The position numbers and the translations under genes were made by a program. The notes under the pieces were generated by a model, which saw only the letters and a list, made by a program, of their open reading frames with translations, ran no database searches and was not told the DNA's origin. Positions 1 through 64,000 of a stretch of 64,000 bases of DNA are shown here, piece after piece; the stretch's first letter is position 1; every line of letters starts with the position of its first letter. The DNA is from Smittium mucronatum (Eukaryota; Kickxellomycota; Harpellomycetes; Harpellales; Legeriomycetaceae): positions 25,089 to 89,088 of the forward strand of contig LSSL01002192.1 of the NCBI GenBank assembly GCA_001953115.1. The letters are read 5' to 3'.

Positions 1-3000
1 CAGATACTGTAATATGGTCCTCACTGTTCGGAATCCCGAATTTAAAAAAGATAGTTTATATGATTAATTCAAGTAAAAATTCAAAAAAAATTATTAAATA
101 AAACATGTTTTACTTTCCTGAATGCGTTTATAATTATCTAATTAAATAGTCAATAGTTAGACTAGGTTTATACAATTTTTTAATTTTAAAATTAAAATAG
201 CATCTCATTTAACCTAAATTTTGATACTGGGAATTATATTAAAATTAAAGGTAAAGCATTCGAAATTATATATGATAAAAATCCAAAAGAAAAAAATTTC
301 CAAATTTTTTAGAGTATTTTTTTAACATTGTATTAATAAGCCATAATAGAAAAAATAATTAATTTCAAATTTCTTTTCAGTATATAAAAAATTGTTATTT
401 TGATATCAAAAATGAATTAGATATTATTTAATTCTAGATATTATATAATAATATATATGAATTTTACAGAAAAGATATCTACTACCAAATAATTTTTGAT
501 AAATGTTAAATTAATCAATAATTCTAATGAGGGATATTTATTAATGACAAAGAATAATATATGCTTGTATAATAATACTTTAAGAAAAATAAAAGTATCA
601 GGTTATAAGCCAGATCGTAATAAATTACAAAAATTACAAAAATTACATCAATTTCATTTATTTTTTCTCGGAGAAATTATTTTTGTATTTTTTTATTAGA
701 TAAATTTAAAATATTTCATATTGATTATGATACAAGCGAAAATTTCAATTCTATGAGAATTAAGCCATATCATATTTTAAAATCGATTATTTTATTTTGA
801 TTATAAGATTTATAATATAAATAAGCCATTAATAACGAAAAAAACTTTAAATAAAATAAAATTAACAATATATATTAATTTTAAGATAAATTTTCAATTA
901 AATAGAGTCAATTCTTTTTGTTAATTATGAAAAAAAAATCCTCTCTTATTTTTTTTTCAAATTATCAATCCACTTCAGCTTCGATATACTGATTGGGTAT
1001 TTTAAATCAAATTCGATCATTATACCTATATTATATATTCTAATAAATCATTGCATTTTTATTATGTTAATATATTTGGTTCTTTTTGTTAGATATATTG
1101 CAAAATTAGAGATCTTTTTTACAATTTTTACAAGGGTTAAATATTTATAACGATAAACAATTATAAAATGAATTTATATCTAGCTAAATTTATTGAAAAA
1201 GGCTATTTTGAAGATTAATGGTTCTGGATCAAAATTTTATTTCAATAAGAGAAAGTTTTTTATCAATAAAAAAATTTATAGATGATTTTTTATTTATAAA
1301 GATATAAATAAACCTAAAAATTAATATTAAATAAAAACATTATTTAAAAGTATGAAAAAATAACCATTAATTGATTATTTTTGTGTAATAAAAAATAAAT
1401 AAAAAAATAAAAAAAGGGGTATTATTTTGGAACTATTATTTTTTATCAATATATTAATTATTTATAATGAATTGAAATAAAAAATATTATAAAAAATATT
1501 ATAAAAAATCATCTGCGTAAAGAATTTAGTTTTGGGAGCATTAATTAATTCTGGATATATATATAACAATTTAAAGATATATAAATGCTACAAAAACAAG
1601 ATGTATATACGTTAAATATAAGAATTATTATTACAAAAACAGCTTTTTATTATATATATTTGACAAATTATCTATAAATATATATATAATTAAATAATTT
1701 TTGTATATCAATTAATATAAAAGAGTAATATCTTGTAATATAATACAAATGAATTTTATTTCAAGTTTTTGAAACTGTAAATTATTGGCTTTTGACGATT
1801 TTTCAAAATTTAGAACCTGATCTCATTTGCACAATTCCATTTTTAAAGAAGTGCAGTTAATTAATTATAGGTTTAATAAAAAAAATATTCACATTAAAAA
1901 TAATTTAAATTAAATAAAGATTTTTTTAATTTTTACATCAGAAAATTTTTTGCAGTATAAGATATATTTTTAATTCATACATAATACATAATACGTCCCA
2001 TTTAATATATATATTTTTTAAAATTTATAGTTTAAATATAGTGTCTAATTTTTAGAATTTAATCCAAAAACCAAAATTTGCTTTTAGGAGGGGTTTAAAG
2101 GAAGATAGAAAATTTAGAAACGGTTTTTAAGATAAAAAATAATAGAATTAATGGTTTATTAATGAAAAATTCAAAACATATTAAATCGAATCTAGAAAAA
2201 AAGATACAGTTCATATTTGAATAAATAAATATTATCGGAGATAAAGCAGCAGAAAAATATCTAAAAAAAACTCTAAAGATAAAATCCGAAAAACCTCTTA
2301 TACTCTCCTTTTTAATATACAAATTTATGCATCAATAAAATGATTTACAAAATTAAATTATTAATATCATAAATGATAAAAACATATCTTGAAAAGATTA
2401 AAATCATAATCGCGAGTTCTGGTTTTCTTAAAAATAAAAAATATTCTTTATGCTTTTGTCTTGAACGTGTTTAGAACAAATTTTATCATTCTAATAATTG
2501 AAAAATATTAATATTCTAATATTAGTATTCAGATTACCAAATTTTTTTCCTTGATTTTCTTCTCCAGTTTATTTCATTTAATTTTAATTCAATTTAATTT
2601 TTATAAAATCATAAGATTATTTTCATTTTAAAAAAATCATTTTATAATAAAATAATATGTAATTATAAATAATTAATGGTTATATTTTTTATTATATACT
2701 TCATGTTATTTTACAAAAATTCGGTATTTTCTATCTTTTAGTAAAAAAATTATTTTCATGAATTAAGAAAATAATGAAATCTCCTTAAATTAAATGGTAT
2801 CGCTGTTTTAGAAAGCTATAATTTCAATTAAGTATTAGAATTATATCTAGAAAATTGAAATATTCTACTAATTTGAACAGAATATGGCTAATTATAATTG
2901 AATTTGAAATAAAAAATAAAAAAATAAAATAATTCATCATAAATAATTGAAAATGTATTATAATTTTTAGAATAGACTTATTTCTTTTTCAATTTGAATT

Positions 3001-5373
3001 TTTTTTAATAATATTAAAAAATATCAAAGATTGGTATAAATTTTCAAAAAATTCGAATAATTACAATTTTTTTTTTTCATTAATAAAAGGAAAAGATTAT
3101 GTAATTTTTTATTTTGGTTTCTCTAAAATTTAGAAGATTTTTTTAATCTTTAAGGCTTAAATCGATCCTAATTTCTATCATGAGCTAATAAATCAGCTAA
3201 TTGGTTGTTTTTTTGATGGCAGATATTTTTTTAATTTAGTTTAATTATTTATTTTATGATTATTTATTGGCGAAACAAAAACTTTTTTAATGGTAATTAG
3301 TTTTTATAATGAGTAGGCGCATTTTTAAGATCAATAGAAAGGTTAATTTTAATTTAATATTTAATTTATTTGGTCTTTAAATCGAATAATTTCATCTAGA
3401 AATGTCAAAGAAATTGAATAAGTCGATTAAATTAAAAATTAAATTATATAATTCAGCAGTCTAAATTAAATAATAATCCATATTTTTTTGTTGAATACTT
3501 TTTGAATTATTTCCAAATAGTTAATATAATCTTTTGGTTGATTTCAACAAAGATTTAAGAACTTATAATCTTTGATATTTATAATATTGATAATAGGGAT
3601 TATATTAAATGTTAGAAAATGATTTTCCTGTCACATATTAGTTCCATAATATTTTTCAAAGAAGTTAAATATCATTAATCTAATTTGTAAGTAAGTGGTA
3701 AATATTTTTAAATATTAATTCAAAGAGTTATCAACAATATATGATATCAATTTCATTGTAATTTTATATAAATTATTTCTAAATTTTTTTAAGTTCAAAC
3801 AGTTACCATTTATTAAAATTCAGTGCTGTAATTTGAGCAAATAAGTTAGGTGGCATGATTTTACTTTTCCTAAGAACCCTAGGAGTAGATTTTTTCTTTT
3901 TCTTAGGGTGGTTGAGAAATCATATATCTCACTTTAACAATCCAGAATTATTTTAAATGTGAAAGCATAAACCAAGAAAAATGATAAATTTATCCTATTT
4001 TTTAGGCAACTCAAAAAAACAATATAAAAATAGTTGGGGTTTGTGGAAAAATAATAGATTAATTATATCTAGTATAGACTGAGAATTTTATACGAAAATT
4101 CGTTCTGATTCTATTTTGTAATTACTTAAGAGAAATTGATAAAATATTAAAGCATAAAAGATCTTATATTTTAATCTTCAAAATAACTCAGTAAGGAAAT
4201 AGATGCAGTTGAAACTTTTTCATAATGCAAACTAAAAAACAATGTAAAAATTATCAACGTATTAATAACAATAAATTTAAAGATAAGGTAGGATTTTAAT
4301 TTATTAATATTATTATTATTATTAATACAACTATTTTGAATTTAGAGGATTAGAGTAAAAATTAAATATGAAAAAAAAACATTTGTTCCTTTTATTTAGA
4401 ATTATTATTTTTTTTTTTTTTTGGAAAATCGCATTCATTAATAATCAATATTCACTACATCTCGATTTTTAGACAGATTTCTATTAAATTTGTTATTTAG
4501 TTTTTTTTTTTACATAAGGTCCTACTTAGTTTTAATCACGAAATAGATAAATTTAACTCCATTGAATTTAAGTAAATAAAAGATCCAGGAAATAAAGAGC
4601 TTTGGTTAACAGTAAATTTTTTTTTGTTTACTAAATAGATTTTTTGTAAAAAAAAAGATTGAAGTTTAAATTTAATTTATTTAAGTATAATTACATACGC
4701 TTGAAACTGAATATTTTAAATAATAAATGGCTTATGAATTTGGTGTTTTTATTCAACGATTATATAAAAATTTCGAAAAAAAAACTTCAATAATTAGCTA
4801 CTGTATATGATATTTAGTATTTGAAAAAAGGTGTAGGTCAGAAAAAAAACCAATGGTTTTGCAATTATCGCCGAGGTTTCTCCCCTGAAATTATAATTTT
4901 TTAACTGCTCTTAAGAACACCAAATATTTACTGATTAAGCTAAAAGCATTATTTATCTGTATTGTGAAGAAATATTATGTTAAAGCTTGAGTAATCATCT
5001 TTGGATAAGTTTGTTTTCAATTATAAAAATGGGATATTTATATAAAAAATCATACTGCATATTTGAAAAATACTTAAAATCTCTAGACCACTGTTTAAAA
5101 GTTATTGATTAAATTCCTTTCCTTGAAAATAATAATAATATTAATATTAATAATAATTAGAGAGTAAAATTTCTCCTCCCTTGAACCCATACTTTGTATA
5201 AAAAAACTCTTTGTCATAGTAAATATCCTAATATTTTGACAAAAAGAAAAAACTACATAGTATAAATACTAAAGAGGGAACTTTGATTAAATTTTTGATT
5301 AGATTGATCCAGATATCTTGGATATCATACTTGATAAAGAGAAAAAATGGGATTCTTTAACGTTTCATCTCGA
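1..5373. other. gene-poor AT-rich region
   Basis: I see no convincing complete gene here. The sequence is A+T-rich with many homopolymer runs and a short TAT/ATT repeat near 4308-4324. Open stretches such as 496-699 have the skewed composition expected of chance reading frames in such DNA. The only coding-like stretch is at 2105-2338 and is listed separately. The first 80 bases hold a short open frame running in from the window edge that could be the end of something outside, but it is too short to assign. Confidence 0.6.
2105..2338 (+). pseudogene. possible decayed coding fragment, unknown
   Basis: Read on the plus strand, this stretch gives 77 codons broken by one in-frame TAA after the peptide IQFIFE. 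The composition is balanced and protein-like (motifs NRINGLLMKNSKHIKSNLEK and GDKAAEKYLKKTLKIKSEKP), unlike the poly-F/K/N/I translations of surrounding DNA. There is no start codon, and a stop lies immediately upstream. No family is recognised. It could be a decayed transposon or gene fragment, or chance. The opposite strand is also open over most of the interval, but its translation is dominated by F and I. Confidence 0.25.
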
Positions 5374-8300
5374 TCAAAAATCAGAACTTCCGAAGTGTAT
5401 TTCTGGCATTCTTACAGTATTATTGTATGGACTTCTTATGAAAATCTTTTTTTTTGTTGATTGGGAGAATTCATCTTCGATTTTCCAATTTAAAACTTTA
5501 GATCCCAGAATTAATATATAAAGATAGTTGAACTTTATCCCATTCTTAAAAACCACTAAATTGTTGAGTCTATTTTTTCCCCTAAAGGAGTTATAAATGA
5601 TGGGAAAAGGGTGATATCTCTTCGCTAAATCTATGTCATTTAGGCATTTAGAAAGTAACGTTTCATATTCCAGTTTATCCATGAGCAAGTACTTTTCATA
5701 GTGAGATGGTCGAATAGGCTCCATAGAAGCAAATATTAGGAATTCACTAGCTTGTAAACCAGGCATATAAAATTTGTTTGGCTCTATTCGAACCCATTTT
5801 ATGGTATCATTAAAACCAAAATGTTCAGATTTTGGATTTGGAATTAACTCTATGAAATATTTAAAGCCCTGTTTAAGGAATATAAATTCAAGTTGATCGT
5901 TTCCAGATAAAATTTGCTTTGTTTTTGACTCCATTAAAGCACTTATAATAGGTACAAATTCCGTGATATCCGAATTAAACGTTCTTAATATAAAATCAAT
6001 ATTCTTTCCCTTCAATTTGCGTTTATTATTTCTAATATAGTTCAAAGGACGATATATGGTTTTGCTGTTAAATAACTCATTCAAGTTAGAAAGAATAAAA
6101 GTTTCTTCATCGGTTACAAAATAATCGAAATCCTCAAAATACAAGATTTTTAATTCGTAATCCATATCTTTAGCCTCTAATATTTTAGAGTCCATAATAT
6201 TAACTGATTGATCGTTAGCAGCTACTTTTCCGTCATTTTTGGGTAAATTTGGACTTGAGTTATTATAATCTTTGTCAATACTAGTCCAATTATCACATAA
6301 AGATTTACTTGCTTCAAATATATCCCTATTTTCGATAAATGAGCCCAAATTTTGAGATAGATTTGTATAAATGTAAACATCTTCATATCTTTCATCTCCT
6401 CTTCTTGGATCCATAAAAACATATATATACACTTTAAAGAGATGAGGGTTTGTATTATATGAGTCTTTAAAAAAAGTTTGGTAGCCCAAAATATGCCCTG
6501 CCCTATCAGATACAGGTAAGATGCTGAAAATTTTATTTGAAGCATTTAAAACACTATTTACATTATTTATGTTTTCATCCATTTCTCTCGCATTGTATAA
6601 ATGCTCTTCTAAACCAATCTTTGAAGTGTTTTGAATAGTCATATTGGGGACAAATAATTCTCGATACATATCTTCCAAAAATTCTTCTGGTATCGAAATA
6701 GTTGAAATGGTCGATGTGATGTTTTTCTGGCAATTATTTATGGGAAAAGTTTGAAAATAAATTCTCTTATATAATTTTTTAAACCAATCCCAAAAACAAG
6801 TTCTATTAAGCTCCTGGATTTTGTCTATAATATGGGGGTCTATTTCCAACACCGGAACTAAATAGACACCATCATACTGGGCTACCACCCGCAAACCTAA
6901 TAAATCAGAATGATATTTATCAAAAAAATCAACCAAGATTTTTTGAAAAGATATCAACTTTTTCAATTCTTCATCGACATCATCATAAGAGAATGAAAAT
7001 GATCGATTTATATTACCATAATCATCACTTATTAACTGAATTTTTATCTCTTCCAAGCATTTAATAGATATAAAAAGGTTATTTAAAGTTAACACACTTA
7101 TTGTAGTTGCACGAATCGATCTAGAAAACGTATCATAAAGTGTAATGATTTGGATATCGTCGTGAGGATTGCCACTTTTAGAAGATATCTGGGATTCATC
7201 AATGTTGCATATGTTTTTTAATTCTATCATATTTGGATTTTGATACTCGTTTTTTCTTAAGTCCAAATGTTCTTCAATTGGTAAATGATAATGATCTGAA
7301 TTATCATTTTTTCTCATATTCTCAATAGGGGCCAGTTTTATTGATGATGGAGTCGAGTTAATTAGGGATATTTTTTTTTGGAAATAATTTTTTTCAGTAA
7401 GTTTTCCATGTATATCATTTATCAATCTCTTTGGTTTAATTTTATGGTAGTTTTGAAAATCATCTAGAGAGAGAAAATCAGGCTGTTTTGTGTTAAATAA
7501 ATTTTTATCTGTGTTATATGACCCTGATTCTAGGATTGCAGCTAAAGTCTGAATATTTTTATTATGGCTATTTCTAAAAGATCCACATTTTTCTTCATTG
7601 TTTATTTTTCCGAATCTTGAATTAAATTTTGGTTCATTAGGGAGTTCAAAGGTGACTTTTTTTTTATTTTCTCGAAAAATTCCACATTTTTGGTTTGTTG
7701 AAAAGCCATGACTGCTTTTTAAACAACTTTTTTGTAATGGATTTTCACTGAGTTGTCGCATAGAATCGTAATTTTTTTTTTTGATCTTTTTATCCCCATT
7801 GGTTGCAGAAGAGATATATTTTCCATGGATTTCACCAGTATAATTTTTAGTATTAATAAAATCTCCAAGAAAGGGATTAGGGGCAGATACAATTCCTGTT
7901 TTTTTAATATATATTTTTTGATATTTTGAATTAGGGTAATTGTTATCGAAATTTAAACCCAGAGGACTCGTTCGATAAAGATTAAATTTTTCGTTTATTT
8001 CTATATCATCATCAATATCATCATATTTTCCTTTAAGATTTCCGAACCCACATTTTCTCAAATCGATGGATACTTGTTTTTCAAAAATTTCACGGTGATT
8101 TTCCTTATGAATTTTATTTAAAAGTTCATGTTGGCTTTTTATACTTCCTTTGTTTCTAAATATTCCAGAAAACATGTATTTTTCATTTTCTTTATCAGAA
8201 AACTCATAGATATTATTATTAGAATTTAAAGATAATCCTTTATAGACAGGGACTATTTCAAATTTGTATTTGTTAAGGTTTTGATTATTATGTTGGTTGA

Positions 8301-8457
8301 TAATTGGAGATTTGCAATTATCAGAAGACTGAGTGCCTCCATTTGTTATCTTAAGACTAAAAGGTTCAATGTCATCCGAAAATTTTTTTTCTAAGAGATC
8401 TGATGGATAGAATGGGTCGTTAAGGGAGTATTCATCTTTAATCTCGTTTTTTTCCAT
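5374..8457 (-). CDS. large intronless protein, family member 1 (1027 aa), unknown function
   Basis: This is one continuous reading frame of 1027 codons, from ATG at 8457 to TGA at 5374; I do not recognise the family. The N-terminal ~430 residues are low-complexity and rich in N, K, S, D and E, with lysine clusters near 223-229 and a KKVTF sequence at 266-270 that fits the generic PP1-docking pattern. A central segment (about 440-570) and a block at 645-701 (GDERYEDVYIYTNLS) align with the copy at 11666-14722. The C-terminal domain (851-1027) carries SGNDQLEFIF, PNKFYMPGLQASEFLIFA, SHYEKY, a DIDLAKRYHPFP block and a terminal SPYNNTVRMPEIHFG. All three copies share this domain. There is no signal peptide or membrane segment, so it is probably intracellular. 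Its G+C is clearly higher than that of the flanks, and there are no lesions, so it is likely a real gene. Function is unknown. Confidence 0.85.
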   Translation of the reverse strand: MEKNEIKDEYSLNDPFYPSDLLEKKFSDDIEPFSLKITNGGTQSSDNCKSPIINQHNNQNLNKYKFEIVPVYKGLSLNSNNNIYEFSDKENEKYMFSGIFRNKGSIKSQHELLNKIHKENHREIFEKQVSIDLRKCGFGNLKGKYDDIDDDIEINEKFNLYRTSPLGLNFDNNYPNSKYQKIYIKKTGIVSAPNPFLGDFINTKNYTGEIHGKYISSATNGDKKIKKKNYDSMRQLSENPLQKSCLKSSHGFSTNQKCGIFRENKKKVTFELPNEPKFNSRFGKINNEEKCGSFRNSHNKNIQTLAAILESGSYNTDKNLFNTKQPDFLSLDDFQNYHKIKPKRLINDIHGKLTEKNYFQKKISLINSTPSSIKLAPIENMRKNDNSDHYHLPIEEHLDLRKNEYQNPNMIELKNICNIDESQISSKSGNPHDDIQIITLYDTFSRSIRATTISVLTLNNLFISIKCLEEIKIQLISDDYGNINRSFSFSYDDVDEELKKLISFQKILVDFFDKYHSDLLGLRVVAQYDGVYLVPVLEIDPHIIDKIQELNRTCFWDWFKKLYKRIYFQTFPINNCQKNITSTISTISIPEEFLEDMYRELFVPNMTIQNTSKIGLEEHLYNAREMDENINNVNSVLNASNKIFSILPVSDRAGHILGYQTFFKDSYNTNPHLFKVYIYVFMDPRRGDERYEDVYIYTNLSQNLGSFIENRDIFEASKSLCDNWTSIDKDYNNSSPNLPKNDGKVAANDQSVNIMDSKILEAKDMDYELKILYFEDFDYFVTDEETFILSNLNELFNSKTIYRPLNYIRNNKRKLKGKNIDFILRTFNSDITEFVPIISALMESKTKQILSGNDQLEFIFLKQGFKYFIELIPNPKSEHFGFNDTIKWVRIEPNKFYMPGLQASEFLIFASMEPIRPSHYEKYLLMDKLEYETLLSKCLNDIDLAKRYHPFPIIYNSFRGKNRLNNLVVFKNGIKFNYLYILILGSKVLNWKIEDEFSQSTKKKIFIRSPYNNTVRMPEIHFGSSDF

Positions 8458-8604
8458 GTTGATAATTATTGTATGTGAAATAGTGAGCTTTAATTTCAGA
8501 TTTAGTTATATTGCTTTAATTTTATCAATAATGCAAATTGAGTTGAATAATTCTAAATAACTACTTATTTGATAAAATTTCTCTTTTTTGGTGATGCTTT
8601 TTAT

Positions 8605-8615
8605 CGTTTATATAC
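8605..8615 (-). promoter_or_regulatory. TATA-like element upstream of family member 1
   Basis: On the minus strand this reads GTATATAAACG, about 150 bases upstream of the ATG at 8457. It has the form of a TATA box. In DNA this A+T-rich such strings arise by chance, so this is only a candidate. Confidence 0.2.
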
Positions 8616-8687
8616 CTTTTCAACGAGCGTTATAAAGTTTTTTTTATCACGACCATAGCCACACTAAAGCTCCCATGATAAGTATTA

Positions 8688-8698
8688 TTCATGTATAA
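8688..8698 (-). promoter_or_regulatory. motif shared upstream of two family members
   Basis: In the sense direction this reads TTATACATGAA, about 231 bases before the ATG. An identical 11-mer lies 208 bases before the ATG of the 11666-14722 gene. A looser match (TTTAA) continues on one side. It could be a shared promoter element or a relic of the duplicated flank. The third family member lacks it. Confidence 0.25.
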
Positions 8699-9541
8699 AA
8701 TCCTTTAAACAAGAATTTTACTGCATAGGCATCTAAAAAAAATCCATTCTTTTGTAATGATTGGGGATTAGCTATTTTTATACTCGAAAATAGTAAAAAA
8801 ACACATTGCCATAAGAAAAAAATTTTCTTTGTTAATGGCTACTGCATCCATCCCAAATAGAAGGTGTGGGAATTTGAATATTTAGGTGAAAACGGATAGA
8901 GCTTTCCTAAGCCACAAGGTAAAAACGGAAATTTAAATAATAGTCGATTGCATAAAGATGATTGCTAATTGTTGATCCTATAAAACATTCAAAATTAAAA
9001 TTATATGCTATTACTCTTTAAAGTTCACAATTAAAAATTCTGCAAATTCTATTAAAAAAGTAGTAATGAAATAAATTTTATTACATTTTCTCTTTATGAA
9101 ATGGAAGTTATAATTACCAAAGCTCATAATATATATAAATATTCTCTACACATATATAGCGCCACCGATTTGAGTATTGTTGTATCAGGTTATTATTTAA
9201 TATTAATCTTTTTATAGAAAGCCTTTTTTAAAATGAATAGCATAATTATTATTTTTTATTTTTACAAAATCAAAAAGCTGATGATTAAAAAATATATCTT
9301 ACTAAAAAAGAATTAGAGAACAATCCAGTTTATTTTATTGAGTCTAATGATTAAAACTTTATTTTGAATTTGAAAAATTCCAAGAAATATTGGTAAATTA
9401 TAAAACTTAATATCTCACTAAATTTAATTATATAAAAATGATAGCTTAGTTTACTCGATTAAATTTATAATTTTAATTTTTTAATTTTTATTTCATTCAT
9501 GAAATTTTGAAAAAGTTCCATAAGTAAAAATTACGTTTTTG

Positions 9542-10170
9542 TTTTTTTGTATAACAGAATTTTATTGCAACATAACCTCATTAAAAACTATAATAAAAAA
9601 AATATGAAACAAAGAAAAAGGCGTATATATATTACTATTATCCTAAACACAATAAGCTCCTCTGCCGAAATACCGGCTGCATACCTACGAGAAAAGGGTG
9701 CAATCTACCAAACGAAAGAGCCCACCTGGCATTGGTTCAAGTAGGTGTATGACTGAGGCTATATTCAGTTAATAATTAAGCTCTTTACAAATGAACAGTA
9801 GTTCATTGAAGCTATTGAGATCTTATCCGGAGCCTAATTATAACAGGATTGATAAAATTAGGCACCTAACCAAACCTGTGTTTGATCGACCTAGCTTTCC
9901 TAAAAATAGCTGAAAAAAGCTGGTTTTTTTCTGACAGCCTAACGCTGGACTTGTGCACTAGGCTATATCTCAGCAGTGCTAAAATATATGTTCTTCCTGT
10001 TTCAAGATGTTTCTTCTCTTAATCGCTGTCCTCCGAATCCCAATGCGCTGTCACCACTACTCCCAACCAAGAATATTACAACGCTGCATGAAATTTTAGT
10101 CTAGTGTACTTCAAAAAGTACACTTTAAACCTCTAAACTATGGCAAGGCATCTCACTATTAGGGGTTTTA
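9542..10170 (-). repeat. dispersed 0.63-kb repeat, copy A (SINE-like retroposon)
   Basis: This 629-bp interval aligns end to end with 27208-27838 on the other strand, with roughly 75-80% identity by eye. Read on the minus strand it begins TAAAACCCCTAA near 10170. A conserved stem-loop follows at 10103-10124, and it ends with CAATAAAATTC-like sequence followed by an A-rich tail at 9542. The A-rich 3' end and the separate 3'-end fragment at 17394-17466 with an (AAAAAT)n tail argue for a non-autonomous retroposon. It is markedly richer in G+C than its surroundings. The open frame at 9547-9744 runs antisense to the element. No RNA polymerase III box could be established. Confidence 0.65.
10103..10124 (-). 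other. conserved stem-loop in repeat copy A
   Basis: This is a nine-base perfect inverted repeat, AGTGTACTT with AAGTACACT, around a four-base loop that reads TTTG on the minus strand. Copy B has the identical stem with loop TTCG. A conserved stem with a changed loop suggests an RNA structure near the 5' end of the element. Confidence 0.55.
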
Positions 10171-11665
10171 TAAAACCGAGAAATTTATAAAAACCATACA
10201 AAAAAAAAGAATAAACACCTTCTTCAACTTTTAATAGATGTTAGATCCAATAGCTTATTTGAATGCGTTGTATTTGATAGGAATATTATCTTTGTGGTCA
10301 GGTAATACTTTATTTATTTTTTACTATCTTAGCAATTGATTAAATGACAACAATACGATTATACATCTATTTTTTTTATAATCTGGAATTATAATTACAA
10401 ATTTTATTTTAATCTAAAAATCACTGAGATTATATAATAACTATTTCCATTATATTTAAATGATTTTTGTAGAGTTTTATTAAAAAGAATCTAATAACTT
10501 AGGTTTTAAAAAAAATTCTGGTTTTGAAAATGATCTAACTTATAAATTAATAATTTTAATTTATTTTGCTTAGAAAAATATTTATGGAAATGATTATAAC
10601 ATTTAAAGTATTGAATTATCGAATTAAGCATATTTAACTGGCTAAGTTTATTTAAATTATATTTTGATTAATTCATATAAAATATTTTAGGGTTTTATTT
10701 TTAAATAGTTGTTAAAAATTGACTCATTAAAATTGCAATTTTTATGAGGTTTTTTTTAGCTTATTAGTTTTTAATTTGAATAAATCTTTATCAGCTAAAT
10801 TTCTGCTTTAGGTATACTTTATCAATAAAAATATCAATTTTCAGAAAATTTAAAACTAAAAAGATAGAATTCATTCAATTTAATCATATTAAATACTTTA
10901 TAGTTTTTAGTAAAAATTTATTGATATTTAGAAACGTTAAAAAAGAAAAATTTGTTGATAAATTTTTTTTTTCTAATCTTTAAATTCAGAGCGAAAGAGA
11001 ATATTTTTTATATAAATAGTATAATAACATATTAAAACCTAATATAAAAATTCAACATCCGTTAAAATAAAAAACTGTAATGTGTAAAGAAAATAGATAA
11101 ATATTCATGCTCTAATGAATTAATATAAATAAAAATTGATTTGATTTGAAAGTTTTGTGAAGAAATTAGTTTGATTACATTTTAAAAATAGTAATTATTT
11201 CTTCAATGATTAAGCTCAAGTTAGAGTTTTGAAAATGTGGGAAAAAAAATCTTCCCAAGGTTTAATTAATAACATTTTTTAAATATTTTTGCATTTTTTT
11301 TTCAACGAAAAATTTTCTATAACAATAATATAAATATGTAAAATTAATACTAGTATTAAAATGAAAAAATGTAAATATTGATCTTTTTTTATATAGTTTC
11401 GCTATTAAAAATAGAGTTTAGTTATCAGATTTAACTGGGTTATAATCATCAAACTTATTTAAAATTGATTAAAATTGATGTTTATTTATTATGAGCTTAA
11501 AACGAATATAGTTTTAATCGTAATTTATTTATCTGGATTTTTTTTTTTAAAATTCATATTTATTGATTTTAAAGATTATGAATAAATTTTAATAAAAGGA
11601 ATAGTTGTTATATTGAAGAAGATTTGAAGGGTCAACTCCTTTTGTAAGCCATATTTTGACCTAAA
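10171..11665. other. AT-rich spacer
   Basis: I see nothing but A+T-rich sequence between the repeat and the 3' end of the second large gene. No open frame has protein-like composition, and there are no RNA-gene features. The last ~100 bases are likely the 3' untranslated region and terminator of the gene at 11666-14722. Confidence 0.5.
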
Positions 11666-14600
11666 TTACCAGGCCCCAAAATATATCATTGGCATCCTAG
11701 CTGTAGAACTATATGGGCTGTGAATATAGTACTTTATCTGGCTAAATCTGGAAAAAGGATCATCGATTTTATCCTTTATAACTTTGTAGTCCAAAACCAG
11801 AATATAAAAGTATTTAAATCTTATCCCGTCCTTAAATATAACCAAGTTATTGAGGTGTCCATCGCAGAAAGAATTGTGCAAAATGGGCAATGGGTGATAT
11901 TTTTCTGCAAGATATATATCACTTTTGCAACGTTTTATTAGCATTTCGTATTCAGGCTTGCTCATGTATGCGTATTTTTCAAAGTGACTTTGATTAATGG
12001 GATCTACAGTAGCAAATATATAAAAATCGCTGACTTGTAATCCAGGCATATAAAATTTGTTTGGTGTCATTAAAACCCAGTTTATTGTATCGTAAATTCC
12101 TGATATTGGAGCCAATTCCAAAGAGAATTTTGATTTATATATCGGAAATATGAATTCAAGTTGGTCGTTTCCATCGATTCTTCTCTCGCTTTTTGTTGAT
12201 ATAGCCATATCAATAAATGGCACAAACCTGGTAAGAGATTCTACTGAAAACTTCACGGTAAATTCTATAACTTTATCAAGCAGCCCCATTTCATTTAGAA
12301 TATTACAATTTAGTGATTCGGCTATTACACTGTTGCAAGCTATTTTCATTATACTTGAGTAAATGTAAGATCTTTTTTCATCGTTGCTGAGATTATTTAC
12401 ATATTCATAATTTATTTTATCTGAAATTGTTCTTTTACTCCTTCTAGTTATAGAGATATTGGGTGAATTTATCTCTAACCCACTGATTCCGAAATCTCCA
12501 TCTTCATTGCCCCTTTCTGACAACTTATCCTTATCAAGGTTAAATGATTTAATTTGCGGGTCTATTTCTCCAATAAAATCTGGATGAGTAACATCTCCTT
12601 CATTAATAAACTCCGATGTTTGTTTGGTATACGTATATATAACAACATCTCTATATCTACGATCACTTGTTCTTTCTTCTATGTTAATATATAGGTAAAT
12701 ATTATATTCTAATGAATTTGTATCATCATCGTCATCGAATAAGCTTTTGTATCCCAAAGAAAAGTTAATAGCTTTTTCTCCTGGGATAATGCTGAAACTA
12801 CTATGCATGGTTTTAATGATATCAGTCATGACATTTTGATCAGCACATAAATCGTTAATTTTATTATCAATACATGTCATCAAACCATCATCATTATCAT
12901 ATTCCGGATCAGAAGAATTGTTGGTGAGAAAAGATCCTTGAGATAAATCATAAAGGCACATGTCAGAATATTCAGTTACAGGAAGAGTTGTTAAAATGTT
13001 TTCTAAATAGCCTGTGTTGCTAAGTGTTTCAATATATTTTTTTTTGTAAATCTCTTTAAATTGATTTCTCAAATTAAGTCGATTCAAGTTTTGGGAGATA
13101 CTAATTTCAGGTGATTCCAGTGATCCTACATCGATTCTATATGCCCCCTCATCTTGAATTATCATCTGAGGACCAAAATCAATAAGATTGTACTTTTGAT
13201 TGAGTCTAATCAATTTGGTTTGACAAGTCATCATCTTATTTAACTCTTTTTTTATTGTGTTAAGAGATGTTTTAAAATACATCTTACTTTTTTGGCTTCC
13301 GTTAATAATAAATATTTGATCTTTTATGTGTTTTAAGGTTTTGATAGATATAAATAAATTGTTTAAAGCCATACCAATGATTGAAAACGCCCTAAGGCCT
13401 TGGTAATATTTTTCAGAAAATCTTTCGATATTAGGATAGCCATTTTTGATGGTCTCCGTAAAATTCTCCGTATTAATTAAAACATTTAAAGGGGGTGTAT
13501 CATAATTCTTATATGGAATCTTTCTGTTAAAGCTCAATTCCTCTTCCATTGACTTATAATGGTTTTCTGATATCAATCTTTTCCCTGTTCTATTTGGTGC
13601 CAATATTATTTGAGGCGAGTCATTTTTTATAGTAAGTGTTTGCTTAAAATCAAATCTTGTTACTTCCTGATTTCCAAATTCACTGTTTATTATTTTCTTT
13701 TTAGGGAGTTTTGGGTAATTTCTTTGTTGGGCTATAGAGTCTAATATAAAACTGTCCAATCTAGATGTACTTTTTAAATTTCTTGATTCATTGTTATCAT
13801 CTTCCTCAAAATTTTCCTTAGTGCTGTTAGTATTTTCTTGGGATAGGTTATAGTTTTTTTCGTTATTTTCTAATTCAAAACTCGAAGATCTAAAGACCTC
13901 TCCCTGAATTCTAGGGCTAGATTTGGTTTTGGTATTTCTAAAATCATTATGATTTTTTTCTACTGAAAGATTTGGATAGCCCTTAAAAGTCTTTTTTTGT
14001 TTATATTTTTTTTCAATTGCAGTTTTTAAATCGAGTCTGTTATTCTGGTTGTTTTTGAAAAATTTTGATGACGTGGGTTTGGTTAGCACAAAATCATTTT
14101 CGTAACCCCCAACCCCAGAAAAATCATCACCAAAAAGGGATACATGAACAAATTTGCTTTTTGAAAGTTGATTATTAACTATTCCATCAACGTTAATATA
14201 TCTTTGAGGGTGTTTGACTTTATTAGAGGAATCTTTTTGAATTGATGTTGATATTTCAGATGTTTCTTCATTATAATCAACGGGTAAATCCATTTTTCCT
14301 TGGCCTAAAGATTCGTATTCTGAAGCCCCATCAACTATCTCATTTTCATGCAGATCAATATTTTGATCCATATACCCCCTCAATGGAGAACCATCATGTC
14401 TAGCGAAAGGTAATTCCCGCTCGGGAATTTGAAAGTCTGAATGGATTCCATAATCATCCAACTGAATAGGATTTATGTCTACAGCTGAATCTATAGACAG
14501 ATCTCCAAATTTTTCATTAATATCTTTATCCGATTCATTTGAATAATGAGAGTTCAAATCATAATCCTCATTAGATTCTCGTTCATGGGGCTCCTGAGAA

Positions 14601-14722
14601 TTCTCAGAGAATTCATTTGCATTTCCAGGATTTGTTGAATAAAATAAAGAGTCTTCTGGATGAACGATAGGCGAATTGGACACTTTAGCGGTATCATCGA
14701 TATAGCTATTTTGATTTTTCAT
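11666..14722 (-). CDS. large intronless protein, family member 2 (1018 aa), unknown function
   Basis: An uninterrupted frame runs from ATG at 14722 to TAA at 11666. It is the closest paralogue of the gene at 5374-8457 and lies in the same orientation 3.2 kb upstream of it. The N-terminal 430 residues are acidic and S/N/D/E-rich (for example EEDDNNES near 306-313) with little similarity to the paralogue. At 444-470 RAFSIIGMALNNLFISIKTL aligns with member 1 residues 449-468. A block near 655-715 (LGYKSLF, SDRRYRDVVIYTYT) also aligns. The C-terminal domain (850-1018) has DGNDQLEFIF, TPNKFYMPGLQVSDFYIFA, SHFEKY, DIYLAEKYHPLP and SPYSSTARMPMIYFG. By eye, about 40-45% of C-terminal positions match member 1. 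No signal peptide or membrane helix is seen. Function is unknown. Confidence 0.85.
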   Translation of the reverse strand: MKNQNSYIDDTAKVSNSPIVHPEDSLFYSTNPGNANEFSENSQEPHERESNEDYDLNSHYSNESDKDINEKFGDLSIDSAVDINPIQLDDYGIHSDFQIPERELPFARHDGSPLRGYMDQNIDLHENEIVDGASEYESLGQGKMDLPVDYNEETSEISTSIQKDSSNKVKHPQRYINVDGIVNNQLSKSKFVHVSLFGDDFSGVGGYENDFVLTKPTSSKFFKNNQNNRLDLKTAIEKKYKQKKTFKGYPNLSVEKNHNDFRNTKTKSSPRIQGEVFRSSSFELENNEKNYNLSQENTNSTKENFEEDDNNESRNLKSTSRLDSFILDSIAQQRNYPKLPKKKIINSEFGNQEVTRFDFKQTLTIKNDSPQIILAPNRTGKRLISENHYKSMEEELSFNRKIPYKNYDTPPLNVLINTENFTETIKNGYPNIERFSEKYYQGLRAFSIIGMALNNLFISIKTLKHIKDQIFIINGSQKSKMYFKTSLNTIKKELNKMMTCQTKLIRLNQKYNLIDFGPQMIIQDEGAYRIDVGSLESPEISISQNLNRLNLRNQFKEIYKKKYIETLSNTGYLENILTTLPVTEYSDMCLYDLSQGSFLTNNSSDPEYDNDDGLMTCIDNKINDLCADQNVMTDIIKTMHSSFSIIPGEKAINFSLGYKSLFDDDDDTNSLEYNIYLYINIEERTSDRRYRDVVIYTYTKQTSEFINEGDVTHPDFIGEIDPQIKSFNLDKDKLSERGNEDGDFGISGLEINSPNISITRRSKRTISDKINYEYVNNLSNDEKRSYIYSSIMKIACNSVIAESLNCNILNEMGLLDKVIEFTVKFSVESLTRFVPFIDMAISTKSERRIDGNDQLEFIFPIYKSKFSLELAPISGIYDTINWVLMTPNKFYMPGLQVSDFYIFATVDPINQSHFEKYAYMSKPEYEMLIKRCKSDIYLAEKYHPLPILHNSFCDGHLNNLVIFKDGIRFKYFYILVLDYKVIKDKIDDPFSRFSQIKYYIHSPYSSTARMPMIYFGAW

Positions 14723-15666
14723 TTTAAAGATGGGGTTGCAGATATCTAAATGAATGTAAAATATCTCTGATAAATATTTAAAAGTTCGCCGATTTTTAAA
14801 ACTTAAATACTCTTGAAAGTATTTCTAAGATGATTCAAAGTTTATTTGAAAGGTTTTAAAGTTTTCTTGGATAGATCCACCATCTTAAATACTTTTCGGG
14901 TAGCCATTAAACATTAATAATTTTTAATGTTCATGTATAATACCATTTAAGTTTTCTAAGCTGCGTTTATTTTTAGTAAGATATCCATAAAAAAATAAAA
15001 ATTTGCGTGATTATTTTAAAACACAAATTTTTATATCATTTAAATACATAACATTGTTAAAATTGAAGATGTGTATTATAAGTGATCTTTTTTGTATTTT
15101 GAGAATCCTTTATTAGTATTAATAGTCTTTTCATAAGAGAGAAAAATTTATGAACCTATATTTAGTCATTAATGAGTAATTATCCGGATTAAAAATAGAT
15201 AAATTTGAATCGGAAAAAATTGTTTGTTCTTTCTGAAGAATGAATACATATATTTCATAACTTATCAGTAAAAAATATAAATATTAAAGTTTTATGTATA
15301 TGCGCATTCTTAAATATATTTAAAAATGAATGCATTTTCTTTTCTTTTTTTATTGGTACAACAGCTAGAATATTTTCATTATTGAAAATGCGATTAGTTT
15401 TTTTTAGCTTTTACCTAACTTTAGAATGATGTGCTGTATTATTTCTAAAGTTTAAAACAACCAAAATTGGAGTATTATATTTTTCCATAATGAAGTAACA
15501 TAGTAGAATATATTTTGGTTTAAACAATGAGAATTTAAGATATAAACGAAACATTAAGTTTATGAAGTATTCAATCTCGAAATTGACACTCCAAAATGAA
15601 ATTATGAAATGGATACACGGATTTATGATAAAATCAAAAAATTATACCGAGGTGAAACATAACCAA
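14723..15666. other. spacer between family member 2 and the FKBP gene
   Basis: There is no gene. The half nearer 14723 should hold the 5' untranslated region and promoter of the large gene, including the shared motif at 14930-14940. The half nearer 15666 should hold the 3' end of the FKBP transcript. The rest is A+T-rich without recognisable structure. Confidence 0.5.
14930..14940 (-). promoter_or_regulatory. motif shared upstream of two family members
   Basis: The sense-strand 11-mer TTATACATGAA lies 208 bases before the ATG at 14722. It is identical to the 11-mer 231 bases before the ATG of the 5374-8457 gene. Similar spacing supports a shared promoter element or duplicated flank. The AT-rich background weakens the case. 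Confidence 0.25.
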
Positions 15667-16476
15667 TTAATCAACAGATATTAGCTCAACTTCAAAAATC
15701 AAAGGAGTATTAGGCGGTATTCCTGCGTCTGGCATTCCTTTTTTCCCATAGGCCCATTCACTCTCTATGTTAAGAGTAGCCTTTTCTCCAAGGGACATAG
15801 TCAAAAGACCTTCGTCCCAACCTCTAATAACTCTTCCAGTTCCAACTTTAAATCTTAGAGGTTGAGATTTCCCCTTTTTACCAATGTTAGTATCAAAAAC
15901 CTTTCCATCAGAAAAAGTGCCCTTATAGCTACGAAATATACAAGTAATAAATTATAATAAATACAAGAAATTCAATATAGCAGTTTAATTTAAAAAAAAA
16001 TATTACTAAACAGATACGAAGTCTCCTTTTTTGGGGAATAAAGTATTATTTCCTTTTTTAATCAAAGTCTTTTTAAATTTCGGAACCTCTTTCACCTCGG
16101 GCACTGCAGGAGAATTAGTAGGGGCTGTTTCAGCGACGACTTTTTCTTTTTTAAAATTGGCAATATCGACTTCGTTCTCAGATCTTTTATTAAATTGGAG
16201 AAGAATTTTTATGAAAGGTTACTGTATAAATAAGGTTTATAATAAAGTATTGAATAATTTAATGACTTACCTGAAACTAGATGTTTCGAACAATAAATTA
16301 TAAGCTGAAATTAATGCCGGTTTTTTTGTAACTTTAGCTACGTTTTGAACCTTGCCACCTATTTTGTTATCAAATAAGAATTCGTTTGAGGCATTTGATT
16401 GAAGAAATTCGATTATGTCTTTTTTGGACACTTCATCCGAGACGATTTCTTCATCACTCCATTTTCTATCAACCAT
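15667..16476 (-). CDS. FKBP3: FKBP25-like nuclear peptidyl-prolyl cis-trans isomerase, three exons
   Basis: Exons are 16476-16271, 16183-16007 and 15928-15667, giving 645 nt and 214 residues ending in TAA. Residues 1-69 (SKKDIIEFLQSN, NVAKVTKKPALISAYNLLFE) match the basic tilted helix bundle that marks FKBP25. A charged linker (about 70-105) leads to the FKBP domain (about 106-214). The domain keeps the pocket residues known for FKBPs: Tyr128/129, Phe139-Asp140 (VFDTN), Val161-Ile162 and Trp165 (RVIRGWDE), Tyr188 (EWAYG) and Phe206. The length is close to the 224 residues of vertebrate FKBP25. Family members catalyse proline isomerisation, bind nucleic acid and act in the nucleus. Splice sites were chosen because they restore the frame and the YYKGTF motif. 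The isomerase domain looks intact. Assignment to the FKBP25 group is strong; the gene symbol follows that orthology. Confidence 0.92.
15929..16006 (-). other. FKBP25-like gene intron 2 (78 bp)
   Basis: The donor is TA|GTAATA and the acceptor TTTCGTAG|C. This is the only nearby donor that restores frame and regenerates the conserved FVSVYYKGTF strand of the FKBP domain. An in-frame TAG at the exon edge rules out read-through. Confidence 0.8.
16184..16270 (-). other. FKBP25-like gene intron 1 (87 bp)
   Basis: The donor is AG|GTAAGT and the acceptor AATAAAAG|A. Removing it joins SSF to RSENEV in frame. The acceptor uses AAAG rather than the usual pyrimidine-CAG, which may be typical of this A+T-rich genome. 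An alternative acceptor TATACAG further upstream would not give the same reading. Confidence 0.75.
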
Positions 16477-17135
16477 CTTGGCTTGAAGACTAAAATATTC
16501 GATGTATAATAGTAAGCAAGTCTACGTAATTATCTTCAAACAATTTAGTCGTGTGTAAATAAGGTTATTGCTCTAGTTTTATATTTCATATACTATAGTG
16601 ATCAAATTATTTTTTCCATTCGCAGGATTTATCGTTGATGTCAGTTACGATATTTTTGAAAGCCAATGTTTTCGTCCCATTTATTTAATATAGCTTAATC
16701 ATTTAAAAAATTAACCTAATTCGCTAAAATTATTGGTACCAATCACTATTGTTGGGTAAGCAAATTTCACGGACTATTTTGAATAAATAAATTAGATCCC
16801 ATCTCTTCAGCCAACACATCAATGAACGAGATTGGCTATTTATTTTAAGGGAAAATGTGAAAGCCCTTTGATCTGTAATTAAATCACCGACCTGAACCAA
16901 TATCAACTTGCATTATCCAAATCCGGTTTTTTTCTACATTTTAATATTATTTATATTTTTTTTCCAGTAAATTAGTTTATTTTAATAAATTCAAAAATGG
17001 AGTTGCGAAAATGACTTTTATTTAATGTATAAAAAAATATTATAAAAAATTAGAAGACCCTAAATAAAACTAAGTACATTCATACAAATAAAATTTCTAT
17101 CCAGTAATTTTTATCGAAAAGTTGACTATTCATAT
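16477..17135. other. 5' flank of the FKBP gene and spacer
   Basis: The part next to 16477 is the presumed promoter of the FKBP25-like gene. A moderately GC-richer segment at 16620-16920 has an open minus-strand frame of about 60 codons with protein-like composition (GDLITDQRAFTFSLKINSQS) but no recognised homologue. It may be a decayed fragment or chance. No other feature is seen. Confidence 0.4.
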
Positions 17136-17163
17136 ACAGTACGACCCCGCTTAATTCCGCACC
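17136..17163 (+). mobile_element. solo pogo/Tigger-like terminal inverted repeat
   Basis: This reads TACAGTACGACCCCGCTTAA and continues TTCCGCAC. It closely resembles the arms of the hairpin element at 17273-17348 and the CAGT...ACCCCGCTTA ends of pogo/Tigger-type DNA transposons that insert at TA. No partner end is clear, so this is a relic. Confidence 0.55.
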
Positions 17164-17272
17164 CAGTTTGCATTCAAATAATTCAAATGGGATTTTTGAT
17201 ATACAATAATCTCTGGTTAAGTTTAATTAACTCAATTGCATAAAAATTATCAAATAGAAAAAATTGTTGGAT

Positions 17273-17348
17273 TACAGTAGTACCCCGCTTAAGTGCGCGC
17301 TCTTTTAATCTGGAATCAATTTGCGCACTTAAGCGGGGTGCTGTTGTA
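17273..17348. mobile_element. miniature pogo/Tigger-like inverted-repeat element
   Basis: It is 76 bp, bounded by TA on both sides. The left arm TACAGTAGTACCCCGCTTAA plus GTGCGC and the right arm, read in reverse complement, match at 23 of 26 positions around a 24-base centre. CAGT ends, the ACCCCGCTTAA core and TA boundaries fit a pogo/Tigger/mariner-type non-autonomous element reduced to its two ends. It would form a strong hairpin. A GC-rich perfect stem is exceptional in this window. Confidence 0.7.
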
Positions 17349-17393
17349 CGTATATTTTTCCTTACAGGCTATTAGATTGTTATGTTTATTTTC

Positions 17394-17466
17394 ATATTTA
17401 TTTTCATATTTATTTTTATTTTTATTTTTATTTTTATTTTTTTGTATCACGGAATTTTATTGTAAT
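17394..17466 (-). repeat. 3'-end fragment of the 0.63-kb repeat with (AAAAAT)n tail
   Basis: On the minus strand it reads TTACAATAAAATTCCGTGAT, then ACAAAAAAAT and several AAAAAT units. It matches the last ~25 bases of both full repeat copies exactly or nearly so, followed by a tail. Severe 5' truncation plus a simple-repeat tail is characteristic of retroposition and fixes the orientation of the whole family. Confidence 0.6.
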
Positions 17467-17694
17467 TATTTTCATGTTTATGAGTGTTTAAATCAATTTG
17501 ACAGAAAATTAATTTCTTTTTTACACGAAATAAATTTTTGAAAAATTTAAAAACCAAAATTCTCTGCATAATACATTTCAATATAACTAAAAAATGAAAA
17601 TTAATTTGAATGAGGTAGATGATATCTTAGGGCTAGAGGTGTGAATATTTTCATGCATTTGGATTATTAGAACTAGAAGGGTATTAAAAGAATG

Positions 17695-19130
17695 TACACA
17701 GAAATTGTATATTTGTAGGAATAAAAACGAATGCCCTTGCCCAGCTTTTTCAAGTTCAGATTTACACCTATGCTTTCAGAATAAGCTATCAGATCAAATG
17801 AGAATTCACAAGCTTGTTTAAATACTGAAGCACCATTTAATGAAAAAAAAAATTACTGATACCTCTAACCGAGGTTCAAAAAGACCTTGAGATATTCAGC
17901 AAAAATTAGGAATGATGGGTTAGAGTTTCCTGAAAAAAGAATTTACAACTTTTTTTCAAATTTTAGAAGAAAAAATGCTATAGGCTGTGATATAACAACC
18001 TCTGGTTTGAAATTTGCTATATAAGGTATGAATTTTAAGGATGATGAATCATTAGTAAGCAATTATTCTTGAATCTGGGTATTATTTATTTTCTCATATT
18101 TTAAAAATAAATCAATTTTATTATATTGAAAAATAAATTCACAGTTAACTTGACAAGAATCATTTCCTCTGAAAAGTTAATAAATATTACTTGTAAATCC
18201 AGAAATCTACACATGGACGCATCATATAAACTTATAATATAGGATATGTGCCGTTAGTATTAGAGATTACATATTCAAAAGGACCATTTACATTAAGCAG
18301 TTTAGCTATTTTATAGGTCGAAAATGCAGATAATTATTTGTGGGCTTAAAAAGAAATGGAAAAAATTACAATTTCTTTAGGATTGGATTTTTACCCAAAA
18401 TATTTTATTTAATATTTGGCTCCTAAAATTTCTAAACTAGTACAAGGGTTTATACCTGGAAGCACAAGAATAAACTTTTGGGTTCATTTTTACAAAAACA
18501 TACAAAATATAAACATCCGTGCCCTAATTTCTTGATGGCGTTAGGATGATTTAATTATCAGATGGCAAAGAAAAGATTGATCATCTGTTTAAAATATGAA
18601 AAAAAGAAGATGGAATTTGTAAAAATCATAAAAAAACAACTTGTAATTGTATGAAGGAGTTTACTCATTGGAATCAAATACTAAAAACTATTTGGAAAGT
18701 TTTAATCTAACCATGTAAAGTATATATCTTGATTTGAAAAAAAACTAACCTTATCGATTTAATAACATCATTTCTTTCAATTTTGGATAATGTGGAAAAC
18801 ATAGACATAAGGGATTTTAATCTTCAGCTTATGATAAAAGAAAATAAATTTGATGTGATGGAATACATTTCTGGTATAATCTTGTGAGTTTCAAAGGCAA
18901 AAAAATAATGGTATTCTCTAGCAGAAGTTTTAATTTTGATTTCCTAATCGAGTACACACAAAAAGAACGGAAAAACTCTTATACCACCTGAAAAATACTC
19001 AAAAAATTGAAAAAGTGTATTTCTTAATAGGGAATTAAAAATTTTTAATGAATGTTAGGAGATATGTTGCAATTTCCCGTGCTTTTTAAAAAACAATAAA
19101 TGTCAGCATGTTTATAATACACTTAAAAAA
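17695..19130 (+). pseudogene. decayed MULE-type transposase (FLYWCH-MULE-SWIM)
   Basis: The stretch has no continuous frame but ordered pieces of a Mutator-like transposase. At 17700-17770 there is a FLYWCH-like finger (QKLYICRNKNECPCPAF). Near 18205-18235 LHMDASYKLII holds the first catalytic Asp of MULE domains. GYVPLVLEITYSKGPFTLSS and ENADNYLWA follow. At 18420-18510 LAPKISKLVQGFIPGSTRIN with NFWVH matches the corresponding part of the relic at 50119-51930. At 19061-19120 ICCNFPCFLKNNKCQH is a SWIM-type zinc motif. Many in-frame stops and frame changes separate the pieces, so the copy is dead. In other species this family moves by cut-and-paste. Confidence 0.7.
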
Positions 19131-21700
19131 AAGATATACTACATATTATAAACATTAAACTATTGGGGTTTAAGGTTAGTCAAGGGTGATCAAAGTATAG
19201 CTAAGAACTCATAATTGAATAGAGGAAAATATTTATAGTAAATAAAGATATTTTTTAAAATCTATTATTTTATTAAAACCTTAAATATTCATACTAAAAG
19301 CTTTAAAATTATAATTAGTTTCTAAGTGTTTTGAAACACTTTCTTCGTCATTTTCTATACATCTTAACTTACCTTTAATAGTATAATAATTGAAAAATAA
19401 AATTGCGAAAGTCGAGCGGTTGTTAAAATAGCTTAATTTTTTAAAATTCTTTTATTAAAATTGGAGTGGATATTCTTAGATATTTGAATGAAATTATAAT
19501 TTTTTATAAAATTTTTCCTGTTAATTTTCTAAAAAAATAAATAAAAATTTTGTATAATAAACTATAGCGTATTGCTAATTATCAAAAATAAGAAATTTAA
19601 ATACCCATAATTTGCGTTTTAAAGCCCAACTCTTTAAGAAATTTGTATTCAAGGGAAATCCCGCTACGATTTTTCAATCTTTAAAGCTTTCATTTATATT
19701 TAGATTTTTTTTGAAGAGGGATTACATTTGTTTCGATTATAGGAATTATTTTCATGGTTTATTCAATTTTTTTTTTTTTTTGCAGTTGATTGAGTTAATG
19801 AAAAAAAAATACTAACTGATGTAGATGGATAGCTTTTATTCTTATTTAATTTTTAAAAAAAAAATCAGCTTAAGACATGTAAGTTATAAATCTTTTCATA
19901 CCAAACAATACTTTTGATTATGAATTTAAAAAAAAAACAAAATAATAGTCGTCAAGGGCAAGTAATTTTATATGAATAGTTAATTTTTTGATAATTATTA
20001 CAGCATAAAAATTTTATTTTTGTGAATTTACTTAATTTAGTATACATAATTCTTAACCTCATTTAATTTATTTTGTTGTCAAGATTAATACATAATCAGA
20101 ATTTATAGTTTATAGATATTTAAATACTTGTTGGGTTCGTTAACTGCGAATATGGAAGATATTAAGATAGGTGATTTTAACTTAGAAGGTGATTCTTATA
20201 AAATATAAATCTATTCATCAAAGTAAAATTAAAATCTATTAGACCACAATTTTTTTATATTTTTATTTGGTTTTAAGGAAACATTATTTAAATTATAAAT
20301 TTTCAAAGCCTTAAAAAAAAATTCTTGTGTGTGGGGGTATTTTCCAAAATAAACAAGTTTCTTAGTTAATGTGAAAATTGCATAACAAAAAAAATATTTT
20401 ATAATAACCGATTTGAAAGACCAACATTTCTTGTTGATATAAATTTTTGTTAGATTAAGGTTAATTGCAGTAAATTATTTATGCGAGTCATGTATCCTTT
20501 TTTTGTAGGTGCTAATGGTATCCTGAATAAAGAATTTTAAACATATAATCAATCAAAATACGATCCCAATTAAATTATGGATTAATTAGCTTAATTTTAA
20601 AACAAAAAAAAACAGTTACGAGTTTAGTTCTCCCTGTTTTTCAAATTATAGACTTGCACATATGCCATTTTTCAGAATGATCTATACATTCCGGTAATAA
20701 TTTTTTTTACGAAAATTATTATTTGAATGGCAGTATCCCAAATCTTCATTTTTTATAAATAATTCCAATAAAAAATAGTTTAATCCATTTCAGGATTTAT
20801 CACATCTTATTTGGATGATTTATTACTTAAATGATTATTAAAAAGAAGAAATTCAATAAAAAAAAGAACAAAAACATGAAATTATAATTATAATAAGCTA
20901 TCCTAATTTATATTCTGTATTGTATTTATTATCTTTATAATATGATTAATTATTTTCTAATAATACATTTATTCTTAATATTTTTATGAATTTTTAATTA
21001 TATTTTTACTAATCGCTATATAATTGAGTGATTATTGATAAATAAAGAATTAACAGATTCTCAAATTATTATATTCTATATCTGGGACAATTAAATTAGC
21101 TATACTTCAAGCGAAAAAAAAAATTAATAGAAATAGCTCAAGAATTTTTCAAAAAATATAATCATTATCAAATTATACGCGAGAATAAATGCCTTAATAG
21201 AAAGTTAACATATTAATTGGATTATGCTTGCTAAAAATTATACATGACATAAACAAATTTAATTTAGTTATCCAAAATATAGAAATAATTTTAAATAAGC
21301 ACTATTTGTTTTTAAATCTGGATTTTTTTCTAAAAATTGGAAGTCAATTGAGAAACTCAAAATTTTATAAGCTACTTATGATAGAGATTTTAAATCATAA
21401 TCCTAAAAAACTATTAATATTCTGGAATCTCTGGAGTGTAAATCAAGAATTCACTTATAAGAGATATATCTTTATAATAAATTTTTTCGTTTATTTTTTC
21501 CCGGAAAGCTTTTCATACCTCAAAATATTAAACCCTTTTAGTAATTTTAATTTGGTCAAAATTTATTCTAGATTTTATGAAAATATTTTATAATTTCATT
21601 CTATAAAATAGTAAAATCTAGTCACTTTCATTCAAGAAATGTAATTTATATTTATAGATAGAGTATTATCAAATGGATTTATTATAACAGTTAGACATCA
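19131..21700. other. AT-rich spacer
   Basis: Nothing is supported here. Open stretches such as 19612-19815 and 21228-21593 translate into F/I/N/K/Y-rich chance peptides. Confidence 0.5.
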
Positions 21701-22175
21701 GTAAACCCACGCTTTGAGGCTTTTTTTTTAGTTTTAAAAACAATTAACTCTCAGTTCATCATTTCTGATACTCATCGCACCCAAGCCCAGAAGAGACTTG
21801 TAAGAAGTTATTTCTCATTCTCTTAACCTATACATATTTCACCTGTTTCTCCCTTAATTAAGCTCTAAGCTTTTTCACGGCCTTCAAGATTTGAAAAACA
21901 TGCTAAAACTTATCAAGGGTTTGGGATATGAACTTAACAAAAGTACCAGAAAGCAAATCAAAAAATCCTTCTTAGCTGACTTTCCATCCAAATTGAAAGA
22001 TTAGTTTAATTCATGACCCATAGTAAAAATTTTAGTAGAAATAGTTATCGAAGTAAAATATGCATATCTTCAGCTGCCTCTCTCCAAGAAAATAATTCTG
22101 GTGAAACGTCATAGTGAAAAGCATGGAATTGAACAATTTTTGGTCGGGCATATCCATGAATATAGCAGCGTTTAA
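21701..22175 (+). pseudogene. decayed coding region, family unknown
   Basis: The sequence is visibly less A+T-rich than its flanks. Plus-strand frames give consecutive protein-like pieces: NPRFEAFFLVLKTINSQFII then SDTHRTQAQKRLVRSYFSFS before a stop; SRFEKHAKTYQGFG; after a frame change GYELNKSTRKQIKKSFLADF; and VKYAYLQLPLSKKIILVKRH then SEKHGIEQFLVGHIHE before the final TAA at 22173. Stops and at least one frame change interrupt it. The last piece faintly resembles the stretch preceding the integrase in BEL/Pao retrotransposons, but this is not secure. An old gene or transposon copy is the likely explanation. Confidence 0.4.
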
Positions 22176-25100
22176 GTTATTAAAAAAAATTTTTAGCTAT
22201 AAAAATCTAATCAATAAAATTTAGACAAAAAATTTATGATCCCAGCCCACCGAGAAGAAAATATATAATAGTACATTAAAAATAAATATAACGAAGACGT
22301 ATAAAAAAGAACAAAAAATATAAAACTATTATATTAACTAACGTTATTAACCTAGTAAAAACTTTTTCTTAGAGCACCGAGATTTTCGGACCATAAAAAG
22401 AGTTTGGCTCTACTTATAAGTAAAATGTGCGTCTTAAAACTGATTATTGAATATAAATATATTTTTAACTCGATAATATTTATTTTTATTTTTATTATAA
22501 ACAAAATGTATCAATACCTTTGTTTAAATTTGCTTTAAAAAATCATTAGAATTTCTAAATATATTTAATTTGCAGTTGAAAAACCAGTCAATATTAGAAA
22601 TATACATTAAAAAGATTCAGTATCAATATACTGCAATGAAAAAGATATTTTTTATATTTAATATAAAAATTGTATAATTAATTAATTTACTTATAGTATA
22701 TTTTTGTCATTTTTTTTATTCTATCAATTTATCTTATGTATAAATTATATTATTTTGTCAGTGAAAATATCTTTTTAAGAGAATTTTTAAACAATTTTGA
22801 ATATATAAGCATATAAAGCAAAAATTTAAAATAAAGCGAATATAAATATTTAAAATATTTAAAAATAATTGAAATAGGCAAGAATAAGTTCCTTTCAAAC
22901 ATGAATTTATTCCAAAAAAACATAAATGAGTTTTTCATAGATACAACGAAAGTTCTTTTGATTTAGATATTATTTATTAACTTTTTAATTTTATACTACC
23001 TAAATTCTTCAATATAATCATATTATAATATTTTAAAAAATTTTCAACTAACAAATAATAGCCATTTTCGATTATAGATGGATTTAAATATAATTTAAAC
23101 AATGTTATTAATATTACAATTCAGCTTTTAATAAATACTTACAAATAATTATCGAAATATTAAAAAATATTCAAAGGTAACTTCAGTTAGAAACGCCATA
23201 GAAAAAACTTTTCCTACTTATATCAATACAAAGGGTTAATTATATAGGAAAAAAATCTTATTTCTTGAATCGGATTTTCAGAAGAAAAAAAACCATTATC
23301 AACAATAATGAAAGCTTTTTTATAAAATAATTATCATTAAAGAGTCTGAATATTTTTAACTATTTTTAATTGATAATTTTTCTTTAAATATATATAATGC
23401 ATTTCTAGTAAAGAAATCGTTTTAAACACACCCAAAATAATTTTTTTACACAAATCATTTTCTTTTATGTAATCATTGCCGTTTAATTTGTTTCTTTTAA
23501 TAGCAATACAAACATTCAAAAAATATTTTGCCTTTTTTTTAATAAATTTTTAAATTTCAGCTATACAATGAAAATTATTTTATAAAGATTTCAATGTATT
23601 TTTAAATCTTTGCTAAATCCGTAAATTTTAAATATTTCCATTATAAAACTAAATTTTATTAGATAAAAATAAACTTAAACTTGTTACCTGTGGAAAAATA
23701 ATGAAATATCTTTATTAAAAATTACTATGTCCAATACCTTTTAGCTAATTTAAGTTATAAATTTCTAATTTTATATGATATAAATTTATCAAAAAATATG
23801 TGATATTCGCTTTGAAAGCAGATAATAATACTACAAAACTTTGCTATTTTCCTAATAATGAAGTTTAAAATTAGTGGTATCTATGCTTGATTTTTGAATT
23901 AATAGGCATATAACTATATAGATATAAAATTTGCAAGTAAATGAATGGTAAAATTATTAAAAGCTAAATTTTATAAAATTTATTGTAGAGAATAAATAAT
24001 TATTCACCATTAAAATTTAATAGTCGATTTAGAAATTTATTTTCTTACAAAAAAAAAATCAGAATTCAAAAATATTCATCCGATATATGGAAAAATAATG
24101 TCTGATCCTAGAAACAATCCCTCAAATTCAACCTCCTGATTTTTATATCCAATTAATATGAAGTTGAGATAAAGGATTTTAAAAATCAGATAAATTTGTA
24201 TTATTAAGCATTTTAAATCAAATAAAAATATCAACGAAAAATTTCAGGTTATATCATTGATGGTTTAATTTTTAAAAATATTTGTAGATTAGGTTAGAAT
24301 AAAAATTAGTTGAATTTAAATAATTGCCATTGGTATGTTTCATTTTTATTATATAAACGAAAAGTGGTATGAATTCTTTCTTAGATCTTATTTCACCATC
24401 TAAATTTGTGTACTCAGTTTACCCATCCTATACACGTAATATATTTTATACGAAAATCTAACATATATTTGGCCCTTTAGTCTATGTCGAAGAATCGATT
24501 ATAATTCGCCAGTATTCACGACTTAAATAAAATACCACAACTTAAACATATATATTTTATCACGAGTTCAAATTAAATTTTATAAAACATATATTGCTTT
24601 TTAATTTTTTATTAATTTTTGGGTCGAAAAAAATTAATTTTCACAAGCGAAATTATTATTAATTTAATGTTAAGGCTTATGAAGTTTAATTATATTTTTA
24701 AATAATTAGAAATTAATAGCTTCAAAAAATGATAGAACTTCACTCTCAATATTAATCAGAGCTATTATTAAAATTTCTAAAAGATACCTTTTTCAATAAA
24801 GAAATCATTTAATTCTGATAAGAATAATAAAATTAAAATATCAAATGTCACTCATAGTAATTATAATGTTTATAGCCATATTTTATCGTAAAATGAAACA
24901 TGTTGTACATATCGGTTTTTTTAAATATTAATTAGAAAGTTAGAATTATGATAGATACTAGATAATTCTTTATTTTTAACATTATCATTGAACGAGTAAA
25001 TTAAGAAGTCATATTTTAATATCGATTTAGCAACTTATAGTCTCAAAATTATATACAAAGTTATTGTATTATTTTTATAATACAGGTTTCTTATAAAAAA

Positions 25101-27207
25101 TATATAGATTTTGTAGCACATTGAAGGCTAAAAATTTTATTTATATTTATCGGTCTTTAAAATAGGTAAGATAAATGGCGATAGCTATGTAAAAGAAGTT
25201 TAAGTGTGAAATAAATATATTTAAGGAGAGTTTAAAAAAGTTTCTCTTATATCTAATGCTATATCAGACTTTATTTTCATTAATTTTAAAAAAACAAAAG
25301 TGATTTTAAAATAATTATCTTGAGTTTTTTATGAAATTATTTAAAACTACTAAAAAAATTCGACATTATTTAGAGAAAAAAATGTCCGAAAGAATAGCAA
25401 AAAAAAATCGTACTTTTTAATTATATTTTTTAAAAATATTCTTTGGATTAGTTATAATTTTATTTAATATGAAATTAAATATTTCATTAATGCGCATGAT
25501 GAAAAGCGACTGCTTTTTATTTTTAACAAATAAAGTTTTTAATAAAAAAGTAATTTCAATATAACTTTTATTTAAAGAACGTTTTTTTTTTTATTGTAAT
25601 TAAATTTAAAATAAATAATTATAAAAATTACTAGCATAATTTCTAAAAAAGTTAATTTTTATGTAATTATTCTATATTTTTTTTAAAAAATCTATTTCAA
25701 TTATGAATTAATTGGATAATATTCAATCAAGAATGAAGAATTTATAAAAAATAAGCGAGTAACATCATAAGATATAGCATTTATATATAAACGATTGCGG
25801 ATATTTAAAATGTTTTAAAAAATAGAAAAATGATAGGAAAGGGTGAAGAAAAATCAAAAGTAACTTTAAAAATCACCAATTTTAGAAAACAACATTTGAA
25901 ATTATATACTTGCTTTAAATTGAGATACACAATAATTTCAAAATAAGGGGGGTTTTACCATTATGACGTATCTTTAACTAAAAAAATGTAAGTAATCTAA
26001 AACACCCATAAAAAATAATTTTAGATTTATAATTAACCAAAAAATTTTGGATCGATTCCGTCAGAATTCATAAAATAAAAAATAAAAATCAATAATTTTT
26101 ACTTTGAATTATTTATTATTTATAATTAAAGTAAGCGTGGTATATTCAAAAAATACTACACTTAATCTATTTAGTTATAAAAAATTTTAATTAAAAAATC
26201 ATTAAATAAAGATCAGTTCAACTTTTAGCTGATGCTAGTTTATAAATATTTTATGCGCTTTAATTAATGATAAAAAGATAGTATCTTTTACCAAAAAATA
26301 TACATGATTACTATTAAATATTTTATCGTAATTTTTTACCTGTAAAGATAAAGCCATTCAATTTAAAAAAACGTGAACCCGAGTATCTAAATAACCTCTT
26401 ATAAAAAAATTTTGATCGAGTTGTTTTTTAATATTATAATAAATAGCTAATTTATGATTCTAATGTAAAAAAATCTAATTTTATCAAATTTATTGGTCTG
26501 AAAAATTAATAAACATTAGAAAAACTTAATACTCTCATAAAAAATTGTGATAAGTTATTTTGAAATAACTTTATCAACCTCTTACTGGTTAGATATATAT
26601 TTAAATCGCACCTGATTAATCTAAATCCCAATCTAATCTATTTAAAACTAAATGTATTTAGAATTATATGCAACAAAATTGAGAATAAATAGCTTCATTT
26701 TTTCAAATTAACCATCTTTGGGAGTAGATTTTTGACTTATTCTTTTTTGTGAATATTGGCTACCACAATAAGTCATAAGATTTTTTTTAACCAATAATAC
26801 GAAATAATTGCTTTTTAATGACAGAATTTGCAATAAAATAATATTGATTTATGTTCGGCCAGCCCTGAAAGTGCTAAATTGACTCTGAAATAAGCATGAC
26901 TATCAAATTTTATATTCTAGATACTATCTATTATTTTATCGAAAAAACTGATTATTTATTCAAATATACAATTGAATTTTCATATTTTATAGAGGTTCGA
27001 TTCTGCTTCTGCCTTATATTCTGTTAAATATCATGAGTAAAATAATTGACTATTTTATCTATTTCCGGATCCCTAAATCCAGTGTTAAATTTTATAGATT
27101 CCCTTCATCACCAATTTCGTATTAATTATATAAAATTTTGTCTTTTATCTACAACTTTTTATATAGCATCGCAGTTTCGTGATGTTAAAATTTTTAAAAA
27201 TAAAACT
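22176..27207. other. AT-rich spacer
   Basis: About 5 kb of A+T-rich DNA with no supported gene. Open frames at 22750-22938, 23337-23519 and 27046-27252 have chance-like or overlapping composition. I found no RNA gene or long repeat. Confidence 0.5.
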
Positions 27208-27838
27208 AAAACCCCTAAGAGTGAAATACCTTGCCGTGTTTTAGGAGCTTAATAGTGTACTTTTCGAAGTACACTAGACCAAAATTTCACACAGCGTTAT
27301 ACTATTCTTGGTTGGGAATAGTGGAGACAGCGCACAGATATTCGGAGGACAGCGATTACAGATGAGGACGATCTCGAAACAGGAGGAACCGATCGCTTAG
27401 CACATCTGAGACATATTCCAGTTCACAATTCCAGCGTTCGACAGTCAGAAGGATCTCGGCTTCTAACAGATATTTGTAGGAAAACCATGTCGATCAATCC
27501 CACGTTTGGGTAGGAGCATAATTAAATTAATCCTGTTAGAAGTAGGCTCTGACTAGGAGCTCAGTAAATTCGATGAACTATTATTCGTTGACAAAGAGCT
27601 TAATTCTTGATTGCACGTAACCTCAGTCATCAAGCCTACTTGAAGCAATGCCAAGGGGGGTCTTTCGGTTGGTAGATTGAACCCTTTTCCAGTAGATACG
27701 CAGCCGGTAGTCCGGCAGAGGAGCTTATTGTAGTTAGGATAATAGTCTTTTCTATCCGTCTTTTCATTTTTTTTCATATTTTTTAGTATAGTTTTTAATG
27801 ATGTTATATTACAATAAAATTCCGTGATACAAAAAAAT
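27208..27838 (+). repeat. dispersed 0.63-kb repeat, copy B (SINE-like retroposon)
   Basis: This 631-bp copy lies opposite in orientation to copy A at 9542-10170. It begins AAAACCCCTAAGAG, carries the stem-loop at 27254-27275, includes the shared stretches TTCGGAGGACAGCGATTA and GCAGAGGAGCTTATTGT, and ends ACAATAAAATTCCGTGATAC then A-rich sequence. Near-equal lengths and collinear similarity define the boundaries. Antisense to the element, both copies keep an open frame with the same peptide pattern (ISSSA, PAAYL, EKG, IYQ, FK-stop). That may reflect an ancestral coding part or recent common origin. No source gene for its 5' part is recognised. Confidence 0.65.
27254..27275 (+). other. conserved stem-loop in repeat copy B
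   Basis: Nine-base arms AGTGTACTT and AAGTACACT enclose a TTCG loop. The UUCG tetraloop is a stable RNA loop type, although its closing pair here is T-A rather than C-G. Copy A has the same arms and a TTTG loop. Confidence 0.55.
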
Positions 27839-30800
27839 AAAGCTAAAAATGACTCTTTTTTTAAAATCCTCAAGTTGAAAAAATTGATTGACTTTTTAAG
27901 AGATAGAAAATGAGTTCCAATTCAAAATTTTAGGAAACTAAGCTAATTATAGAGACTAATTTAACGGGATATTTCTATAAAATTAAAAACAAGAAGCATT
28001 TTCTATCTGACTGTAAAGAATTAGAAATTCTTACATCTTTAAAACTAAAATATTCGAATTTACAGTTTTATTTAAAATGAAAGTTTAGTGATGCTAGAAT
28101 GTAATAAATAGCAAATAATTTCTAATTTCTCATTTTTTAAAGGTAAAAAAATAATAATTAACAGATAGAGCTCAAAATTTAATCCTAAAATCAACTTTGA
28201 AACCAATATCGTTATTTTACTTCTTCTATTAAATAACTGAAAGAGCTATTAATTAATACATTCTCAATTTAAATAATCCATCAAGTATTAACCAACTTTC
28301 AAGATATCAATTATTTCGCCGAGTTATAAATCAATAGAATTTTTTTCGTTAATAACCGATTGTTTGCTAAATACGTAATTCGAATTTTAATATACGACAG
28401 GTATTTTGAAAAAAATGACTAATAAAAAATAAGAGATACATATTAAATGAGAATATCGTGTTTTTAAGATAATCAAGGGAATGTATTTTTTAGTTATAAG
28501 GTTTTATCATTATAATACACAATTACGATATAATCTCTATTAAAAGTTTAAAATTGAATTATATAAGCCTTTAAAATAACGAAATAGGAATTTTTATTTA
28601 TTTATTTGAAATAAGGATAAATTTAATAAATACAAAATTTAAAAAAACTATAACAATAAGCTGTTAAAATAGAAAAATATTTTTTTCAAATCCTGAAATC
28701 CCTAATGGCTTTTTACTAACATGAAAATTTGCAAAGAAGGCGCAGATATCATTTATGTATTAGTGAAGATCCAAAGATATTTTCATCTCATTTATAAACA
28801 CTACCCACAATTTTTTTAGAAGTCCATAATAATTATCACATAGTGTTCTAACGGAAGAAAATTTAGCATTATTGATAAGGTCAACTTGAATTTATATGGC
28901 TCTTTTTTAGAGTGAATCACAACTATTTATGTATGCACACCGAGATATCCTAAATAAGCAATGATGGTCACGAAATAAGGCTGACTTGGAAGTATAGCCT
29001 GTAGATTTTCTCGAAAAAACTTCTGATATACCATTTCTATATCTAAAAATATAATAAAATCAAATTAAGATCCATAATTATCTGTTCTAATTATTGTAAC
29101 TCTTTTTTCAGATAAGTATACGTATTTTTGTTTTACACTTTTATTTTTGTTTTTACCCGATTAAAATAATTTTTTATCTCTAAAAATCCCAAAAAAACCT
29201 TGGGACTTATTCAAAACAAACTTCAAATACCAGTGCAGCTTTGGGGTTTCGGTTAATAGACTTCATTTGTAAAAATAATTAAATTTTAATAAATACCAGA
29301 AAATATCAATACGTTTTTTTTTCGTAAAATTTGCCATTCTTTCAATTGGGTTTTGAAAAGAGCCAGGGTTCATCTAAAAGCTCAGATAGATTGCTGAAAA
29401 GGATTATTACCTCTCAAAATATCTAAAAAAAATTTTAATTTATCTTAAGAGATGGATATGGTTTTTTTTTTCTAAGTTTCCCATCCCCTTAAAATAATCG
29501 CTTAGGAATAAAAATAAACTGTTAAATTCTTGAAAATTAAAATTCGTGAAGGTGTAAAAGTTATGTTCTGATAACTTATCAAATTATATATTCACCCTTT
29601 GAGATTCATAATCTATAGAAACCTTCGTTGGATGATTTATGTTAGATGTGAGAGCCGCTAGTTTCCAATTGTTTAAAAAATTTTGGAATCTTAAGTCTGA
29701 AATTTATTTTAGGAAAAATATTATAATTTTCTGTTTTCTATTATTATGTTAAAAAAAAACATCTGATATAAATATAGATGTGAATTTATCCAAAAATTAT
29801 GATTATTTTTCGTAGCAGATATTTATAAAAATCTTTAGTTAAATTAATCAAATAACCTATAAAAAGCAAAAAAAATTAATTTTCATTAATATCGATCAAA
29901 TTTTTAATCGCTCAAGTTAATAAAAAATGGCAAAATATTCATAATAAATTATAATTTTAAATTTTTTATGTAAAAAAAATGTTAAGTTGAATAAATTTTC
30001 AGAATTCCAATATTTGCTTGCATCTCAATTATACGAAAATTTTTAATTTTACGATTTATACGATTTATTAAGACCATGTATCAAACTTATTTTTTTGTTA
30101 TATTTAAGAGGGTCCAATACGGTAATTTCCTAAAATATAATTATAAACATTTTTATAAAAGTCTTTACTCGCAAAATTCTGTATCTAACAATAAAATATA
30201 TTACTTTGTAAAAGAAAAATGTAAAATAAAAATTCCATTATTTTTACAAAATCGTTTAAAAAACATTAGCGAACCTTTAATAAATTTTTTTTTAAAATCA
30301 ATTTATTTTTTTATTTCTTTTTAGTGCACGAAATATTTCCTCAACCATATTTTGGAAATAATTCATTTTCATTAATATAATTACTATACTAATAAAATAT
30401 TTTAAATTAGGTTATAACATCAAATAAAAAACTCCCCCATTCTCCCATCATCTGCACCTAAAGGGCTTGAGATCTTTATTTCTATGTATTATAATGCATA
30501 TTTGTTGTTTCAGAAAACTTTAGTATATTCTATGTGAATGAAAAAAACAAATGAAAACTTCTTTATATTAAAAAAAAATGCTAAACCGATTGGAGTTTAG
30601 CTAATATTCTCATGAAATAAAATACGGATCTAAATTTTTTTATAATTTAAATCAAAGGATGATGAGAGCTTTGTAAAATATATTCATATTTTTTTGTTTT
30701 AGTAGAAGTAATATTATACATATTATTGGATTCTTTATGTGTATAATTTTTTTTAAAAAAAATTTCTTTTGTAAATCAAAATATAAAAACTCTTTCGAAT

Positions 30801-32775
30801 GAAAAAAAAGAGCAAAAATTAACTATAATCAACCCGGTTATAACATTTATAAAATTTTACCGCAAGGTCATGAGATATAAAAAATATATTTAAACAGGAC
30901 TTAATTAAATTATACGAATAAAAATATATATAAAAATTTCAAATTTCGAAACAAAAAACTTAAATTTATTAATTAACTTAACTTTAAAAGATTCCAAATA
31001 TAATTAAAAATTAAAAAAGAAAAAGTTAAGCTCTAGATCAGTGATATTTTATAAATTATATAATAAATAAGTCAAAGGCATATAAGATTAATACTTTATC
31101 GTATTTTTTATTTTTTAAAATTATATTGGATGGAGTTAAAGTTCTAATAAATAAAAAAACCGACTAATTTTCTATTTAAGGTAGTTATTTTACAATTCAT
31201 TTTATACAAAATACATTATAAACCGGCAATTTGGCTGCATTATTGGAATTGTAAATACAAAAAATTCTTTTCAAAAACAAAAATATCTATACTTAAAACT
31301 AAGAAAAAAAAGAAATTTTAGACAATCTCTGTAATAAAAATAATATCAAGATTTTTTGGCCTGAAATCACTACTAAATTCTTCATTTCTGATTTGAACCC
31401 GACAAATAATTTATGCAAATTTCTGTTTGATTCATAAATACAATAATTTTCATATAAATATAGAATAATTTTCAGAAAATCACCTGATTTCTTAAAAAAA
31501 CTTTCAAAAGATGTATGTTTTTTTCCATAGTAAAAATTTCTTTGATGAAAGGATAATTAAAATACATATCTTCTCCTAAAGGGTATTTTTTTATTTGAGA
31601 AAAGCTATATTTGTAGTTTGAAAACTTGAATAAGATTTTGTAAAAAACAAACATCACTTGTATATGGAATCCATTAATTATTCTAAAAGGTATTATATCT
31701 ATGAAATATTCAAAATAAATTTAAAAAGTAAATATATTTTTTATAAATATATTTTAATAGGTTTAAATTTCTATTATTCTAATAAGATTTTTCTGACCTT
31801 AACATTTTAATATATTTTGATAAGCTCTTATATTTAAACAATGAATTTATTATTTCCGATTAAAAAGTATCAACGATAATAATTTAATTTAATAATTATT
31901 TATGTAAAACTATTTTTTTGGATCAATTATCGAATCGTGGTTTTATCAAATGTTATTTTAAGTTTTCGATTAATAATACACACTTATAGTAAATATAAAT
32001 GAGCAATTATTCAATCCTAATATCTTTTATGGCTCCAGATGATGTTTAATTGAATTATGTAGATGTATTTAATAGTTGACATGACTTTTTAAAATCAAAA
32101 AAATTATTAAATAAATATCGTTAATACAGTTAAAATTAAATTTAATTTCTCTATAATTCAAATTTAAATAGTCAAAATTCATATAGAGAATATCGAATTA
32201 TAGTTTTGAAGAATAATTCCTTCAGCAGATTTTTTATTGCAGAGCTTATTTAGTTCTACTTGATTAATGAAGCTACCAATTTTTCACTATATGTATTTTT
32301 TATAATCAATAAAAACAAATTAAAAAAAATTATAACAAATAATAATTTTTTTTTAAAATTTACATAAGCATAAATATGAGTATTTTGCATCATATCAGGT
32401 TGGAATAGCAAAATATAATATTTATTATCCATAAAATAATTTATTTAACTCTATTAAAAGTTCTAGATAAAATTAAATTAAATCTTTATTTTAAGAATAT
32501 AATATTAATAGAACAATTTAGTGAAAAAAAATTCATTAAATAATAAATATACATATTTTTTTATAAAAATTTTTATTATTTTTTCAGAATCTACTGAAAG
32601 AGGAGGGTTTTCTTAAGACAAATTATTTCTTACAAAATTTATAAGCCTTTGCATTTATACTCAAATAAATCAAATATTTTTACTTGATTGGATGAAAAAA
32701 CCTCATTTTTATTCAATTTTTTATTTCAAATACACTAATCTTCAAATCTGTTAGTATTCTCATATTTAATCTATA
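27839..32775. other. AT-rich spacer with one weak coding relic
   Basis: No gene is supported. Between about 28695 and 28893 the minus strand has protein-like frames listed separately. Open frames at 30076-30324 and 31472-31657 have chance-like F/K/N/I-rich translations. Confidence 0.45.
28695..28893 (-). pseudogene. possible decayed coding fragment, unknown
   Basis: The minus strand reads VDLINNAKFSSVRTLCDNYY then GLLKKLWVVFINEMKISLDL, a TAA, and YINDICAFFANFHVSKK in the same frame. The composition is much more protein-like than the surrounding translations, and the local G+C is raised up to about 29040. No family is recognised. It could be the tail of an old gene or transposon, or chance. 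Confidence 0.25.
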
Positions 32776-33480
32776 TTAACAACCAAAATTTTTAAACTTT
32801 ACTGATATGCCTGCATAACTTATTATAGTTGTATCTCCTTTTATCATATCTTTGGCTGCTCCAATTTCCCTGTTATAGGGTCCATCTAAAGCTTCTGATA
32901 CAATGATATCGATTTCAAAATTATAATGTTTTCAATTCTTTCTTTACCTATTTATCATATAGATATATTTTTTAAATTTTCTGATAAAATTATTTATTTC
33001 AATTCTTCTTTCCTTTTGTGATACAAGTTAGTTTTAACTAGAAAAAAAGTTTCATTTCTGTATGAATCTTTGTAAATAATATTTTCAATTGATGATCCTC
33101 CCCCCTTTTATTTAAGAATCAGATTAACTAGATTTAGATGCTTTTCATTCAGATTTGATTTATTATAGTCATTTCTCTCAATGTAGCTGATTCAAAGAAC
33201 TCAAACTCTGAAATTAAATAACCAAGTTTTTTTTAAATGAAATAGTTATCGTACTGCTATAATTATCCAGGAATTTCATTCAATCTTGTAATGTGACATT
33301 TAAATCTTTTTTTTTATACCTGATAAACCTTATTCGGAAATCGCGATAAAAAGTAGTTTGTACACTTCCAATTGTATCAATTTTCTTAATATTATGAAAA
33401 TCTGAAATTGAAGAATGAATTTTGATTTTAGACCAGGTTTTTTCAATATAAATAGTATTTAATTTTTCAATTTTGCTTTT
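32776..33480 (-). pseudogene. decayed coding region, family unknown
   Basis: Minus-strand frames give ordered protein-like pieces. The first is an open stretch of about 67 codons from 33480 (KIEKLNTIYIEKTWSKIKIH, SISDFHNIKKIDTIGSVQTT, FYRDFRIRFIRY) ending at a TGA near 33288. Then come EFEFFESATLREMTIINQ in another frame, IENIIYKDSYRNETFFLVKT, and finally EIDIIVSEALDGPYNREIGA plus AKDMIKGDTTIISYAGIS, ending in TAA at 32776. Several stops and frame changes occur between pieces. It may be a dead gene or an unrecognised multi-exon gene. No homologue is recognised, and it does not resemble the large protein family. Confidence 0.4.
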
Positions 33481-34787
33481 TACATGAAAAATCCAAAAAA
33501 AATCAATTGGGATAAAATAATTATTAAATTAATATAATGCCTAAGACTTTGTAAAATGTTCTTATTATATTCAAAAAATTTATTAATGAGAAAAAACAGG
33601 GCTTTAATTTTGCATATATGATGATTTTTATATGTAATTATAAAAATCCAAAAGAATCGAAAAAAATTGGAGACTATCTCTTAATTCAGAAATTTATGGT
33701 AATAATCTTTACCATTTCCAAATTGTAAAATCTACTTTTTTAATAAATAAAATTATTGATTAGTTTGAAATTTGAACCGATAAATAGAATTCTTATGTTG
33801 AAAAGATGCTAAATATTTACTGAGCAGGTATGTTTTTTATATTCATCAACTTAGTGATTATTAAATTTTATTTTAGCCAATATCAATCATAGTATAATAA
33901 ATCCTGGTCTTGGAAAGAATTACACAAAAACAAAAAGCATAATAACCTTATTAAATTTTATCTATGCTTTCATTCCATTGTTTAAGATAATATTTTATAC
34001 GCAAAAAATTGAGATTTTGTTAATCTATTTTAATATACAACTAATAAAATGATGATTATTTAATACCCAAAAATTAAATATGTTCATTTATGCAATTTTT
34101 AATTAATATATGTATGACTGTGTTTTTTTATTTATCATCATTTCGATTGCTTTTATAAATCATTAATTGTAAAAATTTCAATTTTACGAGAGAAAGCATA
34201 CACACAAAAGTAAAATAGCTGATTATATATATAATTATAAAATTTTAAATTTTATTAAGCTAAACAATAAAAAAAAGTTGCTGTTGCATTGTCAAATATT
34301 TTAAAGATATACACCACTTATATACCATTGTGGTAGTCGTTGCTGTTCTAACCCAAATTTAGGACATGTTTGCTGTTATGTGTTATTATTACATTAATAT
34401 TTAAGAAATAAATTACGGTGAATAATTAGAAAACGTTTATTCTTGTTGTAAATATTAAAAATAATTTCTGAAATATAAAATTCAGCTTGGGGATTTTTCA
34501 TTATGTCCATGATTTTAGAAATTGCAAAAAAACAAATTATCTGTATTCCATTGTTAAAAAATAATAAAAACCAAATAAAAAACAATTTTTTTATAATTAA
34601 ATAACATAAATAGATAAATATTCTAATAAAATCATCAAACAACATTTGAAATTCTATTTAACCTTAATCTTTTATATCTTATAACAATTTTTTATTGAAA
34701 ATTTTCTAAATTAATAATTTTTATAAAACGATTAAACATTTTCTGAATAACTGCGTTAAAAAAAGACAAAACCCCATGAGGTAAAAA
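33481..34787. other. 5' flank of family member 3
   Basis: No gene is seen. The stretch 34277-34377 has GTTGCTGTT twice (34277, 34339) and a related GTTTGCTGTT near 34368, some 410-510 bases before the ATG at 34788. This could be a short repeated regulatory motif or chance. The open frame at 34394-34645 on the minus strand is F/I/L-rich and not supported. Confidence 0.4.
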
Positions 34788-37700
34788 ATGAGATATCCTG
34801 AAAAAATTGGGGGTTCAAGTTCGAAAATTCCCGAAAAAGGTCGCTTAAACGAGCATCACGAGTATCCTACAAATTTTTACAAGTATCTTCAGAAGGAAGA
34901 ATCCGAGATAAATGAAAATTTAATTAATATGAATGTATCAGTAGCTTCTGAAAATTCACTAGCGATAAACGCAGTTGATAAAGACTCTCTGCAAACAGTA
35001 CATAGATTCGAACACGAAATGGAAAATCAATTAAATTTAGACCTACGGGATTCAAAGTTGAACTTGATTTTTGAAATAAATCAAACAGAAAATAATGTAA
35101 GCACAAAAGAAGCGTATTATGAAAAGCAGGATATGTTGAAAAATCAAAACGATGAATTATATACAGGTGATTATATGTTATTTTCAGACATGAAGGACAA
35201 AACATTATATAACTTCGAGCCGAGAGATGATGTTTTTTATTCAAAAAAAACAGAAGTTTCCAATGAGGAGATTGGTTTAAAATCAACCCTCGATTTCGAA
35301 AATTTTATATTCAACTCTGGAGAAAATGATTATTGCAATAAACCCTTTTCAAAAAAAAGATATCTTAATTGTGATTCAAAGGAATATAATTTTTTTGATA
35401 ACGACAACCGCCAACATATAACTGACAGAAAAGTTGAGTCAATGCAAAAAAATACACCTGAAAAAAATTTTGGTAGGAGAATTAGTGGATTAATCAAAAC
35501 TGTCACGAATAATAATAATGATTTCACAAGTCAAAACATAGAATATAAGGGAGGCTTAGAAGGATTACTAGGGGACAACGAACTGGATTTAATTCAAGGA
35601 AATATCGGAAATAGCACCTCATACTTTGAGAAAGATAATTCTGCTTTAGAAGGTATCACATCTGTCAAAAAAAGAAGTGACGATGAATTTAAAATCTTTC
35701 TAAACTCTCGGCTAACTAATATCAAGTTATCTCAAAATCTTTCTGATTTTATTTCATTAGCAGAAAATCAAGAATATTCGAATAAAGTTAGAGATATGGA
35801 TTCAATTCAGGTATCCCTAAGATCCTCCAATCAAACGATTTCACACAACAGTAAAGGGATATATTTGAACAAAATTTCCGAATTGGATAAATTCTTTAAA
35901 AAGGATTTAACTTTGGATAAAAATAATTCACTTGAAGTTTTAGACAGAAAAAACTATGATTCAAACAATTTTAAAAAAAATTTGGAGTACTATATACACA
36001 AATCTAGCCACGATTTTAAAAATCTCACATCTGAAAGTGAAATATGTTATATTAAAGTTATATCCATATTCATGACAATGATGAACAATATGTATACTCG
36101 AATAAAGCTCTTAGGTTATGTAAAAAACAACTCAAATGCTATTTCAAAAGACTTAAACTACATTAAGACTCAAACATCCAAATTGAATTTTGATTATGAA
36201 ATAAAGAGATTGAAGGATTGTCAAAACTCTCTTTTAGTCATGTTTAAAAAATGCAATATAGTAAGTTTGATTGAAGATTTTTTAGAAATCGGAGATGGGG
36301 TATGCTGCTTCAAAGGATCCTTCGAGACTAGCAAATATTCAAGTTTAGAAATTTCAAAGTTTATTGTCCAAATAAAAGTCGAAACAGAGATAATATCACA
36401 GAAAAACATTTCTTTGTTTTGGGATGGCATTTCTCAAACACAATCATACATTAAATTTGTTTCATTTCCCATTTTTCCGAATTTTCAAAAAAGTTTTAAA
36501 GATGTTTGTATGAATATCTTAAGCTCTAGAATAAACAATTTCTTTGAAAAAAACCAAAAAGTTGGAAAATCCAAAATCGATCTGATGGAAATATGCTCTA
36601 AATTAATAGAAAATATATTTATATTCATCAACAACAATTTTTCTTTTATACATCCTGTTTATAAATACGAAGATCATGATTACAAGTTATGCATAAATAG
36701 CGATGGACTAAATCGAAGAAAAAATTACAATTTCACATTTACTAATGTCAAAACCAGCTATTTCGACATTGATAGATCTTTTATTAGCTGCAACATATAT
36801 ACTGAACTATCTTTGGATGACGAAATAACTTTATACAATAGAAAATCATTTTTTGAAAATGAAGTACCCATTCAAAATTCTAAAGAGGATTGTTTGGTAA
36901 AAAATGATCAAGAGTGCTTTTTAAAAACCTTCTATTCCGAATTATGCCCTAATTATAGATCGGAAAATATAAAAAAATTACCAAACTTGCCTGATGAGAT
37001 TAAATCCGATACTTGTAATAGTATTTTAGAATCTTTGATTGATATCAAAATAAAAACGAATTTGGAATATACTATTATAAATAATTTCGACGATTCTTAT
37101 GGTGAAATAATCGCTAATAAAAAAGTTGAAGCAGATTCTTTACAGAAAGATTTTCTTGAAAAAATGGGTTTATCTGAAAAAACTACTGGATTTTTAGTAA
37201 ACCAGGAAACAGGATTTCATACAGGGTTTGTAGAAATTCTAAGTAGGGTTAAGAGATTTAAAACCGGAGAAAAGGTTTCCGGAAATGATCAGCTAAGTTT
37301 CATCTTCAGCAAAGAAGGATACAAAACATTTGTTGAGATATTACCAAATCCCCAAAATAAGTCAATTCTTACAGGAGGCAATCTCAAATGGATTCTTGCA
37401 AGACCCAACTACTCTTATATTTCAGAATTACAAGCTACTGAATTTTTCATATTTGCAACTATTGAACCAATTGACAATAGTCATATGAGTAAATACGAAG
37501 AGCTAAGCACAGATGAGTATATTACGTTAATTAAGAAGTCTAAGCATGATATTAATTTGGCTAAGGAATATTATCCATTTCCAATATTAAGAATATCAAT
37601 TGATCAGAAAGGGGGGTATAGCAAATTTTATGTTTTTAAAAGTAGTATAAAATTCTTTTATTTGTATATCAAAATTTTGGGATCGAAAATTTTGGAGCCG

Positions 37701-37823
37701 AAAATTTTAGATTTAGTCCAGGAGAAAAATAAACTGGGGAGAAAACGAATGAGATTTCGAGTAAATTCCCCGTGGATATCAACGGCTAGAATGCCAGAGA
37801 TATATTTCGGTGAATCAATGTAG
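34788..37823 (+). CDS. large intronless protein, family member 3 (1011 aa), unknown function
   Basis: This is a single frame from ATG at 34788 to TAG at 37821-37823, the most diverged of the three paralogues and the only one on the plus strand. The N-terminal ~410 residues are N/S/D/K/E-rich and not alignable. The central segment (from about 421, YIKVISIFMTMMNNMYTRIK) corresponds to residues 449-468 of member 1. The C-terminal domain (831-1011) keeps SGNDQLSFIF, a W-x(5)-PN region, SELQATEFFIFATIEPI, SHMSKY, DINLAKEYYPFPI, ILGSKIL and the end SPWISTARMPEIYFG. Like its paralogues it lacks a signal peptide and membrane segments. Conservation of the C-terminal core against a freely varying N-terminus, with no stop in over 1,000 codons of AT-rich DNA, indicates selection. 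Biological role is unknown. Confidence 0.85.
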   Translation: MRYPEKIGGSSSKIPEKGRLNEHHEYPTNFYKYLQKEESEINENLINMNVSVASENSLAINAVDKDSLQTVHRFEHEMENQLNLDLRDSKLNLIFEINQTENNVSTKEAYYEKQDMLKNQNDELYTGDYMLFSDMKDKTLYNFEPRDDVFYSKKTEVSNEEIGLKSTLDFENFIFNSGENDYCNKPFSKKRYLNCDSKEYNFFDNDNRQHITDRKVESMQKNTPEKNFGRRISGLIKTVTNNNNDFTSQNIEYKGGLEGLLGDNELDLIQGNIGNSTSYFEKDNSALEGITSVKKRSDDEFKIFLNSRLTNIKLSQNLSDFISLAENQEYSNKVRDMDSIQVSLRSSNQTISHNSKGIYLNKISELDKFFKKDLTLDKNNSLEVLDRKNYDSNNFKKNLEYYIHKSSHDFKNLTSESEICYIKVISIFMTMMNNMYTRIKLLGYVKNNSNAISKDLNYIKTQTSKLNFDYEIKRLKDCQNSLLVMFKKCNIVSLIEDFLEIGDGVCCFKGSFETSKYSSLEISKFIVQIKVETEIISQKNISLFWDGISQTQSYIKFVSFPIFPNFQKSFKDVCMNILSSRINNFFEKNQKVGKSKIDLMEICSKLIENIFIFINNNFSFIHPVYKYEDHDYKLCINSDGLNRRKNYNFTFTNVKTSYFDIDRSFISCNIYTELSLDDEITLYNRKSFFENEVPIQNSKEDCLVKNDQECFLKTFYSELCPNYRSENIKKLPNLPDEIKSDTCNSILESLIDIKIKTNLEYTIINNFDDSYGEIIANKKVEADSLQKDFLEKMGLSEKTTGFLVNQETGFHTGFVEILSRVKRFKTGEKVSGNDQLSFIFSKEGYKTFVEILPNPQNKSILTGGNLKWILARPNYSYISELQATEFFIFATIEPIDNSHMSKYEELSTDEYITLIKKSKHDINLAKEYYPFPILRISIDQKGGYSKFYVFKSSIKFFYLYIKILGSKILEPKILDLVQEKNKLGRKRMRFRVNSPWISTARMPEIYFGESM

Positions 37824-39755
37824 TTATGAAAATACATTACAGTATTATCTATATTTTTCTATATATTAAAAAAAAAATTATCAAGATAATTTATATGAAA
37901 AAACGAAACCTGTTTATAATATATAAAACTTTTCGAAATATGAAGCCATAAATTTATTGCAAGAAAATATTGAATAAATATTAATAAATTTACAAATAAT
38001 TCACAAGTTCTCTTTGCAGATTTTATTATAATTAAAACTGAATTAAATAACTTTATAGGATAATTTTCACCTTTGTTTAAAATTCTTTCATTAAACTTTG
38101 TAATTTTTTTTATTCAAAAAATCTGTTTTTTTTCAACTTTATCATAGCATTAAATATTAATAGTATAATTCATACATGTTGATGTTTATTTAATGCATAA
38201 TTATAATATTTACAAATTACTACCAAAAAAAATAAAAAATAAAAACTGATTTATGAAAATTTAAGACCTTTCTTATTTTATTAAACTGTTGATATAAACT
38301 TAAAAAGTGAATTCTTTAATATTTTACTAAAAATTAACTAGTAGCTTTAAAAAAATTATAAAAATTATGAATTTAATTTAATTATTGGGATTTTTTATAA
38401 TTTTTTGATACATAAAAATAGATGATATATTAGTATAATTTTTCGCATGATCTCTTAAATTTTAAAATATATGACAATTAACTCTTTATCAAAAAAAAAA
38501 AATCTTTTAAAATTATTTTTCTGTAATGTTTTTGGATCTTTTTTTTTATTGGGGATAAATATGTATGAATAAATGTGCATCAGTGTGTTTAATGATTATA
38601 AAGTGATAAAATATTCATATAGAAGTTCCAAACAACCAAAGAAAAATTACATATTTTTCATGAAAAAATCGTTTAAATAGCTCTAATTACCATAAAACAA
38701 CGTTTAAAACTATTTGTAGAGTGAATTTTTTTCGAAAAATAAAATAAAAAACCATATAAACATCTCAAACACATTAAAAGCATTTGTGAAAGGTTGAAAC
38801 TGTCAAATTGGATTGAGAAAAAAATTAGAATGGGCATTAAATTGCTTTTAATATATTTTCACTAAACAAAATAAATATTTTTTAAGGTAATATTTTTGGA
38901 AAAGATACTTCAGATTGGATATAAATTAAATATTATTTCAGTTTTCCTCTAAAAGCTTTAAAGCTATCTAATTTCGAAGAATAATTGAAATTGGATAATT
39001 AATTAGAAAGTAATATATTATTATAGTTGGTATTATTCGATGGAAAAATATATTTATGTATTATTTACGTTTTTTGGAGTATATTTATGATGAAGTAAAC
39101 AGATTTAATATATATATATATATTAAAAAAGATCTAGTTTATAAAAAAATTTCATATTCCAAATTTGTTATTTAGCTTTTTTAAGCGGAACTAAATTTCC
39201 TCAAAACTTTTTTGTAAGTGAAAATTTAATGGAATTTATGTAAAGAAATATTTTTATTCTTATGAAAATTAAACTGATTGTTGAAATTAAATTATAATTA
39301 TAATAAATAAATATGAATTTATCTGGCAATTTTTATGTAGTTTATATATTAAAAATAAAAAATTCTATGACTCTTATAGGTCCATATTTTTTCGATATAT
39401 TTCGAATTGAGAACACTTATATAGTGATTTAATTGATCATCAGGACAAGATGGTTTAAATTTAACAGGATTTTAAATTTTTCATAAATGAGTAAACTTTT
39501 AGTTTTTTTTTTTGAAAGTGAATACTAAATTGAGGATATTGAAAAATAGGTTACTTTTTATTAGCAATTCAATATTTTTATAATTATTTTTTTCGAAAAA
39601 AAATCAAATTCTTTGGTATAAAAGGTGCAATCTTCTACTGTAAAATATTGATCACTTATTTAAATCAAGTGAAGTATTAATTTATATTTATAAAAAGATT
39701 ATTAAAGAAATTTATAAGTATCCAGATAAAAAAAATATTCGAAATTTATATTTGA
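37824..39755. other. AT-rich spacer
   Basis: Nothing is supported beyond A+T-rich sequence, homopolymers and a TA run near 39107-39123. Confidence 0.5.
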
Positions 39756-40116
39756 TTATTGTCCACATATATAAGGATGCCACTCGGTTTCATTTTCGTA
39801 TACTGCAGAAGTTCCACACTTTGGGTCATGGCAATCGATTCTCTCCCAAGCATCCAATTCTTCATTTTCGACTAGGACTATTTTACATTTGCTTGAAAAA
39901 ATTTGACTTTCAGAAGGTTTATGATCAAACATGTTAAAAGGTTTATGGTGTTTGTAAATAACTTTCGTTAAAGTATTGAAAAGTTTTTTTTACTAATTTA
40001 AAAATTTTTAGAGGAAGACGAATTTTATTTTCCTGAGGATTCAAAAACCAGGTTTTATGGTTTACCTTTATATAACTTTGCCAAATATTTATCCTTTGAT
40101 ATAATTCCTTATAGGT
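39756..40116 (-). pseudogene. unknown Cys/Trp-containing protein, 3' part; frameshifted or spliced
   Basis: Two overlapping minus-strand frames are open and protein-like. The upstream one (40116-39943) reads YKELYQRINIWQSYIKVNHK, TWFLNPQENKIRLPLKIF and KLVKKTFQYFNESYLQTP, then TAA. The downstream one (39989-39756) reads HHKPFNMFDHKPSESQIFSS, KCKIVLVENEELDAWERIDC, HDPKCGTSAVYENETEW and HPYICGQ, then TAA. The regular Cys, His and Trp spacing near the end could bind a metal. A frame change around 39945-39989 joins them; I found no splice pair of the size seen in the FKBP gene that does so. It may be the 3' part of a broken gene or a live gene with an intron or sequencing error. The family is not recognised. 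The plus-strand frame at 39752-39937 is its shadow. Confidence 0.45.
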
Positions 40117-42313
40117 TCACTTAAAGAAGGTATTTATATAAATTTTACACCAAAAATTATGAAAGTTTGATATAAAATATAGTTTAATTTGTCTATATTT
40201 GATCCAAAATGGAATCAAGTTCTATTTCTAATCCAAGTATTAGAATTTTTAGGGAATTGAGGTTGAAAATCCATACAGCTAAACACAACAAATTATAGTA
40301 ATGAAGCTATCTAAATTCAACCCTTGAATGCAAACAAAAGAATCTTGTACTATGGGTGTCATAGTTTGATAGATTTTTATTCGGTATCTAAAAATTAAAT
40401 TGGAGAGTGTCAAGTACTATAATTTGCTATTCTTTATTGAAATTTTTTCCAAGTTTATCTTTATTATTATCTAATTTGTCATCCATAAATGTGATTATCC
40501 AAAATTTAGAATAACAGATACAAATCATGATTTATATATTATTAGATTATTGGTTATGTACATTTTTTGAGCTATTTGGCTATCGATAGGGAATACGATG
40601 TTGATTTAAGATATTTAATTTTTATTTTCTTTTTCTTAGATTTCAACTCTTATATTTGATGTAGATAACCCAAGAAATCCATTTCACTCGATATAATAAA
40701 CTCTTGTGTAAGGTTACATTTTTAAATAGTCAATGTATATAAATGCTGTTAATTGACATCTAAATTAATATGGCTTTACCTAAACTATGTATCTATTGTG
40801 AAATATAGTTGCTAATAAATAATTTCAGTTCTATATTTTATACTTTATGTATTTTGCGCAAATTAATAAGTTATTTTTTGTACCATCAAGAATCTTTAAA
40901 AAAATTGCTAGTTTTATATCCAATAGATTATACATATGAAACTAGAAAGAATTTATTATTAGACATTTTTTTTGAGCAAATCAGTGCATAAATCATTAGC
41001 TGAAAAAAATAATCTTGCTTTCTATTCAATTATCCAAATTAATGTAAAGAAAAAGAATCTAAAAAATTCATGTAAATCCAAAGACCATGATACTAAAGCA
41101 TATGATGCGAAATGTTAATAATTATCCCTTTTAGATTGATTAACATCGGTGATGTTATTTATTCGCATTATAAATAATTCACTTGAATTATTCCATGTGC
41201 GCCGGATTACGTTCATTTACGAATTTATTTTTTATGCTATAGAGTCAAAGCTAAAATTACTAAATAAACACGTTCATTAAATGAATTTATAATTTAAATG
41301 TTTTTGACACTTTATTAAATCAATTCTTTAAATAGTAAATCCATATTTGGATTGTTTAAATTTGATATTTTACATCGCCTTAGCTTACTTAGATATATCC
41401 ATAATACAGCTTTAGCTCTTTAAAGTTTTGTTAATAAGATATTGACGTCTTAACCCTTGCACTCATAAATTATATTTGCAATAATAAACATATGAATCAA
41501 CGGAAAAAATAAATTCCGTGAAAAATCAACATCAACATCAAAATCACAATATCTCATTCTTGTTTTGTTTTGTTTTGTTTTTTATCTCTAAAAGTATAAT
41601 AACTCAAAGTTTATATTCAATGATGTCTAACAGGATAATCATCTAATCCGATTACCAAATAAAAAAATATTTTCGAAATTCTACGCTTTTTTTTCTTATT
41701 TCTTTGTGATCACGTGTATGACAAATCACCATTATTTTTTAATCTTAAGTAGTCTAATTCACAATTATTAAATTTGAATGCTATCTATTGGTGTTTTGAT
41801 ATATTAAAACACTGGAGTTGAAAAGGTGAAACTTCCGAAACTAGAACGTAGTGCGTTCATTGATACTATTTTGATTGTGGAATAACAAGATCCCAACATT
41901 ATAATTTTGAAATTGTCGATAAAAAAAATAGTTGTCATAAATTATGTAAAAGAAAGACAAAGAATTTTTTTTGCTAGTTTTTAATTTTAATTGCAAAAAA
42001 ATTCTGATCGAAATATAATTTTATAATATTAATCTTTTATTTTATATGTGCAATCATAATGAAAGGATTTATTTTTTAATCTTTAAAACCTATATCCCTT
42101 TACAAAGTGACTTCTGATTAGAATTTATTTGTTTTTAATCAATTTTTTTTTTAAAACTATCAAAGTAATTTCTTTTTTTTTGAAAAAGTTGGTTAAAATA
42201 ACATCTACAAACAAATTTCAATCTGAGAACTTTTCAGGAGTCATTAATACTTTCTTTTTCAACTAAAATACTTATATAAAAACTATTTTTTATACATACA
42301 AAACTACATTTAA
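40117..42313. other. AT-rich spacer
   Basis: No gene is supported. A (TTTTG)n tract lies at 41560-41583 beside an ATCAAC triple repeat. Around 41820-41900 a short plus-strand stretch (NTGVEKVKLPKLERSAFIDT) looks protein-like but is broken after some 30 codons. Confidence 0.45.
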
Positions 42314-42511
42314 CTATTTATTGGACGATTAAGAAAAATCCGATATGTATCAGGGTATCTGTATACCAAAACCCATGTATATCTTGATTTGAAAATTATA
42401 ATTTATTACCATCGAGAAAAAGATAAGAATTGTAATAGAATCGCCTACTTTGAATATAAGCAAAAAATACAACTCTCAGCAACAAAAAATAAAATATGGG
42501 AAATGCTTTAG
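42314..42511 (+). pseudogene. FLYWCH-like remnant of a MULE element
   Basis: Sixty-five codons are open on the plus strand without a start codon, ending at TAG 42509. The peptide has GRLRKIRYVSGYLYTKTHVY followed by IIIYYHREKDKNCNRIAYFE. The arrangement of a GY-containing strand, an aromatic-rich strand and N-C-x-x-R-I fits a FLYWCH finger. It closely parallels the YRIFYSRVHKRNCCNRIKI stretch in the relic at 50119-51930. The zinc-binding Cys/His set is incomplete. Nothing recognisable as a transposase core follows, so this is a detached or truncated copy. Confidence 0.4.
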
Positions 42512-44601
42512 TTTGGTTACAAAAAAGATTAAATTTGGTTATTTATAAATTGACAAAAAAAACACTACATTTATTAGTAAACAATATCAATTTTCATCAT
42601 AATGAGATTTAATTATTATTTCAATTATAAAGTAAAAACTAAATGTAATTCTAAAATATGTATTATAAAAAAAGTTTCGACTGTTCTCTTTGAGAATAAA
42701 TTTACAAAAATTCAAAGAAATAAAACTGCTATAAAGTATTAGAAAAAGGTAAAATAAATTTAAATAAATTTAAAAAAAACTATACAAAAAATGATTTTAG
42801 TTTGCTTTAATGAAAATAAATATTATGGATTTACATTCTTTTTGTAGACTGGTGTTCTATTTGAACTCTGAATAGTTATAATTTGAAAAAGTTTCATTTT
42901 TTAAAAGCACATTGCAAAAAAAAAAAAATCAGATTTATTCAGTCGAAATAATTTGAACTATATTGAAATTGGGAAAAAAGAAATAAAAAAAATCAAGTGA
43001 AAGATCAGATGGATATTTGGTTTGAAACATATTACCATGATTTTAGATTTTATACTTTCTATTTATAAATGAGTTTTTTTATAAACAAAATTTTCTGTTA
43101 CTCTTAGTACAAACTCAAACATTTTTAAAGAGTAAAATAAACTTTCCACAAAAGAACCCCCTTATTAATTTAAAATATAGAGTATTAGACCTTTTTCTTT
43201 AAAAAAATTTGTCGGATAATATTTAACCCTTGGTATTTTATATAGTTAACCTGAATTTGAATAAATGATTTATTTTTGTGAAAATCATTGCAATATAAAC
43301 ACCCATTTGTTAGTATTCTAAACTCTTTTATTTCCGGTAACAATATTTATTTGAATGGAGAAAATGAACAAGATTATAAATAATCGAAATGGCTTTTTTA
43401 AAAATGATTTTTTTATATCTCAAAATTCTTGTAACTAAAACCATATAATTAAATGCAATGTAGTTGAAAAAAATTAAAACAAATTTTAACAACAATTTTC
43501 TAAAACATTTTCGATTCAAAATTTTTTAAAAAAATACCCCATAATATGAACTGCTGTTAGAAAATATAGCTAAAATAAATCTGGTGAAACTTATAAAAGC
43601 TTTAATTCGGCAGTTTTAACTAGATATTTACGGATTTAAAAGATCAACTAGCCATTAAAATTGACTATACTTGTAAATGATTATTATTCGTTCAATAGGT
43701 ACATATCAAATACTAACTCTGAAAAAAATTCATGTACATTTCTTGAATTTATTTAGATCTATATAATCAAAATATCTAAATATTATCATAAGTATTTTGG
43801 TTTTAAAAAAAAAAATTAACAAAAAGTCCAGGGAATATATCATTATTTAAAAATGGCTTTCGAAAATAGCTGATCTTCAACATTAAATAGACAAAAAGAT
43901 CTATTCTTATAATATAAAAAAGGCATTATGATTATTTTTTAGTAAAATTTTAAATCAAATGTTTCTATTTGTATTGTAAAAATGTCAGACTAGTTTTTAA
44001 TGGGAATATTCCATAAAGATATATCGAATTTTATAATTTTTTCTTTTTTTTTTTGGAAACAACTTATACAAAATCTTTTTATTTATAGGATATCAGGCTT
44101 TTTTTGAGTGGGATTATTGACAAAATAAAAATTTGATTATAAAAAATCATTAAATTAAATTATTTAGGGTTGGAGAAGTTGTCGATTTGTTTTTCTACCC
44201 AATAAAGTTTCCTCATTTCGTGTCATTTTTTTAATTAATTGAAAGAATTCTTTTATTTATATAAAATAATAGTTAAATTTTATAATCTTTTTTACATCAA
44301 AGATTTGAAAAAAAGATAAGGGTTTTAAATTTGAGTTTTTTTTTTGTGACCATGTCATATATCTTTTAGTAAAATAGCATTTTGATCTTGTACCAATTTG
44401 AAATAAAACGATCAGCCATCAATATAAAATCGGAAAATCCCAATGCTTGAAGATAATTTTTATTCCATAAATTCTCGCATTGTTAAAATAAATAGAAACT
44501 ATTTTAAAAGAAAAATTGCTAATCAAGTATATAAAATCGATTTCAAAGATTTACAAATGGGTAAGTCAGTTTATTGCCAAAATTTTCCTGGGTTTATATT
44601 T
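42512..44601. other. AT-rich spacer
   Basis: Nothing is supported. The minus-strand open frame at 43328-43519 has chance-like composition. Homopolymer A and T runs are frequent. Confidence 0.45.
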
Positions 44602-44781
44602 CTATAACTTTATTTTTTTTTTACTGCTTTCTTCATTGTTCCCGGCTTCTTGGCCATAATGTTTAGATCGAATACACGTTTTCGTCTCGCAGTCTATTAC
44701 ATTGTGTGTAACTTTTCCGCTTATATTTATTGTCACAAGTATGCATTCGTTCCTCAATCTGGTATCTCTGAAAATCGCCAT
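44602..44781 (-). CDS. small cysteine-containing protein (59 aa), paralogue 1
   Basis: From ATG at 44781 to TAG at 44602 this encodes 59 residues: MAIFRDTRLRNECILVTINI at the start, then a V-IDC-x(3)-C-x-RS-x-x-Y core and a polar KKKIKL tail. It matches the ORF at 45623-45772 in DTR-x(2)-N-x-C-x-LV, IDC, C, R-S and Tyr positions at both nucleotide and protein level. Two copies conserving the same residues on the same strand, 0.84 kb apart, argue for coding function or for duplicated exons. No signal peptide is present. The ATG was preferred to an upstream TTG. The family is unknown. The plus-strand frame at 44650-44895 is its shadow. Confidence 0.5.
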   Translation of the reverse strand: MAIFRDTRLRNECILVTINISGKVTHNVIDCETKTCIRSKHYGQEAGNNEESSKKKIKL

Positions 44782-44910
44782 TTTTTTTCTCAATTAGATT
44801 TCTTTTCTTATTTTTTGAATGACCTGCACGATGACTTTGTCAATTTTGTTTTAATTTACTCATTTATACTTTTTAGCCCATATTTATACGTTTAATACCA
44901 GAAATGAACT

Positions 44911-44921
44911 CCCCCCCCCCC
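44911..44921. repeat. C11 homopolymer tract within the spacer between the two small ORFs
   Basis: Eleven C residues followed by TCCC lie 130 bases upstream of the small minus-strand ORF start. On the sense strand this is GGGAGGGGGGG. Such a run is exceptional in this DNA. The rest of the spacer 44782-45622 is AT-rich and shows no gene; an open frame at 45080-45274 is not supported. Confidence 0.7.
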
Positions 44922-45622
44922 TCCCTTCACCAATTTTTTTTGTATTTCAACAGTAGAGAAATCTTTACTATAGGCGAAATGTAAAGCCTCAAAAATATCA
45001 ATGTATATTTATTACAACAATTCGACTTTTATCCCAAATGTTTTATTTTGAAAAAAAGTTTCTTTAAATAGTAATTACAATGAAAATTTCAATTGATAAA
45101 CATCTTACCCAAATAAATTTTATTTTACAATGTAAAGTATCTTGTTTTCTTCATGTAAGTTTTTTATATGGCTCTTACCTCCCTCCCATTTTTTATATCC
45201 AATCTATTTTTAAAAAATTGATATTTTTAAAAATAGAGGTATTAATTATATGTAGATTGTTTAGGTTTAAATAAGTTTTTTTTATAGATACCTAATCATT
45301 ATCGGATCATTTTTTTGTACATCTTTTCTAAAAAAATAAATTACATATTAATACATAATATAAAATCCTTTATTATCAAGAATAGTGCAAAGATAAATAA
45401 TAAAAAATTTTACCAATAACAATATCAAAATTTATAAACTAGTACTTGAAACAAAAACTCCTTATGTAAAGAAAAGAAAGTATATCATTGTATAATAAAA
45501 CTTTTTTTAAAACTAAAATTAAGACTTTGTAGTAAAAATCCAATTTAAATTTTCCACTATGGAACAAATGTTTTATAAAATCACTTATTCCAAAAAAAAG
45601 GAGTTTTTTATTGGTAATGTGA

Positions 45623-45772
45623 TTAATACCGATCTTCAACATAATTCTGTGAGCTCCTGCAAAATCTGGATCCACAGTCTATTTTTGTTCTCACAAGTGC
45701 GTCGTTTTCTATCGTTTCTACAAGAACACATGCGTTCAAAAACCTAGTATCTCCCTTATTTTTGATTTTCAT
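45623..45772 (-). CDS. small cysteine-containing protein (49 aa), paralogue 2
   Basis: From ATG at 45772 to TAA at 45623 this encodes 49 residues: MKIKNKGDTRFLNACVLVET, then IENDALVRTKIDCGSRFCRS and SQNYVEDRY. It aligns with the 44602-44781 product through GDTR/RDTR, N-x-C-x-LV, a hydrophobic V, IDC, a fourth-position or fifth-position Cys, RS and Tyr. Conserved nucleotide blocks include GATACYAG and AATAGACTG. A C9 tract (sense strand) lies about 90 bases upstream. Both overlapping longer frames (45439-45675 minus, 45559-45747 plus) are shadows. It could be a small gene, a duplicated exon of a larger gene or a transposon fragment. The family is unknown. Confidence 0.5.
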   Translation of the reverse strand: MKIKNKGDTRFLNACVLVETIENDALVRTKIDCGSRFCRSSQNYVEDRY

Positions 45773-45860
45773 TATCAATTTTTTCTTTCTTTTTGATTGA
45801 TTATATTATTTTTGGATTTATGGAAATTTTTTTAATGGAAAACGTGGGGAGAGAAAGGAT

Positions 45861-45869
45861 GGGGGGGGG
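45861..45869. repeat. G9 homopolymer tract upstream of paralogue 2
   Basis: Nine G residues followed by AGGG, within a GGGGAGAG-containing G-rich patch (45845-45873), lie about 90 bases upstream of the small ORF. The strand sense is opposite to the C11 tract near paralogue 1. Confidence 0.7.
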
Positions 45870-46171
45870 AGGGCATTCATTGCCTTTTATATTTACCAAC
45901 ATAAAATAAATTACCACCAACAAAATATTAGTAAAATATGATCAACATTGACACGATACAATTTAATAAACTTTATATTTTTCTTTTCAATATTATTTCA
46001 ACACTATATAAATCGTATTGATATAAACGGAAATTATAAAGCTGAATTTTTAAGAACTTTTTTTCTCGAAAATAAATGCCTTTCAGAAATTTCATATTAT
46101 TTTAATTTCAATTAGACATTATAATTATCCACAATTAATTCTCTTTATACTTTTCTTTTACTTCAAAATAA

Positions 46172-46253
46172 AAACTGGCATTATTTTCTTTTATTGACAC
46201 GATTCTAAATATAAACTGGAATTATTTTCTTTTATTGACACGATTTAAATGAA
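46172..46253. repeat. tandem duplication of a 41-bp unit
   Basis: Two copies of a 41-bp unit containing TTATTTTCTTTTATTGACAC are adjacent, differing at few positions. The core ATTGACACGAT also occurs singly at 45947-45957. No function is evident. Confidence 0.7.
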
Positions 46254-49200
46254 AAATCATTTTTTGTGGTACAATGAAATAGTTTTCGCAATCACAACCG
46301 TCCAGTTAATATTTCCCAAATTAATTGAAATTAACAAAGAAAAACACTTTTATTCTAATCTGATTTTTTTATTGATATACAGTTAATTATTAAATTTTCA
46401 TAAGTGAATGAATAAAAGGTAAATGCATTCACTTTCACATTTTTCCTATTCTTTCTATCCTTTGAAAAAATTATTAAAATAAAATCTCATTATTAAAAAA
46501 AAAACTAAATCTCGTACATAATTGATACAGTTATATATTACTTTCATCTAAAGTTTGCTCAAAAATCTTTATTTATGTTTGTATTTTTCAACTCTGATTG
46601 TTTATTATTATTACTAGCTCCAAATAATTTACCCTAAAAAATAACTATCCTTAAAAAATAAAGAGATATCTACCAGATTTGAATAATTTTCAACCCCGGT
46701 TTTATTAGGAAGTTTATATTACCAGCATTAATTTACTATATCAATTTTTAAACTTTATTATTATAAACCATATCCACTAATATATTTTAATCAGGGAAAA
46801 TATTCACAAGCTATACCCAGTATAAAATCATGCTATTTAATGGTTCAAATTTATTCTAAATGTTCAAATAAAATATCCTATTTTCAATCAGTTCGATTTT
46901 AAACGCTACTAAAAACTCATCATTTTTTAAGAAAAAATATTTATTTTTAAATAGTGTTTTCAAAGATTTTATTCGTAAAACATTAACTAACCCCATATTA
47001 AAAATTACAAGTTTTAATTTTGTATTCTATAAAAATACAAATATATTTAATTCTAATATTTTTTTTTCAATTAGTATTCCAAAACACGTGAGTTAGACAA
47101 ATTAATTAATGTTATTAATTTTTTTAAACTATTCTGATATTGTTCTGAATCGAGAGCTACTGAAAACAATTTCAACAAAGAACCAAAATCAAAATCAATT
47201 AACTACAATTTATCTATATAAAATAGAAATAACCATATTAAAAGCAATATTAAATCGCATGCTTCTATTTAAAAAACTGATTTTTACCCCTCATAACAAT
47301 CGGCATGTTACTAGATACATCACACCAATTTTATTTATACATTACTCATGTAAATACAGCATCAATTATGGTAAGCTCCAATTCAAATTCTTCCATTTTA
47401 TTAATCTTTGGCCTGATTTTTATTTTTTAAAACCTTGAATTTCTAAAAAAAAGTCAATATATTGGTCCTTATTCCCTTCTATTTTATTTTACCTTAATAC
47501 TGAAATTTATTTTTTAATTCATATACACAGTAAGTTAATATATCATGATAAATACTTATTTTGATCTTCAAAATTAAAAATTATCTATTAAATAAATTCC
47601 CATTGACCATTTTCACCGATATGTGGTTTTAGCTTTTATTTTTTGTTGGTTTTTTAGCAGTAGAATCCATCTATTAACAATTTTTTATATAATAATATAC
47701 ATTAGCGTCTATTAAATATAAATTATAATGAATATTTTTAGTCGGATATTGAAATAAGGTATTGGTAATATCATCTTCTCAATAAATTGAACAGACCTTT
47801 TAAAAATTTTCTGGCTTTGATTTTTTTTTTATACATTATGGTTTTTAAAATATATTGATTTATGTATATTCCAAAGAAAATTTTGAAAATTTTCATTGAA
47901 TTAACAGGTTTTATATTTAAAAAATGTAGTATTAGTTCTAAACCTTTTATTTCTTTAAATCAACTCCATAAAAGACGATTTTTACTTAATAAACAATAAT
48001 TAAATTTATTTTATATCAACCATAATTCAAAATTTGATTTTGAAATTTATTGAATAGTTTCATTTACCTATTTGGGATTATTCAAAAACTGTACTTACTA
48101 ATTCTTCATTATTCCAACAAAATCAAATTTAGTTATTTAATTTATTTATATTTCGAGAGCATTTATTACAAAGAGAATAATTATATTCGTCTTTATTTTA
48201 AAAAAAAAAAAAGTTAAATAAAATCATATATAATTTGTAATAAAGACTCGGATGATACTAAAGCTCATCTATATTTAATTTTCATTATACTCTCATGTAG
48301 ATTATTTTTAAATGTATTGATTTCCGTTTTAAAATTATAAAATTTAAATTTAAAATTCAAGCAAATTTTTTAATGCAACTTGAATTTCATCTTCAATTTA
48401 TTTATGTTCATATAAAACATCATAATTTTTAAATAGTTAATTATAGATTTTTTTAGATTTAAATTAACCGTAAATCGATTTAAATTTATGTATAAATAGA
48501 ATTAAAAAGATTTTAACTGGTAAGTATCATGCTATTTATCAAAAAAATAAATAATGATAATAAATTAAAATATATTTCATTTTTCTTCAAGTATTATTAT
48601 TTTTACAATCAGCAAACTTTCATAAATTATTTAAAACCCTAAACTGTTATAAAATTTAATCTTTTTTTATTCTATATCATCCAAATAATCTTAAAAATAA
48701 TAAATTTTATTTTAAATTTTTTACAATATGAATTTTAAATTATATTTTTATTTTATTTTATTTATTAAATTTTTAAATGAGTAGAATGATTATATCAATA
48801 AAATATAACCCTTACCAACCAAATACTGACTTGAATCAGTAAAATTAAAAATCCCATATATTACATCACTAAAATTGTACATTGAATCAATAAAAATCTT
48901 ATTTAATTTATTATTGGCTAATTATATATTAAAACTGCATTATTAGATCTATATATTATTGCAGATGTGTAACCTAATACGTTAAATTTTATTATAGAAT
49001 TTGAGACTAAAAAATTCTTTTAACTATTGCGTCTCAGAATCTTGAAATAGTATTATTAAAGAATAAGAAAAAAAAAATTTAAGGTAAATTTATTTCTAAA
49101 TTATTAAACTATATTTTAGCTAAACTGTTGTATAAATATATTATTAATCTTTGTACTTAGTTTTTTTTAACATTGATAAACCATTCAAGAACTTATTATA

Positions 49201-50118
49201 AGTGGAAGAAATTTTGCTTCTTTCTTATAATTAATATAAATTCTGGTTTATAAAAATTTACTTTTTTATAAAGAAAAAATTTGCTAAAAAAAAACCAGAG
49301 ATCGAATTTTACTGAAAAACTTCGATTTTTATCTTTATGCCAGAAACCATTGCAAATAATCTGAAAGTATTTAATGATTTTCTATTCTGCATTAGTTTCC
49401 TGAAATACCGTGATTACATATCAAGGAAACAAAAACTATTAGCTCGAATAAAATAATCAAATTTAACAATGTTTGTTCTGTTATTAAATAGCAATACTCA
49501 ATTTAAATAATATACCTAACAAGCCAAAAATTATCTTAATCTAATATTTTTTAATAACTTCCATCAATACATAAATTATCTTAGTGAAAATATATCTCCC
49601 AAACTATTATTATTTGTTAAAAATCCCCTCAACAAGCCCAAAATTTCCAAAATAATGAAAGCTCTTTTTGAATTTGGCAATCTTTAAAAATTCAGAAGTC
49701 TTATAAAAGTTTAGATTGATTAAATTTATTTCATTCTTTTAAAATGGCTTTGTATAATATATAATTTAGCTACCTGATATTTGGAGAGAAATTAACACAT
49801 ATATTAATAAATTTTATTTACATTGATACAAAATCTCTAAATAATCTTTACTATTTGATTATAATCTACTAGTAGTTTGATTTTATTTTATTTTTAAACT
49901 TGAGTTAATTAGGATGCGATTCTTTCAAAAAAATAATAAAATAACTGAAAAATTCAACGGAATTTATCAATATTTGAATTTATCTTGTAAGTAATAGTTT
50001 ATAAAATGATATTTTTATTGATTCTGAAACCATAATTTAAATTTTTAAGCAAGTGATTCAAGTTTTTTGCGATTTTTTTCTTTTTTCCTCTTCTTTTTTT
50101 TTGAGGTTATTAATGTAA
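46254..50118. other. AT-rich spacer
   Basis: No gene is supported. The open frame at 47109-47438 (109 codons, ATG start) is the longest here, but its composition (N/I/L/K/F/Y) matches background and no family is recognised. It cannot be ruled out as a gene. Confidence 0.4.
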
Positions 50119-51930
50119 CTACCAAATTTTATGTTTTTCATTTTTCAAAAATGAATATAAATGTTCACATTTCCATTTTTTATTAAAGTTCCAGAGAGAA
50201 AAATTCAGATATTTAAAGCTTGAAATAATCCCTTTTCATCTTATTGTTAATATATTGGCCATTATAAATTTCATCTTATAAAAATTTTCAAACGTTTTGC
50301 TTTTCAATTTTGATAAATCTGAATCAGTGAACCCGATCCCACTTCCTAGTATTGCATATTATTTATATTCCTTATCTTTAAGAATCAACTTGTGTTCAAA
50401 AAATTTATTTAAAGGGATAAAGTTATCCTTATACACCAGCATTTTAGTGTTTGGTAATTTTGATTTCACAATGTCAGTCATCATTTCCAAGATAATTTTG
50501 CTTAAATCAACTAAATTTTTTTTTCTCCGTAATGTGTACATGGTTTTAATCGTTCTATTAAAACTTTCGATTCCACTATTAGTACTGGGTGAAAAATATT
50601 TGTAGCCTTCAAACCAGTTTCTGTTTTTTATAAAATGATTTTTATTCAATTTTTTCAATATAACACTCAAATCGGAAAAAACTACCATTTTTTTAAAAAA
50701 AAAGTCCCCATGATATATCAAATATCTCATTAAAAAATTAATTTCGTACAAAGCTATTATCCGCTTTCAGCTTTTCCCTGAAGCTTTTTTCTACAGTTTT
50801 AAAAACTTCATCCATTTTTTTCGATGTATGCGCCCAGAAATTCACCCTTTTAACTGTAGGGTTGAATTTCTCGATTGCAGATGATATTTGTGGCGCTGAA
50901 TCATCAATTAGCGTTTTAAAGTTCAAATTGGTGCCTTGATATCTCTCAATATTTTTATCTCACTAAATATCAATATTAATGTTTCCTCGGTTTCATCTTG
51001 GACAATTCCAACTACAACAGGAAAGAAATATCTAGAGGAATCACTAAATCCAGCTAAAAACACTGAGTATCCAACATCTTTGAGTTTTTATGTAATATCT
51101 ATCTGAATGTTATCATTTTTAGATAGAATACCACTAAGAATTTTTGATGTGATAACAATTTGATATCGCTGTTTTTTACAACGTTTTTGAATACATATGT
51201 CACAGTGTAAAACTGTGACTGGATGGTTATTGCGTATTAAAGGTAGATTAATTCGTTTTAATGAATTAGATCTACCGGCCAATAACTGACAGGAATCTGA
51301 ATGTTCGAAGTTTTTTATCTCGAAAAGAGTTTTTATTCGTTCGTTTTCTTTTAGTCGTTTTTAACTTATTTAGTAGTTTTTTTCACACATTATTATTTAC
51401 AAGGAATGGGTTATAAAACGACGCACACATTACTTTTCTTTATGGGGTCGCCTTTTTAATACAAAACATGCAAATATCCACCTTTTATTAGAACCTCTAT
51501 AAACCAAAATATTAAAACAATAAAAAAATAAAAAAATAGTGATAATAAACTAGGTACGTGGGAAAAAAGTACTACGATACATAACCAGAGTATTCATTAT
51601 CAAAATTTGAATAATTTTCGCAGTGGTCTTCAAGTTCACTGAAAGTTATTCTTTTTGTTTTTCTATTTTTTTTTATATTGCTTATGGAGAATATACTTGA
51701 ATATCACTGAGATAAATACCGCTTTCATTTAATGCTAACTTTATTTGAAATTTTTTCTTTGTTTGCGTTTTGTATATTTTTTTAACTTCATTAACGAAGG
51801 GCTCAATTTTTATCCTATTGCAACAATTTCTCTTATGTACTCTCGAGTAGAATATTCTGTATGTTTCTGAAACCCTTTCAACTTCTATTTTCGCTAAAGC
51901 CTCGAAACCATTATGCGATTTATTTGAGCA
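50119..51930 (-). pseudogene. decayed MULE-type transposase (FLYWCH-MULE-SWIM)
   Basis: Ordered on the minus strand: a FLYWCH-like part in an 82-codon open frame from 51930 (YRIFYSRVHKRNCCNRIKI); a disrupted linker; the MULE core from about 51280 with NDNIQIDIT, an in-frame TAA, then SVFLAGFSDSSRYFFPVV and DETEETL; a frame change near 50930; LIDDSAPQISSAIEKFNPTV and RVNFWAHTSKK; a frame change near 50750; NRNWFEGYKYFSPSTNSGIE with ESFNRTIKT; and a SWIM-like tail (WKCEHLYSFLKNEKHKIW) ending at 50119. All three expected catalytic acids (D in DIT, D in LIDD, E in GIES) can be located. At least two stops and two frame changes make it non-functional. It is less decayed than the relic at 17695-19130. 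Confidence 0.8.
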
Positions 51931-54900
51931 TTAATAATATGTTACTGTAACTTGTTAGTTTATTAGTCCACTAAATATTCCAATAATTTCGAAAATTATC
52001 AATGTTATTGCAATGTATGGGTAATTTCAATTTTGGCATTGTAGATAATATGATATTTTTTAAACTTATAATTAAATTATAATAAATAAAAAAGGTGATT
52101 TCCCTTTACTAATATTTTTTTTTTGTTTTTGTTTATTTTATTTTTATTTAAAAGTAAAAAAAAAAGCGTCCAATAAAAACAAACTGAAATTTCAGTGATG
52201 AATGGAGTGATTTTAGTGATGGATCACTGGTGAATTTTAATCCTAGTGATCCACCTATAACTTCAGTGAACTGGAACATTATTTGGTTGACGTGATTTAA
52301 ATTTTAGTTTTTAAACTTTTTTTCCCATTTTTGAATTATTAAAACTTAGTTTTTCTTTAACTTCACTTTTGAGATCATGATCCTATTTTTGATCATTTTT
52401 TATGATTTAATCAAGATTGATAATTATTGTCGCATAAATTTAGACGAAATACTTTTTATTATTTTTTTTATTATATTTTGTATTTTTAACAGCTTAATTT
52501 AAAAAAACTCTATTAAATCAATTTAGTCTATCTTTAATTAATTATTTTACATTTACCATAATGATATACCAAAGCATTATAAAAATTTAAAATTTCTAGA
52601 ATAAAATATTTTAATATATCATAATTTGAACCAATATAAAAATTACTTAATATATATATTTATTTTAATATATAAGAAAAATAAATATTATCCATATTAT
52701 TTAAAGTAAAAACTTTTTAAAAAATCATTAAGCAAGTTTAAAAAATAAAATCATTTTATTAATATTAAAATAGCTTATTAATAAATATGATAAAATTTTA
52801 TCCTTGTTTTTAATTATAACTTTCTTTTTTACATAATTGAATTTAAGCTATATCATTTGATATACATTTTTCATAATTTAATCAATGTTTTATATTTCAA
52901 AATTTCCATATTTTTATAAACTCTATTTAATAATATACAATTCTTTATACAAGATGTTTTTATTTATAATTCTTTTGTTAAATGGTGTGATTTTACCAAA
53001 GTTAATCTTGATTGATTTCTATAACAATAAAAAATATAGATTTTTCGAATTGAATTTAATTTTTTTTAATTTTTATTGTAATTTTATTTTATAATATATT
53101 ATAAATTATTTTCAATTTTATATGAAAATTACAATAAAATATTGTTTACTAATCTTATAAATATTGAAAAAATACAGTTTCGATTTTTTATACAAAAAGT
53201 GACAAAAATATTGTATAATGTTAGCTTCTTTTTATAAAAAATCTTATAAGAAAGTTTTTTATGGAATATTTACAAAAAATTTTTATTAAATGCCTTCTTT
53301 TTTTATATTTTTCAATATAATATAATATAATATAATTATATATAATAAAAACTTAATTTATTGTTTGAATATAGTACGCTTTTCTTATATATCATACTCA
53401 ACGTAACTATATATGGCATTAAAATCAATTTTTTTATTTTTTAGATAAAACGGATTATATTCAATGAATTAATTATGATGCTATTATTTTTTTTTAAATT
53501 TCTATATGACCGTCAAATTTATATTAAATTTACATGATAATTTTAATCTGAATTTTTCTAATTTTTTTTTTTATTTGAATATATTTAGATTGTATTATTA
53601 ATAACAAATAATTTTATCTAAATAATTTTTTATGATATTTCAAATATTTTATTATTTCATAGTAAGGATCTAAAAAAATTTAATAATCTATAAAAAAATT
53701 TAATTAGCTAAATTTCTATACTATAAAACAATGTTAAATGAAATTATCATTAATTATGGGTCAATTTTGAAGGAAATATTTTATTTAACAAATTTTATGA
53801 CAAAAATGAATATTTTAATTAGACTTTTATATCAATTTTTTTAATTTTCACTTTATACTCGGCTTATAACCTATAATTACCTCTATTTTATTTTATAAGA
53901 AAAATCGATATAATTTATTTAACTATTTTTCCATAGCATATTATTATATGCATATTTATTTAAATAGATACCATTTTTAAATTAAAAACACTAAAAAATC
54001 TATTAAATTTATTTGAAAATTAATTAAAATTAGATATAATTATTCTATATCAAAAATTTATAAAAATCATGTCAAAAATATATACTTTATCACAAGAAAC
54101 GATAAGAACGATTACCTAAAATCGTATTTATTTTTTTATAAAAAATAATTAAAAGTTTAAATAAAACACGGATAAAATACTTATTTAACGCAATGCTATC
54201 TAAAACCTGTTAAGATAAACAAATTTTCATTTATATCTTCTATTTATATTTATATTTAAAATTGCTTTTAAATAATAAAATAATAAAAAATCTCTACTCG
54301 ATATTTTTATCATGAAGGTAGAACTATTTTCAAATATTTATTGTGAATAAATAATATCTTTTCACTAATTTTTTAATTTTTTTAATAATTATTTTTTTAT
54401 CCAAATTAATTATTGAATTTTTTTATAATAAATACATTTTTTCATCAATTTACTACCATTTATTTAAATAATACTTAATTTTCTAAAATACAAGATTTTT
54501 TAGTTTTATTTGTTTATTATAAACAATATATTTGTAAAATTATCATCAAACCCTATTTTCACATATATTACAATATATCATTAAGAAATATAATTAAAAT
54601 TGTCATTTGTTTAACTCTTTTTATTTTAATTTAATTTATGATCTTTTATAGTTAATTATTTATTTCAAATACTCTCTAGATAAAGAATCCATGCGCCCAC
54701 TAAACATTATATAGAAAGTTTATTTTTTTTGAATACCTATTTTAAATATATTTATAAAGTTTTTATAAAAATTTTATAATTAATCGATGTTTTGAGTTAT
54801 TTTTTTTTGACTCCTTGTCATTACTTTACCTGAAAATAGGATTTTTAATCATAAAAGCGAAATTTAGTAAAATTATTTTGGAAAATAATAGTTTTTTTAG

Positions 54901-57900
54901 TAATTCTACATTAATATGTCAGGCTTTATATTTATTAACACTGTTCCTATAAATATAGAAAGTCTAAAATTCTATTTTATAAAGATTTTATATGCGGATT
55001 TTCTACAACTACAAATAAATCTATATATTTGCAGTCAAATAAAAAACGTTAATCATTTCATAAAAAACTGGTTTTTTGTTTATTTCAAAGCTAAATCTCA
55101 TTCAGAAATTCTGATTCATTAATAAATGTTTTTTTAGTGGATTTCCCATTTTATCTATGAGTTTTTTTTTCACACTTAATTTTATATATTTAACATTAAA
55201 TTTAAAAAATTCATTAATTTATTTTTTTTAAATCTATTTTTGCTCTTATTACTGGAATCAAAATAATAATGAATATATATCTAATAATATTTATCCAAAA
55301 AAATTTTTTTGCTTTTTATTTTAACATTCAACTAATTTTAAAAAAATAAACACTAATTTCAGTTAATATATTTTTTCTTCTCATATCATTTTAATCTGAC
55401 GTTTGAGTCTAATGATAAAAATATAAATTTGCGTTTATTATCCCTACTGTAATTAGAGCCTAAAATAAGAATTAATTTAAAAATAAATAAATAAATTTCT
55501 ATAAAGATATATTTAATGATTAAATAAAATATATTAAAACTAATAAAAAAAATAATCGTGTATTTTTTTTATTTAGAATTCGGATAATTATTTCAAATTT
55601 CTTATATAAAAACTTCATACACATTTACATATCGAAAAAATTTTCGTAAATAAAACTAATAGAATTAAATTATAGTAAAAATTAATAAATTAAATATCCT
55701 AATTTTTTGAATATATTTTTGATTAGGATGTAATTTGGTTTATATAAAATTTATTAGTATCATTATAAAATTGATAGGTTAAGTTTATTACTCAGAAATC
55801 ATTTAATAACAAACACCCAATTTTAACATATATGAGACTTTTAAAAACATGTTATCTTCGTCTTTAATATTCCTGAGTATTTTTTTTCTTTTTAAATATG
55901 TATATATATATATTGATTAAAAATAGAAATTTTAAATAGATTTTATTTATTCATCTTTGAAAATGAAAAAATATGCTAAATTTTTTTTCTCATTTTTGTA
56001 TTTCTTAGACTTAAAATATATGATTTTATTTGACCTAATTTTACCATCTTCATTATTTTGAAATAATGTTTTTAATAATGTATAAAGAAAGAAAATTTTG
56101 TTTAAATAAGAACAGAAATGATCTAAAAAATCCTTTTCTATTTCATACTTTTTCAGTAGATAATAAAAATGTATTAAATTTCGAGATATAGATCATTAAT
56201 GTTATAAGATATGGTTTCTTTTTTTAGTTATGATTAGAGGTGGTATATATGATATATTTTAAATTTATTATAAATAAGAAATGAAGGAATAAATTTTTAA
56301 ATAAACAATTTCTGATATCGAGTTTAATAAGCCTGATTAAATTTTTTTGATATATAAAATATATGAATTCAGGCTCAACTGTGCTATTTTCACAAGATCA
56401 ATATGAAACATCTTTTGATATTATTTAAGCTACCTATTTTTATTTTTAACTTCTATTATAGCCAATTTAGTGATTTCATTTATTGGATCGAATTTTACGT
56501 TCTTTTTAGATTAATTTATCATTATTTTGAATAATGCAATTTTTTTTATTACAACTCAATCCAAAATTAAATTTTCCCGTATGATAAATTAGAAAAAATC
56601 ATATGTTTATTATTTTTTATTTTCAGTTTTTTTAATTGGATTTAAAAAATTTATACATTTTATTCATTTATTTTTTTTAAAATTTCTATTCATTGTAATC
56701 ATTTTTAATTTCATTATATTTTACCCTGAGTCATTTTTAAATCATCAATCTTTTAAAAAAGATTGTCAAATTTGTATAATTTAATATTTATAACAAGATA
56801 TATTAAAAATTATAAATAAATCAAATTTTTATTATTATTTATAACAAAAAAATAAGTCTTTAAATGCCTCTGAAAAATTACAATAATTTTTTTTAAAACA
56901 TTCAATTTAGGGATAACTTATGGATGGATATATTTATAAAATTTAATATGCATTACTTCAACTTTTGAAATAAAATATATATTCATATATGCTATATAAA
57001 ATCTAATTTCAGAAAATATTTCAGTCTCCGGTGTTTAAAATAATTTAGGAAGTAGCCGCAGCAAAATTTTTTTTATCTCTGCTATCTAATTTTATTTTTT
57101 ATAAATTAAATTTATTACAACCTTCAAGTAATTAAATAGAAAAAATATAATGATTTTCCCAATAGAAACTTTCTCTCTGGTTGTAATTTGAAACAAACTA
57201 TTATGTATATTAAAATACATAATTCTGATCTATATAATTTATATCAAGTTTTAGTTACCAATTATTCAATTAAATTTTGCGCTATAAATTTTTTTTCTTT
57301 GCCTAATATTTAAGTTTGGGATTATATTTCAGATTAATAATATCAATTTTTAAACTCAAAATAAAGAGAATTTATGAGCTATTTTTTTTGATTGCTTTAC
57401 ATAAATTTCCATAAACCTACGAATAGTTTTAAAAAAAAAATTGGAAAATTTCGTTACTTCCTATAAAATATTTTTTTGAATCATTCAAAAAAAAAAAGAG
57501 AGATGATCTATTAAATTAAAATTAGTTCAGCAGAGTTAGAGGGAAGTATTTTTCAATTATTAATAATGAATTCATATAACTTTTCCTAAATTTTGTAACA
57601 GAAAATATTAAATGGAAAATATAATTGTGTATAATTGTCTTTAATTAAAGTAAATCGCTGGAACAATTGATTTAATATTCTTTTTACGTGATTTATTATT
57701 AATGGATTTATTATTAGATTATATTTGTAAATTAAATGAAAAAAAAAAATAATCAAAAAAATTATTAGAATTTATACCACTTCAAATTTCCTAATATATT
57801 ATTAAATTTTATTTTTATAATTTATTAAAATTTACATATTGATTTTTAAAAATTATCAATCAGTATTCCTAATTATTTTTAATAATGCTTTACAAAATTG

Positions 57901-60900
57901 ATACAAATAATGTTGGAGATTGGGGATGAATATATAATATTTATTAATCCAATGTCTAAATTGTAAAATAAAATAATTTTAAAATAATTTTTAATATAAA
58001 GCCACCTGTTTTAATCGACTAAATTATGAAATATGCATAAAGTTCATGAGTTTCACTGCATCAAAATAATAAAAATATTGAATAAGAATTAAAATCCAAT
58101 TTTAGAAAAAAGAAAAAAATGTTCGTCTATAAAAAGTATAAAATTAGTTATCTTTTCTAAAACAATGTACAATTGGTATATATCAATATATTTTTTAAAC
58201 TAATTATTTAATAATATAACTTATAAAAAAAGAATCCCGAGTTATAATAACCTCATTCAGTATTAAATTTAATAGTATTTACTTACTATTAAAAAAAATA
58301 ATATTATTTCTCTAATAAAACTTAATTAAAAAAAATTTGATAATAAATGCCAGATTAATACACCTTTTTTTATTCATATTCAGATTTTGATACATGATGT
58401 GGTTTTCTTTATAATTTTTTTCGGAATTTTTTCAATGAAAGAATAAAAATAAACCAATCCTTTAGATAAAGGGTAAAAAAAAAATGGGAATAACTAAATG
58501 AAAACAAAAAAGAAATTTATAATAATTATAAAGTTTATAATAAGTTGAAAAAAAGTAATAGTTATTGTCAATCATCCCTTAATTTTGAATTTTTAATCAT
58601 TTGAACTATCATTATTTTTTATAAAGATCTGTTATAGATTTTATTGATTTAAAAATCAATAGGAAATGAAGAATAAAAAACTAAAAACCTGAAATTCTAA
58701 TCTTTTTTTAAAATAACATTTTATAAATATACGTTGGGATTTTTCTCAAAAAATCTTATAAATTTAATTATTCGGATATAATATCAATTGAAATAAAAAT
58801 AAAATCATAAGGATCAGTTAAAATATTGCATTTAAATAATTTTAATCTTCAATTTTAAAAAAAAATCAGATTATTGCAATCATGAAATATCTGAATTAAG
58901 TATTTTATATTTGATTTAGTGCACTTATAAATATTGAATTTCGGATTTTTTTTCTGATATTTTTCAAATATTTTTCTTGATTTTAAACTTCTCTTTATTT
59001 TATTTTTAGCATAGCTTAATTTATAATTTTCTCTTAGTAATCAAAACAAATTATTTTTTCGCTTTATTTATTATTTAAACTAAATTTTAAAATTTATATT
59101 TTTTTTTCTAGTATTTGAATAATATAAAAGAATTCCCTTCAAATAAAAAAAAAAATTCAATTTGTTTAGTAAAAAAAAAGGTGTTTTATCTTGATTTAAC
59201 TTTATGATGATAAATATTTTTTCTTATAAGTTATGTTCAAACATTAAAAAAAGATTCATTAGAATACTAATATAGAAAAAAAAACACTTTTTTTTTTAGT
59301 AAATTCCTGCTTTTTAAGAAATTTAAGAAAAAAATTTTCAAACAAATTTCTTAATTAGATACTACATTTAATTTACTTATGTGATTTTTGAAAATAAATA
59401 AATAAAAAATTTCTATTTTGAAGTTTATAATTTTCCTATTTCCGCATTAATTTTGTATAATAAGTTCCACTTTTCGAGTACTAAAATAAAAATAAATATA
59501 TGACAAATAAATATATATTTTTTAGGTATAAAGGTATTTTCATAATGCATTTTTAATATGCTTGAATTTTTAGAAATTATTAAAGTAATTTTTTTAAAGC
59601 ATTATTTAAACTATAACATAATTTACAATATAATTTATTTAAAAAACAACAATTATATAAATTTTGTAAATTTTTACTTCTCAAAAAGTGAATTTAATTC
59701 TATAAAATAATGAATATATTATATCCGGATAGTTTTTTTTTGGATTGTGTGAATTCAATACTAGATTTGCTTAAATTTTATTATCACAATGCTTAATATC
59801 ACGATCTTTAATATCTATATATTTTTTCAGTTAAATTTATAATATCTAATAACATTCCAGAAATAAATTAACATTTAGTTTTTTTAAAAAATTTAAATAA
59901 CTATTAATATTAACATTAATTCATTTATATTAACTTTTAAATTAAGATATTTTCAAAAAATTACCTAAAAAAACATTAAAAATTTTTTTTTGAATAATAC
60001 TTTAAAGTATAATATTTCCCAAAAAATTTTTGGATTAAATATTTATAAATAAATGAACTACTTTTATGGAAAGTTCTATTTTTATAAAATATTTTTTAAT
60101 TTAGTATATACTTTCTTTAGAGTGAAATTAAAACAGCTATAGTCAAAAAAATTTCATTTTTTTTCAAAAAAGAAAATAAATAATTATTTTACCCCTATAA
60201 AAAATGTAGTTTTACATGTCAATTATTTTTTTTACTAAATAAAAATTATATATATATAATCACAATTTATAACAAAAAAAGAATCCTCATAAAAATTTTA
60301 AAATTCGAATGTAGAGTCTTGCTTTCAATATATTTAAAAATCCAAAAATAATAATAATAATAAATATATTTGTTTAGTAAAAATATATACTTTCTTACAG
60401 AACAAACCCTAAAGCTGAAAACCTTTTCGTGTTTTAGAAACCTATGACATGCTATTTTTTTAAAGTGTCGCGAGCTAATCCCGCATGTGATAGTGTAAAA
60501 TAAAACTTGGATCAGATAAAAAATATTAAAAAATATGTAGATTTATCATCTTGGGCGATTTAGCTCATTACATGAAAAAATCAGAATAATACGAGAAATC
60601 AGAATCACATTTTATTTTTTGAATCTAATTTTTTGATCAAGATGTATTTTTTTCGATGAAGATACAGAGCTAAATACACTTAAAAATAGTCCAACTTCAT
60701 TTTTAATAATATAAGAAAATTATTTTGATTAGCTCCACATCATTTCGAAGTACAAAATGTATTGGAATTAACGTAATCTGAAAAAAAAAAATAAACGAAC
60801 ACATTATCTCATCAGATTGTCTAAAATGGGACTGAAATCTCAAGTCAGGATAATTGAACGAAATTCCGGTGCCGATCAGCTTTGTTAGGTGGTTCAATTC

Positions 60901-63900
60901 AGACAGCCCATCTTATAATGGCAGAACTTAAAACGTTAATTTTTTAAGCATAGATACTTATAAGGAGCTTATCTATAAAAACTTCATTATATTATTGTTA
61001 GTACGCTTATTTTTATATAATTTTTATGCTCTGAAAAGTACAAATATTTATTCCTACATAAATTGATTCATGGAAATCGTATTTGAGATATATTGCGAGA
61101 CTCTCTATGTACAAATACGGTAGACGACTGAGGAAATTATTGGGTTTTCAATCTTTAGTTTTTTCAATAATTTTCGACTTTTTTTAGCACATTTCTTTAT
61201 ATAGATATATGCCAATAAAATTTTGTGAAAAAAAAATCTTATAAAACAATATTGTTATGTTTGATTTTTCAAAATTTCCCGTTAATTAATATGAATCCTA
61301 TTTTTTAATTTATATAGAATTCGGTTTTAAGTCATTTAAACCATATTTGCGAGTCTTTTTTTCATAAATGCAGAGAAAATGATAGTAGTAATATATATAT
61401 ATATTAAAAAAATATTTTCAAAGATTCTATGTTTCTTGATTATTATTAAAAATTGAAAAATGATTTTTTTTTTTAATTAAACGTATATTTATTATATAGA
61501 TCCCTAAATGGTATATAATTTTATTTAAAACATATTATTAAAGTTTTTAGATATTTTTTATTTAGTTATATAATTTTTCATCGAAATAATACTATATAAA
61601 TATTTACCAAATCTTTATAAAAATTATTTTAAATTATATATTACCTCTTATTGTTAGTCTTTTTTCATTATCTTTCGAAACATATATAAATTACTTATTT
61701 TAATCTGTAAAAATTTTCATTAAATTTAATTGGTATTTTCATAATAACTTTTAAAAAAATGCTATACCCGAAATCTCGGTTTTAAGCTTAATTATATAAT
61801 TTTAGCATTTGAATGAAATTTTAAAGTATATATATCCTCTATAAGACTTATTTTAATGCGTCGATCTTAGAGATTAATCTATATGTTTAATATCTTATAG
61901 AAATATATTCGTAAGACCTGAAATCCAGTATCGTAATTTTTTCAATAGAAATTTTTTTATTCAATTGTATAACATAAAATCAGACTTTTATGTAAATTTT
62001 TCCTACAGTTTTAGCTTAAAGAAATAAAAAAGAATCTTATATATTACTGTAAGATCCTTTAACGGTTTATATTTAATTTATCCATAATTATATTTTAATA
62101 CCAAAACATCATCTTAAATTTTGCAATAATATAAATTTCCAAAATATTTAATAAAAAATCAACATATGCTAGTTTAATAAAAAAAAAATTTTCCTATATA
62201 ACTATAAGTTGCACATTAAATTTTTCATCATCACAAAAAAAAAATCAATAAAATAAGCCATATACTCAGCAATTTTATTGATAAGTTCTTTTACTTTATA
62301 TTTAAATCTGAAATTATTTCTTGTTATTAGACTACAAACTTTAAATAAATTGGAAAAATTTTAACTTTATAATAGTTTAATAAAGCTATATCAAACTCGG
62401 AATTTAATATAATTTGCGATAATTTTCTGTATATAATCTAACTTTTAGTTTTTTTAATACTTAATTTAACTAATATTGGGGTCTTTTTCTTAAAATATAA
62501 CTTATTTTTCTGTTTTTAAAATTATTTTTTGTTTGATATGAATTATAAAACTAAGAATTGTTTTGGAGATTTTATAGAAAAAAAGGTGAATAAAAATATT
62601 AAAAGAAATGATAATATCATAATTTAAAAATTTTTACTTTAAAATTATTAATATGGGAATTTTTTTCATAGTACTGTTAAATTTACGATAAAATCCTATA
62701 AATGTAACTATTTACGGCCAGATGTAAAAAATAAAAAAGATGTTTTTTTTTATATTTTAAATTAAATCATTTTTATATGCTTAAAAAAAAAAACTATAAT
62801 ATATATAAATATACATTAAGAATATTTTTTATTCAAAAATAAAAAATAATTATTATGCGTACTATCATTTATAAGTGAATTATCAAAAAAATTCATAGAA
62901 TTTATCATATAAAAAAAAATAAACAAATTTTTTTTTTTTTCAAAAAACACTTTATTTGGATTTTATTAATTAAATTTAATATTAAGAATGAAGAAAACTA
63001 TTTTTGATTTAAAATTTTCTTTTACTTTAGGGATAGGCTCAAATTGACACCCCCTAAGTTCGCATCACGAAAAATAAATTGAATTTTTTTCTTATTATCT
63101 GAAATTTTTTTGAGTAATAATAAATATTTTTCTTAGATTAATTTCCAATTATTAGTAAAATATATATTCGCCATATTACTAAATAATTAACCTCTCAAAT
63201 ATTAATTCAAATATAGATGATATTGTAAATCCTTTAATGCTTTGATAGAGCTGTTTTCCATTAGAAATCAATGAAAAATCTCCAAAAATATGAGGACATT
63301 TTTCTAGATTCAATTCTAACTCATTAATAAAATCATGCAGTTTCAAATAAAATTTAAATTAAAAAAAATAAGTTTGAGAATCTGATAAATGGAGAAAAAA
63401 TTATTAATAGAAACAATTCCCGTTTTAAATAAATTAGCTAAACTTATTCAATTGAGTTCATAATGGGTTTTTAACAACTATTCTACTGTAAACTGGATTT
63501 TAAAATAGGGATAAATTTTTTTAAAAGTTATAAGGATATTTAATGACAAAAATATAAAAAAGATAATATATTATTTGGATTGTTAATTTAAGGAAGATTA
63601 AATTTATAAATTTTTTAATACATTTCAGAGTTTGAGATATCAAAGAAAGTAATATAAAAGTGAATTTACATTGATTAAGTTTGCTTTGACAATTACAACT
63701 TTACTTTCTATTTATAGATTTTTATAAATTTAACAATAAAGTATAGATAGTGAGCTTATAATTATAATTATATATAATGAATGTAAAATAACATTTTATT
63801 AGACAAAATGATAATAGATTCTATGAATGTTAAAATTTGGAAAAATCCAAAATGAAAAGCATCCTATACTTTCAAAAATATTATGCGTTTGTACAAGGTT

Positions 63901-64000
63901 AGCGGAAAATTTATCAATTATAAAAAAACTGTAAAAATATGCTATTTTATTTTGTAACTTATTTTTGACTTATTACATTTAAAATATCTGAAAAAGTATA
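51931..64000. other. long AT-rich region, essentially gene-free
   Basis: Twelve kilobases without a supported gene. It includes an (ATAAT)n tract at about 53315-53335, an AT run near 61391-61404, an AGTGA-rich patch at 52188-52280 that is open on both strands for 30-50 codons, and a possible coding relic at 60703-61147 listed separately. Open frames at 52885-53094 and 54916-55122 have background composition. Confidence 0.5.
60703..61147 (-). pseudogene. possible decayed coding region, unknown
   Basis: Two protein-like minus-strand frames follow each other. From 61147 to 61013: NNFLSRLPYLYIESLAIYLK, YDFHESIYVGINICTFQS. From 60912 to 60703: LSELNHLTKLIGTGISFNYP, DLRFQSHFRQSDEIMCSF, then an F-run with CAG and ITLIPIHFVLRNDVELIK. 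Two T-rich stretches ending in CAG look like splice acceptors, but no matching donors of the size seen in the FKBP gene were found. The local G+C is above background. It is a relic, a small multi-exon gene or chance. The family is not recognised. Confidence 0.3.

Follow-up and report, generated by a model that had tools for sequence, protein, structure and literature searches.

An apparently lineage-restricted protein family of Smittium mucronatum with variable fronts and a predicted galactose-binding-like C-terminal domain

The galactose-binding-like fold is an eight-stranded beta-sandwich jellyroll. APC10, muskelin and XRCC1 are intracellular adaptors with a jellyroll, and BIR, UBC, kelch and BRCT are further domains found in the group of BIRC6, muskelin, XRCC1 and IFT25. 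Here we describe a family of long proteins from Smittium mucronatum for whose C-terminal segment (tail) a structure model predicts a fold of the galactose-binding kind (F5/8, APC10-type). Harpellales, including Smittium, are described as obligate commensals in insect guts in the abstract of PMC5954228, which gives the S. mucronatum assembly as 102.35 Mb with 26.05% GC. The genome set that we searched (73.8 Mb in 2957 contigs) is probably a subset of that assembly; the window, the whole stretch of 64,000 nucleotides analysed here, corresponds to bases 25089-89088 of contig C1251, whose length is 89,088 bases.

Three long frames and their relatives

Only three open reading frames of at least 300 aa, W1, W2 and W3, stand in the ORF list of the window:

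5374..8457, minus strand: W1, 1027 aa, single open frame with ATG
7144..8457, minus strand: W1 front, residues 1-438, hydrophilic and variable; boundary by alignment, GRAVY -1.0
6013..7143, minus strand: W1 middle, residues 439-815, from alignments; conserved LNNLFISIK-type stretch near its start
5377..6012, minus strand: W1 C-terminal domain, residues 816-1027, from alignment; predicted galactose-binding-like jellyroll with inserted helices
11666..14722, minus strand: W2, 1018 aa, single open frame with ATG
11669..12280, minus strand: W2 C-terminal domain, residues 815-1018, 50% identical to the W1 tail
34788..37823, plus strand: W3, 1011 aa, single open frame with ATG
37173..37820, plus strand: W3 C-terminal domain, residues 796-1011, 45% identical to the W1 tail

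An earlier, sequence-only reading of this DNA had given the coordinates, strands and lengths of these frames exactly, and the C-terminal alignment and motifs that it quoted are present. No stop-to-stop frame was longer than 175 codons in 20 random sequences of 64 kb and 29% GC, so the three frames, which use the standard code, are not chance products. A genome search with W1 returned W2 at E 2.2e-95 and W3 at E 8.0e-41.

The same reading saw a family of three members; counting copies in the genome gives more. Searches with W1, W3, C92 and C1827a identified at least 15 family loci (W1, W2, W3, C6, C147, C1864, C547, C2575, C507a, C507b, C480, C1827a, C1827b, C2675 and C92), a lower bound drawn from the best-scoring 15-16 candidates per protein search. 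Their homology lies far beyond chance, and the claim of a true paralogous family is borne out. In a tree of the tails, W1, W2, W3, C6, C147, C1864, C547, C2575 and C480 form one group (split 99/96) and C92, C507a, C507b, C1827a, C1827b and C2675 a second, in which C507a is a long branch of unsure placement. Profiles of the two groups, built with neither C507a nor C2575, match each other at 99.6%.

W1-W3 share one contig, C1827a and C1827b another, and C507a and C507b are neighbours on opposite strands. A gene-poor setting had been proposed, which fits the window but not C6 and C147: within about 13 kb of C6 lie what we take to be a GDSL-type hydrolase, a CCT-beta chaperonin and an Lsm-type protein, and C147 presumably has a transporter in its surroundings. 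All members had also been called intronless. One long frame is present in 13 of the 15 loci, but C1827a and C1827b have two adjacent frames each; in both, GTATG comes after the Asn-Pro-Gly that the first frame reaches, and an AG lies close to where the next conserved frame begins. From this pattern we infer an intron at one position, and these two loci thus appear intron-bearing.

The window contains two copies, 80% identical to each other, of a roughly 0.63 kb dispersed repeat, at 9538-10170 (plus strand) and 27207-27841 (minus strand). At least 39 further long genome matches at 81-83% identity, among the best 40 of 2273 candidates, mark it as a high-copy element. The repeat gave no Rfam match; it contains a stretch that, in our estimation, resembles a tRNA B box, and it is possibly a SINE.

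Could the family itself be left over from a mobile element, or be domesticated from one? The loci are mostly intronless and multicopy and stand in repeat-rich surroundings, the repeat just described lies upstream of W1, and the flanks of C507a and C507b match the same stretch. However, no transposase, integrase or polymerase domain exceeds the Pfam cut-off in 12 proteins (POL3_N, E 0.22 in C507a, lies below it), and flanks of up to 1.5 kb on each side of 15 ORFs yield no DNA match at E<=1e-5 beyond the repeat and the C547/C2575 ends. All tails are open and 12.5-60% identical over 105 pairs, the identical C547/C2575 tails aside, and two loci appear to bear introns. A mobile origin is therefore largely refuted, and we consider it very improbable.

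The C480 locus stands apart in composition. Its 13 kb contig has 31-44% GC per kilobase, against 26% for the genome; GC outside ORFs is 35.4%, whereas two ORF-free parts of the window have 17.7-22.1%, and third-position GC is 0.49 in C480 against 0.25-0.31 in eleven other members. A foreign origin is spoken against by the neighbouring frames on this contig, at 0.38-0.41, and by seven presumed ordinary genes elsewhere in the genome, which span 0.24-0.40. One other frame on the contig is, as we take it, lectin-like; another is Asn/Ser-rich and ends in a PB1-like segment. We think, from base composition and without regarding it as proven, that C480 comes from another fungus, perhaps another harpellalean, contamination being possible; the family would then predate the species.

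Three further features were recorded. At 15670-16521 (minus strand), next to W2, an ordinary gene lies in pieces: its BTHB (E 1.7e-25) and FKBP_C (E 5.3e-27) matches occupy different open frames, a sign that this neighbouring gene may contain introns. At 50362-51930 (minus strand), broken frames with a weak hint of an rve_3 integrase core (E 0.022, below cut-off) have the look of a decayed transposon. Contig C2957 (106,654 bases), with a bacterial-type SSU rRNA, two tRNAs nearby and, as we take them to be, nad4L, cox2 and a LAGLIDADG ORF, is a mitochondrial genome. A microsporidian origin of the DNA, brought into view by its base composition, was rejected given this bacterial-type rRNA and the deposited proteins, which carry the name Smittium mucronatum.

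Variable fronts and constrained tails

The front halves had been described as unalignable and low-complexity. The former largely stands, although 3 of 78 pairs among 13 fronts, W1/W2 included, align at E<1e-3; the latter does not, as 12-residue windows below 2.2 bits make up 0.2-1.4% of the front against 0-1.0% of the rest in five members. GRAVY ranges from -0.77 to -1.10 in the front and from -0.31 to -0.36 in the rest (five members), and mean TOP-IDP scores are 0.09-0.16 in the front versus 0.00-0.08 in middle and tail (10 members). Judged by composition, the front is probably disordered. Under forced alignment the W1 front is 25% identical to that of W2 and 22% to that of W3; for the W1 middle the aligned values are 27% and 28%, and 10 of 45 middle-segment pairs align at E<1e-3.

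Four-residue gapped motifs present in at least three of 10 fronts (C2575 left out) number 226, against 216-249 in three shuffles; a slight excess appears for those in at least four fronts (19 against 9-13) and in five (1 against 0). PP1-docking motifs were considered and are not claimed: the seven short patterns, one of them a nuclear-signal pattern, were counted in 11 fronts and had been chosen after inspection of the sequence, the number of tries being uncorrected. Strict RVxF occurs twice in total, in 2 of the 11 fronts (a count reached in 21 of 500 shuffles), and a narrower form once (53 of 500), while loose RVxF is as frequent as the mean of the shuffles. For two loose SILK-like patterns the observed counts were reached in 11 and 35 of 500 shuffles and for strict SILK in 205, and the basic nuclear-signal pattern was observed 7 times where 10.2 were expected.

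Between W1 and W2, identity at codon positions 1, 2 and 3 is 0.67, 0.68 and 0.43 in the tail and 0.42, 0.49 and 0.41 in the front. In all parts of six pairs pN is below pS, except in the C547/C2575 tail, where both are zero. Together these values show constraint on the protein sequence of the tail, as had been proposed; since pS is saturated in the window pairs (0.67-0.79 in W1/W2 and W1/W3), we rely on codon-position identity and pN<pS and give no dN/dS value. The front, as its divergence indicates, is fast-evolving, and no positive selection is seen in it over the six pairs, pS being near saturation in most.

Such a contrast would be expected of allorecognition, conflict or host-interaction proteins with a front under diversifying selection. 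Fronts do diverge far more than tails, most clearly in C547/C2575, whose last 344 residues (1032 coding bases) are identical while the fronts are 27% identical. Yet front pN lies below pS in six of six pairs (0.435 versus 0.584 in C547/C2575), with pS near saturation in most, and the contigs of this pair share a common 3.69 kb stretch at 94% identity that reaches both contig ends, so that an assembly repeat is possible besides gene conversion. We therefore see diversifying recognition as an unlikely explanation.

Database matches and the predicted tail fold

Deposited gene models cover the family in part. AYI68_g5695 (1075 aa) is identical to C1864, AYI68_g7615 equals residues 130-1185 of C2575, and the first 325 residues of the 336-residue AYI68_g4136 equal W1 597-921. 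Searches of 5.8 billion proteins yielded no match in one case, AYI68_g4136 with a profile of the tail, and the other two in a further case, all three from S. mucronatum. Such searches depend on common exact words and similar lengths, and one scored the 7992 top word-sharing candidates and missed known members; matches outside S. mucronatum could thus be missed.

Nothing exceeded the Pfam cut-off among 3 proteins (E<=1), 11 tails (E<=5), 5 tails (E<=10) and 9 proteins (E<=1). In those proteins and tails neither F5_F8_type_C or CBM32 profiles nor ANAPC10 gave a match, with filters that remove most weak matches. Near-matches to CDI, Cren7, IMP2_N, DUF4858, LemA, POL3_N, UL135 and others were set aside as under cut-off, single-member and inconsistent; that to CDI had E 0.0035 in one tail and E 0.013 with whole C480, where it scored 16 bits and the cut-off is 25. 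Searches of PDB sequences returned nothing above chance; the seven matches to the profile of the second tail group (E 0.18-0.29, not significant) are one anthranilate synthase and six TRAP-type solute-binding proteins (SiaP/DctP), the six aligning over profile positions 17-99. The words "galactose", "discoidin" and "orphan" are absent from the main text of PMC5954228, and no such family for Harpellales is named among the titles and abstract openings listed in literature searches. Within these searches the family is apparently undescribed.

The view that it matches no known family thus holds for Pfam and PDB sequences, but not entirely for structure. An AF2 model of W1 816-1027, of moderate confidence and built from a shallow alignment, consistently drew galactose-binding-like matches in Foldseek, none of them at E<=0.001. 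A second program, re-ranking the Foldseek list, gave Z = 6.9 at rank 50, where the tool note gives 4-5 as typical. The tail could instead be some other all-beta sandwich whose matches reflect a common strand arrangement: the Foldseek E-values are weak, a virus coat protein is among the rows and the alignment is shallow. Given that one fold class fills nearly all rows shown by both programs, even if the second depends on the first, and given the Z-score, we hold this to be unlikely. The sequence-only reading had also offered the family as an undescribed system; structurally, the predicted tail resembles galactose-binding-like domains, with no confident match to one family. This weakens that proposal and covers part of what the reading itself had named as its refutation.

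Candidate roles

Our preferred reading, to which we assign a probability of about one half, is that of a lineage-restricted, probably intracellular adaptor family in which a partly helical middle links a variable front to a galactose-binding-like C-terminal beta-sandwich. The front, in most members some 350-600 residues long, evolves fast, is hydrophilic and probably disordered, and would bear short, quickly changing contacts; the C-terminal jellyroll with its helical insert would hold a ligand. Cell location, adaptor role and any ligand we infer, the adaptor role by analogy: a conserved jellyroll with long hydrophilic parts recalls APC10, muskelin and XRCC1. As neither a signal peptide nor a membrane span is visible in the window members, the ligand is, in our view, more likely a protein, peptide or nucleic acid than a sugar.

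The same absence bears on whether these proteins could be secreted or wall-bound lectin-like adhesins that grip the insect gut, their tails binding sugars like CBM32 or discoidins. Many sugar-binding CBM32 modules do occur among the fold matches. In a simple hydropathy scan, however, W1-W3 show no obvious signal peptide or membrane span, the best 12-residue means within the first 30 residues being 0.07, -0.01 and -0.62; values are less clear elsewhere in this crude scan (1.47 in C6, 1.67 in the second frame of C1827a and 1.98 in an internal stretch of C480). An adhesin role seems doubtful to us, and the adaptor is ranked above it as above the mobile-element and allorecognition readings.

We further speculate, with low expectation, that this is a gut-fungus-specific intracellular recognition family, in which an old jellyroll reader, common to a second fungus of foreign composition in the assembly, would be joined to fronts that turn over almost fully and possibly re-target the reader or serve self/non-self recognition. 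Should the adaptor reading be right, it would provide a predicted fold for a multicopy family that public gene models fragment or call hypothetical, in a fungal order whose genomes are large and AT-rich. A probably intracellular galactose-binding-like domain would then have undergone a lineage-specific expansion.

Of the described systems, the predicted tail fold comes close to the F5/8 type C (discoidin) domains and to CBM32; the tail differs in having no Pfam match and a helical insert between strands, the window members show no evident signal peptide, and sugar or lipid binding by the tail is not indicated. APC10/Doc1 (ANAPC10) resembles the tail in predicted fold as well, whereas the family has no ANAPC10 Pfam match, many paralogues, a long hydrophilic front and no sign of a link to the APC/C. 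The BIRC6 jellyroll domains, muskelin, the XRCC1 N-terminal domain and IFT25 are structural matches to the tail at 6-10% identity, and the BIR, UBC, kelch and BRCT domains of those proteins were not found by Pfam in 12 family proteins. On present evidence the family is not a new kind of system: it is apparently confined to one lineage, and the fold predicted for its tail is a familiar one.
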